The notes beneath the pieces are model-generated. The model saw nothing but the letters and a program-made list of their open reading frames with translations. It was not told where the DNA came from and searched no databases. 64,000 nt of DNA, taken from Paraburkholderia aromaticivorans (GTDB lineage: Bacteria; Pseudomonadota; Gammaproteobacteria; Burkholderiales; Burkholderiaceae). Where the stretch lies: the NCBI RefSeq assembly GCF_002278075.1, contig NZ_CP022990.1:2232001-2296000 (forward strand), read 5' to 3'. Below are positions 1 through 64,000 of this stretch, one piece after another (within the stretch, counting starts at the first letter, position 1; each line of letters opens with the position of its first letter). A program made the position numbers and the translations under genes.

Positions 1-1
1 G

Positions 2-223
2 GCGATGGACGATCCGAAATGGGGTGAGGTACCGTGCGCCTTCATCGAACTCAAGGAGGGCGCTCAGGTGAGCGCGGAAGAGATCATTGCGCACTGCCGG
101 CTCTTCCTTGCGGGATACAAGTTGCCGAAAGCGGTGCGCTTCGGCGAATTGCCGAAGACGTCGACGGGAAAAATTCAGAAGTTCGAACTGCGCGCGCGTA
201 TCAAGACAGAGCAAAACCAATAG
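2..223 (+). CDS. AMP-binding acyl-CoA ligase, C-terminal end (partial)
   Basis: Only the last ~73 codons are in the window; the gene begins before base 1. The visible part matches the C-terminal lid domain of ANL-superfamily acyl-CoA synthetases, with [13 protein letters not shown] followed by the A10 motif [14 protein letters not shown]. The lysine of TGKIQK is the family's adenylation lysine. The reaction would be ATP-dependent CoA thioesterification of a carboxylic acid in the cytoplasm. The substrate cannot be told from this fragment. It ends at TAG and is followed within 25 bases by a strong hairpin terminator, so it is the last gene of its transcript. Confidence 0.85.
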
Positions 224-243
224 CGTAGTCACGCGCGCGATGC

Positions 244-284
244 AAAAAGGAGTGGCGTGCCGAACGGCACGCCACTCCTTTTTT
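244..284 (+). terminator. Rho-independent terminator, probably bidirectional
   Basis: A 19-bp perfect stem (244-262 with 265-283) encloses a minimal loop and is followed by a T run. The left arm begins with five A residues, so it also gives a U tract when read on the minus strand. It sits between the convergent ligase end (223) and the small minus-strand gene ending at 365 and can serve both. Confidence 0.9.
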
Positions 285-364
285 GTTCATGCCGCGAGAC
301 AAGCGCCTATCCGCACACGGACGACGTGCGCCTCATCGCGCAGGCTCGCAGGCCGATCGCGAGT

Positions 365-589
365 TTAGCCGCGCGTGTCGACCCAGTGACGAGCCCAGCG
401 TGCCGAGTGCTGCAAGGCCTGTTCTTCGTTCGTGAAGTAATCGAGCGAATAGAACTGGTAGCGCCCTTCGGCACGTGCGCTGTCAGCGCGTTCGAGTAGC
501 AGATTGGATGAAAAAGTGCCATCGGGCAAACGGTGCGCCGAGGGTTTGACGGCATAGCCGTTGTAATGATGAATGTGTGTATTGTGCAT
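365..589 (-). CDS. Small conserved hypothetical protein (74 aa)
   Basis: The product is a short soluble protein starting MHNTHIHHYNGYAVKPSAHR and ending SARWARHWVDTRG. It has no signal peptide or membrane segment. The layout (short beta-rich start with a YNGY motif, then FYSLDYFTNEEQAL and a terminal amphipathic helix) resembles small uncharacterised Burkholderia proteins; I cannot name a function. It is convergent with the ligase fragment and shares its terminator. There is no clear Shine-Dalgarno: the bases before the ATG are an AT-rich stretch. The ~290 bases between this gene and cspA (590-880) hold nothing else I can support. Confidence 0.6.
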   Translation of the reverse strand: MHNTHIHHYNGYAVKPSAHRLPDGTFSSNLLLERADSARAEGRYQFYSLDYFTNEEQALQHSARWARHWVDTRG

Positions 590-880
590 TTTATTTTTTA
601 ATAATAGTCGAGTGCGCGCCTGCCTTGCGGACCCCCTTGTACGGGTGCGCGGCCAAGCTGATTCAAGCCATTGCGAGCCGAATCCTGACGCAGTCGGAAA
701 GCGAAAAAACGGGCGTTGAAGCCGGAGGGGAGAATGAGGTGCAACGAGGCGTTTGGCGCTTAGGCGAGCTGCTTGTATTCCATGCGGCTCAAAGCGATCG
801 CGCCAACTGTGGGAGGCAAACGCTCCGCGAAGATGTCGCTGCAGCCCGATGTCCGTTGCCGGACACCGAGCCCTTCAAAC

Positions 881-1084
881 TTACATCGGCTTGATGTTAG
901 CCGCTTGCAGACCCTTCGGGCCTTGCTTCGTTTCGAAGCTCACTTTCTGATTCTCAGCCAGCGTCTTGAAGCCGTCGCCGCTGATTTCGGAGAAGTGCGC
1001 GAACAGGTCGTCGCCGCCCTTGTCCGGAGTAATGAAGCCAAAGCCTTTGCTGTCGTTGAACCACTTAACGGTACCGGTATCCAT
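881..1084 (-). CDS. cspA: Cold-shock protein, CspA family
   Basis: A 67-residue single cold-shock domain, the usual full length for the family. It starts [23 protein letters not shown]1 is KGFGFI and RNP2 is LFAHF, the aromatic strips that bind single-stranded RNA or DNA. Members act as RNA chaperones that melt mRNA secondary structure in the cytoplasm. An AAGGA-type ribosome site precedes the ATG. The gene has its own long upstream region (1085-1375) with a plausible promoter near 1225-1253, giving a leader of about 130 nt as is usual for cold-inducible csp genes. Burkholderiales carry several copies; which one this is cannot be told, and cold induction is inferred. Confidence 0.95.
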
Positions 1085-1224
1085 AAAGAATCCTTGAGGT
1101 AAAAATAGAAAGATGTGCTCAGTGAAAGAGCGCGTGAAGCATCAAGGAGGGAGAGGACAACGAATACCGCTTAGAGAGCGAGACATTGATGAACAGCAAT
1201 CGAACTTCTTGAACTTCGGATGTC

Positions 1225-1253
1225 ACAGTAACCGTCGGGGCTGTCAGCGTCAA
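1225..1253 (-). promoter_or_regulatory. Candidate cspA promoter
   Basis: Read on the minus strand, TTGACG is followed after 17 bases by TACTGT, a good -35 with a weaker -10. Transcription would start near 1217 and leave a ~130-nt 5' UTR before the cspA ATG. The rest of 1085-1375 has a hairpin-forming palindrome at 1329-1354 (CTCGCCGTGTCG and its complement), which may end the lysE transcript but lacks a T tract. Confidence 0.45.
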
Positions 1254-1375
1254 CATTTAACTTGTAACTGTTTTGGCGGGCGCCGGGAAAAACCTGCTTC
1301 CGACACGCCGAAGAAGTTCGGTTCCGGGCTCGCCGTGTCGCGCGACACGGCGAGCGGTTCAAGCGGCAACGCGTG

Positions 1376-2011
1376 TCAGATGCCCACTTTGTGTGCCGTG
1401 AGGATCAGGCGCAATCCAAGCGCGGCGACTGCGCTCGCGGCGACGCGATCGACCCAGGCTTTCCACGTCAGGTAGATCTCGCGCGGCCGCTTGCTCGAAA
1501 AGCACAGCGCGACGACGGTGTACCAGCCGGCTTCGATGGCGAAGATCGCAGGCGGCAATGCGAAGTAGCACCACAACGGCGGATGTTGCGGCAACAGGGC
1601 AGCGAAGATACTGCCGTAATAGACGGCTGTCTTCGGATTACTGAGCTGTGTGCTCAAGCCGATCCAGAAAGATTTGCGGGCATTGGCCGGGACGGCTTGC
1701 GTCGTCTCGAAGGCGAGGGGTTTGGCGGCGCCGCGCCAGATCTTCGACGCAAGGTAAATCAGATAGAGGCCACCCCCCACTTTCAGGCCGACGTAGAGCC
1801 ATTCGACACTGGCCAGCAAGGTGTAGAGGCCGAGCAGCGCGATGCCGCTGAAAAACACGCCGCCCACACCCATGCCGATCGCGGTGGCGAGACCATCGCC
1901 GCGTGATAGCCCGATCGCATTGCGGGCGACGATGACGAAGCTCGGTCCCGGACTCATCGCGCCTAACAGCAGTGCGGCGAGAATGGTGATGATGGCGGTT
2001 GAAGCAGACAT
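1376..2011 (-). CDS. LysE-family amino-acid exporter
   Basis: A 211-residue inner-membrane protein of the LysE/RhtB exporter family, which exports amino acids or their derivatives. The N-terminus carries the family signature GAMSPGPSFVIVARNAIGLS after a hydrophobic helix, and about six hydrophobic segments follow. The start at MSASTAII is chosen because AAGGAG lies seven bases upstream; a longer frame reaching 2101 has no such site. It stands alone upstream of cspA on the same strand. The amino acid exported cannot be inferred from sequence. Confidence 0.85.
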   Translation of the reverse strand: MSASTAIITILAALLLGAMSPGPSFVIVARNAIGLSRGDGLATAIGMGVGGVFFSGIALLGLYTLLASVEWLYVGLKVGGGLYLIYLASKIWRGAAKPLAFETTQAVPANARKSFWIGLSTQLSNPKTAVYYGSIFAALLPQHPPLWCYFALPPAIFAIEAGWYTVVALCFSSKRPREIYLTWKAWVDRVAASAVAALGLRLILTAHKVGI

Positions 2012-2478
2012 GTCGAGCGTCTCCTTGGCGCGGGCGTGATAGTCAGTGGAACATAGCATGAAAGGGCGGAGTTCCACGTTTACTATCGACTCATTTCCCA
2101 TCGATCAGTCTTACCGTTTGTGCGCGCGGTCTTGATGCCGCAGATAAAACATCACCAATTGAAAAGCCCCGCATCGGAGGCTAATAGTCCATTGCTGCAA
2201 GCGGACGAAATGGGATGCTAGAATTACTTTCCATACGCTGAAGCAGCCCTGAACCACGGGGCGCAACACGAGCGCAATTCGATCCAGTTGCCGGCGAATT
2301 CCCCCTGATCCAGGATTTATCGGGCATGATTTTCAGGTGCGCGTGTTCGCGCGCGGAAAAAGGCATCGTAAGTCCGATTTGCACTCGCGCCATCTTAATC
2401 ACGCATAGGCTTCGCGTTGTTTAGCGAAGCCTTTGGTTTATCTAACGCAAGCATGATTAGCCGCGATACAGGTACGTT
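2012..2478. other. Gene-poor stretch between lysE and the H-NS-like gene
   Basis: There is no convincing coding frame in these 467 bases. On the plus strand TTGAAA (2159-2164) and TAATAG (2182-2187) are 17 bases apart, a possible promoter. A 9-bp hairpin with a T-rich tail lies at 2407-2440. Between them is room for a ~240-nt transcript, either a long leader of the H-NS-like gene or a small RNA. Confidence 0.35.
2407..2440 (+). terminator. Hairpin with T-rich tail upstream of the H-NS-like gene
   Basis: AGGCTTCGC (2407-2415) pairs perfectly with GCGAAGCCT (2424-2432) across an 8-base loop, and TTGGTTTA follows. This has the shape of an intrinsic terminator on the plus strand, yet no gene lies upstream on that strand within 2 kb. 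It ends 38 bases before the next start codon. It could terminate a small RNA or act as a leader attenuator. Confidence 0.45.
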
Positions 2479-2742
2479 ATGAAAGAGCGAGAAGAACAAC
2501 GGCTGTTCGACCTCGACGGGAATGCGCGTGAGCGCCTGATCGTGTGGATCCGCCGACGCATGGATGAATACGGCATTACGTTGGAAGCGCTTGCCGAAGC
2601 GATCGAAGCCGATGTGGCCGCGACCCGGGCCGTCATGTATCGCGACGCCTACGGCCGTACCTGGGACGGTCACGGCGATAAACCGGACTGGCTCGCGCGC
2701 GCCATTTACGCCGGACAGAACATCGATCATTTCCGTTGCTAG
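2479..2742 (+). CDS. Short H-NS-like DNA-binding protein
   Basis: An 87-residue protein whose C-terminal third, YRDAYGRTWDGHGDKPDWL, matches the H-NS C-terminal DNA-binding loop as it appears in Burkholderia proteins (Y-x-D...TW-x-G-x-G-x-x-P-x-W). An N-terminal helix (residues ~12-45, with MDEYGIT) would be a short oligomerisation segment. The basic RGRPPK-type linker common in Burkholderia H-NS proteins is absent and that region is acidic. H-NS relatives bind curved AT-rich DNA and silence genes. The truncated N-terminus and acidic linker could instead make it a modulator of full-length H-NS. The start has only a weak AGGT upstream. Confidence 0.7.
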   Translation: MKEREEQRLFDLDGNARERLIVWIRRRMDEYGITLEALAEAIEADVAATRAVMYRDAYGRTWDGHGDKPDWLARAIYAGQNIDHFRC

Positions 2743-2800
2743 GCGCGGTGCGCGGAATTCGCTCGCCGATTGCTTCGGCATTGCTTCGGTAATACAAGAT

Positions 2801-2826
2801 CAAAAAAAAGCCCGCGCAAGGCGGGC
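2801..2826 (-). terminator. Rho-independent terminator of pcaHG
   Basis: On the minus strand GCCCGC (2820-2825) and GCGGGC (2809-2814) form a stem with a 5-base loop, followed by eight T residues (2801-2808 read as A on the plus strand). It lies about 90 bases downstream of the pcaG stop codon at 2915. Confidence 0.88.
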
Positions 2827-2914
2827 TCAACTACTCGGAGTTTCACGATCCAGTCGCTAGAAGGATCAAGCTCAGTGTATGTGAAAGCAATATGAAAGTG
2901 TAGAGAAAACCGCG

Positions 2915-3502
2915 TCACAGGTCGAAAAAGACGGTTTCCTTGTCACCCTGCATGTAGATGTCGAAGCGGTAAATGTTCGCTACATTCGGCTCGCGGCGCG
3001 CGATCAGCGTGCCGCGGCGGTCCGCGGGCACCGTCGACAACACCGGGTCCTTCTCATTGGCGGCGGCTTCGTCCTCAAAATACACGCGCGTGAACGTGTG
3101 CAACAGCATGCCACGCATGGTGACGACCACGTTCAGATGCGGTGCTTCGTCCGGACCGGCGCGACCGGGCTTCACCGTTTCCACCACAAAACGCTTGTGC
3201 GGATCCGTACCGGTGCCGACGCGCGCGAAGCCACGAAAGCCGGTCTTCAGGATTTCCTCGCGCGACTCCGGGAAGCGGCCGTTCGCATCCACTTGCGACA
3301 CTTCGAGCATGGCGTCGCCGATGACCTTGCCGTCGCCGTCGAACACTTGACCGACAATCGTGATGTGCTCGCCGGCCGCTTCGCGATCAGCGAGGACGGG
3401 CGTGAACAGGCTCTTGAAGTCGAAATCGTATTGCTGCGGGCACAGACCGTAAGCGAAGTAGGGTCCAACCGTTTGCGAGGGCGTTTGCTTGAGGGTGGTC
3501 AT
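2915..3502 (-). CDS. pcaG: Protocatechuate 3,4-dioxygenase, alpha subunit
   Basis: A 195-residue intradiol dioxygenase alpha chain starting MTTLKQTPSQTVGPYFAYGL, the typical PcaG opening. With PcaH it forms the (alpha-beta)n non-haem Fe(III) enzyme that opens protocatechuate to beta-carboxy-cis,cis-muconate in the beta-ketoadipate pathway. PcaG keeps the fold but not the full iron-ligand set, as known for the family. It begins three bases after the pcaH stop, so the pair is translationally coupled, and a strong terminator follows. The pcaQ activator is divergent from pcaH. The later pathway genes (pcaBCDIJ) are not here. Confidence 0.96.
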   Translation of the reverse strand: MTTLKQTPSQTVGPYFAYGLCPQQYDFDFKSLFTPVLADREAAGEHITIVGQVFDGDGKVIGDAMLEVSQVDANGRFPESREEILKTGFRGFARVGTGTDPHKRFVVETVKPGRAGPDEAPHLNVVVTMRGMLLHTFTRVYFEDEAAANEKDPVLSTVPADRRGTLIARREPNVANIYRFDIYMQGDKETVFFDL

Positions 3503-3505
3503 GGC

Positions 3506-4210
3506 TTAGCGCTCCATCGGAGTTTCGTTGCGGCCGCGCAGCACGATGTCGAAGTCGTAGCCGAGCGCATAGGCTTCTTGCGTGGTGTCGAGCGAAAAAT
3601 TCGCGATCAGGCGGTCACGGGCATGCTCGGGCGTACCCTGGAAGATCGGATCGAACGCCAGCAGCGGGTCGCCGGGAAAGTACATCTGCGTGACGAGGCG
3701 TGAGCCGAAGTGGTCGCCGAACAGCGAGAAATGGATATGGTTCGGACGCCATGCGTTCGGGTGGTTGCCCCACGGGTAGGCGCCCGGCTTGATCGTCAGG
3801 AAACGGTAGCGGCCTTCGTTATCCGTGATGCAGCGGCCCGCGCCGAGAAAATTCGGGTCGAGCGGCGCGTCGTGCTGGTCGGCCTTGTGCACATAGCGGC
3901 CGGCGGCATTGGCTTGCCAGATTTCGACCAGCGTGTTGCGCACCGGGCGGTTGCCCTCGTCCAGCACGCGGCCCGTCACGATGATCCGCTCGCCAAGCGG
4001 TTCGCCGTTGCGCACGGCGTTACGCGTCAGATCGTGATCGAGCGCGCCGAGGTCTTCGGTGCCGTAGACCGGCACGTGCTGATCGCGCAGCTTTTCCTTT
4101 AGCGGAATCAGAGGACGCGTCGGGCCGCGTTTGACCGACGAACCGTAGCCGGGATAGATGTATGGGGGATGGGACGCGAAGTCCCGCGCGGTGAGAAAGG
4201 AATCGTCCAC
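3506..4210 (-). CDS. pcaH: Protocatechuate 3,4-dioxygenase, beta subunit
   Basis: A 234-residue catalytic beta chain. The iron ligands expected from the Pseudomonas enzyme are visible: Tyr106 (RYVHK), Tyr145 (GAYPWGN), His158 and His160 (RPNHIHFS). A GTG start is chosen because AAGGAG lies just upstream on the minus strand and the length then fits the family. A much longer open frame reaching 5410 only runs antisense through pcaQ. It is the first gene of pcaHG, divergent from pcaQ across ~108 bases that hold LysR-type dyads. It converts protocatechuate in the cytoplasm. Confidence 0.96.
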   Translation of the reverse strand: MDDSFLTARDFASHPPYIYPGYGSSVKRGPTRPLIPLKEKLRDQHVPVYGTEDLGALDHDLTRNAVRNGEPLGERIIVTGRVLDEGNRPVRNTLVEIWQANAAGRYVHKADQHDAPLDPNFLGAGRCITDNEGRYRFLTIKPGAYPWGNHPNAWRPNHIHFSLFGDHFGSRLVTQMYFPGDPLLAFDPIFQGTPEHARDRLIANFSLDTTQEAYALGYDFDIVLRGRNETPMER

Positions 4211-4259
4211 CAGTGTCTCCTTGGAAGATTTGTGAATTGCAACTTGATGGAAGGACTTT

Positions 4260-4320
4260 ATCCAACCTGAGAGGTTATGCAAAATGACGTTTTCGCCCTT
4301 TTCGTATAACCTGCCGTTAT
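4260..4320. promoter_or_regulatory. Candidate PcaQ operator region between pcaH and pcaQ
   Basis: Two dyads lie in the divergent intergenic space. AACCT-GAG-AGGTT spans 4264-4276, and ATAAC-CTGCC-GTTAT spans 4306-4320, overlapping the pcaQ start. Both resemble the rhizobial PcaQ box (ATAACC, four bases, GGTTA), and the first is placed to activate pcaH while the second could autoregulate pcaQ. Assignment rests on similarity and position only. Confidence 0.55.
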
Positions 4321-5314
4321 GCAACGCAGCCTCGCGGATAGTCGCGTCAAATTCCGTCATCTTCAGTGCTTTCTGGCCGTCGCGCAGTTCGGCAGCGTCC
4401 AGCGCGCCGCCGACAGCCTGTCGATCACCCAGCCCGCCGTTTCCAAGACGGTTGCCGAACTCGAAGCGATTCTCGGCGTGAAGCTGTTCGAGCGCGGCCG
4501 TCACGGCGCCGTGCCGACCCGCGAGGGACAACTCTTCATGCCGCATGCAAGCGCCTGCGTCAGCGCGCTGCGTCAGGGCGTCGATCTGCTGGCGCGCGCG
4601 GAAGGCGCGGCGGCGGGCACGCTGGAAATCGGCATTCTGCCGACCGTCGCGGCGGTATTGATCCCCCCGGTGCTGAAGCAGTTCGCCGCGCTGTGGCCGC
4701 GCGTGATCGTGCGCCTCGCGACCGGCGCCAACCCGGAATTGCTCGAACGCCTGAAAGCGGGCACGATCGAATTTGCGATCGGGCGTTTGGCCGATCCCGA
4801 GCGGATGGTCGGGCTCAGTTTCGAGCAACTGTTCAGCGAGCCGTTGATCGCCGTGGTGCGGGCCGGGCATCCGTTGGCGCTGGGCGCGGGTTTGCCGGCC
4901 ACCTCGCTCGAGGATTTTCCGGTGGTGTTGCCGCCGTTCGGCACCTTGATCCGGCAATCGGCGGAAAGTCTGTTGAGCGCGTGGGGCGTGCCGCCGTTGT
5001 CGGCGTTCGTGGAGGTATTGTCGGTTTCCACGGGCCGGGCGTTGACGCTGGAGAACGGCGCGGTGTGGTTCGTGCCGCTGAGCGCGGTCGAATATGAACT
5101 GGCGCACGGCATGATGGTGCGTTTGCCGTTGCCCTTTGCCGGCACGGGCGAGCCGGTCGGTTTGATCCGGCGCTCGGACACGCAGCCGTCGCCGGCCGGG
5201 CGGGCGTTTATCGATGCGGTGCGCGAGGTCGCGCGGCAGCGCATGGCGGCCAGTGCGGAAAAGGCGGCGGGTGAGGCAACGGGTAAAGGCGCGCGCAAGC
5301 GCAGCCGCAAATAG
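4319..5314 (+). CDS. pcaQ: LysR-type regulator of protocatechuate catabolism
   Basis: A 331-residue LysR regulator. The HTH occupies residues ~10-70 with VKFRHLQCFLAVAQFGSVQR and ITQPAVSKTVAELE, typical of the PcaQ/GbpR subgroup, then a substrate-binding domain, and a basic tail ending GKGARKRSRK. PcaQ proteins activate pca genes in response to beta-carboxy-cis,cis-muconate or a related intermediate. The divergent position next to pcaH supports this assignment. There is no good ribosome site before the ATG, and a dyad overlaps the start, which suggests tight autoregulation or leaderless translation. Confidence 0.88.
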   Translation: MQRSLADSRVKFRHLQCFLAVAQFGSVQRAADSLSITQPAVSKTVAELEAILGVKLFERGRHGAVPTREGQLFMPHASACVSALRQGVDLLARAEGAAAGTLEIGILPTVAAVLIPPVLKQFAALWPRVIVRLATGANPELLERLKAGTIEFAIGRLADPERMVGLSFEQLFSEPLIAVVRAGHPLALGAGLPATSLEDFPVVLPPFGTLIRQSAESLLSAWGVPPLSAFVEVLSVSTGRALTLENGAVWFVPLSAVEYELAHGMMVRLPLPFAGTGEPVGLIRRSDTQPSPAGRAFIDAVREVARQRMAASAEKAAGEATGKGARKRSRK

Positions 5315-5586
5315 CGCGTCCCGCAATCGCTTATCGGGCAGCGTCGTGCGAGCATTGAAGCGGACGGCCAGTCGGCGCCGCGGGGCCGCCACTCCCACTG
5401 CGTGAACCATTCAGTACAAAATGATGGTTGCGAACGGGCGGCCGGCCGGTGTACAAACACGGTGCAAAAGCCGTCGCGGCCCGTGTTGCTGCGGCGTATG
5501 CGGACAGCCGGCGGCCTGCCTCGAACACCAGCATCGACCATCAGAAACGCCGGAAACAGCGTCCAAAGACTGTAAAGGAGATTGCC

Positions 5587-6720
5587 ATGCCCAGCGACTT
5601 GCCCACTCCAGACGCCGCGCTGCGCGCCGTGTCGGCACCTGAGCACAATCCGCTCGGCACCGCCGGCCTTGAATTCGTGGAGTTCGCCGCGCGCGATCCG
5701 CAGGCGCTCGGCGAAACCTTCACCAAACTCGGCTTCAAGGCGATTGCGCGCCATATCAGCAAGGATGTCACGCTGTATCGCCAGGGCGAGATGCAGTTCC
5801 TCATCAACGCGGAGCCGGATTCGTTCGCCGCGCGCTATGCCGAGGAATACGGCGCGGGCATCTGCGCGATCGGCATCCGCGTGGCCGACGCGCAGCGCGC
5901 CTTCGACCGGGCGATCGAACTCGGCGCATGGGCGTTCGAAGGTGAGAAGACGGGCGCCGGCGAGTTGCTGATTCCGGCCATCCAGGGCATTGGCGATTCA
6001 CATATCTATTTTGTCGACCGTTGGCGCGGCCGCGGCGGCCAGCGCGGCGGCCTCGGTGACATCTCGATCTTCGACATCGACTTCCGGCCCATCCAGATCG
6101 ACACGGCGCAGGCCGACTTGAGCCACGCGGGCACCGGCCTCGTCGCGGTCGACCATCTGACGCAAACGGTCGGCGAGGGCCGCATGCAGGAATGGCTCGA
6201 CTTCTATCGCGACCTGCTCAATTTCCGCGAGATTCACGAGTTGCACGCCAACTGGCATGTCTCGGCGGAATCGCGCGTGATGGTGTCGCCGTGCGGCGCG
6301 ATCCGCGTGCCCTTGTATGAGGAAGGCACGCGCCGGACCAACCTGATGCACGAGTATCTGCCCGACCATCCGGGCGAAGGCGTGCAGCATATCGCGCTCG
6401 CCACCGACGACATTTTCGCGTGCGTCGAGCAGTTGCTCGCAAACGGCGTGGAATTCGTCGAACCGCCGCCGCGCTATTACGAGCAACTCGACGCGCGTCT
6501 GCCGGGCCACGGGCTCGACGTCGAGCGGCTCAAGCGCACGCATGTTCTGGTGGACGGCGAAATCGGCGCGGACGGTGTGCCACTGCTTTTTTTCCAGACC
6601 TTCGTGCGCCGCCGCGCCGGCGAAATATTCTTCGAGATCGTGCAGCGCCAGGGGCACCACGGTTTCGGCGAGGGCAATCTGAACGCATTGGCCCAGGCGC
6701 GCGAATCATCCGGCGCTTGA
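5587..6720 (+). CDS. hppD: 4-hydroxyphenylpyruvate dioxygenase
   Basis: A 377-residue enzyme that converts 4-hydroxyphenylpyruvate and O2 to homogentisate and CO2 in tyrosine catabolism. Two vicinal-oxygen-chelate domains are present. The Fe(II) ligands appear as His190 (AVDHLT), His268 (VQHIAL) and Glu350 (IFFEIVQR), and the C-terminal GFGEGN helix that gates the site is intact. The start at MPSDLPTP follows AAAGGAG by five bases; the frame is open further upstream but without a ribosome site. The upstream 270 bases have no gene. hmgA and fahA are not in the window, so homogentisate must be processed by genes elsewhere. Confidence 0.95.
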   Translation: MPSDLPTPDAALRAVSAPEHNPLGTAGLEFVEFAARDPQALGETFTKLGFKAIARHISKDVTLYRQGEMQFLINAEPDSFAARYAEEYGAGICAIGIRVADAQRAFDRAIELGAWAFEGEKTGAGELLIPAIQGIGDSHIYFVDRWRGRGGQRGGLGDISIFDIDFRPIQIDTAQADLSHAGTGLVAVDHLTQTVGEGRMQEWLDFYRDLLNFREIHELHANWHVSAESRVMVSPCGAIRVPLYEEGTRRTNLMHEYLPDHPGEGVQHIALATDDIFACVEQLLANGVEFVEPPPRYYEQLDARLPGHGLDVERLKRTHVLVDGEIGADGVPLLFFQTFVRRRAGEIFFEIVQRQGHHGFGEGNLNALAQARESSGA

Positions 6721-6751
6721 CGCCTCGCTTGACGCCTCACCTGACGCCCGG

Positions 6752-7684
6752 TCAATCGGTATCGGGCGGGCCGGCCAGTTCGGGGTTCACCGCGCTGTAC
6801 GCGGCGGCTTCGTGCAACAGCCACCCGCGGAAACTCGCGAGCGGCTTGCCGTGACTCAACTCGGTCGGGTAGACGAGGTAATACGCCGAATCGGCGACCA
6901 CGGGCGCATCGAGCGGGATCACGAGCCCTAGCTGTTCGAGCTGCGCGTCGACGAAAAAACGCGGCACCAGCGCGATACCGAGGCCGGCCGCGGCCGCGCT
7001 GATCAGCATGGTATGGAGTTCGTAGCGCACGCCCTGCATGGTCCGGTTATCGTCGACGCCCATGCTGGCGAACCACGTTGCCCAGCCGTCCGGCCGGGTG
7101 GTGGAGTGCACGAGCGGATAGTCCAGAAGATCGGCGGCGCTCTGAACGGGCCGCGTCAGCAGACTCGCCGCGCACACCGGCACGACCTCTTCGCTGAACA
7201 GAAAATCCGCCGACGTGCCCGGCCATGTGGGCTTGCCGTAGTGAATCGCAGCCTCGAAATGGGTCTCGCCGAACGGGAAGGTGCCGGTTCGTACACCCAT
7301 GTTCACGCGTACGTCCGGATATTGCGCGTTGAATGCCGCGAGCCGCGGAATCAGCCATTGCGACGCGAAAGTCGGTAGCACCGCGAGTTCCAGATAACCG
7401 CCGCCGCTGCCGTGCGCGATGATGGACAGCGTGTCGCGATCGAGCTGTTCCAGCGAGCGCCGCACCTGCGCGCCATACACCTTGCCCGCCTTCGTCAGCA
7501 CCACGCGCTGCTTGACACGCACGAACAGCCGCACGCCGAGGTTGCTTTCCAGCGTGTTGATCTGCCGCGACACCGCGCTCTCGGTCAGGAACAGTTCGCG
7601 GGCCGCAAGCGTGAAGCTTTCGTGCCGCGCGGCGGCTTCGAAAGCGAGCAGCGCGCTCATGTTGGGGATCTTGAACTTTCGCAC
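6752..7684 (-). CDS. LysR-type regulator, GcvA-like
   Basis: A 310-residue LysR protein with an N-terminal winged HTH (ALLAFEAAARHESFTLAARE, then SAVSRQINTLE) in the style of GcvA/AmpR-type regulators, and a C-terminal effector domain. It is divergent from the DUF1338 gene at 7850 across 165 bases, the usual layout for a LysR that controls its neighbour, so it is a good candidate regulator of the 2-oxoadipate/D-2-hydroxyglutarate pair. Its stop lies 31 bases from the end of hppD, with which it is convergent. Confidence 0.85.
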   Translation of the reverse strand: MRKFKIPNMSALLAFEAAARHESFTLAARELFLTESAVSRQINTLESNLGVRLFVRVKQRVVLTKAGKVYGAQVRRSLEQLDRDTLSIIAHGSGGGYLELAVLPTFASQWLIPRLAAFNAQYPDVRVNMGVRTGTFPFGETHFEAAIHYGKPTWPGTSADFLFSEEVVPVCAASLLTRPVQSAADLLDYPLVHSTTRPDGWATWFASMGVDDNRTMQGVRYELHTMLISAAAAGLGIALVPRFFVDAQLEQLGLVIPLDAPVVADSAYYLVYPTELSHGKPLASFRGWLLHEAAAYSAVNPELAGPPDTD

Positions 7685-7849
7685 GTTGATTCCAAAAACG
7701 CATCAAGTGGCGATTTTATCTCTCTTTACGGCGAGCCTGCCGATTTGAATAATCACGCCTTTGATCGTGCCGTCGTGCGCCTTGTGCGCTGACCGGCGCG
7801 TGATTCCAGCACATCAGATAGCGCGCCTGGAGCCACCTGGAGAGCCCAC

Positions 7850-8887
7850 ATGCCAAACACCAAGAATGCGAATGTCGAACAACTGCTGAAGACACTGCTC
7901 GGCGCGGATAAAACCGCCCGGCTCTTCGCGACGCTGAATCACCCGCGAATCCTCAACGAATGGGAAGAAGGCATCGTCACGCGTGCCGAACTGGCGCAGG
8001 CGATGAACATGGCGCTTTTCGAGGATCTGCTGGCGCGCTCGGCGAATGGCCGCCGGTACACGGAGGAAGCGGTCGCAGCGGGCGGCAGCGTGTACTTCGA
8101 CCATGGCGCGTTGCGCACGGTGCGCTGGCCGCACAGCGGCGCGCTGCCGCCAGGCGAAGCCGCATTCGCCCGCATTCTGCGTCCGCTCGGCTTCAGCATT
8201 AACGGCCGCTATCCGCTCGACCGCCTCGGCATGACGGGCCGCGCGTGGGCGCATGACGACGCGCCCGATGAAATCGCGCAGTTCTTCGTGAGCGAATTGC
8301 ATCCCGAGCGTTTCTCGGCGGAGTTTCAGCAGGCGGTGACCAACGTGACCGGCAACTCGCGCGATCCGCTGACGCCGCGCGCAGTCGGCCAGTTATGGGA
8401 GCTCGAACGCGACGGCGTGCTGCCGCTTCAGGCGGCGCATGAATTGCTGCCGGTCATCGTCGGCGCGTTTGCGCGCCAGCACGAGACGCCACGCGAAGCC
8501 GATTACGAAGTATTGTTGAAGGAATCGGCGGAAATGGCGTGGATCGCGACCGAAGGCAATGCGTTCAACCACGCCACCGATCGCGTCGCGGACGTTTTTC
8601 AACTCTCCGACGACGAGAAAGCCAAGGGCCGTCCGATGAAACCGGAAGTGGAGCGCTCGCGCTCGGGCCGCGTGTTTCAGACGGCGTATCGAGCGGACAG
8701 TGTGTCGCGCGAGTTTCGTGCGGCTGACGGCAGCCTCGTGACGCGCGAAGTGCCGGGCTCGTTCTACGAGTTCATCACGCGCAAGCGGACGTTCGATCAG
8801 GACGCGCGTCGCTGGGAAACGGACCTGCGTTTCGACGCGGGTAACGCACAGGGCATCTTCAAGATGACCGCGAGCCAGGCCGCCTGA
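7850..8887 (+). CDS. DUF1338/HglS-type 2-oxoadipate dioxygenase/decarboxylase (predicted)
   Basis: A 345-residue DUF1338 protein. Characterised relatives (HglS of Pseudomonas putida) turn 2-oxoadipate into D-2-hydroxyglutarate with O2 and Fe(II) in D-lysine catabolism. The likely metal-site segments are EGNAFNHATDRV (~residues 228-239, with a conserved His) and the C-terminal GSFYEFITRK with its Glu. The protein is shorter than P. putida HglS (about 460 residues), so it belongs to the short branch of the family and the reaction is inferred. The strongest support is the next gene, a D-2-hydroxyglutarate-dehydrogenase-like flavoprotein 40 bases downstream. GGAG precedes the start. Confidence 0.72.
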   Translation: MPNTKNANVEQLLKTLLGADKTARLFATLNHPRILNEWEEGIVTRAELAQAMNMALFEDLLARSANGRRYTEEAVAAGGSVYFDHGALRTVRWPHSGALPPGEAAFARILRPLGFSINGRYPLDRLGMTGRAWAHDDAPDEIAQFFVSELHPERFSAEFQQAVTNVTGNSRDPLTPRAVGQLWELERDGVLPLQAAHELLPVIVGAFARQHETPREADYEVLLKESAEMAWIATEGNAFNHATDRVADVFQLSDDEKAKGRPMKPEVERSRSGRVFQTAYRADSVSREFRAADGSLVTREVPGSFYEFITRKRTFDQDARRWETDLRFDAGNAQGIFKMTASQAA

Positions 8888-8927
8888 GCGCAGAGAACTG
8901 GTCCAGGAACGAGAGACGGGGAGCGCA

Positions 8928-11927
8928 GTGGGAACGTCATTTGATGAAGAACAGGGCGCGGACCTGAACGAGTTGGACGCCGGCGGCCGTCGCGCACTGA
9001 ACAAGGCGCCGCGCGTCGCCGCGCCTTTCGCGGGCAGCGCCGCCGTGATGCATGCGCTGGAGGCCGATTTGCGCAGCCACGTACGCGGTGAAGTGCGCTT
9101 CGATCAGGGTTCCAAAGCGTTGTATGCGGCGGACGCGTCGAACTATCGGCAAGTGCCGCTCGCTGTCGTCGTGCCTGCGGATGTCGACGATCTAATGGCC
9201 ACGCTCGCCGCCTGTCGCCGCCACGACGTGCCGTTTCTCGCGCGCGGCGGCGGCACTTCGCAGAACGGCCAATGCGTCAACGTCGCGGTGGTGGCCGACG
9301 CGAGCAAGTTCGTAAACCGTGTCGTGTCGGTCGATCCGGTCGCGCGTGTCGCGATCGTCGAACCGGGCGTGGTGTGCGACACGTTACGCGATGCCGCCGA
9401 ACAGCACGGCCTCACGTTTGCGCCCGATCCGGCTACCCACAGCCGCTGCACGCTGGGCGGCATGATCGGCAACAACTCGTGCGGCGCGCATTCGGTGATG
9501 GCGGGCAAGACGGTCGAAAACGTCGAGGCGCTGGAAATCGCGACCTTCGACGGCGCGCGTTTCTGGGTCGGGCCGACGTCGGAGCACGAACTCGAACGCA
9601 TCATCGCGGCAGGCGGCCGCCAGGGCGAAATCTACGCCGCGCTCAAACGGTTGCGCGACACCTACGCCGAACAGATTCGTGCGAAATTCCCCCAGATCAA
9701 GCGGCGCGTGTCCGGCTTCAATCTCGATCAACTGCTGCCGGAAAACGGCTTCAACGTGGCGCGTGCATTGGTCGGCACGGAGGGCACCTGTGCCGTGACG
9801 TTGCAGGCGAAAGTGCGTCTCGTGAAGAGTCCCGCGAAGCGCGTGATCGTCGTGGTCGGCTTCACGGATATCTACACGGCGGCCGATGCCGTGCCGCATT
9901 TCATGCGCTGCGGGCCGATCGCCATCGAAGGACTCGACCGCGCGATCATTCGCGGCTTGCAGGCGCGCGGTTTGAAGAAGGATGAGATCGCGCTGCTGCC
10001 TGAAGGCGATGCGTGGGTCGTGCTCGAATTCGGCGCGGACACGCAGGAGGCGGTAATGCAGCAGGCGCAAGCCGCCGCCGCTTACTTCCGCGCGGGCGAA
10101 GCAGGGCCGAATGTTTCGGCGATGCTCGTCGAAGATCGCGCGTTGCAGGCAAAGGTGTGGTCGATTCGCGAGACGGGCGCCTCGGCGGTGGCGTTGTCGG
10201 TCGATGCGGGCACGCCTGACCCGGTGGTCGGCTGGGAAGATGCGGCGGTCGATCCGCTGCGTCTCGGCGACTATCTGCGCGCGTTCCAGTCACTGGTGGA
10301 TCGCTACGGCTACGAGACGAGCCTCTACGGCCATTTCGGCGATGGCTGCGTGCATGCACGCATCACGTTCGATCTGCGCAGCGCGGAAGGTATTTCGACG
10401 TGGCGCAAGTTTCTGCGCGAAGCGGCCGAACTGGTGGTGGAATTCGGCGGCTCGCTCTCGGGCGAACACGGCGACGGCCAGGCCAAGGCCGAGTTTTTGC
10501 CGATCATGTACGGCCCCGAACTGATGCAGGCGATGGAGCAGTTCAAGGCGATCTGGGACCCGGCCAACCGCCTGAATCCGGGCAAGGTCGTGCATGCGTA
10601 TCGCGCCGACGAGAACCTGCGCATGGGCCCCGCATACAAACCGGTCACGCTGCAAACGAGGCTTACGTTTGCCAGCCAGGAAGGTGACGGTTTTCAGCGC
10701 GAGATCGAGCGATGCATCGGCATGGGCAAATGCCGTTCGCTCGAAGGCGGCACGATGTGCCCGAGTTATCGCGCCACGCGTGAAGAGAAATATTCGACCC
10801 GTGGCCGCGCGCATCTGCTCTGGGAAATGCTGCAAGGCGGCGTGATCGACGATGGCTGGCAAAGCCGCGAAGTGAAGGAAGCGCTCGACACGTGCCTCGC
10901 GTGCAAGGGCTGCAAATCCGATTGCCCGACGCATACGGACATGGCTTCATACAAGGCCGAATTCCTTTCGCATTACTACGAGACGAATCGCCGGCCGCGC
11001 CAGGCGCTATTCATGGGACGCATCGGCGAATGGGCGCCGTGGGCGGCGCGCTTTGCGCGTCTGACGAACTTCATGACGTCGGCGCCGGGTTTGGCTTCGT
11101 TCGGCAAGTGGGTAGCAGGCGTGGCGCAGGCGCGCGAACTGCCGCGTTTTGCCGGCGCCACGTACAGGCAGATCGCGCGGCGCGCGCCGCAAGCGGCGCC
11201 TGACGCTCGCGGTGACGCGAAAAAGGTCATTCTGTGGGTCGATACGTTCAACGACCACTTCACGCCCGAGATCGCGCAAGCCGCGGCCGATGTCTTGAAG
11301 CAATTGGGCTGGCACGTCGTGTTGCCGACGAACCGGTTGTGCTGCGGGCGTCCGCTTTATGACTTCGGCCTGCTCGAACGCGCGCGCGAACTGCTCACGC
11401 ACATTCTCGACGACCTCGCGGACGATATCGCCGCCGGCGTGCCACTGGTCGGTCTCGAGCCGGGCTGTTTATCGGTATTCAAGGACGAACTGCTGAAGCA
11501 ACTGCCCGGTCATGCGTTAGCGAAGCAACTGTCGGCGCAGACGTTCCTGTTCTCCGATTTCGTCGCGCGGCAGCCGTTCGATTGGCCGACGCTTGCCGCC
11601 GACGTCATCGTGCACGGGCATTGTCATCAAAAAGCGCTGTTCGGCATGCAGGGCGACACCGCGCTGCTGAACAAGCTCGGCGTGAAATGGAAACTGCTCG
11701 ACACGGGATGCTGCGGCATGGCGGGATCGTTCGGCTTCAACGCGGAGCATCACGCGCTGTCCGAAAAGATCGGCGAAGACAGGCTCTTTCCGGCGGTGCG
11801 CAAGGCGGCCGCGGATACGATCGTGCTGACCAATGGCTTTAGTTGCCGTGAGCAGATCGAGCAGGGCACGGGGCGTCACGCAATGCATATCGCGCAACTC
11901 GCGCAGCGGGCGTTGGCGGCTCGCTAA
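8928..11927 (+). CDS. YdiJ-type FAD and Fe-S dehydrogenase, predicted D-2-hydroxyglutarate dehydrogenase
   Basis: A 999-residue fusion close in length to E. coli YdiJ. In order: an FAD_binding_4 domain (~residues 60-240, with ARGGGTSQNGQ), a flavin-oxidase C-terminal domain (to ~560), a ferredoxin-like region with CIGMGKC at ~596 and CLACKGCKSDCP at ~656, and a cysteine-rich glycolate-oxidase-type domain with LCCGRP and GCCGMAGSFG. Such enzymes oxidise D-2-hydroxy acids, passing electrons through Fe-S centres to the respiratory chain. The adjacency to the HglS-type gene argues for D-2-hydroxyglutarate to 2-oxoglutarate. A GTG start with GGGGAG upstream is used. D-lactate is an alternative substrate. 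Confidence 0.85.
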   Translation: MGTSFDEEQGADLNELDAGGRRALNKAPRVAAPFAGSAAVMHALEADLRSHVRGEVRFDQGSKALYAADASNYRQVPLAVVVPADVDDLMATLAACRRHDVPFLARGGGTSQNGQCVNVAVVADASKFVNRVVSVDPVARVAIVEPGVVCDTLRDAAEQHGLTFAPDPATHSRCTLGGMIGNNSCGAHSVMAGKTVENVEALEIATFDGARFWVGPTSEHELERIIAAGGRQGEIYAALKRLRDTYAEQIRAKFPQIKRRVSGFNLDQLLPENGFNVARALVGTEGTCAVTLQAKVRLVKSPAKRVIVVVGFTDIYTAADAVPHFMRCGPIAIEGLDRAIIRGLQARGLKKDEIALLPEGDAWVVLEFGADTQEAVMQQAQAAAAYFRAGEAGPNVSAMLVEDRALQAKVWSIRETGASAVALSVDAGTPDPVVGWEDAAVDPLRLGDYLRAFQSLVDRYGYETSLYGHFGDGCVHARITFDLRSAEGISTWRKFLREAAELVVEFGGSLSGEHGDGQAKAEFLPIMYGPELMQAMEQFKAIWDPANRLNPGKVVHAYRADENLRMGPAYKPVTLQTRLTFASQEGDGFQREIERCIGMGKCRSLEGGTMCPSYRATREEKYSTRGRAHLLWEMLQGGVIDDGWQSREVKEALDTCLACKGCKSDCPTHTDMASYKAEFLSHYYETNRRPRQALFMGRIGEWAPWAARFARLTNFMTSAPGLASFGKWVAGVAQARELPRFAGATYRQIARRAPQAAPDARGDAKKVILWVDTFNDHFTPEIAQAAADVLKQLGWHVVLPTNRLCCGRPLYDFGLLERARELLTHILDDLADDIAAGVPLVGLEPGCLSVFKDELLKQLPGHALAKQLSAQTFLFSDFVARQPFDWPTLAADVIVHGHCHQKALFGMQGDTALLNKLGVKWKLLDTGCCGMAGSFGFNAEHHALSEKIGEDRLFPAVRKAAADTIVLTNGFSCREQIEQGTGRHAMHIAQLAQRALAAR

Positions 11928-11958
11928 GCCGCCTTCATGCGCGTTGCGCGCGCCTGCG

Positions 11959-12591
11959 TTACTTCTTCGCGGGTTCGGTGGCGGCCGGGGCTTGCGGAAT
12001 GTCGGCGCTGGTGGCCATCCACAAGACCTCGGCGTCTTCTTCGCTCGTTGAGACCGCCGCGTGGCCGGTGCGGCTGTCGAAGTAGAGACTGTCGCCGGCG
12101 TTCAGATGCGTCGGCGCGTACAACTCCGAATAGAGGCACACGCTGCCGCTGATCACATACAGGAATTCCTCGCCTTCGTGACGGCCCCAATCGTCGAATG
12201 CGTCGAGCGTGTGCGCGGAGATGCGGATGCGAAACGGCAGCATCGCCTTGTGCGCAAGGTCCGTGGCGAGCAGTTCCATCTGGTAGCCGCGATAGGCGTG
12301 ACGCTGACCTTCGTCTTTGCGGGTGAGCGCGCGACGCCCACTGGCGCTGACTTTCGGCGTGGAGCCGAACAGTTCGCCGATTTCGATCTTCAGTCCGAGG
12401 ACGATTTTCTGCAGGACGTCGAACGTGGGGGACATCAGGCCGTTTTCGACCTTGGAGAGCGTGGAGCGGGAGACGCCGCACAGGCGGCTGGCGGTTTCCA
12501 GCGTCAGGTCCTGCGCCTGACGGGCGGCGCGGACGCGGCGGCCGAGGTCGGTGGTGGACGGGTCGGCGGGTTTGGCGAGGCGGGTGTCCAT
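11959..12591 (-). CDS. XRE-family regulator with C-terminal cupin
   Basis: A 210-residue two-domain regulator. Residues ~18-75 form a Cro/C1-type HTH (LTLETASRLCGVSRSTLSKV) and residues ~130-195 a cupin barrel (GEEFLYVISGSVCLYSE) that would bind a small effector. HTH-cupin proteins usually control amine, amino-acid or sugar-acid catabolic genes. It is convergent with the YdiJ-type gene, 31 bases away, so no target is obvious from position. The first ATG of the open frame is used. Confidence 0.85.
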   Translation of the reverse strand: MDTRLAKPADPSTTDLGRRVRAARQAQDLTLETASRLCGVSRSTLSKVENGLMSPTFDVLQKIVLGLKIEIGELFGSTPKVSASGRRALTRKDEGQRHAYRGYQMELLATDLAHKAMLPFRIRISAHTLDAFDDWGRHEGEEFLYVISGSVCLYSELYAPTHLNAGDSLYFDSRTGHAAVSTSEEDAEVLWMATSADIPQAPAATEPAKK

Positions 12592-12786
12592 GGGGCTTGA
12601 TGCTGCGAATACGCGCTTTGAGGGGACGAGGTTGTTTCCGATAATAACATTTGGGGGCGAGGGGGCAGTCTCGAAGGCGGATGGGCGTTCCCGGCGCGCT
12701 TGCCGACAACGTCTGTACCGGTCGCCTGTGGCTTGCGCGGGCTTGCGCGACGACGCGCCTGGAGGAGGCCGGCGCGCGCGCAGCGT

Positions 12787-13488
12787 TCAGGTGCTTTTCT
12801 CATCGGAAACACCGGTTCTGCCGGATGGCCGGCGCATCGGGGTTCTCGCCTCGCCGAACCGTTGCATTGCAGCGCGAAGCGCGGCGCCCGGACTATCGAG
12901 CGGCCGCCTTCTCCCTCGAACGAGGTCCGCGGCAGGCGCCATCCACGGATGAGCCAATGCGACAACCGTCGCGCCCGACTCATACGCGCGTTCCGCCGAC
13001 AACGCGGTTGCGGCGAGGCTCGCGTCAAGTTCGCCGGCTTTGAACCGCGCCCAAACCCGAGGCAGGTGAACCACCTCCACCGATACGGTGTCGGCGCCGG
13101 CGTGCGCCGCGAAGAGCCGCCGGGTGGATTCGATCGCAGTGTCCGCGGCACATAACACGACGAGTTTTCCGCCCACTTCTGCCGCCGCCGCGGCCAAAGC
13201 GATCTCCGCTCTGATGATGGGCACCGGCGGACTTTTAATATCCGCCACGGCCGGCCCGAGCGTGGCGCACGTCAGAATGACCGCGTCGGAACGGGTTGCC
13301 AGCGCGAGAAGCCGCTGATTTGTCTCGACTTTCGACTCGATCGGGAAACGCCCCGTCTGGCTGACCGCCTCGCGCAGGTCCGCTCTCACTTCATGGTGAA
13401 GATCTTCAGGACGCATTCCAAGCGCTTTTGCCGCCTGCTCAAACACTTGCCGGTTGCCGTCCATCGTGTGCAGAAACGAAATACGCAT
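12787..13488 (-). CDS. Aspartate/glutamate/hydantoin racemase-family protein
   Basis: A 233-residue cytoplasmic protein starting MRISFLHTMDGNRQVFEQAA. It has the two-domain cofactor-independent racemase pattern: a first catalytic-type cysteine in VILTCATLGPAVAD and a second half with EVVHLPRVWARFKAG. The second cysteine expected for a true two-base racemase is not clear (the equivalent stretch reads ATVVALAHPWM), so it may be an arylmalonate-decarboxylase-like or maleate-isomerase-like relative, or inactive as a racemase. The start is set at the Met with AAGG upstream rather than 13 codons earlier. It is monocistronic on this evidence. Confidence 0.65.
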   Translation of the reverse strand: MRISFLHTMDGNRQVFEQAAKALGMRPEDLHHEVRADLREAVSQTGRFPIESKVETNQRLLALATRSDAVILTCATLGPAVADIKSPPVPIIRAEIALAAAAAEVGGKLVVLCAADTAIESTRRLFAAHAGADTVSVEVVHLPRVWARFKAGELDASLAATALSAERAYESGATVVALAHPWMAPAADLVRGRRRPLDSPGAALRAAMQRFGEARTPMRRPSGRTGVSDEKST

Positions 13489-13854
13489 TGCCGTATGCCT
13501 TGGTGAAGTTGCGTGAATGAGAGGCATCGTGTCGATGCCGGCTTATGGCTTTCACGCCGACGGGGCAGGCCAGTCGGTTCGTCGGCATTGTTGCAACGAC
13601 GCGGCCGGCCAACAAGGCAGGATCTTCTACCAGTATCGCGGGTACCCGTCCTGGACAGGCATTGCGCGACGATTTAGCCGCGTTATGGTCCGTTGTTCCC
13701 TGCATTCGAAAAAGCCGTTGCGCTTTAAGATGCCAATCCGCGTCACGCTACCTGACATTTACCTTGTATCGCGAACGTCGCCCGACGTCCGCAGACGTAG
13801 TAACGTATTGAAGATTTAACCTTTCGCCCCGTTACATTGATTCTTGAGGCGCTT

Positions 13855-16494
13855 ATGTCCACGGACGCAGACACAATCAGCGATGAACAGATCGCCGCCA
13901 TCGCCGATCGCATGGTCGAAGAAGGCAGAAGAGTTTCGCCGGTGACGATCTGGAAAGAGGTTCGCGGCGGCTCGCTCGTGTCGATAGTCGCGGCCTTGCA
14001 ACGCTGGCGCGAAGCGCGCCAGGCCGACACGCCGGCATTGCAGGTCCAGCCCGGCTTGCCCGAGGGTCTCGCTGAAACTGTGATGAGCGCCGCGGACCGC
14101 ATCTGGGCGGCCTCCCAGCATGATGCGGAGCGGGCCTTCAATCAGCGTTTGACCGCTGTGAACCAGGACCTCGAAGCGGCGCTCGCGGAACGGGACGAAG
14201 CGCTGGCCGAGTATCAGAAGTCGATTGATGAAGTCGAAACGGGGCGCAGCCGGGTCGTCGCGCTGACGGACGCGTTGAGTGTCTCGGAGAGCATTGCTCT
14301 GCGCCTCGAAGCCGAACGCGCGAGCGCCGCGGGTCGAGCGGAGGCGGCTGAAACTCACGTCGAGGAACTGGCGCAGCGTGCGTCCGCACAAGACGCGGAG
14401 CTGGAGGCCGTGAAGGCATCGCTCGATGAAGAGCGCCTCGCGCGCGAAGAGTTGGCCGCGGCGCTTGCGAGCAAGCAGACTGAAATCGCTCAGCTCGCTC
14501 GGGAACGGGATCAGGCGCGGCACGAGATCGCAACGTTGAGCGACGCCTGCCAGGCGAACACCGAAGAAGTGACGCGCTGGTCGCGGGAGGCAAACGCGGC
14601 GACCTCGCGTGCCGAGGCGGCCGAGGCGCGCATCGAGGAATTTGCGCAGCGTGCGTTGATGGACCACGCCAATCTGGAAGCGACGAACGCGTCGCTTGAA
14701 GAAGAGCGCAAGGCCCGTGAAGCGTTGACGGCGGTTGTCGCGAACCAGAACGACGAAGTAACGCGCGTGACGCAGGAGCGCGATCAGGCGCAGCACGAGA
14801 TCGCCGGTTTGCGCGAGGCCTGTCAGGCCAGGTCGCAAGAAGTTGCGCATTGGTCGCAGGAGGCGAGCGCGGCGTCGTCGCGTGCGCAGTTGGCGGAGGC
14901 GCGCGTGGAAGAACTCACGCAGCGTGTGTCGTCGCAGGATGCCAGCCTCGAAGCAGCGAATGCATCGCTCGAAGCGGAACGTAGCGCCCGTGAAGCGCTG
15001 GCGGCGGATGTTTCGAACAGGAATGCCGAAGTAACGCGAGTGACGCAGGAGCGCGATCAGGCGCTGCAGCAAGTCACGACGTTGGACGCCGCCTGTCAGT
15101 CACACTCGCAGGAAGTGGCGCGGTGGACGCAGGAAGCAAGCGTGGCGACATCACGCGCGCAAGCAGCCGAGGCGCGGATGGAAGAACTCGTGCAGCGTGC
15201 GTCGGTGGATCAGGCCAATCTGACCGCGACTCATGCGTTGCTGGAAGACGAACGTGCAGCACGTGAAGCCCTGACCTCGGTCGTCTCAGGCAAGAACGAT
15301 GAAATAGCGCGAGTCGCTCAGGCGCACGAACAGACGCTGCAGCAGATCGAGACTCTGCGCGACGCTCATCAGGCGAAGTCAGAAGAGGTGACGCGACTGG
15401 CCGAGGCGCTGAACGCGGCGACATCACGTGCGCAAGCGGGAGAGGCACGCGTGGAAGAACTCATGCAACGCGCAACGGAGCAAGCTGCGGATCAGCAAGC
15501 CACGACGGCGTTGCTGGACGAAGAGCGCAAGGCACGCGCAGCGTTGGCCGCCGCGCTATCGAGCAAGGACGAGGAAATAGCGCGAACCATTCAGGAACGC
15601 GACCAGGCGCAGCAACAGATCATCAGTTTGAGCGACGCGCATCAAGCCAGCTCGGAAGAAGCGACACGGTTGTCCGCGGAGCTAGATGCGGCGTTGGCGC
15701 GTGCGAAAGCAGCCGAGGCGCAGGCAAGCGAGAACCTCGCCCGGCTCGCCTCGCGGGAGACCGAACTGGAGCAAGACCGCGCTACGCTCGAGGCCGAACT
15801 GGAACAAGCCCGCGCTGCGCTGGAGGCGGAACTGGAACAAGCGCGCGCCACGCTGGCAGCGGAGCGCGAGGCAGCAGCGGCGCGGGCCGACGAAACGGCG
15901 GGTCATCTGAACGAACTGCAGCGCGTCACGCTGGAACTGGAAGCAACACGGCGGCAGATCGAAAGCATGAGCGAGGCGCAGGCGACCGCGAGCGCCGACC
16001 TGGCGCGGCTATCGCAGGACGCATCTGACGCGAGCGAGCGCGCAAAAGCCGCCGAGCAGCAGGTGGCGCAATTGGAGCAGCGCCTCGCGGCGCAAGCCGC
16101 AGCCATCGCGCAACAAGCTCGAACCGAAGAAACCGAGAGCGCGGAGCAAGTCGAGGCGTTGCAACGCCAAATATCGGCGCAAGCCAAGGCTCATGCCAAG
16201 GCGCTCAGCGAGCTTCGCGCCACTGCCGAACAGTGGGTCGCACACGCGAAAGACCTCAAGCAGCGGCTCGGTCTGGCAAGCGAGCGGATCTTGTTCATCG
16301 ACGCGCGCAGCACCGGCGAGGTGGCGCTCGTCAGGCGGCTTTCGTCCGAACTGGAGCGGCTCAAGCCCGATCACGAGTTGGTTGCCAGAGAGACCCAGCA
16401 AAAAATGATCGGCGCGACGATGAGCCAGCAGCTCGCGCAGAAGGGCTACCGTTACGATCCGGCTACGGCTGTGATGTCGAAGGTCGCGACCTGA
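13855..16494 (+). CDS. KfrA-like DNA-binding protein with very long repeated coiled coil
   Basis: An 879-residue protein. Residues ~8-60 form a KfrA-type N-terminal DNA-binding domain (PF11740-like), with ISDEQIAAIADRMVEEGRRV and a WKEVRGGS turn. The rest, to about residue 800, is heptad-rich coiled coil including five tandem 91-residue units (169-623) and a short 11-residue repeat, ending in a compact C-terminal segment (~residues 810-879). Plasmid KfrA proteins bind DNA and use the coil for multimerisation and partition; chromosomal copies are little studied. GAGG lies just upstream of the ATG. It stands alone. A structural or chromosome-organising role is inference. Confidence 0.82.
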   Translation: MSTDADTISDEQIAAIADRMVEEGRRVSPVTIWKEVRGGSLVSIVAALQRWREARQADTPALQVQPGLPEGLAETVMSAADRIWAASQHDAERAFNQRLTAVNQDLEAALAERDEALAEYQKSIDEVETGRSRVVALTDALSVSESIALRLEAERASAAGRAEAAETHVEELAQRASAQDAELEAVKASLDEERLAREELAAALASKQTEIAQLARERDQARHEIATLSDACQANTEEVTRWSREANAATSRAEAAEARIEEFAQRALMDHANLEATNASLEEERKAREALTAVVANQNDEVTRVTQERDQAQHEIAGLREACQARSQEVAHWSQEASAASSRAQLAEARVEELTQRVSSQDASLEAANASLEAERSAREALAADVSNRNAEVTRVTQERDQALQQVTTLDAACQSHSQEVARWTQEASVATSRAQAAEARMEELVQRASVDQANLTATHALLEDERAAREALTSVVSGKNDEIARVAQAHEQTLQQIETLRDAHQAKSEEVTRLAEALNAATSRAQAGEARVEELMQRATEQAADQQATTALLDEERKARAALAAALSSKDEEIARTIQERDQAQQQIISLSDAHQASSEEATRLSAELDAALARAKAAEAQASENLARLASRETELEQDRATLEAELEQARAALEAELEQARATLAAEREAAAARADETAGHLNELQRVTLELEATRRQIESMSEAQATASADLARLSQDASDASERAKAAEQQVAQLEQRLAAQAAAIAQQARTEETESAEQVEALQRQISAQAKAHAKALSELRATAEQWVAHAKDLKQRLGLASERILFIDARSTGEVALVRRLSSELERLKPDHELVARETQQKMIGATMSQQLAQKGYRYDPATAVMSKVAT
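14359..15723 (+). repeat. Five tandem 273-bp (91-codon) coding repeats
   Basis: Units start at 14359, 14632, 14905, 15178 and 15451, all exactly 273 bp. Each begins with a variant of VEELxQRA and contains ER-x-AREAL and EEVTRW-type blocks at fixed offsets. Ninety-one residues equal exactly 13 heptads, so the coiled-coil register is kept across units. A second, shorter tandem of 33 bp (11 residues, LEAELEQARAA) is at 15787-15852. Confidence 0.9.
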
Positions 16495-16966
16495 CGTGCG
16501 CAGGAAGCTCTGGCGCGTAGTGAAGCAAGGCGCGCGTGCGACGCGCGCCGGAAGTATCGGCCGCTCATCGCGCGGCCGCGTTGCCGACGTGCCTGAATGT
16601 CCGATTCAATCATTCAGCGTTGCTGGCACAAAGCGCACACATAACCGGCGTAAGTTACTTGAGTTTCATGTCGTGACTCTTCGTGACCCTTCGTGGCGAT
16701 GAGTTCGCCTTGCACAGGCTGCAACGTAAGGCTCGAATATGACGTTCTTGTGACCACGCGAATCAAGGATCAACCGGGTGGATGCAGTGAAGAAAGCCCG
16801 CGTTAACCTTCTTTTGATCGACCGCGATATGCTCGCGCCTTTGATTCCAGTTCAATCTATGCGAAGCCTGAGAATGGTATCGCGTGGCGATCGTCACGGT
16901 TCCAATGTCGGCGGGCCAATTGCCGGATATGCCAACCCCGCATGGGAAGCAAACGCTGAATGACCT
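16495..16966. other. Non-coding stretch between the KfrA-like gene and corA
   Basis: No convincing gene is present in these 472 bases. A GC hairpin lies at 16529-16549: GGCGCGCGT, loop GCG, then its complement, 34 bases after the KfrA-like stop. It may help end that transcript but has no T tract. A 61-codon frame from a GTG at 16778 has no ribosome site and no recognisable features, and I do not accept it as a gene. Confidence 0.5.
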
Positions 16967-18004
16967 ATGAAATCTGACCTGCTATTGCAAACCTACGGCG
17001 CTGACTCGTCCGGCATGGTCTGTGGCTTTCTCTTTTCTTCGAGTCGCGCCGGGCGGCCTGTCGACGCGGATGAAGTCGTCGAATGGCTGCAAGCGCATGA
17101 TGTGACCGGCGCTGCCACGGAAGGCAGCGAGTTTCTCTGGCTTCACTTCAATCTGGCCCACAGTGCGAGCGAACGCTGGATGAAAGCTCAACTCGATTTG
17201 CCCGAAACGTTTTTCGACGCATTGCGCGAAGGCTCGCACTCGACGCGTATCGAACACGCGGAAGGCGCGCTGCGCGCGGTCGTGAACGACGTCATGTTCA
17301 ATCTCGAGTTCATTCCCTCGGAGATCGCGACCCTGTGGATTTACGCGAATCAGCGGATCATCGTGACAGCGCGTCTCAAGCCGCTGCGTTCGGTCGACAG
17401 GTTGCGCGCATCGGTTCGGGAAGGGGAGATATTCAGGTCTCCGGCAGAATTGCTGGTGCACCTGATGCGCGACCAGGCTGATCTGCTCGTGCAGATCGTG
17501 CGCCGAACCAGCGCCGACGTCGACCGGATAGAAGACCGATTCCTGTCGCAGCGGCCGACGCAGAACCGCATCGATCTAGGCGCGATGCGCCGTATGCTGA
17601 CGCGCTTGCAACGCATGCTCGCGCCTGAGCCCGGCGCGATCTTCCGGCTGCTGGCGAGGCCGCCGCGCTGGCTTCATTCAGAGGACGTGCAGGATCTGCG
17701 CGAATCGACCGAAGAATTTTCGGTGGTTCTCTCGGACGTGGCCGGGCTGATCGAACGGGTCAGGCTGCTGCAGGAGGAGATCATCTCCCGTCTGGAAGAG
17801 CAGAACAATCGCACGCTGTTTACGCTGACGCTGGTGACGGTGCTGGCTATGCCGATCAATATCGTCGCGGGCTTTTTCGGAATGAATGTCGGTGGTATTC
17901 CGCTCGCCGAAAACCGGCATGGTTTCTGGGTAATGGTGTTACTCGTGGCCGGCTTCACGGGGCTGGCAGGATGGTGGGCATTTCGCAGGCGCAAGGAACG
18001 GTAG
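16967..18004 (+). CDS. CorA/ZntB-type divalent cation transporter
   Basis: A 345-residue inner-membrane channel of the CorA (2-TM-GxN) family. The large N-terminal cytoplasmic domain runs to ~285, then two transmembrane helices near the C-terminus. The first ends in the diagnostic Gly-Met-Asn motif (FFGMNVGG), and the short loop with the second helix ends in a basic tail RRRKER. The family moves Mg2+, Ni2+/Co2+ or, in ZntB, Zn2+. The loop after GMN lacks the classic MPE sequence of Mg2+ CorA, which fits a ZntB-like member, so the metal is uncertain. No strong ribosome site is seen close to the ATG. Confidence 0.87.
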   Translation: MKSDLLLQTYGADSSGMVCGFLFSSSRAGRPVDADEVVEWLQAHDVTGAATEGSEFLWLHFNLAHSASERWMKAQLDLPETFFDALREGSHSTRIEHAEGALRAVVNDVMFNLEFIPSEIATLWIYANQRIIVTARLKPLRSVDRLRASVREGEIFRSPAELLVHLMRDQADLLVQIVRRTSADVDRIEDRFLSQRPTQNRIDLGAMRRMLTRLQRMLAPEPGAIFRLLARPPRWLHSEDVQDLRESTEEFSVVLSDVAGLIERVRLLQEEIISRLEEQNNRTLFTLTLVTVLAMPINIVAGFFGMNVGGIPLAENRHGFWVMVLLVAGFTGLAGWWAFRRRKER

Positions 18005-18063
18005 GGGCAAGCCGGGGCAAGACAATGCGCCGGACTTCAACGTCCGCGGTGCGCCGGGTACCG

Positions 18064-19014
18064 TTACTTCATGCCGGATTCCGGACTCCTGACAGCGAGC
18101 ATATCGCTGATCGCGCGTAGCGATGCATCGACGCTTTGCGTGTGATTGCCCTTGAGATACCTCAGATACGCGAGCGCATCGTCCACACCGCGGCGCTCGC
18201 CGAGACTGACCGCATGCGCGAGCAGTAGCGATTCGCTCGACACGATGTCGTTGAGTTTTCCCAGCTCATCCTGCATTTGCGTCAGCTCGACGACGCCGAT
18301 CCCATTCCCGTTATCGATCAGAGGCGCGAAGAACTCCAGCAGGTAGCGCAGCTTCTTTGCAGCGATTCGAACGTCGTGAAACTCGGCGTATCCGGCGTGC
18401 GGATCCATAAGCAAGCGCTTCATCCGTTTGCGCAGCGCCTTTTTCGCCAGTGCAATGCGGCTCGCGGCAAATACCGCAAGCGGTTCGTCGAACGAGCGGG
18501 CGTCGAGTTGCAGCATCACGGCCGCGATCGCCTGCGCCAATATTGCATCGACGTTCGCGGCCGTGATCGCGGCGCGACTGTGCAGGAGCGCATCGCCGCG
18601 CAAATGATCGATACGCTCGATGAGCGTCGCAAAAGACTGCGGCATCGCCGCGCCTTCCGCCAGTAAGTGTTTCAGGATATCCCAGTCACGTGTTTGCCCG
18701 GCGGAGTCAGCCAGCGCCTTGAATTCACGCCGCTGCCGCTTAGGCCGCGATTCGCCGATAAGCGGTTCGTAAGCCCACCACAGCGAGCGCAGACGACGCA
18801 GCACGACACGAAGTTTGTGCAGACTTTCCGGATCGGCGCTGACGCTCAAGGTGCCGACGCGCTGCGCGACCTGCGTGACCATGGGCGTGACCAGCGTCGA
18901 AAAAGCGACGGCCGGCGACATGTCGGGCAAAACCGTCCCATGGCGTGCGCCGGAATTGTCCGGAGTCCGCTCTTGTGCAGATGCAACGTCACGCATGGGA
19001 GGTGTGGAGTTCAT
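18064..19014 (-). CDS. CHAD-domain protein
   Basis: A 316-residue helical protein covering one CHAD domain. Conserved basic and histidine positions are visible in ESLHKLRVVLRRLRSLW and in FHDVRIAAKKLRYLLEFF, the two halves of the fold. CHAD domains bind inorganic polyphosphate and often sit with triphosphate tunnel (CYTH) enzymes or polyphosphate kinase. None is adjacent here. It is convergent with corA, 59 bases apart. Polyphosphate-granule association is known for the family and is inferred here. Confidence 0.85.
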   Translation of the reverse strand: MNSTPPMRDVASAQERTPDNSGARHGTVLPDMSPAVAFSTLVTPMVTQVAQRVGTLSVSADPESLHKLRVVLRRLRSLWWAYEPLIGESRPKRQRREFKALADSAGQTRDWDILKHLLAEGAAMPQSFATLIERIDHLRGDALLHSRAAITAANVDAILAQAIAAVMLQLDARSFDEPLAVFAASRIALAKKALRKRMKRLLMDPHAGYAEFHDVRIAAKKLRYLLEFFAPLIDNGNGIGVVELTQMQDELGKLNDIVSSESLLLAHAVSLGERRGVDDALAYLRYLKGNHTQSVDASLRAISDMLAVRSPESGMK

Positions 19015-19151
19015 CGGCTCGAATCGCGTGAGTTCCCAAAGCGGGCGGTAGTGAGGTGAACGTAAGGTAACGCGTGTCAGGCGGCCTGGCGGGCTGTGTT
19101 ATCCATCCTACAACGTATCAGTTCTCACGACCATGACGGTACTCGCCTCGA

Positions 19152-20423
19152 TCAAGGCACCGCTTGCTGACGAGTGCGTGTCCACTGCGAGAGCGCGGCG
19201 CATGCCACCAGCAACGAGCCGGTCACGAAAAACACCGCATGCAGCCCGAGATGGACAGCGATCGCACCGCCGATAATCGGCCCGACCACCTGTCCGCTGA
19301 ATTGCGCCGACTGCAGATAACCGAGCATCTGTCCGGTCTTGTGCTCTTCCACCGCGTGTCGAGCCAGTTTTGCAATCGCGGGCAGGAGACCGGCTAGCGT
19401 CATGCCCATCAGCGCGCGCAATCCCGCCAGTTGCCACCACGCGTGGACGAACGCCTGCGGGACCATCACCAGACCCGTCAACACCAGGCAAGCGACGATC
19501 ACGTTCCAACTGCCGATCCGATCGGCCAACGCGCCGAGGCGCGCGGCCGTCAGCATGCTGCCGAAAGCCGAACAGGCCATCACCACACCTGCGACGCGGG
19601 CCAGATGAGCCGGCGCCACGCCGAGACTGCCGACATAGACCGTGATGACCGGCTCGATCGACATGTTGGCGAGCAGCACCATCATTGCCGTCACCAGCAA
19701 GGCGGCGACCACCGGATAGTCGTTGCGATGCTTGCTCGCCGCTGCGTGCGCGGCGGGACGTCGGCCGGGACTCGTGGCCGGGTCGAAATCTTCCTTGACG
19801 ACGAAAATCGTGAGCAGCGCGGCAACCGCGATCATGGCGCCGCCGGCGAAGAACGTGCCGCGAATGCCGAGCCATCCCGGCAGGAAACCGCCGACGAGCG
19901 GCCCGATCAGGTTGCCGGCAAGCGCACCCGTCGACAGCACGCCCAGCGCCCAGCCGGCGCGCTCCTTTGGAGCCTGCGTGCCGACCATGACCGTGGAAGC
20001 CGACGAATAGCCACCCACGAGGCCAGCCAGCAAGCGCAGGCCGACGAGTTGGTGCACGTTGTGCGCCATGCCGATCAGCGACATGACCACCGCCATGCCG
20101 ACGGCCGCGCGCACCAGCATCGGCTTGCGGCCGTAACGATCGGCGAGGCGTCCCCACAATGGCGCGGTGACGGCCGTGCCGAGAAAGGTCGCGCCGAACG
20201 CGATTCCCGACCATTGGATGACGGCGGACTGCGACGCGACGCCGAGCTGCTGGACATAGATGGGCAGAAACGGCAGCAACATGCTCAGGCTGACGAGCGT
20301 GGTGAACGAGCCGAATACGCACACGGCCAGATTGCGGCGCCAGTAACGTTCATGGCGTGCCGAATAATCGAGCGCGCGCGTTTGCGGACCGGTCTCCAAA
20401 GAGAGTGGGGGACGCGCGCTCAT
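19152..20423 (-). CDS. MFS transporter, drug-efflux (DHA1)-like
   Basis: A 423-residue major facilitator protein with about twelve hydrophobic segments. Motif A between helices 2 and 3 is clear (GRLADRYGRKPML), and a second loop (GALADRIGSW) marks the second half. The cytoplasmic loop at ~230 is long and polar. This pattern suits DHA1-type efflux with proton antiport. A purine-rich GGTGGAGAAG precedes the ATG. It follows the YbfB-like transporter on the same strand after 159 bases. Substrate unknown. Confidence 0.85.
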   Translation of the reverse strand: MSARPPLSLETGPQTRALDYSARHERYWRRNLAVCVFGSFTTLVSLSMLLPFLPIYVQQLGVASQSAVIQWSGIAFGATFLGTAVTAPLWGRLADRYGRKPMLVRAAVGMAVVMSLIGMAHNVHQLVGLRLLAGLVGGYSSASTVMVGTQAPKERAGWALGVLSTGALAGNLIGPLVGGFLPGWLGIRGTFFAGGAMIAVAALLTIFVVKEDFDPATSPGRRPAAHAAASKHRNDYPVVAALLVTAMMVLLANMSIEPVITVYVGSLGVAPAHLARVAGVVMACSAFGSMLTAARLGALADRIGSWNVIVACLVLTGLVMVPQAFVHAWWQLAGLRALMGMTLAGLLPAIAKLARHAVEEHKTGQMLGYLQSAQFSGQVVGPIIGGAIAVHLGLHAVFFVTGSLLVACAALSQWTRTRQQAVP

Positions 20424-20582
20424 ATCGACTTCTCCACCAATGAGTGCGAGTACAACCTGGCGTTCGCATCGGCAGGCGCGTTCACGCGTGCCTGATGCCT
20501 GCAGAGACCGTTGCTCGGGATCATGGGATTCTTCCAGTTCGAGTGAGGGATGCCGTGCGCTGAAAATGGCGTGACGCCAACG

Positions 20583-21800
20583 CTATTGCCGCTTCGGGGC
20601 GCCGCGAAGCGCTGTGAACAGATCGACCACTAGCGCAAGCGCCAACGAGCTCGCGCCGATCAGGAACAGGCTTGTGTAATTGCCACCGTCGTGCGCGAAC
20701 AGAAACGACAAGCCATACGCCGCGACCGCCTGCAGTACCGCGAAACTGGTGGTCGCCGCGCTCCACGCGCCTTTCTGCGCAGCCGGATGATGTGTGAGCA
20801 ATTCATTGACCCTGCCGAGCACGAGAGGCACGATGCCCGGCACGAATGCGCCGACCACGACGCTCGAGACGATCAGCGCGGCGGGTCCCGGTACGAGCGC
20901 CGGCAATGCGACCGCGGCGATCTGCAGCACGTAGGCCACGCGCAGCGCCGGACCGAACCCGGCACGGTCGGCCAGATGGCCGGTGAGCAGCGGGCCCGCG
21001 ATCGCCCCCAGTCCGAACAGCACCCAGTATTGCGCGCCGGCGTCGAGGCCCTTGCCAAGGCCGCGCGCCACGAAATCGACCAGAAAGATCATGTGTGGGA
21101 CGAGGCCTGCTGCATTCAACGCATATTCGGCGTACAGCGCGCGCATCGAGGCGGCCGGATAGGCGCGGCCGTGTCCGGCGTGATGCGCCGCGTGCTGCAC
21201 GGCGGGCCCGGCCCGACCCGGCCAGCCATTCCATGCGACGGCTGTCAGCGCCACGGAGATCGCGGCGAGACCCAGCCACGTTTGTGTCAGACCCTGACGC
21301 AGCAGCAACGGCACGATGGTGCCGGAGGCCGCGATGCCCAGGCCGATACCGCTGAAGATCGCACCGCTCGCAAAACCCCGGCGCGATGGGAGCACATGCG
21401 CGAGGATCGTCGGCGCGGCCAGCACCATCAGCGCACCGCCCGACAGGCCGGATGTGAAACGCCAGACGAAGAACCAGAGAAACGAAACCGGAAAGGCGCA
21501 GGCGACGAACGCGGCGCTCGCGAGCAGCATCATCGCGCGCAGCACGAACGCGGCGTCGAATCGACGTGCCAGCCTACCGCCCGCGAGCGCGCCGGCCAGA
21601 TAGCCGCCGAGATTGGCTGCGCCGAGATAAGCGGCGGTCGACGCCGGAAACCAGTGCGCGCTGACGATTGCCGGCAATAACGGCGTATAGGCGAAACGCG
21701 CGAGCCCTATGCCGACAAGGCTCGCGCTCGCTCCGGCCAGCGTGCCGCGCCAGACATCGAATGCGGGTGCGAGCGGTCCGTTGACGACTGCAGGTTGCAT
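20583..21800 (-). CDS. YbfB/YjiJ-family MFS transporter
   Basis: A 405-residue, twelve-helix MFS protein of the YbfB/YjiJ group, recognised from the N-terminal ASLVGIGLARFAYTPLLPAI and LGAANLGGYLAGAL segments. The start is placed at MQPAVVNG because GGAGG lies five bases before it; another ATG four codons earlier overlaps that site. The LysR gene upstream on the same strand (22155-23081) may control it. The transported compound is unknown. Confidence 0.85.
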   Translation of the reverse strand: MQPAVVNGPLAPAFDVWRGTLAGASASLVGIGLARFAYTPLLPAIVSAHWFPASTAAYLGAANLGGYLAGALAGGRLARRFDAAFVLRAMMLLASAAFVACAFPVSFLWFFVWRFTSGLSGGALMVLAAPTILAHVLPSRRGFASGAIFSGIGLGIAASGTIVPLLLRQGLTQTWLGLAAISVALTAVAWNGWPGRAGPAVQHAAHHAGHGRAYPAASMRALYAEYALNAAGLVPHMIFLVDFVARGLGKGLDAGAQYWVLFGLGAIAGPLLTGHLADRAGFGPALRVAYVLQIAAVALPALVPGPAALIVSSVVVGAFVPGIVPLVLGRVNELLTHHPAAQKGAWSAATTSFAVLQAVAAYGLSFLFAHDGGNYTSLFLIGASSLALALVVDLFTALRGAPKRQ

Positions 21801-22154
21801 GACTGCCTCCACTGTTCGGTGACGCGCCGTTCCGTCCGCCTGGCGGCCGCGACGCGATGAGCCCGAGAGTCACAGCTCGCCATGCCGGTCATGAGGATCG
21901 CAAATCAAATCCCCCATCACTTGCAACGTTATAAACGATGCCTTGAGTGTCGACGCCGTTGCCGGCATCCACGCGTGGCCCGTTACCCGTTATGAAGATG
22001 GCCGGGTCGAGTCGAATCAGGAGCGGGCCGTGTCAGCGAATTCGCCGGTACGGCCCGAAGGCGCGACCTGCGCGATCTCGATGGATAGAGTCTAGATTGA
22101 ACCGGCCATAGAGAGAATCTACGCGGATCGGCAGACATTCTTGCGCCAAGCGAT
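21801..22154. other. Intergenic stretch between LysR and MFS genes
   Basis: These 354 bases hold the promoter region of the YbfB-like transporter, but I see no clear -35/-10 pair, no strong dyad and no coding frame with a ribosome site. Confidence 0.4.
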
Positions 22155-23081
22155 TCAATTGCGTGTCGTGATCCGCTGGGATTGCGTGAAGTGCCGGCGC
22201 AGGCGCGGCGCCGCGAAATCGACGAAGGCGCGCACCTTGGGAACGGCGAGGCGGCCCTGTGGCGTCAGCAGGTGGATTGGCAACGGGGCGGGTTCGTTCT
22301 CGCTCAGGACGATCTCGAGTGCCCCTTCCCCGACCTGTTCGGCCACGTGATACGAAAACATGCGTGTGACGCCGTGTCCCGCAACGGCTGAAGCCACGGC
22401 CGCCTGAATACTGTTGACGATGAAGCGCGGCGTGAACTGGACGACGCGCGGAATCGTCGAGCCGTGCGGCGGCGGAAAGCTCCACGAATCCAGGCCGAAA
22501 TGGGTCATGGAGATGATCTGATGCTGGGCGAGATCGGCCGGTTCGGCGATAGGCGGGTGCTTGGCCAGGTAGCCGGGCGATGCGGTAACGACGCGCCGCG
22601 TTTCGCCGACCGGGATCGCCACGAGCGTCGAATCCGGCAGGTGGGCGATGCGCAGCGCCACGTCCATGCCTTCGTCGATCAGGCTCACCGGGCGGTCGAG
22701 CATATCCAGGCGGACCGAGACGGCCGGATAGTGATCGATGAAATCGTCGATGATCGCCCGCAACATGTCCTGGCCGGCCGCCACCGGCGCGGTGATCGTG
22801 AGCAGCCCGCGCGGTGCGGAGCGCTCGCCGGCGATCAGCAGATCGGCTTCCTCGAGGTCGGTGAGAATGCGACGGCAAGCGGCGGCATACCGTTCGCCGG
22901 CTTCGCTCAGTTTGATCGTGCGCGTCGTACGATGCAGCAGGGCCGTCCCGACATGTTCTTCGAGGAACGCGATAGCCCGGCTCACCGCGGCGGGCGAGCG
23001 GCCGAGCCGACGGCTCGCGCCGACGAGACTCCCCGCGTCGAGCGTGGCGACGAACACCTTCATTGCGTCGATGCGGTCCAT
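22155..23081 (-). CDS. LysR-type regulator, CrgA/DsdC-type
   Basis: A 308-residue LysR protein. The N-terminus MDRIDAMKVFVATLDAGSLV and the helix RSPAAVSRAIAFLEEHVG are typical of the large proteobacterial group of LysR regulators that respond to small aromatics or quinones. The effector domain has the usual two-lobed layout. The start at MDRIDAMK is chosen by family alignment; the open frame continues 72 codons further but that extension is arginine-rich out-of-gene sequence. It precedes two MFS genes on the same strand, which are the likely targets. Confidence 0.85.
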   Translation of the reverse strand: MDRIDAMKVFVATLDAGSLVGASRRLGRSPAAVSRAIAFLEEHVGTALLHRTTRTIKLSEAGERYAAACRRILTDLEEADLLIAGERSAPRGLLTITAPVAAGQDMLRAIIDDFIDHYPAVSVRLDMLDRPVSLIDEGMDVALRIAHLPDSTLVAIPVGETRRVVTASPGYLAKHPPIAEPADLAQHQIISMTHFGLDSWSFPPPHGSTIPRVVQFTPRFIVNSIQAAVASAVAGHGVTRMFSYHVAEQVGEGALEIVLSENEPAPLPIHLLTPQGRLAVPKVRAFVDFAAPRLRRHFTQSQRITTRN

Positions 23082-23217
23082 GTTGCCTGATCCGGGAGTG
23101 ATGAAGAACGGGATTCGGCAGAGTCTACAGCGTGGACGAAGGACGGCGGCGGGACAGGGGGGCCGGTACTGGCGTAGGCCCCTGTGGGGTATCGGAATAC
23201 GGGTGAAAGCGCGCCGC

Positions 23218-23649
23218 TCACGCGCCAGCGGACGCCTCCAGTTCCGCAAGCCGCTTGCGCAGCAGGCGATCCTCCTGGAAGCGGCTGGTTTCGTCACGGA
23301 TCACGGCGACGATACCGGTGAGCGCGTTTTGCGGTGAATGCAGCAACGCGACCGTGAAGGCAATCGACATCGACCGTCCGTCTTTATGCAAGGCCGGAAC
23401 ACGCAGCACGTCGTTGCCATAGCGGGTTTCGCCCGTCGCCATGGTCTTGTGGTAGCCGTCCCAGTGGCGGCCCCGCAGCCGTTCCGGAATGATCAGATCC
23501 AGCGAATTGCCGAGCGCCTCGTCTTGCGAAAAGCCGAACATGCGTTCGGCCGCGGGGTTCCAGAAGGTGATGCTGCCCTGGGCATCGGAAATGACGATCG
23601 CGTCGCCGATTGCATTGGCAAGTTGCTCGAAGTCGATGGCATTTGGCAT
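23218..23649 (-). CDS. Single PAS-domain protein
   Basis: A 143-residue cytoplasmic protein consisting of one PAS domain (residues ~6-115): IGDAIVISDAQGSITFWNPA, then ERMFGFSQDEALG and a PAC segment with HKDGRSMSIAFTVALL. A short C-terminal coiled helix follows (EDRLLRKRLAELEAS). There is no kinase, GGDEF or HTH output domain, so it would work by binding a ligand and a partner protein. GGGGAG precedes the chosen ATG. It lies downstream of frc on the same strand after a hairpin; a role in oxalate metabolism cannot be claimed. Confidence 0.82.
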   Translation of the reverse strand: MPNAIDFEQLANAIGDAIVISDAQGSITFWNPAAERMFGFSQDEALGNSLDLIIPERLRGRHWDGYHKTMATGETRYGNDVLRVPALHKDGRSMSIAFTVALLHSPQNALTGIVAVIRDETSRFQEDRLLRKRLAELEASAGA

Positions 23650-23687
23650 GGCGCTCCCCGAAAGTGACAAACACGGATGCGTGAACA

Positions 23688-23717
23688 GGATACGGCACCG
23701 CGAGCGGCACCGTATCC
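23688..23717 (-). terminator. Possible hairpin terminator after frc
   Basis: GGATACGG (23688-23695) pairs with CCGTATCC (23710-23717) across 14 bases, 38 bases beyond the frc stop on the minus strand. There is no T tract, so termination is only possible, not shown. Confidence 0.35.
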
Positions 23718-23754
23718 GCAAGCCCGAGCCGATGGCCGGGCGCTCCCGGCACCG

Positions 23755-25005
23755 TCAAACCGCTTTGACTTCGCGCAGGTTGAAGATTTGCTGCTGGTTA
23801 TAGCCGAGGCTGGCCAGGACTTCGTCGGTGTGTTCGCCGAGCAGCGGCGACGCGGTGACTTCCGGCTTCAGATCCGAAAACTTGATCGGGCTGCCGACGG
23901 TCAGATACGTGCCGCGTTTCTTGTGCGGCACTTCGACGATCGTGCCGCTTGCGCGCAACGACGGATCGTTGGCCAGTTCTTTCATGGTCAGCACCGGAGC
24001 GCACGGAATGTCGAACTTGCGCAAGATGTCGACCGCTTCGAATTTGGTCTTGTCGGCGAGCCACGCTTCGATGGTCTGGAAGATATCGAAGATGTGCGGT
24101 TGACGGGCTTCCGCGGTTTTATAGGCCGGATCGTCGATCCATTCCGGCTTGCCGAGCGCTTTGCAAATCGGCTCCCATGCATGCCCCTGAATCGTGAAGT
24201 AGATGTAGGCGTTCGGATCCGTTTCCCAGCCCTTGCACTTGAGCACCCAGCCCGGCTGACCGCCGCCGCCCGCATTGCCACCGCGCGGCACCACGTCGCT
24301 GAATTCGCCGTGCGGATATTGCGGATATTCCTCGAGATAACCGACGCGCTCCAGCCGCTGCTGGTCACGAAGCTTCACGCGGCACAGATTCAGCACGCTA
24401 TCCTGCATCGAGACCGCGACCTTCTGGCCTTTGCCGGTTTTGTCGCGGCCCAGCAGCGCGGTCAGAATGCCGATGGCCAGATGCATACCGGTGTTGCTGT
24501 CGCCGAGCGCCGCGGCGCTGATGGTCGGCGGACCGTCCCAGAAGCCGGTGGTGGAGGCCGCGCCGCCCGCGCATTGCGCCACGTTTTCGTAGACCTTCAG
24601 GTCGTCGTAGTGGTGACCATCGCTGAAGCCCTTCACCGAGGCGACGATCATCTTCGGATTGAGTTCGTTCAGCCGTTCCCACGAAAAGCCCATCCGGTCC
24701 AACGCGCCCGGGCCAAAGTTTTCCACCAGCACGTCCGACTCGCGGATCAGCTTCTCGAGTACTTCCTTGCCTTCCGGCTTCTTCGTGTCCAACGTCAGCG
24801 ACTTCTTGTTGCTGTTGAGCATCGTGAAGTACAGCGCGTCGGCGTCGGGGATATCGCGCAACTGGTTCCGTGTCACGTCCCCAGAACCCGGCCGTTCAAC
24901 CTTGATGACGTCCGCGCCGAACCAGGCGAGTAACTGGGTGCAGGCGGGACCGGCTTGAACGTGGGTGAAGTCGATGATCCTGATGCCTTCGAGAGGTTTG
25001 GTCAT
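23755..25005 (-). CDS. frc: Formyl-CoA:oxalate CoA-transferase
   Basis: A 416-residue class III CoA-transferase that moves CoA from formyl-CoA to oxalate, feeding oxalyl-CoA decarboxylase. The start [20 protein letters not shown] is characteristic of Frc. The catalytic aspartate falls at position 169 (AALGDSNTG), the same number as in the Oxalobacter enzyme, and the glycine-rich loop [11 protein letters not shown] (~258) matches the mobile loop of Frc. It is the last gene of oxlT-oxc-frc, 25 bases after oxc. Soluble and cytoplasmic. Confidence 0.95.
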
Positions 25006-25030
25006 GTTGAAATCTCCGTGGTTGCCCAGA

Positions 25031-26773
25031 TTACTTTTTCATTGCCGCGCTTTGCGGATTCAGATTGGTCAGTCGACCGCTTTCGGTGCCCGCCGCTTCG
25101 TCGATCACCGCATTGATGAGGCTCGGCTTGCCCGAGGCGATCGCTTCGAGCAGCGCCTTCGTCAGTTCTTCCGGCGTGGTCGCGTGATAGCCGATGCCGC
25201 CGAATGCCTCGATCATCTTGTCGTAGCGCGCGTTCTTCACGAACACGGTCGGCGCGACGTCCTTGCCGCCGGTCGGATTGACATCTGTGCCGCGGTACAC
25301 GCCGTTGTTGTTGAACACGATCGTGCACACCGGCAAGTCGTAACGGCAGATGGTTTCGAGTTCCATGCCGCTGAAGCCGAATGCGCTGTCGCCTTCGATC
25401 GCGACGACCGGTTTGCCGCTCGTGACCGCCGCGCCGATCGCGAAGCCCATGCCGATGCCCATGATTCCCCACGTGCCTGAATCGAAGCGTTTGCGCGGCT
25501 CGTACATGTCGATAATGCTGCGCGCGTAGTCGAGCGTATTCGCGCCTTCATTGACCACGTTGATGTCCGGGCGCGTTTTCAGCACATCGCGGATCGCGCG
25601 CAATGCGCTGTGGAAATTCATCGGCGACGGGTTCTTGTCGAGCGTCGCGGCCATCTTGGCGAGATTCCTGTTCTTGCGCTCCGCGATCGCGCCGGTCCAT
25701 TCCGCGCTCGGCTTCGTGAAGCCCGCATGGATGCCGGCACGAAGCGCCGCTACGCACGAGCCGATATCGCCGATCACCGGCGCGGCGATCGCCACGTTGC
25801 TGTCGATTTCGGTCGGCGAAATGTCCACCTGCACGAACTGCTTCGGCGCCGCGCCCCACGTCTTGCCCTTGCCATGCGACAGCAGCCAGTTCAGACGCGC
25901 GCCGATCAGTACGACGACGTCGGCTTCCTGCAGCACGAACGAGCGCGCCGCCGAAGCCGACTGCTCGTGCGTGTCGGGCAGCAGGCCTTTGGCCATCGAC
26001 ATGGGCAGATACGGAATGCCGCTTTCTTCGACGAACGCGCGAATCTCCGCGTCGGCCTGCGCGTACGCGGCGCCCTTGCCGAGCAGAATCAGCGGCCGTT
26101 TGGCGCTCTTGAGCACATCGATTGCGCGCTTGACCGATTCGGGCGCCGGCAACTGGCGCGGCGCCGCGTCGACGACTCGCACCAGCGACTGTTGCGCTTT
26201 CACGGCGTCCAGCGTTTGCGCGAGCAGCTTGGCGGGCAAGTCCAGATACACGCCACCGGGGCGCCCCGAGACGGCGGCGCGAATCGCCCGCGCCACGCCG
26301 ATGCCGATGTCTTCGGCATGCAGCACGCGATACGCGGCCTTGGCGTAAGGCTTGGCCGCGTTCAACTGATCCATTTCCTCGTAATCGCCCTGCTGCAGGT
26401 CGACGATTTCGCGCTCGCTCGAACCGCTGATGAGGATCATCGGGAAGCAGTTGGTGGTCGCGTTGGCGAGGGCGGTGAGGCCATTCAGAAAGCCCGGCGC
26501 CGAAACCGTCAGGCAGATCCCCGGCTTCTGCGTCATGTAACCGGAAATGGCCGCCGCGTTGCCCGCGTGCTGCTCATGGCGAAAGCCGATGAAACGCATT
26601 CCCTGCGCTTGTGCAAGCCGCGCGAGGTCGGTGATCGGAATGCCGACCAAACCGAAAATGGTGTCGATGTCGTTCAGCTTCAGCGCGTCGATGACGAGAT
26701 GGAATCCATCGGTCGTTTCGGTCGCCTGCTGTTTCAACGTATCGTCTGTTGTGGGCTGGTCGGCTTCTGCCAT
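25031..26773 (-). CDS. oxc: Oxalyl-CoA decarboxylase
   Basis: A 580-residue thiamine-diphosphate enzyme that splits oxalyl-CoA to formyl-CoA and CO2. The N-terminal catalytic glutamate is visible in [12 protein letters not shown], and the ThDP/Mg2+ motif runs from [20 protein letters not shown] to FNNNGVY. Length and domains (PYR, central, PP) are standard for Oxc. AGGAGA precedes the ATG. It sits between oxlT and frc, forming the complete oxalate decarboxylation cycle whose net effect is proton consumption and formate release. Confidence 0.95.
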
Positions 26774-26841
26774 GACATCTCTCCTTGTAGGCGGGGCTTT
26801 ATGGGGTGTGTCGCGAGCTGGGCGCCCGCGTTCTCAGTTAT

Positions 26842-28173
26842 TCATTCGGGCGAGCCGCCGGATGACGGCTGCAGCCGCGGTTCGGCGATAACCACGCCGG
26901 CTCGCGCGCCCGAGTTCTCGATCCAGCGCTTTCTCATGGGGGCGAGGATGAACTTCGCGGACACGGCTGCCGCGATCGACACGACGGCAGCCGAGATGAA
27001 CACCGTGCTCCACCCGCCGTTAGCCGATAACACCGAGGCGATCGGCACCAGCATCGAAGCGGTGCCCTTCGCCGTATAAAGCGTTCCGGCGTTGGCCGCG
27101 GCGTATTTGCTGCCGAACGTGTCGGCGCAGGTGGCGGGAAAGATCGAGAAGATCTCGCCCCAGCACAGAAAGACGGCGGCTGCGAAGAACATGAAGGCGT
27201 ACGGGTTGTGGCCGAACTGCATCAATCCCAGCAGCGCGACGCCTTCGCCGAGAAAGATCATGAACATCGTGTTCTCGCGGCCGATCCGGTCCGACAGAAA
27301 GCCGCACAGGGGACGCGTGAAGCCGTTACACAGGTTGTCGATCGAGAGCGTCATGGTGAGCAGCGGCAGCGTGATACCCATGAGGCTGACCGGCAGTTTG
27401 GCGAAGCCGAATTCCTTCGCGATCGGCCCGAGCTGCGCGGTCGCAATGATGCCGCCGGCCGCGACGAATACGAACATCAGATACAGCACCCAGAAGAGCG
27501 GGGAACGGATCATTTCGCCGGGTGTGTAGTCGATCTTGCTTGCCACCAAGCGTTTAGCCACGACTGCGGTGGCGGGCGGCTTCGGCCGTATCAGCATGGT
27601 GGCGAGCAACAGGATGCAAACTCCCTGGAAAATGCCGAAGAACATGAACGTATGCTCGTAGCCCGAACGCTGAATCATGTCGGCGATCGGAATCACGGTG
27701 ACGGCTGCGCCAGCGCCGAAACCCGCCGCGGTCAACCCCGCCGCGAGACCGCGTTTGTCCGGAAACCATTTCAGCGCCGTGCCGACGCACGTGCCATACA
27801 CGCAGCCCGCGCCGATGCCAGCAATGACCGCTGCAACGTACAGCGCGGCCAGACTGCTGGCGTGCGCGTCGATGATCCAGCCGAGCGCCACGCACACCGA
27901 GCCGCCGATCACGACGGGGCGCGGCCCGAACTTGTCGACGAGCCAGCCTTCCACAGGCACGAGCCACGTTTCGGTCACGATGAAGATCGTGAACGCGCTC
28001 TGGATCGCCGCTTGTCCCCAATGGTGGGCGTTGTCCATCGGTACGACGAACAGCGTCCACGCATATTGCAGATTCGCGACGAGTCCCATGCAGACGATAC
28101 CGATGGCGAGTTGCACCCAGCGGTGATGCGTGAACGCGGTACGGCCTCTGTCCGATACGTCGGAATGTCCCAT
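26842..28173 (-). CDS. oxlT: Oxalate:formate antiporter
   Basis: A 443-residue MFS protein with twelve hydrophobic segments of the OxlT (oxalate/formate antiport) subfamily, starting with QLAIGIVCMGLVANLQYAWT. Its position immediately upstream of oxc and frc supports oxalate uptake coupled to formate export. The family's key substrate-binding lysine in helix 11 could not be placed with certainty. It is the first gene of the operon, with a 430-base upstream region that carries a perfect dyad at 28388-28405. Confidence 0.9.
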   Translation of the reverse strand: MGHSDVSDRGRTAFTHHRWVQLAIGIVCMGLVANLQYAWTLFVVPMDNAHHWGQAAIQSAFTIFIVTETWLVPVEGWLVDKFGPRPVVIGGSVCVALGWIIDAHASSLAALYVAAVIAGIGAGCVYGTCVGTALKWFPDKRGLAAGLTAAGFGAGAAVTVIPIADMIQRSGYEHTFMFFGIFQGVCILLLATMLIRPKPPATAVVAKRLVASKIDYTPGEMIRSPLFWVLYLMFVFVAAGGIIATAQLGPIAKEFGFAKLPVSLMGITLPLLTMTLSIDNLCNGFTRPLCGFLSDRIGRENTMFMIFLGEGVALLGLMQFGHNPYAFMFFAAAVFLCWGEIFSIFPATCADTFGSKYAAANAGTLYTAKGTASMLVPIASVLSANGGWSTVFISAAVVSIAAAVSAKFILAPMRKRWIENSGARAGVVIAEPRLQPSSGGSPE

Positions 28174-28387
28174 GTCTCCGTCTCCTGTCTCTTCCGACGC
28201 GCTCGAACGGCACGCTGGACTTACATGATCGAATCGCTTCTTCGCCGGTTGGTTTGCGGGCTGCGAAGCGCCAATGGTCGGCCAGAAGGCACTGCACTAA
28301 CGAAAACCCTAACCCGCAGGTGCAGCACGTTGAGAAGATGCTGCGCGAGAACAGCAATAAGGGAAAGTTAAAACATTTTATGGTTTG

Positions 28388-28405
28388 CATTAGGCATTCC
28401 TAATG
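28388..28405. promoter_or_regulatory. Candidate operator of the oxalate operon
   Basis: CATTAGG-CATT-CCTAATG is a perfect 7-bp dyad with a 4-base spacer, 215 bases before the oxlT ATG in AT-rich DNA. No regulator gene is adjacent, so the binding protein would be encoded elsewhere. Apart from this dyad and the promoter candidate at 28528-28556, the 28174-28603 stretch has no gene I can support. Confidence 0.5.
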
Positions 28406-28527
28406 GATGGGTTGAAACCCTTATCCATAGGGCGCTGAGCGCCGCAATCCGTTCACCGGGCGCGAAGATTTCGTCGCCGTTCGTGGGGTTGGGGTAAACC
28501 AATATATAAACAAAAGGCTATTGTTTT

Positions 28528-28556
28528 TTGAAATAACTTTAACTGTTGTTTATTCG
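28528..28556 (+). promoter_or_regulatory. Candidate promoter of the 28604 gene
   Basis: TTGAAA (28528-28533) and TATTCG (28551-28556) are separated by 17 bases in the most AT-rich patch of the region, about 48 bases before a gene with a strong ribosome site. The -10 is weak. Confidence 0.35.
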
Positions 28557-28603
28557 TGCGCGCTTCTACTCTTCGTCGTGCTACCTGCCTGAAGGAGAAC
28601 ACC

Positions 28604-28993
28604 ATGAACACCACCCAATTCAATGCTGCCGACAGCGCGCACGACACTGAAATCGAAGCGCAACTGTGCGCCTATAACGCCGCTTTCGACGAACTCGGCC
28701 TGCGCTTTCGCTGGGATGTGCATACGCTGGCATTGCTGGCCATGATCGACGGCGAACAGGCGCAGATCTCCGCGTATATCGAAGCACATCATGGGCACTT
28801 GCTGAAGGCCTATAGTGCTGAGTTTCTGAGCCGGGCCATTCTCGAAAAGAAGAGCGCGCGGTATCCCGCGCCTTTGCCAAAACGCGTCGAAGGCGCGTCG
28901 CGTTCGACGCACGTGGCGCATCAGTCGGAGGTCGGTAGCCGACGCGAGCGCGTTTCGTTTGCGATAGAGCTGCCGGCATTGGCAGGTGTGTAG
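28604..28993 (+). CDS. Hypothetical protein (129 aa)
   Basis: A soluble protein starting MNTTQFNAADSAHDTEIEAQ with AAGGAG six bases before the ATG. A central helical part contains NAAFDELGLRFRWDVHTLAL and ISAYIEAHHGHLLKAYSAEF; the last ~35 residues are basic and low in structure. No signal peptide or membrane helix. I do not recognise a characterised family; the strong ribosome site and codon pattern support it as real. It is divergent from oxlT. Confidence 0.65.
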   Translation: MNTTQFNAADSAHDTEIEAQLCAYNAAFDELGLRFRWDVHTLALLAMIDGEQAQISAYIEAHHGHLLKAYSAEFLSRAILEKKSARYPAPLPKRVEGASRSTHVAHQSEVGSRRERVSFAIELPALAGV

Positions 28994-29107
28994 AAGCGGT
29001 GTGCGGCATGCACGCGTTCCTGCGGGGATGCGTTCGCGTCGCTCTTGAACATCCGCGAAGAATGTGGCGCACATCATGTCGCCGTTCGGGGGTGGAGGAG
29101 TAACGCT

Positions 29108-29353
29108 ATGCTCGACGCGGTCGAGCTTGCGCGATTGCCGGCCGCAGGCTCGTCCTGGGACGACGCGGCGGCGGAATACGAGACATCAACGTCCGCGCTT
29201 TTGGCCGAATCCGCCTATGGCTCTGCCGAAGGGGACGCGACGTTTCTGTCGCACGGCGGGCAGGCGCTCACGCTCGAAGTCTATCGTCAGCATGCAGCAG
29301 ACGAGGCGTCCGCTGGCGTCGGTCGACGTAGAACTGCATTCGTCATTCCGTGA
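29108..29353 (+). CDS. Small hypothetical protein (81 aa)
   Basis: An acidic alanine- and serine-rich protein starting MLDAVELARLPAAGSSWDDA, with GGAGGAG seven bases before the ATG. No domain is recognised and no homologue comes to mind. The ribosome site is the main support; lineage restriction is likely. The bases to 29443 hold nothing further. Confidence 0.45.
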   Translation: MLDAVELARLPAAGSSWDDAAAEYETSTSALLAESAYGSAEGDATFLSHGGQALTLEVYRQHAADEASAGVGRRRTAFVIP

Positions 29354-29443
29354 CGCCGCAATTGGACCGCATCACCCAGGGGTTCCAGAATCAAGCCAGG
29401 TCCCGTGCGCGCTGCCGCGACGCGGGACCTGAAGGCGTGCCAT

Positions 29444-29794
29444 TCAGCTGCCGAAGTACGGTGTACAGAAGCTGGCCGGACCAACGCAGCCGGAATGCAT
29501 CGCCATATGCGCGGGCGCACCTGAGGACGAAGTGCCGTCGTGCGCCACCCCACCATAGCCCTGCGTAGCCTGCTGCTGGCTGGTTTGCGCCGCTACCTTG
29601 GCTTCCGCGGCCTGGATGTCGGCCGGATAGTTGGCGTCGTCGCGTTGGGCCGGGTTATAGCCAGCCTGTTCGATCCGGACGAGATCACTGCGAACTTCCG
29701 CGCGCGTCACGGGCGCATTCGATTGCGCGAAAGCGAACATCGGAGCGGACAAGGCGCTTGCAGCGAGGGCGAGACAAACGATGGCTTTCTTCAT
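29444..29794 (-). CDS. DUF4148-domain periplasmic protein
   Basis: A 116-residue exported protein with a clear signal peptide (MKKAIVCLALAASALSAPMF, cleavage near AFA-QS). The mature part matches the DUF4148 pattern abundant in Burkholderiaceae: VTRAEVRSDLVRIEQAGYNP then DANYPADIQAAEAKVA. A glycine/serine-rich tail follows. Function is unknown for the family; it is predicted to be periplasmic. A GGAG-type site precedes the start. Several paralogues usually exist per genome. Confidence 0.85.
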   Translation of the reverse strand: MKKAIVCLALAASALSAPMFAFAQSNAPVTRAEVRSDLVRIEQAGYNPAQRDDANYPADIQAAEAKVAAQTSQQQATQGYGGVAHDGTSSSGAPAHMAMHSGCVGPASFCTPYFGS

Positions 29795-30282
29795 GATTTG
29801 ATACTCCTAAATAAATGCGATATTTAATCGGCGAGAATCTTGCGAGAATACCTGGAACTGCATATGGCACACGTCACCGGAGAGAGGCGCTCTGGGCTTT
29901 GCTCCGTGAGCGTCTGGGATCTATATTGCGACATTGAAGGTGACGTGATACCCACCGGTTGATTACAAGATTGACAGAAAGCGCTGAAGCGTTGTCCGGC
30001 CGTGGTTATGGATCACCGCGGCAGTCGAACGAAACGCCGTTATGATGGCGACTGCATCATCAAGCGCTTTCCTTTGTCCGTCCAGGCCGCTTGCCATTTC
30101 TGTCAACCACTGCGGCGGCGTCTGAAGAAATAGAAGGGCGCATTCTCGTCGTAACGATGCACGCAAAGTAATCCTGTGCGGTTCGTGCATTCAAAGCCGG
30201 GGCATCCGGGTGTATCACGGAAAACTGCTCTGCCACGGAGTCCGTCGACGTGGCCAGAAAGGTCGGCCGGGAGGCACCTACG
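29795..30282. other. Gene-poor stretch
   Basis: Apart from the DUF4148 upstream region these 488 bases carry only short overlapping frames without ribosome sites or recognisable sequence. Part of it (30283-30439) may be non-coding too if the neighbouring gene is frameshifted as suspected. Confidence 0.4.
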
Positions 30283-31023
30283 TCAGTGTTGCAATGGCCG
30301 ATCAGTTTGCCCACGGCGTGGCCGATACGCGGTGCACCACGATCTCATTGAGGACGGCGGTCTCGAAGTGCTCTGAACCTCCAGAGAGCGGAGTGGCTTT
30401 TCGCCAGCAGTGCAATTCAACGGACAAGTCCTCGCGGACCTATTCCTGCTTGCGCAGTGCATCGAAACTGCAAGATGCGCCTGATAGCGCGCCGCTTCGC
30501 CATACATCAGAAATCGTTCATACCTCGCATGTGTGCCTAACACCTTGCGAGCGAGTTTGATGGGACACCAGTATTGCTCAGTGCGCGCGGCGATCTCCGA
30601 CGCGTAGGCAATGAGGCCGTTCGCATATTCACAGTAGGCGCAGTGGAATCGTTCCATAAAGTTCAGATAGCGCAGCTGCCAGCGATCCATCACGATGTAG
30701 TCCGCCCGTTTGACTTTGGCGATGCCGTAGATCGGGAAACAGATTGCCTGGTAGATCGAGATGCAGATATCCAGAAACACCAATGGGAAGACGAGCCCAT
30801 AAACAAACGGCGCCGCGAGGAAGTTCTGTGGCCGACTGGAGAGCATCCAGCTAACAAGGTCCACTTTCAATTCCCGATGGACCTTGCCAACCGCTTCGTC
30901 GAATTCGATGTGCTTACCGGTGATCCGGTAAAAAAGCTTGATTTCCCGTTGATGCAGTTCTGTCCGCAGTTCAGATTGAAGGGCGCTGATCTGGGCTAAG
31001 AGATGCTGTATCCGCTCTTCCAC
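30283..31023 (-). CDS. Conserved hypothetical membrane-associated protein with suspect C-terminus
   Basis: A 246-codon frame. Residues ~1-20 are a helical start (MEERIQHLLAQISALQSELR), ~65-105 are two closely spaced hydrophobic segments (FVYGLVFPLVFLDICISIYQ), and ~110-180 a cysteine-containing part (FHCAYCEYANGLIAYASEIA then EQYWCPIKLARKVL). From about residue 183 the sequence becomes serine/arginine-rich and unlike a conserved protein. In another frame the same DNA reads FDALRKQE then stop (30440-30442), a natural-looking helical end. A frameshift near 30475 is therefore likely, and the ancestral gene would be about 30440-31023. Function unknown. Confidence 0.6.
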   Translation of the reverse strand: MEERIQHLLAQISALQSELRTELHQREIKLFYRITGKHIEFDEAVGKVHRELKVDLVSWMLSSRPQNFLAAPFVYGLVFPLVFLDICISIYQAICFPIYGIAKVKRADYIVMDRWQLRYLNFMERFHCAYCEYANGLIAYASEIAARTEQYWCPIKLARKVLGTHARYERFLMYGEAARYQAHLAVSMHCASRNRSARTCPLNCTAGEKPLRSLEVQSTSRPPSSMRSWCTAYRPRRGQTDRPLQH

Positions 31024-31105
31024 ATGAACTCCGTTGACTTGAACGAGAAGGCGCGCGATAAAAACAGCCGGCTCTGGATTACGCCGAAGCCGGCGTCAAG
31101 GCGCT

Positions 31106-31375
31106 TCAACTATTGCCTCCTCCGGACTGCGCGGCCTCGATGGCCTTGGTCCGCTCGGCTTGGGCCTTGGCAACTTCACGATCTCGGGCTTGGTTCGCCG
31201 CACGGACTCTCGCCCGGTAAGTCTCATTCGCGGTGCGGATTTCACTTCTCATCCGCACAATGGCATCGCTGGATTGAGTGCCCTGTGCGCTGGACGATGC
31301 GGCGCTTTGGGCCCAAGCCTGAGTCGTGCCAACCGTCGCCAGTGCAATCAATAGGGCCGGGAATAGCCTTTTCAT
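31106..31375 (-). CDS. Small exported charged-helix protein
   Basis: An 89-residue protein with a signal peptide (MKRLFPALLIALATVGTTQA, cleavage after AWA) and a mature part dominated by a charged helix (RARVRAANQARDREVAKAQA) that could form a coiled coil. GGAG precedes the start. Location is predicted periplasmic. I know no function; it lies 82 bases upstream of the hypothetical membrane protein on the same strand and may be co-transcribed. Confidence 0.65.
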   Translation of the reverse strand: MKRLFPALLIALATVGTTQAWAQSAASSSAQGTQSSDAIVRMRSEIRTANETYRARVRAANQARDREVAKAQAERTKAIEAAQSGGGNS

Positions 31376-31645
31376 GCTGGTATCTCCAGAAGATCAACGT
31401 GTCGAGGAAAAGCCCTGTCGGCCGCGGCCGCGGATTGACGGCCATTGCAAAAACGGATCGCGGCTCCGATACTGGGACAAGGCATGCAGACAGTCAGATG
31501 ACGTCAACACTGCCTATTTGGCGCCTTGGGCACGCGAGTCGGTTGACCAGGATCAACTGGTTCGACATGGATGGCGCGATCGGACCGCCAATCGAACACA
31601 TCTGAACGACGGGAACGGTCGCGATACCCGTCTTGCCACAGTCCG

Positions 31646-32962
31646 TTACATGCTGCTGCGCGGGACGACTCGCCAGACGGTGTTGCCCACGTCGTCCGCC
31701 ACGAGCAGTGCGCCGTGCGCATCCAGTGCGACGCCGACCGGTCGCCCCACGGCGTGGCCATCCGGCGTGAGAAAGCCGTCTAGAAAATCCTCGGGGGCGC
31801 CAGCAGGTCTTCCATCGAAAAAAGGCACGAACACGACCTTGTAACCGGTGTGCGGCTTGCGGTTCCACGATCCGTGCTGGCCGATGAACGCGCCGCCCCG
31901 ATAGTGCTGGGGAAACAGCGTTCGGTCGTAAAAGACCAGACCTAACGAAGCCGTATGATTGCCGAGCGCATAGTCCGGTGCGGTGGCCGTAGCGACCCGA
32001 TCGGGGCGTTGAGGTTCGACTCGCAGGTCGACATGCTGGCCGTAGTAGCTGTACGGAAAGCCATAGAACGCTCCGTCTTTCACTGCGGTCATATAGTCCG
32101 GTACGAGATTGTTGCCCAGATCGTCCCGCTCATTGACGGCCGTCCACAATGCGCCGCTGTCCGGTTGCCACGAGAGACCGTTAGGATTGCGCAACCCTGT
32201 CGCATACGGGCGCAGGCGGGCGGTGGCCACGTCGAATTCGAGGATGCGGGCACGGCCTTCTTCGGCGTCGATACCGTTTTCGCCCGCGTTGCTATTCGAT
32301 CCCACTGTGATGTAGAGGTGCTTGCCCGAGTGGTCGGCGAGAATATTTTTTGTCCAGTGGTGGTTGATCGGACCGGCTGGCAAATCGGCAACCTTGACTC
32401 CGGGGCTGGTGATCTGCGTGGCGCCTTTGACGTACTCGAAACGCACCAGAGCGTCTGTATCGGCAACGTAGAGTTCGTTGCCAATGAGCGCCATGCCGAA
32501 CGGCGAGTGCAGACCGCGGAGAAACACGGTCTGCATCTGGGCGGCGCCGGTGTTGTTCGCGTCGCGTAATAGCACGATGCGGTCGGGACTCGGCACGCCC
32601 GCGCCCGCGCGCTTCATCACCTGCCGTCTGGCCCAGCCGTAGATGCCGCTGCCTTCGTCGTGTTCCGCGGGTGCATCGCTTTCCGCCACCAGCACGTCAC
32701 CGTTGGGCAGCGTGTAAAGCCAGCGCGGGTGCGCGAGGCCGCCGGCGAACTGAGTGACGGCGAAGCCCTCGGAAGCGGTGGGCATAAAACCCGCAGGGCG
32801 CGCCTGAACGGGTGCGATATTGATCATCGGAATCAGCGCCGAGTGCGGCGCCGGAATAGCCGGCGAGGTACCGAAACCGCTATCGCCTATACTTGACGGG
32901 CCGATCGCACATGCGGCCAGCGGTAAAACCAGTGAAGCTACCAGACGGCTGGGCAGGCGCAT
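31646..32962 (-). CDS. Sorbosone dehydrogenase-like (soluble PQQ sugar dehydrogenase fold) lipoprotein
   Basis: A 438-residue beta-propeller protein. A lipobox ends at Cys18 (LVLPLAAC), so it should be a lipoprotein facing the periplasm. The propeller shows [28 protein letters not shown] and [20 protein letters not shown], characteristic of the L-sorbosone dehydrogenase/aldose sugar dehydrogenase superfamily that binds PQQ and Ca2+. Whether it binds PQQ cannot be confirmed. The cytochrome b561 gene is divergent 243 bases away and could accept electrons, but that link is inference. Confidence 0.85.
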
Positions 32963-33205
32963 TTTTGCTCTCGGTGATAAGCGTTGGTCGATGATGCTGA
33001 CAACGGATCAGCAAGAAGCTTGCCTATGAAGCGATCGTCCGTGGCATTGGGCGGTTGGCGGCTGCGCGCAGCGTCAGGTTTCCTTAAGGTGAGGCCGTTA
33101 GCATTGTTTAAAATGGACGGGATATGTGTGCCGGCAGTCGTGCCGCGCGATCCCGGCCGCGCGTTTTATCAATTTAATGCGGTACTGAAACATTAAGGAG
33201 AGGGA

Positions 33206-33757
33206 GTGGCTAAAATCCAGCAAAGTACGGGTCCGGCTTATGACGGAGTGGCACGCACGCTCCACTGGCTCACTGTCCTGCTGATCGCGATGCAGTTCGT
33301 GATCGGCTGGACCATGCCGGATATACACAAGGATACGCAGCCCGTCGGCCTGATTGCCTGGCATCTAGGCGTTGGCTCGGCGCTGATCGCCGTCATGGTG
33401 ATCCGGGTAATCTGGCGATTGACTCACTGGCCCACGCCGGACGAGTTGCCGCCGCTGTTGAGCGTCGTCTCGCGCATCACGCATTTTCTGCTTTACGCCG
33501 CGCTGGTGCTGGTGCCGCTGCTCGGCTGGATCAATGCATCCTCACGTGGCTGGACGATCCGCTTGCTGGGCCTCGTGCCGTATCCGGCACTGAGCGAGCC
33601 GGGCTCGGATTTCGGCCACGAGATGGGCGATGTGCACGGCGTTCTCGCCTGGGTGCTGTTCGCGCTGATTGCGCTGCATGTGGCCGCTGCGCTGTTCCAT
33701 CGCTTTGTTCTGCGAGACCACGTTTTGCAGCGGATGCTGCCCCGCTCAGGGCCTTGA
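33206..33757 (+). CDS. Cytochrome b561-family membrane protein
   Basis: A 183-residue protein with four hydrophobic segments typical of bacterial cytochrome b561. Haem-ligand histidines are expected in RTLHWLTVLL (helix 1), in IAWHLGVGSA (helix 2), and in GDVHGVLAWV and IALHVAAALF (last helices), all present. The family carries electrons from the quinone pool across the inner membrane, e.g. to superoxide. A GTG start is used, with AAGGAG upstream. It is divergent from the sorbosone-dehydrogenase-like gene. Confidence 0.9.
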   Translation: MAKIQQSTGPAYDGVARTLHWLTVLLIAMQFVIGWTMPDIHKDTQPVGLIAWHLGVGSALIAVMVIRVIWRLTHWPTPDELPPLLSVVSRITHFLLYAALVLVPLLGWINASSRGWTIRLLGLVPYPALSEPGSDFGHEMGDVHGVLAWVLFALIALHVAAALFHRFVLRDHVLQRMLPRSGP

Positions 33758-33796
33758 GCAATTCCGCGCGAAACCAGTGAGCGCTAGCCCCGACGA

Positions 33797-34510
33797 TCAG
33801 TCAACCCGGCACCAGCGGCCGGACTCGGGGCACACAATGGCGGGTTCTCCGTTCAGCCGGACCTGTTCCGCGTCCAGTTGCAACGAGGTGGAAGGCGCGG
33901 TGTCGAAGGCAATTCCCAGGGCCTGCGCAACGTGGGCGTCTTCAATGGGCAATTCCCAGGTCAGGAATATCTGGATGCAATCCTGATCTGGCGCAAAGTC
34001 CGCCACATCAAAACGGCTGCTGCCGCGCTGAATGACGCCATGGGGCTGGCCAGTATCGAATATGACGACCGTGCCCCGGGTCAGCGGAATGCGCCGGCCC
34101 AAAGCGGGAAAGTGCAGATCGAGCCCCTTGTCCTCGCTCATGAAGAGATTGCAAAAGGCCGCGCTGCCGTATTGCTCGGCGTCATGGTGATACCTCGCGC
34201 CGCGGCAGGCCATGAGGGCGACGTCACTGGAGGCGAGCACCGCGCGCAGTCCTCGCGCGGACGTCCAATCGGACGCGGCCTGCACGCAGCGCCGGTAATC
34301 CGGCCAGCGCGCCCGCGCTCGCGCCAGAGGCATCGGTTCGACGTCACCGGGTTCCAGGACCATGTGAGACGCTATTTCCCTTTCCCAATCGGCAAGCAGA
34401 CGCACAGGAGGCACAGGCACGTCGAGCGAGCCTGACAGCACGACGTCACTCACGCGCCGACTGCGAATGGCGTCGCCGCTCCAGAAATAGGAAGTCAGTA
34501 TGTCCGGCAC
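33797..34510 (-). CDS. Conserved protein with possible 2OG-Fe(II) oxygenase core
   Basis: A 237-residue soluble protein. An H-x-D pair (His108/Asp110 in RYHHDAEQYG) and a distal histidine (His157 in GQPHGVIQRG), after the strand GTVVIFDTG, resemble the facial triad of the double-stranded beta-helix dioxygenases, with Arg162 a possible 2-oxoglutarate anchor. This reading comes from motif spacing only. The rest, including VPPVRLLADWEREIASHMVL, is not diagnostic. It is convergent with cytochrome b561 and stands alone. No substrate can be suggested. Confidence 0.6.
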   Translation of the reverse strand: MPDILTSYFWSGDAIRSRRVSDVVLSGSLDVPVPPVRLLADWEREIASHMVLEPGDVEPMPLARARARWPDYRRCVQAASDWTSARGLRAVLASSDVALMACRGARYHHDAEQYGSAAFCNLFMSEDKGLDLHFPALGRRIPLTRGTVVIFDTGQPHGVIQRGSSRFDVADFAPDQDCIQIFLTWELPIEDAHVAQALGIAFDTAPSTSLQLDAEQVRLNGEPAIVCPESGRWCRVD

Positions 34511-34686
34511 TTGATGCTGTCACAGGGAGTCATGCGTCCATTGTAACGATACGCTGGGGGTGCGCTCGGCGCCCATCGGCCCGGAACGGCCCCTCGCGGC
34601 CAATGGCGTCCCGCACACCGGAGCAAGGAACTGGACGAGACTTTCCTCCGCGCTCATCGCAACGACACCTTGTGTGGACTGCGGGT

Positions 34687-35706
34687 TCAGTGCCCGAGGC
34701 CGCTGGCGGCGATCTGGTGCTCCACGTATTGCGCAAAAAGCGTATGCAGGCGCGTCGTCGGATGAAGGTCGTCGGCAAACATATACGTCTGGTCCGCGTT
34801 GGAGCTCGCGTAGGTTGGCGGCGAGCACAGCAGTGCCGTGGCATCGGGTGTTTTCTTGGGGTCGCAGGCGACACTGGTGTTCGATACGGCGAAGCCATTG
34901 GCCTGAAAGTTCGCCATGATTCCGTTCAACCAGGTATAGGAATCGATCTGGATGACCTTGCCCTGCAGGCCATTGGTCTGCAATGCGGCGTTCAGGCTGC
35001 TGTTGAACAGTTGCGATAACTGGGTCAAGTTCGCTCCGCCATCGGATGAGGCAAGACCATGCGGCGACAGTCCGATGTTCGGCACATTGACCACCACGAC
35101 ATGAGTGGCGCCGTTCTGGACGATCTGCCCGATCACCTGAGCGAGGGTGGCAGCCGCCGTTTCGACCGTCTGAGCCGCCGCCGGCGGCGCTCCGGCGCGG
35201 AGCACATCGTTCGCGCCGGCCCACACGAGCACCAGCTGATTCGAGTTAAAGCTCCCATGAGCGGCCAGATAGCTCGAAACCTGCTGATTGACAGGCATTT
35301 CAATGTTGCCGATCACGCTGGTCAGAAAATCGGACTGGTTTGCCGGCGTCGCCACCGTGGCGCCCCCTTCCGCATACCCGAGACCGCCCTTGGCGCTGAG
35401 TTTATGCGTGATGTCGATGGTGTACGCAACGTTTAGCGTGTCGCCGTAGTATTGCGCGACATTCTGAGTCCACACCTGTCCTGGATTGGTCGTGAAACGC
35501 CCTCCACCCACCGCGCCGGCGATCGGTGCATAGGTTCCGACGTCCGACAGGCTGTCGCCGAACGAGACGACTTGCAGATTGACGCCGCCTGCCGGAGTCG
35601 CCGCGCTGCCGCCACTTGAACCGCCTTCGTGACCACCGCATGCCGAAAGCAGGCACACCGCCACGGCAAAAATTGCAGAGCGTACCGTGTCATTGATTCC
35701 TCGCAT
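34687..35706 (-). CDS. GDSL-family esterase/lipase, lipoprotein
   Basis: A 339-residue SGNH hydrolase. A lipobox LLSAC gives Cys23 after a signal peptide, then a short glycine/serine linker. Block I FGDSLSDVGTY contains the nucleophile Ser52, block III is WAGANDVL, and block V FADDLHPTT holds the Asp-His pair (~314/317). It would hydrolyse esters or lipids at the envelope surface. It is divergent from the MalT-type regulator gene at 36017 and shares a 310-base intergenic region with it. Confidence 0.9.
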   Translation of the reverse strand: MRGINDTVRSAIFAVAVCLLSACGGHEGGSSGGSAATPAGGVNLQVVSFGDSLSDVGTYAPIAGAVGGGRFTTNPGQVWTQNVAQYYGDTLNVAYTIDITHKLSAKGGLGYAEGGATVATPANQSDFLTSVIGNIEMPVNQQVSSYLAAHGSFNSNQLVLVWAGANDVLRAGAPPAAAQTVETAAATLAQVIGQIVQNGATHVVVVNVPNIGLSPHGLASSDGGANLTQLSQLFNSSLNAALQTNGLQGKVIQIDSYTWLNGIMANFQANGFAVSNTSVACDPKKTPDATALLCSPPTYASSNADQTYMFADDLHPTTRLHTLFAQYVEHQIAASGLGH

Positions 35707-35873
35707 AACGACTCTCCCTGAACTGGCGGGGAGGTGCGGCCACGGTGCGGGATGATCGCGCGTCGCCTTCCCGGCAAGGACACTCCCGAAGCAAGAAGCA
35801 TGCGCCGCCGCGTATTGCTGTTTGGGGCCGGTTCACCTGTCACATCAGGGGTGGCCGGCGTTTGCGCCCTTCT

Positions 35874-35894
35874 ACCCACCCGAATCGGGTGGGT
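35874..35894. promoter_or_regulatory. Perfect 21-bp dyad upstream of the first MalT-type regulator
   Basis: ACCCACCCGA (35874-35883), one central base, then TCGGGTGGGT (35885-35894): a perfect 10-bp inverted repeat, 123 bases before the regulator ATG. A shortened relative lies at 59237-59251 upstream of the leftward arm. It is the only notable element in 35707-36016, which has no gene. Autoregulation is inferred. Confidence 0.6.
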
Positions 35895-36016
35895 GAGCGC
35901 CAAATTGCCCGGCAGCGCGGCGTCGCACTTCTATACTCGGGGCAACACGCGTTCCGTCGTGACGGCACCTGCCGCGAGCCTTTTCTCACGCCATCCGGCC
36001 TCTCAGTTTTCCCAGC

Positions 36017-38761
36017 ATGTCCGAATCCATTGAACGTTCAGTAGACGTACGCGTCTCCCCCAGACTCGCAATCGAACCCGTAACCGGCACGAGATTGATT
36101 CCGCCTCGGGCGGCACGCCAGCTGATGCCGCGCGAAGCCTTGATGGCGCGCCTGCTCGAAGCGCGGCGGCAGCGTTGCGTGGTGATTCAGGGGCCGGCCG
36201 GCAGCGCCAAAACCAGCACGATGCTGGCCCTCAGGCAAGCCATGTTGACGCTGGACTTCGACGTGGCCTGGCTTTCGCTCGCGCCGGAAGACGACGACCT
36301 CACCGCGTTCTTCCACGGCCTGCTCGCGAGCCTTGCCAGCGTGGATCCGGCGATCGCGCGCGAAGCGGAGTTACTGGTCGGCCGTGAAAGCGACGAGACC
36401 GCGGTCGAGCACTGGGTGATCACGCTCGTTCGCGGTATCGCTCGCCGCAAGCGCGAACTGGTCCTGATGCTCGACGACGTGCATTACCTGCAGAACGCCC
36501 GGATTCTCGAGGCCATGCGCTGGCTGCTCGACTACGCGCCACCACAGCTTCATGTCGTGCTGGCTTCACGGCGTGCGCTGCCCGTCTCGCTGGCGCGTCT
36601 GCGCTCGCAAGGTCTGGCGACGGAACTCGACCGGCAGGATCTGCGCTTTTCGCCCGAAGAGTCAGAGCGGTTCTTGCGCGAGCAACTCGGCGACATTGCA
36701 AAACGGGACGCGCAGGTCGTGCACGAACTGACCGACGGCTGGGCGGCGGGTCTGCAATTGTTCGCGATCGACCTGAAGACGCGCAAAGGCGCGGCGTTCG
36801 CGCCTGCAACGGTGCGTGATGCCGAGACCTTCGCGCGCTACTTCGAACGCGAGGTGCTGGTGCGCCTCGCACCCGAAGACCTTCTTCTGCTCACTCGCGC
36901 GGCGCTGTGCGAACGATTTTGCGCACGCCTGTGCGCCAGCTTGATGCAACCTTTAGACGCCGTGGGAGACGTCGCCTCCCGACTCAGCCGCCTGGAAGGC
37001 GACAATCTGTTCATCACCCAGATTGGTGTCGGCCAGGACGGTGAAACCTGGTACCGCCTGCATCCGCTGCTGCGCGAAGTCCTGCAGCGCCGGGTCGCCG
37101 GATTGCCGGCCGCGCAACTGCGCGAACTGCATGCCGCGGCCTGGCAGTGGCTCAGTGTGCAAGGCTATGTCGACGAAGCCGTGCATCACGCCGTGCTGGC
37201 AGACAACGCACAGGCCGCCGCGGACCTCGTGGAAGGTTGCGCGCACGACCTGCTCGCGCGCGGCGAACTGCGGCAGCTTGCGGGCCTGGTGCGCCGGTTG
37301 CCCGCGGCGCAGATTGCGGGGCGTTTCGATCTGCGTGTCATCACCGCCTATCTGCAAATGTATGCGGGGCAAACCGATGCCCTGATGCAGAGTATCCAGC
37401 AGATAGCGTCGCGCAGCGAGCGGCCGGACCCGCGTCAGCGCTACGCGCTCGCGCTGCTTCGCGGCGGCCTCGCGCTACAGCGCGACGACACGGATTCGGT
37501 CGTGGCGCTGTTGCCGGAACTGCAGCGCGTTCCCGCGGATGCCGACGATTTCACCCGTGCGGGTCGCGGCAATATCCTCTCGTGGATGTTCATCCATCGT
37601 GGCGAATACGAACAGGCGCGCAAGGTGCTGGAGGAGGGGGCGCCGCATGGCGGCGCGCCGCGCGGCATCCTGTTGGGTCGTTGCATGAGCGGTATGACGC
37701 ACGCCGCCGAGGGACAGGTGCTACTCGCCGAGCGGGTGTTCTGCGAGGTGCTGGCGGAGGCGGAGAAACAAGGGCCGGCCTATGTCGGCATTGCGTGCAT
37801 GGCCGCGGCGCTGCTTGGCGAGGCGCTTTACGAACTGAACGATGTCGACGCCGCGCTCGGACTGCTGGACGCGCGCATCGACGTGCTCGAACGCGTGTCG
37901 ATTCCGGACACCGTACTGCGGGCGCTCGTGGTGCTCGCCGGCGCACACTGGTTCGCGGGCCGTCGGCTGGAGGCGCGCGACTATCTCGAACGACTCGAAG
38001 ACTACGCGAAGCGTCATGGCGTGGATCGCCTGCTCGCCAACGCATTGTGTTTGCGCTCACGCTGGCTGCTGGAGGAAGGCAGTCTCGACGAAGCCGAGGC
38101 GGCCTTGCTGCGTTGCGAAGCGCTGGCGGCGCGTTATGCCGGCGCGGTGCGCAGCACGGCGTGGGAAATCAGCGTCTGCGCCGATCTCGCGCGCATTCGC
38201 ATGTGCCTGCATCTGAACGACTTCGACGGCGCGATGAGCCGGCTGAAACCCCTCAGTGCGCTGTCGGAAGCCGGAGGGCGGTGGTGCCGCGTCGCCGGGT
38301 TGCGCGTGCAGATGTCGATTGCCGAGAAGGGGCGCCACAACGAGAGAGCGGCGCGTGAGCATCTCGTCGGGGCGTTGCGTCTGGGGCACCGGCTCGGGCT
38401 GATGCGCAGTCTGCTGGACGAACTCGGACCCTATCGGCGAATTCTCGACCCTCTGCCGTTGGAACAGGATTTCGATCCCGTGCTTGGCTTCTATGCTCAG
38501 CGATTGATCGACGCCGGCGAGGCAACCGCGCCCGCCGCGCCGCAAACGGCCGCGGTGCACGTGCCGATCCAGTCGCTCAGCGAACGGGAAAACGAGGTGC
38601 TCGGTCTGCTGGCGCTCGCGCTGCCGAACAAGAAGATTGCGCGGGTCATGGACGTTTCGCTCGATACGGTGAAGTGGCACCTCAAGAACATCTACAGGAA
38701 GCTGGAAGTGTCCGGGCGTGACGGCGCCGTCGCAAAGATGCGCGACGCGAGCGCGCGCTAG
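36017..38761 (+). CDS. MalT-type LuxR transcriptional activator 1
   Basis: A 914-residue STAND ATPase regulator. It has an N-terminal NTPase with a Walker A-like GPAGSAKT (59-66) and Walker B LVLMLDDVH (~150), a winged-helix linker, helical TPR-like repeats (~360-800) as sensor, and a LuxR HTH at the C-terminus (LSERENEVLGLLALALPNKK, then [16 protein letters not shown]). The second glycine of Walker A is Ala64, unlike its paralogue at 59317. MalT-type proteins bind ATP and an inducer, oligomerise and activate promoters. It ends 154 bases before the first dehydrogenase of the rightward arm. No clear ribosome site precedes the ATG. Confidence 0.9.
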   Translation: MSESIERSVDVRVSPRLAIEPVTGTRLIPPRAARQLMPREALMARLLEARRQRCVVIQGPAGSAKTSTMLALRQAMLTLDFDVAWLSLAPEDDDLTAFFHGLLASLASVDPAIAREAELLVGRESDETAVEHWVITLVRGIARRKRELVLMLDDVHYLQNARILEAMRWLLDYAPPQLHVVLASRRALPVSLARLRSQGLATELDRQDLRFSPEESERFLREQLGDIAKRDAQVVHELTDGWAAGLQLFAIDLKTRKGAAFAPATVRDAETFARYFEREVLVRLAPEDLLLLTRAALCERFCARLCASLMQPLDAVGDVASRLSRLEGDNLFITQIGVGQDGETWYRLHPLLREVLQRRVAGLPAAQLRELHAAAWQWLSVQGYVDEAVHHAVLADNAQAAADLVEGCAHDLLARGELRQLAGLVRRLPAAQIAGRFDLRVITAYLQMYAGQTDALMQSIQQIASRSERPDPRQRYALALLRGGLALQRDDTDSVVALLPELQRVPADADDFTRAGRGNILSWMFIHRGEYEQARKVLEEGAPHGGAPRGILLGRCMSGMTHAAEGQVLLAERVFCEVLAEAEKQGPAYVGIACMAAALLGEALYELNDVDAALGLLDARIDVLERVSIPDTVLRALVVLAGAHWFAGRRLEARDYLERLEDYAKRHGVDRLLANALCLRSRWLLEEGSLDEAEAALLRCEALAARYAGAVRSTAWEISVCADLARIRMCLHLNDFDGAMSRLKPLSALSEAGGRWCRVAGLRVQMSIAEKGRHNERAAREHLVGALRLGHRLGLMRSLLDELGPYRRILDPLPLEQDFDPVLGFYAQRLIDAGEATAPAAPQTAAVHVPIQSLSERENEVLGLLALALPNKKIARVMDVSLDTVKWHLKNIYRKLEVSGRDGAVAKMRDASAR

Positions 38762-38790
38762 CCGTCTTCCCGCTCGCAGCCATCTGTCCA

Positions 38791-38825
38791 CCCGCCCCCA
38801 CTCCACGGGGGTAGGCTCGCTCCCC
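38791..38825 (+). promoter_or_regulatory. G/C-tract dyad upstream of the rightward catabolic operon
   Basis: CCCG-C-CCCC, then CTC, then GGGGGTAGG and CTCGCTCCCC. The C and G runs form an inverted repeat (CCCCC, 7 bases, GGGGG). It is 91-125 bases before the GTG of the first dehydrogenase gene. An ungapped comparison with 63130-63164 before the porin gives 24 identical positions of 35 by eye. Candidate activator site for a MalT-type regulator. Confidence 0.5.
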
Positions 38826-38915
38826 ACCCCCGCCACGCACAATGCGTTCATGGAAGCAGCCGGCCGATCAACCCGGTCCGCGCTGCCAACGCATTTAATC
38901 GATGAGGAGCGTGCG

Positions 38916-40055
38916 GTGGAAGTCAAACGTAATGTCTATCGCGAGGATCACGAGATGCTGCGTGAAACCGCGCGGCGTTTCTTCGAACGGGAATGCCTGC
39001 CGCGGCAGGCGCAGTGGGACGAAGCCGGCTGCGTCGATCGCGAGACCTGGCTGAAGGCCGGTCGGGAAGGTCTGCTGTGTGTGACCGTTCCGGAAGAGTA
39101 CGGCGGCGGCGGCGGCGATTTCGGCCATTCGGCCATCGTCGCCGAAGAGCTGCACCGTGCGGGCGTATCGGGCTTCAGCTATTCCGTGCACTCCGACATC
39201 ACCGCGCCCTACATCGTTCGCCTTGGCACGGAGGAGCAGAAGCGCAACTGGTTGCCGCCCATTTGCCGCGGCGAAAAGATCCTTGCGATTGCGATGACCG
39301 AACCCGGCACGGGCTCCGATCTGAAGTCGATCCGTACTACCGCGGTGCGCGACGGCGACGACTACGTCATCAACGGCAGCAAGACATTCATCTCCAACGG
39401 CCTGAACTGCGACATGGTGGTGGTGGTTTGCAAGACCGACCCGTCGGCGGGCGCGAAGGGCGTGAGCCTCATCATGGTTGAAACCGACCGCGCGGGTTTC
39501 CGCCGCGGCCGCAAGCTCGAAAAAGTGGGGCAGGCGGCGGCGGATACCGCCGAACTCTTCTTCGACAACGTGCGCGTACCGGCAGGCAACCTGATCGGCA
39601 ACGAGAACGGCGGCTTCATCCATTTGATGGAAGAACTGCCGCAGGAGCGCCTGATCATCGCGGTGTATTGCGCCGCGAAGCTGGAGCGGCAACTCGAACT
39701 GACGTTGCAATACGTGAAGGACCGCCGCGCTTTCAATCAGACCGTGTGGGACTTCCAGAACACCAAATTCAAGCTGGCCGATGTGAAGGCGCAAGCCGTG
39801 GCGGTCCGCACGCTGGTCGACTACTACATACGCGAGCATATGGAGCGCAAGCTCACGCTGCAGGAAGCGGCCATCGCCAAGCTGTTCGCGACCGAAGCGA
39901 TGTGGAAGTGCATCGACGAAATGGTGCAGTTGCATGGCGGTTACGGCTACATGCTGGAGTATCCGATTGCTCGCGCTTTTGCCGACATGCGCGTCACGCG
40001 CATTTTCGGTGGGACCAGCGAAGTCCTGCGGGATCTGATCTCGCGCAAGCTTTAA
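38916..40055 (+). CDS. LCAD-type acyl-CoA dehydrogenase (paralogue 1)
   Basis: A 379-residue FAD enzyme that makes a 2,3-double bond in an acyl-CoA, passing electrons to ETF. The catalytic base sits where it does in long-chain (ACADL) and isovaleryl-CoA dehydrogenases: Glu244 in [10 protein letters not shown]. The usual IYEGT glutamate position is glycine (IFGGTSEV, Gly365). ACADL-type enzymes accept branched substrates. The GTG start at 38916 has GAGGAG upstream and gives the same length as its close paralogue at 56041; the frame is open further upstream, but that extension is GC-biased filler. First gene of an eleven-gene rightward set, 26 bases before the thiolase. Confidence 0.93.
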
Positions 40056-40081
40056 GTCCCCTTACCTTTTGAGGCAGCATC

Positions 40082-41269
40082 ATGAGCGAAAAAGTACTGG
40101 TGGCGGGCGTCGGCATGATCCAGTTCGCCAAGCCCGGCGCGAGCCAGAGCTACACCGAAATGGGCGCCGAAGCGACCCGCCGCGCGCTGGCCGATGCGGG
40201 CATTGCGTACGACCTCGTACAGCAGGCGTTCGCCGGCTACGTCTACGGGGACTCTACGTGCGGACAGACCGCGATCTACGAAGTGGGCATGACGGGCATT
40301 CCGATCGTCAACGTCAATAACAACTGTTCGACGGGTTCGACCGCGCTCTATCTCGCACGCCAGGCGATTGCCACCGGCGACGCCGACTGCGTGCTCGCGC
40401 TCGGCTTCGAGCAGATGCAGGCCGGTGCGTTGAAATCGCACTGGGACGACCGGCCGGTGACGCGCGCGCGCTTCGTGCCGATCATGCACGGCCTGACCGC
40501 CGACCTCGCGCATCTGCCGCAGGCGTTACGCACGTTCGGCGGCGCGGGACGCGAGCATATGCAGCGTTACGGCACGCGCATGGAAACCTTCGCCGCGGTG
40601 CGCGCCAAGGCGAGCCGCCACGCGGCGAACAACCCGCTCGCGCTGTTTCGCAAACAGGTCACGACCGAAGACGTGATGAACGACACGGTGCTGATGCCCG
40701 GTGTGATGACGCGTCTGATGGCCTGTCCGCCCACTTGTGGCGGCGCGGCGGCAATCCTGGTCTCCGAGAAGTTCGCGAAGAAGCATGGCTTGCGCACGGA
40801 TGTGCAGATCGTTGCGCAGTCGCTCACCACTGATCCGCCTGCGTCCTTCGATCCGCCGTCGATGTTGAACTACGTCGGCACGCACATGACGCGTTCGGCC
40901 GCGAACAAGGTCTACGAGAAAGCCGGTATCGGGCCGGAAGACATCGACGTGTGCGAACTGCACGACTGTTTCGCGCACAACGAAGTCATCTGCTACGAAT
41001 CGCTCGGCTTCTGTCCGGAGGGCGGCGCGGAGAAGTTCGTCAGCGACGGCGACAACACGTACGGTGGCAAGGTGGTGGTCAATCCGTCTGGCGGCCTGCT
41101 TTCCAAGGGGCATCCGTTGGGCGCGACCGGCCTTGCGCAGTGCTACGAGTTGACCCACCAGCTGCGCGGCACCGCCGACCAGCGTCAGGTGCAAGGCGCA
41201 AGACTCGCGCTTCAGCACAATCTCGGCCTTGGCGGCGCGTGCGTGGTGACGTTGTACGGCAAGCACTGA
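40082..41269 (+). CDS. SCPx-type thiolase (paralogue 1)
   Basis: A 395-residue thiolase of the sterol-carrier-protein-x/lipid-transfer group, starting MSEKVLVAGVGMIQFAKPGA. Nucleophile Cys82 lies in NVNNNCSTGSTAL. The active-site histidine is in ELHDCFAHNE, another conserved His in SKGHPLGATGLAQC, and the last block is GLGGACVVTLY. This group cleaves 3-oxoacyl-CoAs, including 2-methyl-branched ones that classic thiolases handle poorly. It lacks the C-terminal SCP2 domain of the animal fusion. A close paralogue is at 54825. Located directly after the dehydrogenase. Confidence 0.92.
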   Translation: MSEKVLVAGVGMIQFAKPGASQSYTEMGAEATRRALADAGIAYDLVQQAFAGYVYGDSTCGQTAIYEVGMTGIPIVNVNNNCSTGSTALYLARQAIATGDADCVLALGFEQMQAGALKSHWDDRPVTRARFVPIMHGLTADLAHLPQALRTFGGAGREHMQRYGTRMETFAAVRAKASRHAANNPLALFRKQVTTEDVMNDTVLMPGVMTRLMACPPTCGGAAAILVSEKFAKKHGLRTDVQIVAQSLTTDPPASFDPPSMLNYVGTHMTRSAANKVYEKAGIGPEDIDVCELHDCFAHNEVICYESLGFCPEGGAEKFVSDGDNTYGGKVVVNPSGGLLSKGHPLGATGLAQCYELTHQLRGTADQRQVQGARLALQHNLGLGGACVVTLYGKH

Positions 41270-41341
41270 ACGCGTGAGCGCAGGCCGGCGGCACGTCGTG
41301 TCTTGCGCAATCTGGATAGTCAATAGAACTGAGGATTTCCC

Positions 41342-42277
41342 ATGCAGCAGCTCTGCAAGAATCGCGTTGTAGTCATCACCGGCGCCGGGCGAGGCCTGGG
41401 GCGCGAATATGCTCTGGAGTTCGCCCGCCAGGGCGCGAAAGTCGTCGTCAACGATCTCGGCGGCAAGGGGGACGGGTCGGGCGCGGCGAGCGGCCCCGCG
41501 CTCGAGGTGGTTGCCGAAATCGAAGCGCTCGGCGGCGAAGCCGTTGCGAACTTCGATGACGTGGCCGACTGGAACGGCGCCAGGAACATGATCGACACGG
41601 CCATTTCCGTCTTCGGCGGGCTCGACGTGCTGGTCAACAACGCCGGTATTCTGCGCGATCGCACGCTCGCCAACATGAGCGAGGAAGACTGGGATTCGGT
41701 GATTCGCGTGCACATGCGCGGCACCTTCGCGCCGTCGCGCCACGCTGCCGCGTACTGGCGCGACGAGGCCAAGGCGGGTCGCGAGCGCGTGGCGCGGCTC
41801 ATCAACACCAGTTCGTCGTCGGGGCTGTATTGCAATGCGGGCCAGGCCAACTACGGCGCGGCAAAGGCGGGCATCGCGGCAATGAGCGTGATTGCGGCGC
41901 GTGAGCTGGAGCGCTATGGTGTGACCGTGAATGCGATCTATCCGACCGCGATGAGCCGCCTCACCGAAGACATCTTCGCAAAGCGTCGCGACGAATTCAC
42001 CGCGGGCGCCGCACCGGGCTTCGATCCGCTGGACGCCGGCAACGTCGCGCCACTGGTGGCATGGCTTGGCAGCGGTGCGTCGAGCGGCATCACCGGGCGT
42101 GTGTTCGGCGTGCGCGGCGGTCGTATCACGGTGGCCGAAGGCTGGCATGCCGGTCCGCGCATCGAAAAGGACGGGCGCTGGGATGCGGCCGAACTCGGCG
42201 CGTTGATACCGGGGCTGGTGGAACAGGCCGCGCCGAATGCGTTGACCTCGGGCGAGATTCCGGCGACGGTGGCGTAA
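41342..42277 (+). CDS. SDR, 17beta-HSD4/MFE-2-like 3-hydroxyacyl-CoA dehydrogenase
   Basis: A 311-residue short-chain dehydrogenase. The NAD site is VVITGAGRGLGREYALEFA (~10-29), and NDLGG plus a glycine/serine insert (38-51) is the signature of the MFE-2/17beta-HSD4 group. NNAGILRDRTLANMSEEDWD follows. Catalytic Ser158, Tyr171 and Lys175 lie in SSSSGLYCNAGQANYGAAK. MFE-2 enzymes oxidise (3R)-hydroxyacyl-CoAs, including bile-acid intermediates. It follows the thiolase by 72 bases. Stereochemistry and substrate are inferred from the subgroup. Confidence 0.88.
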   Translation: MQQLCKNRVVVITGAGRGLGREYALEFARQGAKVVVNDLGGKGDGSGAASGPALEVVAEIEALGGEAVANFDDVADWNGARNMIDTAISVFGGLDVLVNNAGILRDRTLANMSEEDWDSVIRVHMRGTFAPSRHAAAYWRDEAKAGRERVARLINTSSSSGLYCNAGQANYGAAKAGIAAMSVIAARELERYGVTVNAIYPTAMSRLTEDIFAKRRDEFTAGAAPGFDPLDAGNVAPLVAWLGSGASSGITGRVFGVRGGRITVAEGWHAGPRIEKDGRWDAAELGALIPGLVEQAAPNALTSGEIPATVA

Positions 42278-42313
42278 GCGTTCCGAACCGTCACGCATCG
42301 CAGGAGAGTAGGC

Positions 42314-43882
42314 ATGAGCGGAACCCCGAAGTACCTCGGCGACCATGCCGGTTTGACGCCGGATAAGGCTGCCGCGATCAATAGCACGAGCGGCGAGGTC
42401 CTGACCTATCGCGAACTCGACGAGCGGTCCAATCGCTTCGCGCAATGTCTGTACGCGGCCGGGCTGCGGCGTGGCGACCCTATCGCCATGGTGCTCGAGA
42501 ACAACATGCGCTGCTTCGAGCTCGCATGGGCCGCGCTGCGCTCCGGTCTGACGATCACGCCGGTCAACCGCTTCCTGACCGCGGCGGAAGCAGCCGGCAT
42601 TATCGAGGACAGCCAGGCGAGGGTGGTGGTCAGCTCGTATGCCATGCGCGAACTCGCGGCCGAACTGACCGGCCTGATGCCGACGTGCCGTCTGCGGTTG
42701 ATGGTCGACGGCACCATTGCCGGATGGGACAGCTACGAAGCCCTCACCGGCCGGTATCCCGCAACGCGCCTTGCCGACGAATGGCTGGGCGCCATGATGA
42801 TTTATAGCTCGGGCACGACCGGCCGTCCCAAAGGCATCATTCGCGCGCAACCCGCCGGCCGGGTGACCGAAGGTTCCGGCTCCGCACGCCGTCCGCAATT
42901 CGAGCGCTATGGCTTCGACGCGCAAACGGTGTATCTGTCGCCGGCGCCGCTCTATCACACTGCACCGCTCGGCTACGGAATCGAAACGCAGTTCGGCGGC
43001 GGCACCGTGGTCTTCATGGAGAAGTTCGATCCACTCGAAGCGCTGCAAGCAATCGAGCGCTATCGCGTCACGCACAGCCAGTGGGTGCCGACCATGCTGA
43101 TCCGCCTGCTCAAGCTCAGCCCGGCCGTGCGCAGCGCATTCGACCTGTCGAGCCATCGCGTGGCGATTCATGCGGCCGCACCGTGTCCGCAGGAGATCAA
43201 GCGGCAGATGATCGACTGGTGGGGGCCGATCATCGAGGAGTATTACTCGTCGACTGAAGGCAATGGCGTGACCGCGCTCAATACCGGGGAGTGGCTCGCG
43301 CATCCCGGTTCGGTCGGCCGCGCGCTGCTCGGCGTCATTCATGTCTGCGACGACGACGGCAACGAGTTGCCGGCCGGCGAAACCGGAACCGTCTATTTCG
43401 AGCGGGACCAGTTGCCGTTCCATTACCACAACGACCCGGCCAAGACCCGTGCCGCGCAACATCCCCGCCATCCGGCCTGGACAGCGGTCGGCGACATCGG
43501 TCATGTGGATGAGGACGGCTATCTGTATCTGACCGATCGCAAGGCGTTCATGATCATTTCGGGTGGCGTCAACATCTATCCGCAAGCAATCGAAGACGCG
43601 CTGGCCGTGCATCCCGATGTGCAGGATGCGGCGGTGATCGGCGTGCCGGATGCCGAGATGGGCGAGCAGGTCAAAGCGATTATCGAACCGGCGCCCGGCG
43701 TGGCGCCGTCGGACGCGCTTGCGGAACGGCTATTGGCTTACCTGCGCACGCGCGTGGCGCGCTATATGGTGCCGCGCTCGATCGAGTTCATCGACGCGAT
43801 GCCGCGGCTGCCTACCGGCAAGCTGTACAAGCAGGCACTGCGTGAGCGCTATGGCGCGCGAGCGGAGCGCGCGGGGTCTTAG
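42314..43882 (+). CDS. Acyl-CoA ligase (ANL superfamily), FadD3-like
   Basis: A 522-residue AMP-forming ligase. P-loop MMIYSSGTTGRPKG is at 161-174, the aromatic/acid motif YYSSTEGNG near 312, the hinge region DGYLYLTDRKAFMI near 405, and the catalytic-lysine motif PTGKLYKQAL near 502. It would activate a carboxylic acid to its CoA ester in the cytoplasm, supplying the dehydrogenases. GGAGAG precedes the ATG. One of three ligases in the island. The acid substrate is unknown; proximity to SDR, SCPx thiolase and racemase suggests a branched or polycyclic acid. Confidence 0.9.
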   Translation: MSGTPKYLGDHAGLTPDKAAAINSTSGEVLTYRELDERSNRFAQCLYAAGLRRGDPIAMVLENNMRCFELAWAALRSGLTITPVNRFLTAAEAAGIIEDSQARVVVSSYAMRELAAELTGLMPTCRLRLMVDGTIAGWDSYEALTGRYPATRLADEWLGAMMIYSSGTTGRPKGIIRAQPAGRVTEGSGSARRPQFERYGFDAQTVYLSPAPLYHTAPLGYGIETQFGGGTVVFMEKFDPLEALQAIERYRVTHSQWVPTMLIRLLKLSPAVRSAFDLSSHRVAIHAAAPCPQEIKRQMIDWWGPIIEEYYSSTEGNGVTALNTGEWLAHPGSVGRALLGVIHVCDDDGNELPAGETGTVYFERDQLPFHYHNDPAKTRAAQHPRHPAWTAVGDIGHVDEDGYLYLTDRKAFMIISGGVNIYPQAIEDALAVHPDVQDAAVIGVPDAEMGEQVKAIIEPAPGVAPSDALAERLLAYLRTRVARYMVPRSIEFIDAMPRLPTGKLYKQALRERYGARAERAGS

Positions 43883-43923
43883 CCCGCGGCGCCGGGGCGA
43901 CTACAAAAAATCTGGAGTGAGAC

Positions 43924-45081
43924 GTGAACAACCTGTTGGATGCTTTTCACCTGACGGCGCTGCCCGCCGCGGCTGAAGCCTTCCGCGCGGAAGTGAAGCA
44001 CTTTCTCGGCGAACACTTGCCGCCGGCGCCGGTCGACATTCGAGCGCGTTCCTGGATGGGCTTCGACGCGGACTTCAGCCGACGCCTTGCGGCGCGCGGC
44101 TGGATCGGCCTGACCCTGCCGGCCAGTTACGGCGGCGCGGGCATGGACGCGTTCCGCCGCTTCGTGCTGGTCGAGGAGCTGTTGGCCGCGGGTGCGCCGG
44201 TCGCCGCGCACTGGATCGCCGACCGTCAAAGCGGTCCGCTGATTCTGCGCTACGGCACCGAGGCGCAGAAGGACTTCTACCTGCCGCGCATCTGCGCCGC
44301 GAGCGCGTTCTTCTGTATCGGCATGAGCGAGCCCGACTCGGGCTCCGATCTCGCAAGCGTGCGTACACGCGCAGTGCGCCGCGATGGCGGCTGGCGCCTG
44401 ACCGGGCGCAAGATCTGGACGACCAACGCGCAGCATTGCCAGTACATGATCGCGCTCGTGCGCTCGTCGGGCGTGGCGGAAGATCGGCAGAAGGGCCTGT
44501 CGCAGTTCATCGTCGATCTGTCCTTGCCCGGCGTCGACGTGCGGCCGATCGTGGACCTCACCGGCGACGCTCACTTCTCCGAGGTGACTTTCGACGACGT
44601 CTTTCTCGCCGACGATGCGTTGATCGGCGACGAGGGCGCCGGCTGGCATCAGGTGACGGCCGAACTGGCGTTCGAACGCAGCGGCCCCGAACGGCTCTAT
44701 TCGAGCGTCGTACTGCTCGACTGCTGGCGCGCGCAATTGCGCCGCGACGGCGCCAACGACGCCGAGCTCGCGTTGCTCGGCAGCTTTGCGACGCAGCTCG
44801 CCACGCTGCGCTGCCTGTCGATCGCGGTCACCGCGCGACTCGCGCACGGTGAAAGCCCGGTGGTCGAGGCGGCGCTCGTCAAGGACATCGGCACCGAGTT
44901 CGAACAGGCGATTCCCGCGCAACTGGAGGCCGCGATCAGCGCGAACCCCGCGCAGACCCTCGACCCCGAGCTGTATCGCACGGTGGCCTACCTCAGCCAG
45001 ATTTCACCGACCTTCTCGCTGCGCGGCGGTACGCGCGAAGTGCTGCGCGGCATGATCGCGCGCGGTCTTGGCTTGCGCTAA
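43924..45081 (+). CDS. Acyl-CoA dehydrogenase, catalytic (alpha) subunit of a probable heteromer
   Basis: A 385-residue acyl-CoA dehydrogenase of the type that pairs with an unequal partner, as in steroid and bile-acid side-chain degradation. FAD-contact segments CIGMSEPDSGSDLASVRT and KIWTTNAQHCQYM are present. A candidate base is Glu256 (FERSGPERLYSS), aligning with the Glu of LCAD-type enzymes; Glu251 is an alternative. The IYEGT site reads LRGGTREVL. The partner gene starts 26 bases downstream. The GTGA-rich leader has a GGAGTGAG site before the ATG. Confidence 0.88.
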   Translation: MNNLLDAFHLTALPAAAEAFRAEVKHFLGEHLPPAPVDIRARSWMGFDADFSRRLAARGWIGLTLPASYGGAGMDAFRRFVLVEELLAAGAPVAAHWIADRQSGPLILRYGTEAQKDFYLPRICAASAFFCIGMSEPDSGSDLASVRTRAVRRDGGWRLTGRKIWTTNAQHCQYMIALVRSSGVAEDRQKGLSQFIVDLSLPGVDVRPIVDLTGDAHFSEVTFDDVFLADDALIGDEGAGWHQVTAELAFERSGPERLYSSVVLLDCWRAQLRRDGANDAELALLGSFATQLATLRCLSIAVTARLAHGESPVVEAALVKDIGTEFEQAIPAQLEAAISANPAQTLDPELYRTVAYLSQISPTFSLRGGTREVLRGMIARGLGLR

Positions 45082-45107
45082 CCCATCTGGACGAGGAAGA
45101 GACCTGC

Positions 45108-46109
45108 ATGTTCACCGAAGCCATCGAAGCTATTCTGCGCGACCGCGCCACACCCGAAGCGATCCGCGCGATCGAGAACGGCGGCACCCCCGCGTCTATC
45201 TGGAACGCAGTGGAGGAGGCCGGATTTCTGGAGTTGCTGACGCCGGAAAGCGCCGGCGGCGCCGGACTGTCGCTGCCGGCGATCGCGCCGGTTTTCACGG
45301 CCTTCGGACGCTATGCGATACCCGTGCCGCTTGCGCAGAGTATCGCGGCGCGCGCGCTCCTGCGCGACGCCGGCGTCGCGGCGCCTGCCGGCATGACGAC
45401 GCTCGCCGGCGCCTGCCGCCGTCGCGAGAACGGTGCGGTGGAGGCACCTCAGGTGCCGTTCGGCATGACCTGTGATCATGTGCTGGCCAATGTCGACGGT
45501 GATCTGCTGCTGCTCGACGCAGCGCGAGCCGAACGCAAGCCATGCGGCGTGCACGGCAGTTTTAGCGGCACGCTCGGCTGGGGGCTCGATGCTGTCCCCG
45601 CACCGCTTGGCGTGAACGGAGAAGAAGTGCAGCGGTTCAGCGCGGCGATCCATGCGGCCGCTATCGCCGGCGCGATGGATCGCGTGTTCGCCATGACGCT
45701 GCAGTACTGCAACGATCGCTCGCAATTCGGCAATTCGATTGGCAAGTTCCAGGCCGTGCAGCATCAGTTGAGCGTGATGGCCGAGCACGTGGCGTCTGCC
45801 GGGATGGCGGCGGAACTGGCGTTCGCCGGTTCGGGCGCCGTCCCCGAACGGCTCGCGACGGCGTTCGCGAAGGCGCGCACGAGCATGGCGGTGCCGCTGG
45901 TGGCATCGACGGCGCATGCGTTGCACGGCGCGATCGGCGTCACCGCCGAATACGACCTCCAGCTCTATACGCGCAGACTGCACGAATGGCGCATGGCGGA
46001 CGGCTCGGAGGCATTCTGGAATCACGTGGTGGGGAACGCGGTCCTCGCGCAGGAGCACGGCACGATCGCGGACTTCGCGCGAACCGCGCCCTACGCCGTG
46101 GCCGCTTGA
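45108..46109 (+). CDS. Acyl-CoA dehydrogenase, non-catalytic (beta) subunit
   Basis: A 333-residue shortened acyl-CoA dehydrogenase. The N-terminal domain is compressed and the canonical FAD-binding TEPxxGSD stretch is missing. The C-terminal helical bundle is kept (LQYCNDRSQFGNSIGKFQAV, then ALHGAIGVTAEYDLQLYTRR). The helix that holds the catalytic glutamate in LCAD-type enzymes reads AAIHAAAIAGAMDRV, with no acid in place. This matches beta subunits of alpha2beta2 dehydrogenases that help bind FAD across the interface. It should work only with the product of the preceding gene. Confidence 0.82.
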   Translation: MFTEAIEAILRDRATPEAIRAIENGGTPASIWNAVEEAGFLELLTPESAGGAGLSLPAIAPVFTAFGRYAIPVPLAQSIAARALLRDAGVAAPAGMTTLAGACRRRENGAVEAPQVPFGMTCDHVLANVDGDLLLLDAARAERKPCGVHGSFSGTLGWGLDAVPAPLGVNGEEVQRFSAAIHAAAIAGAMDRVFAMTLQYCNDRSQFGNSIGKFQAVQHQLSVMAEHVASAGMAAELAFAGSGAVPERLATAFAKARTSMAVPLVASTAHALHGAIGVTAEYDLQLYTRRLHEWRMADGSEAFWNHVVGNAVLAQEHGTIADFARTAPYAVAA

Positions 46110-46197
46110 GCGGGCGAACGGCGGCCAGCCCATCTGATCGCGCCGCCGCGGCGGTTGCGATAAAACCTGAACAGCAGGGAAGACGATTAGACATCCT

Positions 46198-46992
46198 ATG
46201 AGCCAATTTCTGAACTACGAACAGGACGGACACATCGTCACGCTGACGATGAACGAACCGGAACGGCGCAATCCACTCACCGGCAACACGGCGGTGGAGG
46301 AGTTCCTGACGGCCATTGCGCGGATCGAAGCCGACCGTGCGGTGCGCGCCGTGATCCTGACGGGCGCCGGCACGGCGTTCTCGTCGGGCGGCAATATCCA
46401 CGACATGGAGCGGCACGCGTCGGGCACCATGCCCGGCATGGAGATTCGCCAGGACTACCGGCGCGGCATTCAGCAACTGCCGCTGGCGCTGTTCAATCTG
46501 GAGGTGCCGGTCATCGCCGCCGTGAACGGCGCGGCGATCGGCGCGGGACTGGATCTCGCGTGCATGTGCGACATCCGCATCGCGTCCGAGCGTGCCAGAT
46601 TCGCCGAGAGTTTCGTCAAGCTGGGCATCATTCCCGGCGACGGCGGCGCGTGGCTGCTGCCGCGCATCGTCGGCCTGTCGCGCGCCGCGGAATTGACCTT
46701 CACGGGTCAGATGATCGATGCGCAGCAGGCGCTCGAATGGAATCTGGTTTCGCGCGTCGTGCCGCATGGCGAACTGCTGACGATCGCGCAAGGCCTTGCG
46801 CGGTCGATCGCCGCCAATCCGCCTCACGCGGTACGGCTGGCCAAGCGCTTGCTGCGCGAAGGCATGCATTGCCGGCTGGATACGCTGCTGGAAATGTCGG
46901 CGGCTTATCAGGCGCTTTCGCATCAAACGGCGGATCATCGCGAGGCCGTTGCGGCGTTCATCGAGAAACGCTCGCCGTCGTTCAATGGATAG
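46198..46992 (+). CDS. Enoyl-CoA hydratase/isomerase family protein (crotonase)
   Basis: A 264-residue crotonase. The CoA and oxyanion-hole segments are GAGTAFSSGGNIHDM and NGAAIGAGLDLACMCD. Of the two catalytic glutamates of rat hydratase, the first (Glu144) aligns with Phe in ARFAESFVKLG, whereas the second (Glu164) is kept in RAAELTF. An Asp in IPGDGGAW could serve, as in isomerase or PaaG-like members. The reaction is therefore uncertain: hydration, double-bond isomerisation or a retro-aldol are all possible. A weak GGGAAG lies upstream. Confidence 0.85.
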   Translation: MSQFLNYEQDGHIVTLTMNEPERRNPLTGNTAVEEFLTAIARIEADRAVRAVILTGAGTAFSSGGNIHDMERHASGTMPGMEIRQDYRRGIQQLPLALFNLEVPVIAAVNGAAIGAGLDLACMCDIRIASERARFAESFVKLGIIPGDGGAWLLPRIVGLSRAAELTFTGQMIDAQQALEWNLVSRVVPHGELLTIAQGLARSIAANPPHAVRLAKRLLREGMHCRLDTLLEMSAAYQALSHQTADHREAVAAFIEKRSPSFNG

Positions 46993-47172
46993 AGCGGCGG
47001 CGGATCGTCTGGCGCGCGACGGCGCACGTGACACGCTGCACACGCAGCGCTTTCGCACCCGCATTACCGATTGCTTCGGCATTCGCCATCCCGCTTCGCC
47101 CGCGCGCGCAGGATTCCGCGAGGTTCGCGGCGCGGCTGCCTTAATCGCTTATCCATAGCCAAGGAGGCCAGC

Positions 47173-48729
47173 ATGTATTTGACCCAGGGCCTGCATCGCT
47201 CGATACAGCAAAACCCGGATCGGGTGGCGATTTCGTTCAAAGGTCGCCGGCGGACTTTTCGCGAATTCGCGGACCGGGTGGCGCGTCTGGCGGCCGCATT
47301 GCGCGGCATGGGCATGACAGCGGATGACCGGGTCGGCATGCTCGCGCTCAATTCGGACCGCTACCTCGAATACGTGATGGGCGTATGGTGGGGCGGCGGT
47401 GTGTTGAACCCGGTCAACATCCGTTGGAGCGCGGCGGAGATCGCCTATTCGCTGAACGATTGCGACACGCGCATCCTGATCGTCGACGACCACTTCGTCG
47501 ATATCGCGCGAGAGGTGTGCGCGCTGGCTCGGAGCGCGCCGATCCTGATTCACGCCGGCGACGGCGCGGCGCCACCCGGCATGCTCTCGTTCGACGCCCT
47601 GATCGCGGCCGCGGCGCCGATGCCGGACGCCGGCCGTGGTGGCGCGGATCTGGCGTGCATCATGTACACCGGCGGCACGACCGGCTTTCCGAAGGGCGTG
47701 ATGCAGACGCATCTGAACATCTGGTCGTCGTGCATCATGCGGATCGCCGAGTCGGCGCCGTTGCCGCATAGCGCGGTTCTGCACGCGGCGCCTTTCTTCC
47801 ATGTGGCGGGACTCGGGCGTGCGCTCGTGCAGTTCATTGCCGGCGAGTCGCACGTCGTCATTGCAGCCTTCGACGCGGGCGAAGTGCTCAAGGCGATCGG
47901 CGAAGAGCGCGTGAGCGACACACTGCTCGTACCGACCATGATCCAGGCGGTGCTCAACCATGCTGACTTTGCCCGCACCGACTTGAGCAGCCTGAAGCGC
48001 CTCACCTACGGTGCATCGCCGATCCCGGAAACGCTGCTGGACCGGTTGATCGAAGCCCTGCCCGGCATCCAGCTCGCGCATTCGTACGGAATGACCGAGG
48101 CGTGTCCGAGCATTTCGGCGAATTCGCCTTCCAATCACGACGAAGCGGGCCGCAAGAGCGGGCTGTATCGCTCGATCGGTCGCGGCTTGCCGGGCCTGAT
48201 GGTGAAGGTGGTCGATGGCGACGGCGAGGAAGTGCCGCGCGGCATGGTCGGCGAGATCGTCGTGCGCGGGCCGAACGTCATGGCCGGCTACTGGAAGAAG
48301 CCCGAGGACACCGCGCAGGCCATTCGCGACGGCTGGCTACATACCGGCGACGGCGCTTACATGGACGCTCAGGGCTACCTCTACATCGTGGACCGCATCA
48401 AGGACATGATCGTCAGCGGTGGCGAGAACGTTTACTCCGCCGAAGTGGAAAGTGTGATCGCCCGCCATCCCGCGGTCGCCGCGTGCGCGGTCATCGGCAT
48501 TCCGCACGACACGTGGGGCGAGGCCGTGCACGCCGTGGTCGTGTGCAAGCCTGGCGCGACGCCTGGAGAAGAAGAGATCCGAGAGCATTGCCGGCAGTTC
48601 ATCGCCGGCTACAAATGCCCGAAGTCGCTCGAGTTCCGCGCGCAGTTGCCGCTGTCGAGCGCGGGCAAGGTGCTGAAGCGCGAAATCCGCGCGCCGTATT
48701 GGGCCGGCAGGGCGCGCGCCGTCAACTAG
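47173..48729 (+). CDS. Acyl-CoA ligase (ANL superfamily), long/medium-chain type
   Basis: A 518-residue AMP-forming ligase. P-loop [14 protein letters not shown] is near 162-175, the acid motif [10 protein letters not shown] near 304, the hinge [20 protein letters not shown] near 410, and the catalytic lysine in [12 protein letters not shown] near 507. The start [15 protein letters not shown] has AAGGAGG seven bases upstream; an open extension of 34 codons has none. A 180-base gap separates it from the crotonase, the widest in the rightward operon, so an internal promoter is possible. Substrate unknown. Confidence 0.9.
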
Positions 48730-48872
48730 CCGGCCTCGCTACCCGGCCAGGGTGGTCCGGTTTGCTCCGCGTTCTGGCTTACTTCTACTCAGGCCACGCC
48801 GATCCAGGATCGGTGCCAACGAACAGCGGTGCGCCACGCGCGCCGTCATGCAAAACGGAGACTGGAGGGACG

Positions 48873-50033
48873 ATGGGTGTTTTGAGCGGTATTCGCGTAC
48901 TGGAATTCGAGGCCATCGGCCCGGGTCCTTTCGGCGCCATGCTGCTGGCCGATATGGGCGCGGACGTCTTGCGCATCGACCGGCCGCTTCCACCCCAGGA
49001 CCTGGGGCCGAAGACCAACGGCAAGCGTGCCGACGTCACGGGGCGCGGGCGTCGCTCGGTCACGCTCGATCTGAAGCAACCGCAGGCGGCCGAGGCCGCA
49101 CTCGATCTGATGTCGCGCGCCGATGTCGTGATCGAGGGTTTTCGGCCCGGCACGATGGAGCGTCTCGGGCTGGGGCCGCAAGCCGCTTTGGCGCGCAATC
49201 CTCGTCTCGTGTACGGCCGCATGACGGGGTGGGGCCAAACAGGGCCACTCGCGCAGCGGGCGGGTCACGATCTCAACTACATCGCATTGTCCGGCGTGTT
49301 GTCGGGCATCGGCCGCGCCGGCGAGGCGCCCGTGCCGCCGTTGAACCTCGTGGGCGACTATGGCGGTGGCGGCATGCTGCTGGCGTTGGGCGTGGTGGCG
49401 GCATTGTTGAACGTGCAGCGCGGCGGGGAGGGCCAGGTGGTCGACGCCGCAATGATCGAGGGGGCGGCGCAGCTGGGCTCGGTGATCTGGGGGCTGCTCG
49501 CCTCGGGCAACTGGCGCGAAGAGCGCGCCAGCAATCTGCTGGATGGCGGCACGCCGTGGTACGACAGCTATCGCACGAAAGACGGTGGCTATATGGCGGT
49601 CGGCGCGGTCGAGTCGCGCTTTTACGCGGAATTCCTGTCTAAGCTCGGCCTCGCGGAGGCGGGCCTGCCGGCACAGCACGACCGCAGCGGCTGGCCGGTG
49701 CTGCGTGAACGATTTGCCGCGGCATTTCTCAAGCGCACGCGCGACGAATGGTGCGCGGTGTTCGAAGGCAGCGACGCATGCGTCGCGCCGGTGTTGAGTT
49801 TCTCGGAAGCGCCGGCGCACCCGCAGCACCGCGCGCGCGGCAGCTTCGTCGAAGTGGCGGGCGTGGTCCAGCCGGCGCCGGCGCCGCGCTTTTCCGCGAC
49901 GCCGTCGACGATCGCAAAACCCGCGCCGCAGCGTGGCGAACATGGGCTCGCCGCGTTGCGCGATTGGGGTTTCGACGAAGCCGCTGTCGAACGCATGCGC
50001 GAGCATGGCTTGAGTTACCGGCCGCAAGCGTAG
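48873..50033 (+). CDS. Alpha-methylacyl-CoA racemase (CaiB/BaiF family)
   Basis: A 386-residue family III CoA-transferase-fold protein. The residues that define methylacyl-CoA racemase are all visible with a constant offset of six from the mycobacterial enzyme: His132 (RAGHDLNY), Asp162 (LVGDYGGGG) and Glu247 (GAVESRFY). The start motif is [20 protein letters not shown]. It would interconvert (2R)- and (2S)-methylacyl-CoAs so that S-specific dehydrogenases can act. GGAGG precedes the ATG at 48873; longer frames upstream are antisense or overlap only. It strongly implies a 2-methyl-branched substrate for the island. Confidence 0.92.
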
Positions 50034-50071
50034 GCGTCGTCAGAAAATCAAGTGGGATGTGGAGACAGCAA

Positions 50072-50821
50072 ATGAAAGTATTGGTCGCGGTGAAACGCGT
50101 GGTGGACTTCAACGTCAAGGTTCGAGTCAAGTCGGACGGTTCGGGCGTCGACTTGGCGAACGTCAAGATGAGCATCAATCCGTTCGATGAAATCGCGGTC
50201 GAGGAAGCGGTGCGCCTGAGGGAAAAGGGCGTGGTCAGCGAAGTGATCGCGGTGTCGTGCGGCACGAACGCCTCGCAGGAAACCTTGCGCACGGCGATGG
50301 CGATCGGCGCGGATCGCGGCATTCTGGTCGAAACGGACGCAGAGTTGCAGCCGCTCGCGGTTGCCGGGCTGCTCAAGGCGCTGGTCGACAGGGAGCAGCC
50401 GCAACTGGTGATTCTCGGCAAGCAGGCCATCGACAACGACTGCAACCAGACCGGCCAGATGCTGGCGGCGCTCGCGGGTTTTGGGCAGGCCACGTTCGCG
50501 AGCCGCGTGGAGCTGTCGAACGATTGTGCGACCGTCACGCGGGAAATCGACGGTGGACTCGAGACGCTGCGGCTCAAGCTGCCCGCCGTGGTCACGAGCG
50601 ACCTGCGCCTGAACGAGCCGCGCTATGCGACGCTGCCCAACATCATGAAGGCGAAGAAGAAGCCGCTGGATGTCGTCACGCCGGAGCAGCTGGGCGTGGA
50701 TGTCACGCCGCGCCTTAAGGCGCTCGGCACGACGGAGCCGGCCGGACGCAGCGCGGGCGTGAAGGTGCCCGACGTCGCGGCGCTGGTCGCGAAGCTCAAG
50801 AACGAAGCGAAAGTCATCTGA
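50072..50821 (+). CDS. etfB: Electron transfer flavoprotein, beta subunit
   Basis: A 249-residue EtfB, starting [20 protein letters not shown]. The signature region [20 protein letters not shown] and the AMP-binding segment around ALGTTEPAG are present. With EtfA it takes electrons from acyl-CoA dehydrogenases and delivers them to ETF-ubiquinone oxidoreductase. GGAG precedes the ATG 38 bases after the racemase; etfA begins 10 bases after its stop. The presence of ETF inside the island suggests a dedicated or dosage-boosting electron carrier for its dehydrogenases. Confidence 0.95.
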
Positions 50822-50831
50822 GGGAATCGAT

Positions 50832-51776
50832 ATGACTGCATCCAATCAAGTGCTGGTCGTGGCTGAACACGACCAGGGGTCGATCAAGACAGCCACGCTG
50901 AACACGGTTGCGGCCGCGCTGCAATGCGGCGCCGAGGTTCATGTGCTCGTGGCCGGGTATCAAGCGACTGGCGCGGCAAACGCCGCTGCCGCGATCCAAG
51001 GCGTGGCGCGCGTGCTGCTCGCCGATGCGCGTCAACTCGCCGAGGGTCTCGCCGAAAATATCGCGGCCCAGGTTGTCGCGCTCGCCGCGGGTTATGGCCA
51101 TGTCCTGTTTCCTGCCACCAGTGCGGGCAAGAACGTCGCGCCGCGCGTCGCGGCGCTGCTCGACGTGGCGCAGGTGTCGGATATCGTTCGCGTGGTGAGC
51201 CCGGACACGTTCCAGCGTCCCATTTACGCGGGCAATGCATTGGTGACGGTGCAAAGCGGCGATCCAGTGAAGGTGCTCACCGTGCGTGTGACGGGATTCG
51301 ACGCTGTAGCGGCCGAAGGCGGCGCGGCGCAGATCGAACCCGTCGACGCGGTAGCGGATAGCGGTCTGTCCGCCTTCGTCGAGCGCGTGGTCGCGACAAG
51401 CGACCGGCCGGAACTCGGTGACGCGCGGATCGTCGTGAGCGGCGGCCGCGCGCTCGGCAGCAGCGACAGATTCAACGAAGTCCTCACACCGCTCGCCGAC
51501 AAGCTCGGCGCCGCGCTCGGCGCAAGCCGCGCGGCGGTCGACGCGGGCTTTGCGCCGAATGACTGGCAAGTCGGTCAGACGGGCAAGATCGTCGCGCCGC
51601 AGCTGTATGTGGCGTGCGGTATCTCGGGCGCCATTCAGCACCTGGCGGGGATGAAAGATTCGAAGGTCATTGTCGCGATCAACAAGGATCCGGAGGCACC
51701 GATCTTCAGCATTGCAGATTACGGCCTGGAAGCCGATCTATTCGATGCTGTGCCGCAGCTGGTCGACGCGATCTGA
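50832..51776 (+). CDS. etfA: Electron transfer flavoprotein, alpha subunit
   Basis: A 314-residue EtfA. The N-terminal half begins NQVLVVAEHDQGSIKTATLN. The C-terminal FAD domain has IVVSGGRALGSSDRFNEVLT, GASRAAVDAGFAPNDWQVGQ and LYVACGISGAIQHLAGMKDS, the conserved flavin-binding blocks. It is the last gene of the rightward operon; GAGGGAATCG lies before the ATG and a strong terminator starts 27 bases after the stop. Works with EtfB in the cytoplasm. Confidence 0.96.
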   Translation: MTASNQVLVVAEHDQGSIKTATLNTVAAALQCGAEVHVLVAGYQATGAANAAAAIQGVARVLLADARQLAEGLAENIAAQVVALAAGYGHVLFPATSAGKNVAPRVAALLDVAQVSDIVRVVSPDTFQRPIYAGNALVTVQSGDPVKVLTVRVTGFDAVAAEGGAAQIEPVDAVADSGLSAFVERVVATSDRPELGDARIVVSGGRALGSSDRFNEVLTPLADKLGAALGASRAAVDAGFAPNDWQVGQTGKIVAPQLYVACGISGAIQHLAGMKDSKVIVAINKDPEAPIFSIADYGLEADLFDAVPQLVDAI

Positions 51777-51802
51777 GGCGTCTTCACGCAGCACCGGCGA
51801 GA

Positions 51803-51841
51803 AAGAGGGGCATCGCTGCGTCGCGCGGCGATGCCCCTCTT
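51803..51841 (+). terminator. Strong hairpin terminator shared by converging arms
   Basis: AAGAGGGGCATCGC (51803-51816) pairs perfectly with 51828-51841 across 11 bases. It lies between the etfA stop (51776) and the stop of the leftward hydrolase gene (51848). The stem starts with AA and ends with TT, giving short U tracts both ways. Confidence 0.85.
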
Positions 51842-51847
51842 GCATTG

Positions 51848-52924
51848 TTACGACACCAGCGAATACCAGTGCGTACCGTCGTCGCGGAGTTCGCGTTGAA
51901 CTTCGCCACACCCGATCAGATAGTTCAGGCACGCAAGGCTCTCACCCGTCGCGAGGCTCATCTGCGACATATCCTCTTCGCCGACCTTGCGCGCAAACAG
52001 CGCACCGAACACGTCGACGGCGCGCCGCGGTTCGCCGAGCGCTTGCCGCAAGCGATCGAGGCTGCGCTCCTGGCTGCGGCGCAGATGATCCAAACGCGCG
52101 TGCAGGCCGTAAAAACAGTCGTTGTGGGCCGGCAGCACCAGCACATCGTCCGGAACCTGCTCCTTCAGTTTTGCGATCGACGCATACCAGTCCGCCATCG
52201 GATTGGCGTCCGGTTCGAGCGGATACACCGATACGTTCGATGAGATCCGCGGCAGCACCTGGTCGCCGGAAAGGAGCAGCTTGAGTTCTGGGCAATACAG
52301 GCACGCGTGCTCAGGCGAATGTCCGGTGCCGACGATCACTCGCCACGTGTGCGCGCCAATCGCGAATTCCTCCGCGTCATGCAGGCGTCGGAAGCTGTCC
52401 GGCAGCGCATGAATGTGCTGCCCGAAGCGGCCAAAGCGCGAGCGATAGACTTCGATCGCCGCCGCGCTCCAGCCCGCCCGGCGGTAGAAATCCACGCCAT
52501 CGTCGGGCGCCTCGCGGCCGGTGTCCGACGCGGCAACGCGGCAATTGAGGTATTCGAGGCGCGTCATCCACAGGCGGCAGTTGAAAGTCCGCGTGAGCCA
52601 GCCTGCCATGCCCACATGATCGGGGTGCATATGCGTGACGAACACGCGCGTGACAGGGCGTTCCGCGGAAGACTCGCTGCAAAGACGACGCCATAAGGCT
52701 GTCGCGGCGTCCGTGCGTGCTCCCGTATCGACGATAGCGCAGCCGTCGCCGTCCGCGATTGTCCACACGTTGATGTGATCGAGCGAGTAGGGCAGCGGCA
52801 TGCGAATCCAGCGCACGTCCGGCGCAACCTCTATTGCGGTTCCGGACGCTGGAGGCGAATCGAAGGGATAGCGCACGGCAGGAAGCACGCTGCCGGTGGG
52901 CGCGACGCGGGTGTCGTCGGTCAT
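51848..52924 (-). CDS. Metallo-beta-lactamase-fold hydrolase
   Basis: A 358-residue protein with the metallo-beta-lactamase core. The dizinc motif HMHPDH is at ~98-103, further metal positions are in GTGHSPEHACLY and LLLSGDQVLP, and a C-terminal helical extension of about 100 residues (ERSLDRLRQALGEPRRAVDV) resembles LACTB2/GloB2-type members. In acyl-CoA clusters such proteins often act as thioesterases or lactonases; that is inferred. The start MTDDTRVA has GGAG upstream. It is the distal gene of the leftward arm but sits beyond a strong palindrome (53015-53044), so its expression may be partly separate. Confidence 0.82.
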   Translation of the reverse strand: MTDDTRVAPTGSVLPAVRYPFDSPPASGTAIEVAPDVRWIRMPLPYSLDHINVWTIADGDGCAIVDTGARTDAATALWRRLCSESSAERPVTRVFVTHMHPDHVGMAGWLTRTFNCRLWMTRLEYLNCRVAASDTGREAPDDGVDFYRRAGWSAAAIEVYRSRFGRFGQHIHALPDSFRRLHDAEEFAIGAHTWRVIVGTGHSPEHACLYCPELKLLLSGDQVLPRISSNVSVYPLEPDANPMADWYASIAKLKEQVPDDVLVLPAHNDCFYGLHARLDHLRRSQERSLDRLRQALGEPRRAVDVFGALFARKVGEEDMSQMSLATGESLACLNYLIGCGEVQRELRDDGTHWYSLVS

Positions 52925-53014
52925 GGTGGGTTGGGCTCCGGAAGACGTCGGCCAACTGACGAGGCGAGTGAGCGAGCGGCGCGAAGCGCCAGCGCCCAGT
53001 CGTCGAAGTGCAAA

Positions 53015-53044
53015 CGCTGGCATGCGTTGCAACGCATGCCAGCG
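53015..53044 (-). terminator. Perfect 30-bp palindrome after the leftward SDR gene
   Basis: CGCTGGCATGCGTTG is followed directly by its exact reverse complement. On the minus strand it lies 37 bases after the SDR stop and is followed by TTTGCACTT, a weak U tract. It could terminate or attenuate the leftward transcript before the hydrolase gene, or be a binding site. Confidence 0.6.
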
Positions 53045-53080
53045 AAGACGAGACCCCGGAGAATGCCGGGACCGTAGGGA

Positions 53081-53905
53081 TTACTGCAGATTGCCCGCGA
53101 CCGCGATGGTCTGCCCCGTGATGTAGTTCGACTCGGGCGAGCAGAACAGATAGACGCCGCCGGCTGCTTCTTCGGGCGTGCCGCCGCGGCCGAGCGGATT
53201 GCGCTGCGCGTGCGTCTTGAGCATCTCGGGATTGAGGCCCACCCGGATATCGCGTCCTTCGATCTTCACGGTCGCACCGGCGTGAGCGTCCGCTGTCGTC
53301 ATGCGGGTGTGGATCAGACCGAACGCGACGCAATTCACATTGACGTTAAAGCGCCCCCACTCACGGCTCAGCGCGCGCGTCATGCCGATCACGCCGGCCT
53401 TGGCCGACGAGTAGTTCATCTGTCCGGCATTGCCGTTGAGCGCGGACGTCGACGAGATGTTGACGATCTTGCGATACACGTCGCGGCCGGCTTCCTTGTC
53501 GGCGGCGTGCAGGGCTTTCACGTGCGGATAGGCAGCGCGCAGAATACGGAACGGCGCGGTCATATGGCAGTCGATGATCGCGTACCACTGTTCGTCGGTC
53601 ATCTTCTGGATCACGTCGTCCCACGTGTAACCCGCGTTGTTGACGATGATGTCGATGCCCTTGTACGTGCTCATCGCCGTATTGATGAAGCGCTCTGCGA
53701 AGTCCGGCGCCCCCACGTTGCCCACGCAAGCCACGGCCTCAGCGCCCATCTTCTTCAATGCTTCGACCGTTTCGTGCGCCGGGTCGGCGTCGAGGTCGTT
53801 GATCACGAGGCGTGCGCCTTCGCTCGCCAGTTTCTCGGCGATCGCACGGCCGATGCCGCGACCCGAACCCGTGACGAGCGCCACTTTACCGTCAAGCTTA
53901 CCCAT
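53081..53905 (-). CDS. Short-chain dehydrogenase/reductase
   Basis: A 274-residue SDR. The NAD(P) site is VALVTGSGRGIGRAIAEKLA, with Asp in INDLDAD favouring NAD. NNAGYTWDDVIQKMTDEQW follows. The catalytic residues fall in ISSTSALNGNAGQMNYSSAK (Ser, Tyr and Lys present). The C-terminus (YLFCSPESNYITGQTIAVAG) is FabG-like. It would oxidise a 3-hydroxyacyl-CoA after the MaoC-type hydratase encoded just upstream. AAGGAG precedes the chosen ATG. It differs from the plus-strand SDR in lacking the MFE-2 insert. Confidence 0.87.
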   Translation of the reverse strand: MGKLDGKVALVTGSGRGIGRAIAEKLASEGARLVINDLDADPAHETVEALKKMGAEAVACVGNVGAPDFAERFINTAMSTYKGIDIIVNNAGYTWDDVIQKMTDEQWYAIIDCHMTAPFRILRAAYPHVKALHAADKEAGRDVYRKIVNISSTSALNGNAGQMNYSSAKAGVIGMTRALSREWGRFNVNVNCVAFGLIHTRMTTADAHAGATVKIEGRDIRVGLNPEMLKTHAQRNPLGRGGTPEEAAGGVYLFCSPESNYITGQTIAVAGNLQ

Positions 53906-53929
53906 TTCCTGTCTCCTTGATTGATGCAA

Positions 53930-54346
53930 TTACAGGGCGATCACGGCGTCGCCGAGGACGCGCGGTTCGCCATATTGATTGGCCGTTTGAATCTCTACTT
54001 TCACGCGGCGCTCGCCATCGGCCTCGAACTTCTCGACGACCCGGCCACTGCACGTGATCCGGTGTCCGAGATGCGTGATGCCGACGAAGCGCACGCCGAA
54101 GTGCCGCAGTTGCCGCTGATCGACCCAACCGTTCAGCAAGCGCCCCACGTACGCCATCGACAGCATGCCGTGAGCGAATACGTCGGGCATGCCGCTGCGG
54201 CGCGCGAAATCGAGATCGATGTGGACCGCGTTGTGATCGCCCGAAGCGCCGGCAAAGAGCGCCAGCGTCGTGCGGTCGATGGGCGCGAGCGTCAGCGGCG
54301 GCAGCGTGTCGCCCACCTTGATGTCGTCGAAGCTCAATGTGCTCAT
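53930..54346 (-). CDS. MaoC-type hot-dog dehydratase, small subunit
   Basis: A 138-residue single hot-dog domain with the hydratase-2 motif: FAGASGDHNAVHIDLDFARR, where Asp and His are the catalytic pair, then VFAHGMLSMAYVGRLL. It would hydrate 2-enoyl-CoA to the (3R)-hydroxyacyl-CoA. GGAGAC is before the ATG. It lies 10 bases after its likely partner (54357-54797), and the two half-proteins probably form one heteromeric hydratase, as in ChsH1/ChsH2-type or HadAB-type systems. Confidence 0.85.
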   Translation of the reverse strand: MSTLSFDDIKVGDTLPPLTLAPIDRTTLALFAGASGDHNAVHIDLDFARRSGMPDVFAHGMLSMAYVGRLLNGWVDQRQLRHFGVRFVGITHLGHRITCSGRVVEKFEADGERRVKVEIQTANQYGEPRVLGDAVIAL

Positions 54347-54356
54347 TCGTGTCTCC

Positions 54357-54797
54357 TCAGCGGTTGCGGTGGACCAGCACACTGCGCAGATCGGCCACAT
54401 GCTCGCCTTTCTGGTTGGTCACGCGTGTTTCGCGTACTACGAAATCGAGTGCGCCGCCTTTCTTGTCGTAGATATCGGCAATGTGGCATTCGAACAGCAG
54501 CACGTCGCCGGCATAGGCCATCCGGTGATAGGCGAACGACTGTTCACCGTGCAGGATGCGCGCGACCTGAATGCCGATCTCGTCGCGCCAGCTCTTGTCC
54601 GGCTGCTCCAGTTCGAGTGAGAACAGGAAGGTGGGCGGCAACGGCAGATTCGGGTGGCCGGCGTCGCGAGCCGCGGATTCGTCGACGTAGATCGGGTTGG
54701 TTTCGCCGGTGGCTTTGGCGAAGAACCGCAACCGGCCCGCCTCGGCCACGGTGCGAAACGCGGGAACGACTTTGCCGATGTGTTTTTTATCGATCAT
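54357..54797 (-). CDS. FAS1-like/MaoC N-terminal hot-dog protein, partner subunit
   Basis: A 146-residue hot-dog protein of the MaoC_dehydrat_N (FAS1-like dehydratase) type: FFAKATGETNPIYVDESAAR, PPTFLFSLELEQ and LHGEQSFAYHRMAYAGDVLL. These domains resemble the non-catalytic half of two-domain hydratases and hold substrate; the catalytic Asp-His pair is in the neighbouring small subunit. It precedes that gene by 10 bases, so co-translation and complex formation are expected. GGAG lies upstream of the ATG. Confidence 0.82.
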   Translation of the reverse strand: MIDKKHIGKVVPAFRTVAEAGRLRFFAKATGETNPIYVDESAARDAGHPNLPLPPTFLFSLELEQPDKSWRDEIGIQVARILHGEQSFAYHRMAYAGDVLLFECHIADIYDKKGGALDFVVRETRVTNQKGEHVADLRSVLVHRNR

Positions 54798-54824
54798 CTC
54801 GAGCGCTCCGTTGGAAGTGGCGCA

Positions 54825-56009
54825 TTACGCGGCCTTGTACACGGTCGTGACGCATGCTCCGCCGAGCCCCAGATTGTGCGCAAGCGCGACCTTCGCGCCT
54901 TCGACCTGGCGTTGCTCGGCAGTGCCGCGCAGTTGATGCGTCAGTTCGTAGCACTGCGCGAGACCGGTAGCGCCCAACGGATGCCCCTTCGACAACAGGC
55001 CGCCCGACGGGTTGACCACCCACTTGCCGCCATACGTGTTGTCGCCGTCGTTGACGAGCTTTTCCGCTTCGCCCTCTGCGCACAGACCCAGACCTTCGTA
55101 GGTCAGCAGCTCGTTCTGCGCGAAACAGTCGTGCAGTTCGATTACGTCGATGTCTTCCGGACCGACGCCGGCCTGCTCATAAGCGAGCTTCGCGCCGGCG
55201 CGCGTCATGTCGAAACCGACCACGCGGATCATGTCGCGCGAGTCGTACGTGCTGGGCAGGTCGGTGGTAAGGGACTGGCCGGCAATCAGCACGTCGGTGC
55301 GCAAGCCGCGTTGGCGGGCGAACTTCTCCGACACCACGATGGCCGCAGCCGCGCCGCAGGTCGGCGGGCACGCCATCAGACGGGTGAGCACGCCTTCCCA
55401 GATCATCGGCGACGCCAGCACTTCTTCCGGCGTCACGACGGTGCGGAACACGGCCAGCGGATTGCGGGCCGCGTGCCGGCTCGCTTTCGCGCGAATCTTC
55501 GCGAACGTTTCGAGCTTGGTGCCGTACTTCTCCATGTGAGCCCGGCCCGCACCGCTGAACTGACGAATCGCGCCCGGCAGGTCGGTGCGATCCACCAGTT
55601 CGTTGACCAGATTCAACGCACGTTCGAGCGCGGGTGCACGGTCGCTCCATTTCGACGACAGCGCGCCTGGCTGCATGAATTCGAACCCGACCGCGAGCGC
55701 GCAATCGACCGCGCCGCTTTGCACCGCCTGGCGCGCGAGGAACAAGGCCGATGAGCCCGTCGCGCAGTTGTTGTTCACGTTGATGACGGGAATGCCGGTC
55801 ATGCCGACGTGATAGAGCGCTTTCTGACCGCAGGTCGAATCGCCGTACACATAGCCGGCGTAGGCCTGCTGCACTTCCGCGTAATCGATTCCCGCGTCGG
55901 CCAGTGCTTCGCGCACAGCGCCCGCGCCCATTACGTCGTAGGGGTCGCTGGTGCCGGGCTTTTTGAACGGAATCATGCCGACACCGGCGACGAACACGTT
56001 ACGAGTCAT
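54825..56009 (-). CDS. SCPx-type thiolase (paralogue 2)
   Basis: A 394-residue thiolase closely similar along its full length to the gene at 40082. The nucleophile is in NVNNNCATGSSAL, with ELHDCFAQNE, SKGHPLGATGLAQC and GLGGACVTTVY also shared. The central part (SSKWSDRAPALERALNLVNE) differs most and probably shapes substrate choice. The start at MTRNVFVAGVG has AAGGAG upstream. In the leftward operon it stands between the dehydrogenase and the MaoC pair. It would release a shortened acyl-CoA plus acetyl- or propionyl-CoA. Confidence 0.92.
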   Translation of the reverse strand: MTRNVFVAGVGMIPFKKPGTSDPYDVMGAGAVREALADAGIDYAEVQQAYAGYVYGDSTCGQKALYHVGMTGIPVINVNNNCATGSSALFLARQAVQSGAVDCALAVGFEFMQPGALSSKWSDRAPALERALNLVNELVDRTDLPGAIRQFSGAGRAHMEKYGTKLETFAKIRAKASRHAARNPLAVFRTVVTPEEVLASPMIWEGVLTRLMACPPTCGAAAAIVVSEKFARQRGLRTDVLIAGQSLTTDLPSTYDSRDMIRVVGFDMTRAGAKLAYEQAGVGPEDIDVIELHDCFAQNELLTYEGLGLCAEGEAEKLVNDGDNTYGGKWVVNPSGGLLSKGHPLGATGLAQCYELTHQLRGTAEQRQVEGAKVALAHNLGLGGACVTTVYKAA

Positions 56010-56040
56010 ATCACTGCTCCTTGGAAATGGAATATTCGAA

Positions 56041-57180
<1,140 letters not shown>

Positions 57181-57225
57181 CACTAAATTCCTGAAAATGA
57201 ATGCGGCGTGGTTCGATAGACGGCG

Positions 57226-59106
57226 TTATCGCGCGCGGGCGATATGCGCTGCAGGTTCCGGGTGGTAGAGCTGTTCGATCAGATGGGCACGGCGTGCGCG
57301 GGTCACGGCCTGGTTCACGTAGCCTTTTTCGGCAATCTCATTGGCGTCGATCGAAGGGGGTTCGGCCATCAGCATCAAGCGTTCAATGGTCCGGCTGGCG
57401 CCGCCGCCTTTATGGCCGGCGAGACGTTCGCGCAGCGCGGCGACCACGACCGGATGCTCGACCAGCGCGGCCGCGTCGAGCTCGGCGAGTTCGGGTGCAA
57501 GGCGCCGGCAGGCGGCGACGTTCGGCCAGGCCAGCGCGGCGAGAAATTCGTGGTCGTGGCCGCAGATCACGGCATCCGAGATGAGCGGAGCGCATAGATC
57601 GAGCAAGCCCAGCCGCACCGCGCCGGTTCGCACCCAGGTTCCGTTCGTCAGCTTGAAGTCTTCGACCACCCGGCCGGCGAAGAGCAGGCCCTCGGCCGGG
57701 TCTTCCGGATTGGCGAGGCGCACGGCATCGCCGAGGCGGAAGTAACCTTCGTCGTCGAACGCGGCGGCGGTGAGCGCGGCATTGCCGATATAGCCGGCAA
57801 ACACATTCGCGCCGCGCATGCGGATTTCGTAGCGGCCGTCGCCGCCTTCGAGCGGCAGGAGCTTCACCTCGGAGCCCGGCACTGGGCCGCCGATGTTGCC
57901 GAGATCGCTCGAAGGCCAGCCGCAGTAGGTGCCCATGCCGCTCGTTTCGGTGCAGGCAAGGCCCGTGGAGAAGACGATGCGCTTGCCGATGGTATCCACC
58001 GCCACACGCTGGATGCGATGCCACACGTCCGACGGCAAGCTTGCTCCGCCGTAGCCGAAATACTGCACATTGGCGAACAGGCTGCGCGCGAGCACGGGGT
58101 CGCGCTCCAGTTCACCTGCCAGCACCGCCCATGCGGAAGGCACGCTGGTGAAAACCGTGGGCGACACTTCACGCAGGTTGCGCACGGTGCGTTCGATCAG
58201 ACCAGGGACCGGGCGGCCGTCGTCGATATAGTGAGTCGCGCCGAATTGCACGGAGCGCCCGATGTTCAGCACGCCGCCAAGGCCGTGGTGCCACGGCAGC
58301 CAGTCGAGAAACACCGGTTGCGATTCGCGCAGCCAGCCGAGATTGTCGGCGTAGTAGGCGGCGACCGCCTTGAAGTTGCGGTAAGCAAGCGGCACGCCTT
58401 TCGGCGTTCCGGTCGAGCCCGACGTGAAGAGGACGCGGACGGTGTCGTCCTTACGGATGGCCGCGTGCGCCGCGGCAACGGCGGCGACGCGCGCCGGCGT
58501 CATCTCGGCGGCCAGCAGGTCGGCCCATGCACGTTGCGAGGGTTGGACGTTGTGTGCGGCGATGACCGGCGTTGCCGCCAGTTCGTCGATTGCGAGCGCG
58601 CGTTCGAACGAGGCCGCGTCCTGCACGAACACGGCTGCGGGCGGCACCAGTTCGAGCACGCCTTTCAGGCGCGCGAAGTTTTTGCTGAGCGTGGAATAGG
58701 CTGGTGAAACCGGTGCGGCAGGAATGCCGACATACTCGGCCGCGAGCAGAAGCACCGCCTGTTCGATCGAATTGCCCGAGAGCAGGACCAGTGGACGCTG
58801 CTGGCCAAGGCCCATTTCGAGCAGGCACGCAGCGACCGTTTGCAACTGACGCCACAGGTCGCGCCAGCTGATCGTGCGCCATGCGCCGCTGCCGTCGCGT
58901 TCGCGGAACGCCGGACTATCGCCGCGGCTCTCGGCCCATTCGGGAATGAAATCGGCGAAGCTGTTGTGCGCGATGTCGGGGGGCGGGCTGGCGGAACTCA
59001 GCATCAACGTGCCGTCGGGGCGGCGTTCGACGCGCGGACGACGTTCCGGAAAGCGTACGGGACGGTAAGGGGCTGCCGTGTATTCACTAGCCATGAGCGT
59101 AGTCAT
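57226..59106 (-). CDS. Feruloyl-CoA synthetase-like acyl-CoA ligase
   Basis: A 626-residue AMP-forming ligase of the Fcs subgroup, longer than usual ligases. It opens with YRPVRFPERRPRVERRPDGT. The P-loop VLFTSGSTGTPKG is at ~225-237, followed by FLDWLPWHHGLGG, the acid motif GLACTETSG and FAGRVVEDFKLTNGTWVRTG, a block typical of Fcs. The canonical C-terminal catalytic lysine is replaced by the Fcs-type ending NEIAEKGYVNQAV, with lysine in EKGY. It would activate a cinnamate-like or arylalkanoic acid. AGGAG precedes the start; the frame is open 41 codons further without a site. First gene of the leftward operon after the regulator. Confidence 0.88.
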   Translation of the reverse strand: MTTLMASEYTAAPYRPVRFPERRPRVERRPDGTLMLSSASPPPDIAHNSFADFIPEWAESRGDSPAFRERDGSGAWRTISWRDLWRQLQTVAACLLEMGLGQQRPLVLLSGNSIEQAVLLLAAEYVGIPAAPVSPAYSTLSKNFARLKGVLELVPPAAVFVQDAASFERALAIDELAATPVIAAHNVQPSQRAWADLLAAEMTPARVAAVAAAHAAIRKDDTVRVLFTSGSTGTPKGVPLAYRNFKAVAAYYADNLGWLRESQPVFLDWLPWHHGLGGVLNIGRSVQFGATHYIDDGRPVPGLIERTVRNLREVSPTVFTSVPSAWAVLAGELERDPVLARSLFANVQYFGYGGASLPSDVWHRIQRVAVDTIGKRIVFSTGLACTETSGMGTYCGWPSSDLGNIGGPVPGSEVKLLPLEGGDGRYEIRMRGANVFAGYIGNAALTAAAFDDEGYFRLGDAVRLANPEDPAEGLLFAGRVVEDFKLTNGTWVRTGAVRLGLLDLCAPLISDAVICGHDHEFLAALAWPNVAACRRLAPELAELDAAALVEHPVVVAALRERLAGHKGGGASRTIERLMLMAEPPSIDANEIAEKGYVNQAVTRARRAHLIEQLYHPEPAAHIARAR

Positions 59107-59217
59107 TACGCTTGTCTCCTGAGCTTCAGCGCGCGACAGGGTGCGCGCCGGCGTTTGTTGTGAGAGGCGCGCCTGCCGTGAACGGCTGCGCGCGACCCCT
59201 TGACTTATAGAATAGTG

Positions 59218-59290
59218 GCTCGTGGCCACGAGCGAACCACCCGAGGTGGGTAGCGAGGCGGGATGCAGCAGAGGGGTGAGGGACTACCCG
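59218..59290 (-). promoter_or_regulatory. Palindromes and G/C tracts upstream of the leftward operon
   Basis: Three elements lie in 59107-59316. GCTCGTGGCCACGAGC (59218-59233) is a perfect 16-bp palindrome. CCACC-CGA-GGTGG (59237-59249) continues into GTAGC and is a shortened form of the dyad at 35874-35894. A G-rich segment ending in CTACCCG is at 59271-59290. They are 112-185 bases before the Fcs-like ATG, a fitting place for MalT-type activation. No exact match to the enterobacterial MalT box is present. Confidence 0.5.
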
Positions 59291-59316
59291 GAGGAACACG
59301 TAAAGAGGCAGGCGCG

Positions 59317-62151
59317 TCAGTCGGTCTCTTCACCGGCAACGGGCGTCGAGCCCAGTTCGAGATCGCGCACGCGTGCCACAGCCTCGTCACGGCTGGTCAC
59401 GCCGAGTTTGCCGTAGATGTTCTTCAGATGCCACTTGACGGTCTCTGGCGAAATGCCGAGCGTGCGGGCAATCTTCTTGTTCGGCAATGCCTGTGCAAGC
59501 AGGCCGACAACCCGTGTTTCGCGCTCGCTCAGCGTCTCGGCGGCAGTGGGCGGCGCGCTTCGGCTGGCGGGTTTGACGGCCGGCTCCGCGCCGCTAGCCG
59601 AGGTGGCCTTTCGCGCCGCTTGCAGCCGGTTCACATAGAAGGACAAAACCGGATCGTGCGCCTCGCTTTTCACCACCGTGGTAATGAGATCCAACGCGCC
59701 GGGGTCGGCGTCGAGCAAGCCGCGCACGAGCCCCAGCCGGTGGCCTCGGCGCAGCGCGGCGAGCACGGCTTCGCGCGCGGCGTCGGGCCGACCGCGCCGG
59801 GCGTCGACGATGGCGGCTTGCATCTGGAAGTGCGCAATGTGCCGTTGCCAGCCGCGCGCTTCGCAGAATGGGATCAGTGCCTGAAGACGGCTCGCGGCGC
59901 CCTCGAAATCCTCGTGGGCGATACACCAGTTGATGTGCGAGCGCTCCGCCATGGCGTGGATTTCCGCGGCAGTGCCTGCCGCCGTGGCCACCACGCGGGC
60001 CGCGATCATGTCGAGCCGGGCGAGGCCGGCTTCCGCTGCATCGAACTGACCGCTCAGCAGATGGCGATGAATCTGCTCGGCCAAGCTATGCGCGACGAGC
60101 CGTGGCAAGCCGTACTGCGTCGCGTATTCTTCGAGGCGCTCGAGATACGCGAAGGCGTCGAGGCGATGTCCCGCTTCCCAATGAACCGCCGACAGCACAG
60201 TCAGCACCCGCAATACGGAGTCGGGAATCGACACGCGTTCGAGCACGTCGACACGGTCCTCCAGGAGTTTGCGGGCCGCGTCGAATTCGTTGAATTCGTA
60301 CAGCACTTCGCCGAGCAGCGCCGCCGCGAAACACGCCGCTTCGGCGGCCGCGCTGCCGAGTTGATCGGCTTCAAACAGAACGTCGCGACTGATGCGCTCC
60401 ACCTGAATGAACCTGCCCTCCAACGCGTAGCTGAAGCCGGCGATGCAGCGGCCGTTCAGCGTGCCGGCCGGCGTGCCCACGAGCGGTGCGCCGCTCACGA
60501 GCGGTCGCGGCGCCTCGCTCTGAACGCGCCGCGCTTCATCGTATTCACCGCGGCGCATGTAGATCCACGACAGCAGATTGTTGCGGGCGCCTACGGTGAG
60601 GCTGTCGGCGTGAGCGGGGATTTGCCGCAGGTGCGGCAACACCGATATCGCCTCGTCCGTGTCGTCGCGCTGGACGGCCAGAGCGACCTGCAACAGGATC
60701 AGCCGGTAGCGCGAATTCGCATCGCTTTCGGGGATATCCAATTGCAGGCGCGCGATGGCTGCGGCGCATGCATCAAATTCACGCGCATACAGTTGCAGAT
60801 GCACCATCCACAGGCGCAGTCCGATACGCGACTGCACTTCGGCGAGCGGAAGCATGCGTATCAGCCTGACCAGCTTGCGCAGGTCGCCTTCGATCTGCAT
60901 GGTCCGGGCAACGCGTAGCACGAGATCGGCGGCCGCGGCCGGCTCGCCCGCGAGTAACGCATGGCGCACGGCGTCGTCGGGCTGGCGATGGTCGCGAAAC
61001 CAGATCCACGCCGCCAGATGCACCTCGCGCTGGTGCAGTTCGCTGCGTGCACGAAAACGCTCGAGCAGCGTCTCGCGAAAGAGCGGGTTCAGCCGATACC
61101 AGGTCTCGCTACCCGAACTCTCGATCGGCGCGATGAACAGGTTGTCGTTGTCCAGTCTGGTCAGCAACGCCCGCACTTCGGCAGGCGACTGCCTGTCGCC
61201 GATCAATGCGATGCACAGCGGCGCGCATACCCGGGTGCAGCTCGCCATCCGCACCAGCATCTCCACCTCGGGAGGCGCAAGGCGCGACAGCACTTCGCGT
61301 TCGAAATACGCGGCAAAGCCGCGCGCGTCCAGAAGTTGGGTGTTCGCAAGCGGATCTGACGGTGCGAGATCCGTTGTGCCTTGCTTCTTTCCTTTCAGAC
61401 GCATGGCGAAGAGTTGCAGTCCCGCCACCCAGCCGTCGGTCAATTCGTGCATGTGACGCGCTTCGCGCTGGCCGATTTCGCCCAACCGGGCCTTGAGGAA
61501 GGCTTCGGATTCGGCGGCCGTGAAACGCAGATCGCGCATGTCCAGTTCCAGCACGAGGCCCTGGTCGCGTGGGCGTCCCAGCGAAAGAGGCACCGTGCCG
61601 CGCGAGACGAATACCAGATGGAAGTTCGCCGGCGCGTAGTCGAGCAGCCATTGCAATGCTTCGTGATTGCGGGCGTTGGCAACGTGATGCAGGTCGTCCA
61701 GCACCAGCACCACATCGTTCGAATGCGCGGCGATACCGCGCACGAGGGCGATGACGGTGCGCTCGACCGCTTCGTCGTCCATACCGCGGCCGCCCAGCAA
61801 GGTCGCTTCGTGGCACATCGCCGGGTCGACCTGAGCGAGGCTGGCAACGAGGTAGTCGAGAAAATGCGCCAGTTCGTTATCTTCCGGCACGAGTGTCAGC
61901 CAGGCGATATCGAAACCGAGCGAAAGCAAAGCTTCGCGCCAGGCGATCAGCAGCGTCGTCTTGCCGCAACCGGCAGGTCCTTGAAGCACGACGCACCGGT
62001 TGCGCCGAGCGTCGAGTAACTGGGCTAGCAGTCGTTCGCGCGCGACGACGCGGGCGGTACTGCGCGGCGCAATCAAACGGGGATCAGCTCGGGATTCCGC
62101 GGCGCCGCCTTGGGAGCGGCGTGGGTCCACGGGAGGGGAATTCTGCGGCAT
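59317..62151 (-). CDS. MalT-type LuxR transcriptional activator 2
   Basis: A 944-residue paralogue of the regulator at 36017, similar over the whole length. Walker A is the consensus GPAGCGKT (58-65), Walker B is [10 protein letters not shown], a TPR-like sensor fills the middle, and the C-terminal LuxR HTH is [20 protein letters not shown] followed by [16 protein letters not shown]. The NTPase start [20 protein letters not shown] aligns closely with the first regulator. It precedes the Fcs-like operon on the same strand by 210 bases. It probably activates the leftward arm and perhaps the rightward one; the inducer is unknown. Confidence 0.9.
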
Positions 62152-62281
62152 CGTGACCTGCGCCTTGCGCGCCCCGGCTTCGCGCCTGGTCGGCGAGGGC
62201 CAAAGGACGAAATGATAATCGGCTCATTGTAGCGCAGCGCAGGTAGCGGTTTCGCAGCCGGCAGGACAGTGTCTTCCCCAA

Positions 62282-62911
62282 TCATCGCTGGTCCGGCGGG
62301 CGGCGTGCGCCGGCGGTCCGCCCTTGCCCTTCGCTTACCCCTTGCCCCGGTTCCCGATTGCGCCGCAACGCGAATTGCACGACCTCGCCACCCGCGCGCC
62401 ATGCGTGACAGGTGTCGACCATTGGATGAGCCGGTGCGCCGATTGCCGGGTCTGCAGCCTCGCCCCTGGCCGGGGCGGCCTTGTGCCAACCCATCAATGT
62501 CTGGATGGCGGTCGTGGCAATGGGACCGAGCAACTCGGTCAGATGCGTGCAGCCTTTCGGACCGCTCAGGCGGCTCTTGACCTCCTTCATGAAGCCCGCG
62601 CCGATGGTTACGCCCTCGAGGCCGGCATAGGCCTCGTTGATCTCCGTGCAAAAGCGGCTCGGCGCGGAGTGGGTATGAGCCTCGATACGATGGATCACAA
62701 GGTTCGAATCGATCGTGACGACGATGCGCATGTCGTGAATCGGTGAGCCGGCCGGCACGGTTTTGAAGAGCAGATTCGAGTCTTCCGCCTTCGTATCGCG
62801 GATGTGTCCTTCGATGTCGAACAGGCCGTCGCTTCGTTCGAAGCCCATGCATTCGACACGGCGTGTGTGCACGAGCCGCCGCGCTGGAGGATTCGATGGA
62901 ATGGCAGACAT
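62282..62911 (-). CDS. DUF2889 protein
   Basis: A 209-residue protein with a DUF2889 domain over most of its length: VHTRRVECMGFERSDGLFDI, EGHIRDTKAED, a HDMRIVVTIDSNLVI strand and GCTHLTELLGPIATTAIQTL. A proline/arginine-rich tail follows. No signal peptide. The family has no established function. Here it stands first in the leftward gene series, 130 bases before the second regulator. Two start codons are possible (62938 and 62911); the inner one has GAGA upstream and is used with low certainty. Confidence 0.8.
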   Translation of the reverse strand: MSAIPSNPPARRLVHTRRVECMGFERSDGLFDIEGHIRDTKAEDSNLLFKTVPAGSPIHDMRIVVTIDSNLVIHRIEAHTHSAPSRFCTEINEAYAGLEGVTIGAGFMKEVKSRLSGPKGCTHLTELLGPIATTAIQTLMGWHKAAPARGEAADPAIGAPAHPMVDTCHAWRAGGEVVQFALRRNREPGQGVSEGQGRTAGARRPPDQR

Positions 62912-63065
62912 GGATATCTCGTGGGCGGAAGCAATCATTCGATTGATGGGAGACGAATCAGACCGGGCTCTCGTCGCAACGCGGACAGCGCATGTTCCGC
63001 CGCCACGATCGCGTCGGCCCTTGAGTGATCGATATCACTGAGCCTATTTGAACGCCGGACGCCAG

Positions 63066-63164
63066 CCGCCCCCTATGTCGGGGGGGCGGCTTCGGCGCGT
63101 ATCGCTACACCTTCATCGCTCGGGGTATTCCCGTCCCCCCTCTGTTCGGGTAGGTCATCTGCCC
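63066..63164 (+). promoter_or_regulatory. Two G/C-tract dyads upstream of the porin
   Basis: Site A (63066-63089) is CCGCCCCC, 8 bases, GGGGGCGG. Site B (63130-63164) has CCCG-T-CCCCCC, then CTCTG, GGGTAGG and CT-CCC. Site B matches 38791-38825 upstream of the dehydrogenase operon at 24 of 35 ungapped positions by eye, and site A shares the same C-run/G-run arrangement. They are 129-227 bases before the porin ATG. The rest of 62912-63292 has no gene. Confidence 0.5.
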
Positions 63165-63251
63165 GGACGTGCCTGCAATATGGGCTCGCTGCGGTCGGCC
63201 GGGCTATGGCCGACCGTCGTCCCGGCGGACATCTGCATGAGTTGGCTTGCC

Positions 63252-63270
63252 CCGTGTCCGTCGGACACGG
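63252..63270 (+). promoter_or_regulatory. Tight hairpin next to the porin ribosome site
   Basis: CCGTGTCCG, one base, CGGACACGG: a perfect 9-bp inverted repeat with a one-base centre, ending 10 bases before the GAGGAG ribosome site of the porin gene. It may be an operator or an mRNA 5' structure. Confidence 0.5.
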
Positions 63271-63292
63271 TAAACACAAAGAGGAGACATGC

Positions 63293-64000
63293 ATGCGTTT
63301 TATGAGTCAGAGCATTTGCGGCGCCACATTGATTCTCGCCGCTGGAGGAGCGGCGGCCCAATCGAGCGTGACGTTGTACGGGGTAGCGGACGTGTTCGTC
63401 CAGTATCTGGATAATGGTGGAAAACATTCGTATTCCGAACGAAGCGGCGGTTCCACGGGTTCCCTGTTCGGCCTGAAGGGGACCGAAGAACTCGGTAACG
63501 GGCTGAAGGCGGTGTTCGACGTCGAAACCGGCTTCAACATCAACAACGGCGCCTTTTTTGCCGACAGTACGGCGATGTTCTACCGGCAGTCGTGGGTGGG
63601 GCTGAAGCACGACTCCTATGGCCAACTGAGCTTCGGCCGCCAGTATCAGCCGAGCTTCTGGGCCGTCTACTTCACCGATCCGTTCCGCGGTAACGAAGTC
63701 ATGTCGCCGCTCGCAGCGGCCGACCTCGCCGGCGCAACCGACCGGTCCACGCTCGCCACGCAGTACGTGTCCGGACGCACCAGCAACTCGATCTTCTACT
63801 CATCGCCCGACATGAGAGGCGTGCACGTCTACGCCATGTACGGCATGCCGACCACGGTGACGCAACCCGTGCCGGTTCGATCCGGCGCGATGGTCGACCT
63901 GGCCGCGAGCTATTCGGGCTATGGTTTTTACGCCGGTGTCGGTTACCAATATCAGCATGGGTCGCAGGAGAGCGCGCCGCTGGTGCCCACTGCCCCGACG
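63293..64000 (+). CDS. Outer-membrane porin, OmpC-type (partial, runs off the window)
   Basis: The first 236 codons of a Gram-negative trimeric porin. A signal peptide (MRFMSQSICGATLILAAGGA, cleavage after AAA) is followed by QSSVTLYGVADVFVQYLDNG, the standard first strand of Burkholderia porins, and SLFGLKGTEELGNGLKAVFD, the conserved strand 3 region. FGRQYQPSFW follows. The start has GAGGAG six bases upstream; an overlapping ATG four bases earlier is in another frame. Its promoter shares dyads with the catabolic operon at 38916, suggesting it imports that pathway's substrate. Confidence 0.9.
   Translation, partial: MRFMSQSICGATLILAAGGAAAQSSVTLYGVADVFVQYLDNGGKHSYSERSGGSTGSLFGLKGTEELGNGLKAVFDVETGFNINNGAFFADSTAMFYRQSWVGLKHDSYGQLSFGRQYQPSFWAVYFTDPFRGNEVMSPLAAADLAGATDRSTLATQYVSGRTSNSIFYSSPDMRGVHVYAMYGMPTTVTQPVPVRSGAMVDLAASYSGYGFYAGVGYQYQHGSQESAPLVPTAPT

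Follow-up and report, generated by a model that had tools for sequence, protein, structure and literature searches.

Peroxisomal branched-chain beta-oxidation combines an alpha-methylacyl-CoA racemase (AMACR), a branched-chain oxidase or LCAD, MFE-2 and SCPx. The Paraburkholderia aromaticivorans island described here likewise unites a racemase, LCAD-type dehydrogenases, an MFE-2-type SDR and SCPx thiolases, but it does so with separate bacterial proteins, with dehydrogenases that are presumably ETF-coupled, and with a MaoC hydratase that is a pair. Actinobacterial sterol side-chain clusters (ChsE, ChsH, Ltp2), as far as the available parts of their descriptions go, resemble the island in their paired acyl-CoA dehydrogenases, paired MaoC hydratases and lipid-transfer-type thiolase; unlike them, the island has LuxR/MalT-type control, a full SCPx-type thiolase (set apart from Ltp2 by description), and no recognised ring-degradation genes. 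The available part of PMC6678751 places the MaoC-type ChsH1-ChsH2 in sterol side-chain degradation. The resemblance to the pim operon of Rhodopseudomonas (dicarboxylate beta-oxidation) lies in two further dehydrogenases of the island, ADb and ADc, which match the PimC and PimD models; with 157 and 61 bits they fall far short of the cut-offs, 624 and 653, so they are not members and these identities were rejected.

AlkS and other LAL catabolic activators share with the two regulators of the island, R1 and R2, an N-terminal ATPase, a MalT-like TPR region, and a C-terminal LuxR HTH. According to the available part of PMC8784404, the site bound by two AlkS proteins lies upstream of the promoter and contains an inverted repeat of 20 bp, and one AlkS can cross-activate in another species. 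Here, in contrast, two paralogues lie within one locus, the palindrome measures 17 bp rather than the 20 bp of the AlkS repeat (sites set apart by description, not by letter comparison), and the predicted targets are acyl-CoA enzymes instead of alkane monooxygenases. Among the titles and abstract openings listed for open-licence PMC articles, queried by means other than the operator letters, none describes the cluster, the regulator pair, or the operator; the available part of the C. metallidurans CH34 genome paper (PMC2864759) gave no relevant account, and the locus is unannotated in the plasmid records for CH34 and C. insecticola.

The two gene clusters probably burn methyl-branched, fatty-type molecules. 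We consider it rather probable that both arms form one LuxR/MalT-controlled regulon, serving to import and beta-oxidise an alpha-methyl-branched carboxylic acid whose entry form or precursor is an alcohol.

Gene content of a two-armed island

The window, i.e., the whole stretch of DNA analysed, comprises 64,000 nt of P. aromaticivorans (GCF_002278075.1, NZ_CP022990.1 positions 2,232,001 to 2,296,000, forward strand). An initial annotation had described within it, at 36017..62151, a mirror-image island bracketed by two regulators, and all coordinates, strands, and the gene order of the two arms were confirmed (Table 1). The same annotation had pointed to dehydrogenases of equal length, thiolases differing in length by a single residue, and regulators alike over their full length. 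The lengths hold from the chosen starts, with 74% identity for AD1/AD2 and 68% for TH1/TH2, and R1 and R2 align over nearly their full length at 48% identity; all three pairs are paralogous. At the DNA level, the AD-TH block gives a single inverted match of 2.35 kb at 72% identity (E reported as 0), far beyond chance. The proposed mirror stands for regulator, dehydrogenase, and thiolase, but not for the SDRs, which are of different kinds (37% identity over 206 aa). The unit also exceeds the limits first drawn: a predicted control site lies 5' of R1 at 35876, and a further predicted operator and five genes to the right of the window belong to it.

Table 1. Genes and predicted operators in the window.
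Feature	Coordinates	Strand	Remarks
O1, predicted operator CCACCCGAATCGGGTGG	35876..35892	.	centre 133 bp before R1 start codon
R1, LuxR/MalT-type ATP-dependent regulator	36017..38761	+	914 aa; R1 clade in regulator tree
O2, predicted operator, one mismatch	38798..38814	.	R1/AD1 gap, centre 110 bp before AD1
AD1, LCAD-type acyl-CoA dehydrogenase	38916..40055	+	379 aa; LPQER motif at 241
TH1, SCPx (SCP2-thiolase type) thiolase	40082..41269	+	395 aa
SDR1, MFE-2/HSD17B4-type hydroxyacyl-CoA dehydrogenase	41342..42277	+	NCBIfam PRK07791 above cut-off; PDB 2et6, 3qlj
L1, acyl-CoA ligase	42314..43882	+	nearest PRK13390 and FadD4 models, below their cut-offs
ADb, acyl-CoA dehydrogenase	43924..45081	+	best PDB matches 4x28, 6wy8/6wy9
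ADc, short acyl-CoA dehydrogenase	45108..46109	+	nearest IpdE2 model, far below cut-off
ECH, crotonase-type enoyl-CoA hydratase/isomerase	46198..46992	+	profile match
L3, acyl-CoA ligase	47173..48729	+	profile match
O3, predicted operator CTACCCGGCCAGGGTGG	48739..48755	.	centre 126 bp before racemase
CAIB, alpha-methylacyl-CoA racemase (AMACR/MCR type)	48873..50027	+	1x74, E 1.6e-118
ETFB, electron-transfer flavoprotein beta subunit	50072..50821	+	named from sequence; no NCBIfam match at 1e-30
ETFA, electron-transfer flavoprotein alpha subunit	50832..51776	+	follows ETFB
MBL-fold hydrolase	51848..52930	-	mapped in only some island genomes
SDR2, FabG-like hydroxyacyl-CoA dehydrogenase	53081..53905	-	FabG-like models, below cut-offs
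MAO2, MaoC-type hydratase subunit	53930..54346	-	MaoC superfamily
MAO1, MaoC/FAS1-dehydratase-type subunit	54357..54797	-	MaoC superfamily
TH2, SCPx thiolase	54825..56009	-	394 aa
AD2, LCAD-type acyl-CoA dehydrogenase	56041..57180	-	379 aa
L2, acyl-CoA ligase	57226..59106	-	near PRK12582, 680 bits, cut-off 777
O4, predicted operator CTACCCACCTCGGGTGG on - strand	59237..59253	.	centre 139 bp before L2
R2, LuxR/MalT-type regulator	59317..62151	-	944 aa; R2 clade in regulator tree
DUF2889 protein	62282..62938	-	R2 strand, directly before R2; adjoins R2 in many right-arm loci
Weak operator-like site, two mismatches	63137..63153	.	DUF2889/porin gap
Outer-membrane porin	63290..64000	+	extends past window edge

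Profile and structure matches place the central enzymes. AD1 matches the LCAD entry PDB 8w0t with 365 bits, behind 2pg0 at 401, and AD2 carries the LPQER motif at the same position, 241; we take its Glu to be the catalytic residue. Both thiolases exceed the PRK08256 cut-off of 436 (682 and 690 bits for TH1 and TH2), TH1 matches the SCP2-thiolase 6hsj with 456 bits in the PDB search, and both contain NNNC, GHPLGATG, and GLGGAC, presumably the Cys/His/Cys active-site motifs. CAIB scores 400 bits against the MCR/AMACR structure 1x74 versus 134 bits for the best CoA-transferase, and the alignment and motifs contain the equivalents of His126, Asp156, and Glu241, which we assume to be catalytic. ADc is the probable partner of ADb, and the adjacent MAO1 and MAO2 would form a heteromeric partnership. 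Feruloyl-CoA synthase was rejected as an identity for L2, which falls below the cut-off of its nearest NCBIfam model.

R1 and R2 have the domain make-up of LAL proteins. The C-terminal LuxR-type HTH (GerE, PF00196) is above cut-off in both, and the N-terminal P-loop ATPase is found by profiles (AAA_16 at 43.5 bits, cut-off 32.6, in R2; AAA_22 at 28.8 bits, cut-off 27, in R1, where AAA_16 at 29.6 bits is below cut-off) and by the Walker A motifs GPAGCGKT in R2 and GPAGSAKT in R1. A MalT-like TPR region is above cut-off in R1. Neither protein is MalT itself, the NCBIfam equivalog scoring 252 and 268 bits versus a cut-off of 537. The two HTH segments have 37 identical positions in common. R1 and R2 probably act as activators, and their recognition helices are nearly alike.

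A palindrome common to both arms

The palindrome common to both arms, CYACCC-N5-GGGTRG, is new in this analysis. Exact copies in the 8.9-Mb genome number four, all within 35 kb, while the reversed-pattern control occurs once; they lie before R1, the racemase, and L2, with the last located 6.8 kb beyond the window between an MFS transporter/oxidase operon and the gene for ETF-ubiquinone oxidoreductase, both outside the window. This rarity predicts a set of co-regulated genes that includes the five beyond the window. Allowing up to two mismatches, the window holds 11 matches (8 places, three of them on both strands) versus 2.31 expected, a number reached by none of 100 shuffles. Among the eight island genomes of the genus, O1 is exact in seven, O3 in all, and O2 recurs in its one-mismatch form in all; of 31 distinct regions upstream of L2, 27 carry O4 in exact form. 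Site position and HTH similarity point to binding of the palindrome by R1 or R2.

The palindrome also follows the genes across the genus, here sampled as 141 genomes. Those with an AD module, 29 in all, contain on average 3.10 sites (reversed control 0.76), and the 112 lacking one 0.55 (control 0.69). At least three sites were found in 20/29 versus 3/112 (Fisher p 1.5e-14, kinship not corrected); the three exceptions, G227, G237, and G256, have no AD match and count against the regulon. Exact sites occur at the equivalent promoters in 9 of 11 Pseudomonas genomes, where those before AD1, between the racemase and an R2-type regulator, and before AD2 make up 27 of the 38 exact sites in these nine genomes. 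Three further Pseudomonas loci have the same three exact sites, and the remaining two of the 11 genomes (G286 and G555) have none at the locus and carry one-mismatch forms in the same three gaps. Cupriavidus is a poor fit to the exact pattern. Seven AD1 loci were mapped there: an exact copy lies near R1 in two, one-mismatch forms alone occur in four, and one (G680) has neither; the six mapped right-arm loci show one-mismatch forms only. As a background, 102 of 6200 random windows contained an exact site, a figure that includes real operators, as the windows were drawn from the same loci.

Origin of the two arms

The layout had been read as an inverted duplication within the island, with sister pairs expected in trees and the mirror order expected to recur. 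The mirror order does recur, in 8/8 AD1-bearing genomes of the genus and 3/3 of a second genus. The paralogous triplets in mirror order and the single inverted AD-TH match would fit one arm having been copied from the other inside the island in this lineage and then diverged. In the trees, however, the members of the AD, TH, and regulator pairs separate, their usual neighbours differ, and AU tests reject the island pairs as single clades (p 6.7e-5 for AD1+AD2, 1.3e-56 for TH1+TH2); in-place duplication is therefore rejected. AD2, moreover, is closer to stand-alone right cores elsewhere (78-93% identity) than to AD1. The arms lie ~200 kb apart in Cupriavidus, a separation demonstrated in three of seven genomes, with the other four having them on different draft contigs, and they face outward, not inward, in all 11 Pseudomonas genomes. 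Such copying is highly improbable, and the trees already refute any duplication in the island's own Paraburkholderia/Caballeronia lineage.

The trees were built by a quick method with SH-aLRT support alone and carry a long-branch warning. Near-identical or partial rows (7 AD, 5 TH, 6 R), duplicate loci (L025, L026, L029), and AD rows below 65% identity, apart from eight outgroups, were excluded; the TH outgroup does not form one side of a branch, and in the AD tree the right-type dehydrogenases of Pseudomonas and Variovorax emerge from a polytomy-like node and do not group securely with island AD2. In either arm, the cassette of adjacent dehydrogenase and thiolase genes is old. It was probably duplicated long ago, before its spread in Pseudomonas, Variovorax, Cupriavidus, Caballeronia, and Paraburkholderia, and the mirror layout would be a later juxtaposition of two old sister modules. 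In place of a local duplication, this leaves a testable regulon.

Nested distribution of the arms

An AD2-like copy was present in all 35 genomes examined with an AD1-type gene (Paraburkholderia 8/8, Caballeronia 3/3, Cupriavidus 7/7, Pseudomonas 15/15, Variovorax 2/2), where a gene is counted as AD1-type from 81% identity to AD1 upward. A group at 78-79% (e.g., G775 and the Variovorax genome G285) falls outside this definition and its inclusion would alter the counts; G775 has no second copy among the matches listed. Gene maps identified the AD2-like copies in all the Paraburkholderia (eight), Caballeronia (three), and Cupriavidus (seven) genomes and in part of the Pseudomonas genomes; in the remaining Pseudomonas the assignment was made by identity (73-77% to AD1), strand, and distance. 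The reverse case, AD2 without AD1, is common, with a right core lacking an AD1-type gene in 19/144 genomes of the genus. The loci collected number at least 80, their pattern matches are a lower bound, and the genome searches scored few candidates per genome.

This nesting bears on whether the arms serve two parallel pathways, for two related substrates with a common inducer, rather than stages of one. A regulator, ligase(s), a dehydrogenase, a hydratase, an SDR, and a thiolase are present in each arm separately, and the separate placement in Cupriavidus would suit such a division. In the 35 genomes, an AD1-type gene was nevertheless not seen without an AD2-like one, and in Pseudomonas a single R2-type regulator lies between both cores, so that we regard parallel pathways as rather unlikely. 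The arms very likely function together, because they share a predicted operator and a nested distribution. The earlier suggestion that they process successive rounds of one substrate accordingly fits the distribution better than two unrelated substrates would, although it is not proved.

A proposed branched-chain pathway

The single-regulon reading draws on the observed gene content, trees, palindrome distribution, and co-occurrence; protein binding, activation, substrate class, and reaction order are predicted. The porin and the MFS transporter would import the substrate, which a GMC oxidase, a TauD-family dioxygenase, and an aldehyde dehydrogenase may convert to the acid and L1, L2, and L3 to the CoA thioester. 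The racemase would then bring the 2-methyl group to the form accepted by the dehydrogenases, followed by desaturation by AD2 (or AD1, or ADb/ADc), hydration by the MaoC pair (or ECH), and oxidation by SDR2/SDR1. Cleavage by TH2/TH1 would release propionyl-CoA from methyl rounds and acetyl-CoA from other rounds, with ETF and the co-regulated ETF-ubiquinone oxidoreductase taking the electrons away. The right arm would supply the basic cycle, and the left arm may be an add-on that extends it. R1 and R2 would bind CYACCC-N5-GGGTRG 110-139 bp before the operons, and through this common palindrome both arms are proposed to respond together.

The branched-chain assignment draws on the enzyme set of AMACR, SCP2-thiolase, LCAD, and MFE-2 SDR. 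The racemase family also acts on 2-arylpropionyl-CoA, so a branched aliphatic chain is not the sole option. AMACR and SCPx thiolases serve sterol side chains as well, and the island could instead act on the side chain of a steroid, bile acid, or terpenoid, the genes for ring degradation lying elsewhere. Along these lines, ADb resembles 4x28 and Tcur3483, to which we ascribe a role in steroid degradation, MAO1 weakly matches ChsH1/ChsH2, and near the C. numazuensis left arm lies a FAD enzyme of ketosteroid/oxocyclohexene dehydrogenase type, which passes the cut-off of PRK06134 and falls below those of the ketosteroid models. We judge a side-chain role improbable; that the island genes include no recognised ring-degrading gene counts weakly against it.

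Extended beyond this locus, the regulon of branched-acid oxidation may span Burkholderiaceae, Comamonadaceae, and Pseudomonadaceae. We tentatively picture it as the bacterial equivalent of the peroxisomal branched-chain pathway: two ancient paralogous dehydrogenase-thiolase cassettes would alternate between methyl and non-methyl rounds, linked by a single 17-bp operator. In Pseudomonas one regulator would read this operator, and in Paraburkholderia, Caballeronia, and Cupriavidus two paralogous LuxR/MalT regulators would do so. If true, the same control logic has been kept through at least three physical layouts. The regulon presents a case of paralogous catabolic modules keeping a common control signal despite reshuffling, and it offers a way toward the inducer and substrate of an AMACR/SCPx/LCAD-type pathway that recurs in several soil-bacterial genera.

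The entry enzymes vary by lineage, so the compounds fed into the pathway could differ as well: Burkholderiaceae have TauD/GMC, and Pseudomonas has a sulfatase, a Zn-ADH, and DUF1302/DUF1329 proteins. The TauD-family protein is nearest to 5vn6, an annotated taurine dioxygenase, and is below the NCBIfam taurine dioxygenase cut-off. In the three Pseudomonas loci checked, the sulfatase lies beyond SDR2. Together, the sulfatase and the TauD-family enzyme of the operon beyond the window offer a lead toward a sulfated or sulfonated substrate.

Gene content and layout of the two arms

Mapping of the genes in this part of the 8.9-Mb genome confirmed the gene order given by the initial annotation (table). 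The LCAD-type acyl-CoA dehydrogenases AD1 and AD2 share 74% identity across 379 amino acids, the SCPx thiolases TH1 and TH2 68%, the LuxR/MalT-type regulators R1 and R2 48%, and the short-chain dehydrogenases SDR1 and SDR2 37% over 206 aligned amino acids. The mirror order was found to recur: Both arms, with AD1 at ≥95% identity, are present in 8 of 144 Paraburkholderia genomes, and in all eight AD1 and AD2 share a contig on opposite strands, facing inward, a layout also seen in 3/3 Caballeronia genomes with AD1 at ≥95%, C. insecticola plasmid p1 among them.

Coordinates and order of the features discussed
Feature	Coordinates	Strand	Remark
R1, AD1, TH1, SDR1, L1, ADb, ADc, ECH, L3, racemase, ETFB, ETFA		+	left arm, from left
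DUF2889, R2, L2, AD2, TH2, MAO1, MAO2, SDR2, MBL		-	right arm and flanks, from right
R1	window 36017-38761	+	Walker A variant
GDSL lipase	window 34687-35706		divergent from R1; shared gap contains operator O1
MBL-fold hydrolase	window 51848-52930	-	between arms
Palindrome places outside island gaps	window 16933, 47211, 57666		
Aldehyde dehydrogenase, TauD-family dioxygenase, GMC oxidase, MFS operon and divergent ETF-ubiquinone oxidoreductase	G000:C2:2296993-2304957 (L156 2993-10957)		right of window
Fourth exact palindrome	C2:2302781		6.8 kb past window, between that operon and the divergent gene
FAD enzyme, Cupriavidus numazuensis	L147 10857-12626		near left arm
Sulfatase, Pseudomonas	L148 8726-10357; L141 14433-16019; matching gene of L138		beyond SDR2
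Gene block, Pseudomonas	L149 8508-17904		after left core

Pseudomonas and Cupriavidus arrange these genes differently. An AD1 copy of 81 to 83% identity occurs in 11 of 298 Pseudomonas genomes, all 11 having a second copy 8 to 12 kb away on the other strand, facing outward; the left core AD1-TH1-ADb-ADc-ECH is kept between Pseudomonas and Paraburkholderia. All seven Cupriavidus genomes with AD1 at ≥85% also carry right arms (six loci fetched and mapped, the seventh being L024), which lie ~200 kb from AD1 on the same contig in G680, G740, and G767 and on a different contig in the other four, draft genomes. The mirror layout is one of at least three arrangements of the same pieces.

AD1-type modules (≥81% identity to AD1) were always accompanied by an AD2-like copy (35/35: 8 Paraburkholderia, 3 Caballeronia, 7 Cupriavidus, 15 Pseudomonas, and 2 Variovorax). 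Right cores alone are common, being found without an AD1-type gene in 19 of the 144 Paraburkholderia genomes (AD2 78 to 93% identical) and in Caballeronia too. This nested distribution suggests a dependence of the left core on the right one, to which it would add a further stage or further rounds of the same pathway.

The MBL-fold hydrolase gene was mapped in some island genomes only, and the GDSL lipase adjoins R1 also in G171, G258, and G278. C. numazuensis G280 has seven AD2 matches at E ≤ 1e-165, the highest count among 11 genomes searched. At locus L136 of Cupriavidus oxalaticus T2, on a plasmid typed as conjugative, several LCAD/SCPx modules are accompanied by a LuxR regulator, CaiB proteins, a citryl-CoA lyase, and tripartite-tricarboxylate binding proteins. 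Other LCAD-SCPx loci with regulators of the R1 clade are L005, which has its own back-to-back dehydrogenase-thiolase cassette pair, L007, L008, L110-L111, L112, and L113.

Ancestry of the paired genes

The initial annotation had proposed an inverted duplication inside the island, to be supported if the members of each paralogous pair were sister or nearly so; the trees did not bear this out. In the dehydrogenase tree (70 rows), island AD1 grouped with C. numazuensis (support 99), and Pseudomonas and Variovorax copies joined this group with less support (88). Island AD2 grouped with right cores that stand alone in Paraburkholderia, Caballeronia, and C. numazuensis (96); right-type Pseudomonas and Variovorax copies sit at a weakly split fork between the two groups. 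The thiolase tree (61 rows, without Pseudomonas TH2, as its loci were truncated) splits the pairs more clearly, placing TH1 with C. numazuensis, Variovorax, and Pseudomonas (100) and TH2 with Paraburkholderia, Caballeronia, C. numazuensis, Variovorax, and one Hyphomicrobiales contig (95). A fully supported branch likewise divides the R1 side (17 rows) from the R2 side (34 rows) of the regulator tree. AU tests rejected a single clade for island AD1 and AD2 (lnL 151 lower, p = 6.7e-5) and for TH1 and TH2 (lnL 250 lower, p = 1.3e-56). Taken with the AU tests and the layouts across genera, the trees indicate that duplication of the dehydrogenase-thiolase cassette very likely predates its arrival in these genera.

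A shared palindrome and its putative regulators

Aligning the gaps upstream of AD1, the ligase gene L2, and R1 in eight island genomes revealed a conserved block, reduced to the palindrome CYACCC-N5-GGGTRG, a putative operator. Allowing up to two mismatches, the window holds 11 matches at 8 places versus 2.31 expected (0/100 shuffles attained 11), three of the places lying outside island gaps. The whole genome has four exact palindromes, versus one for the reversed pattern: upstream of R1, of the racemase gene, and of L2, and one to the right of the window. Site centers lie 110 to 139 bp upstream of start codons. The MFS/TauD/ETF-ubiquinone oxidoreductase block, whole or in part, adjoins a porin in other mapped island genomes, including C. 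insecticola.

Among the eight Paraburkholderia island genomes, the exact site is kept upstream of the racemase in 8/8 and of R1 in 7/8, with a one-mismatch copy upstream of AD1 in 8/8; upstream of L2 it is exact in 27 of 31 distinct regions. Across 141 genus genomes, those with an AD module (n = 29) averaged 3.10 sites, versus 0.55 in those without (n = 112), the reversed-pattern control giving 0.76 and 0.69. At least three sites occurred in 20/29 versus 3/112, a count that ignores kinship. G227, G237, and G256, of the same genus, have at least three exact operators yet no AD match at E 1e-165.

In nine of the 11 Pseudomonas genomes the locus carries three exact sites, one upstream of AD1, one between the racemase and the regulator, and one upstream of AD2; G286 and G555 have no exact site at the locus, and one-mismatch forms occupy the same gaps. 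The match is weaker in Cupriavidus, where the site near R1 is exact in two of seven AD1 loci, has one mismatch in four, and is missing in one, and where right-arm loci have one-mismatch forms only (6/6). A one-mismatch variant, CTCCCCG...GGGTAG, occurs at several R1-clade loci of other types.

R1 and R2 are identical at 37 of 54 residues of the HTH segment and have a 10-residue HTH stretch in common. The Paraburkholderia island has one regulator per arm with the same operator, and Pseudomonas a single R2-type regulator between both cores with an operator before each. One signal would most likely govern both arms. PMC8784404 already describes AlkS-like regulators with inverted-repeat sites. The Walker A motif of island-type R1 reads GPAGS(A/S)KT in eight of nine rows (the window, six of the seven other Paraburkholderia islands, and C. 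numazuensis), a change that may alter ATP switching; R2 rows in which Walker A was found retain the Gly before Lys.

Enzymes and candidate substrates

Judged by homology, the CAIB protein is an alpha-methylacyl-CoA racemase (AMACR): Its closest solved structure is MCR 1x74 (E = 1.6e-118), and in the alignment to 1x74 it keeps the catalytic His, Asp, and Glu. TH1 matched SCP2-thiolase 6hsj (456 bits), AD1 matched 2pg0 (401 bits) and human LCAD (365 bits), SDR1 the SDR portion of MFE-2 enzymes (2et6, 323 bits; HSD17B4, 181 bits), and ADb 4x28 and Tcur3483; MAO1, a dehydratase of the FAS1/MaoC type, matched ChsH1/ChsH2 weakly. This set of racemase, LCAD-type dehydrogenase, hydratase 2, hydroxyacyl dehydrogenase, SCPx thiolase, and ETF resembles branched-chain beta-oxidation, in which 2-methyl-branched (or 2-aryl) acyl-CoAs require AMACR and SCPx accepts 2-methyl-3-oxoacyl-CoA. 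These enzyme families are already known. No account of the cluster, regulator pair, or operator was found in the titles and abstract openings that searches of the open PMC literature listed, and the regulon, operator, and separation of layout from ancestry appear to be a new variation on known branched-chain catabolism.

We infer how the pathway would be activated, the order of its steps, and its substrate. A methyl-branched alcohol or acid is the likeliest substrate, given the racemase and the enzymes oxidizing alcohols and aldehydes that appear to share its regulation. Steroid side chains and 2-arylpropionates are possible substrates besides the methyl-branched compounds that we favor.

The FAD enzyme of C. 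numazuensis, of the ketosteroid/oxocyclohexene dehydrogenase kind, scored over the cut-off for PRK06134 and under those of the ketosteroid models. The sulfatase found in three Pseudomonas loci has PF00884 in both copies scanned and 91 to 93% identity to the L148 copy, a hint of sulfate-ester substrates. The L149 block encodes DUF1302 and DUF1329 proteins, a further MalT-type regulator, an aldehyde dehydrogenase (identified by eye), a Zn-ADH, and acyl-CoA dehydrogenases.
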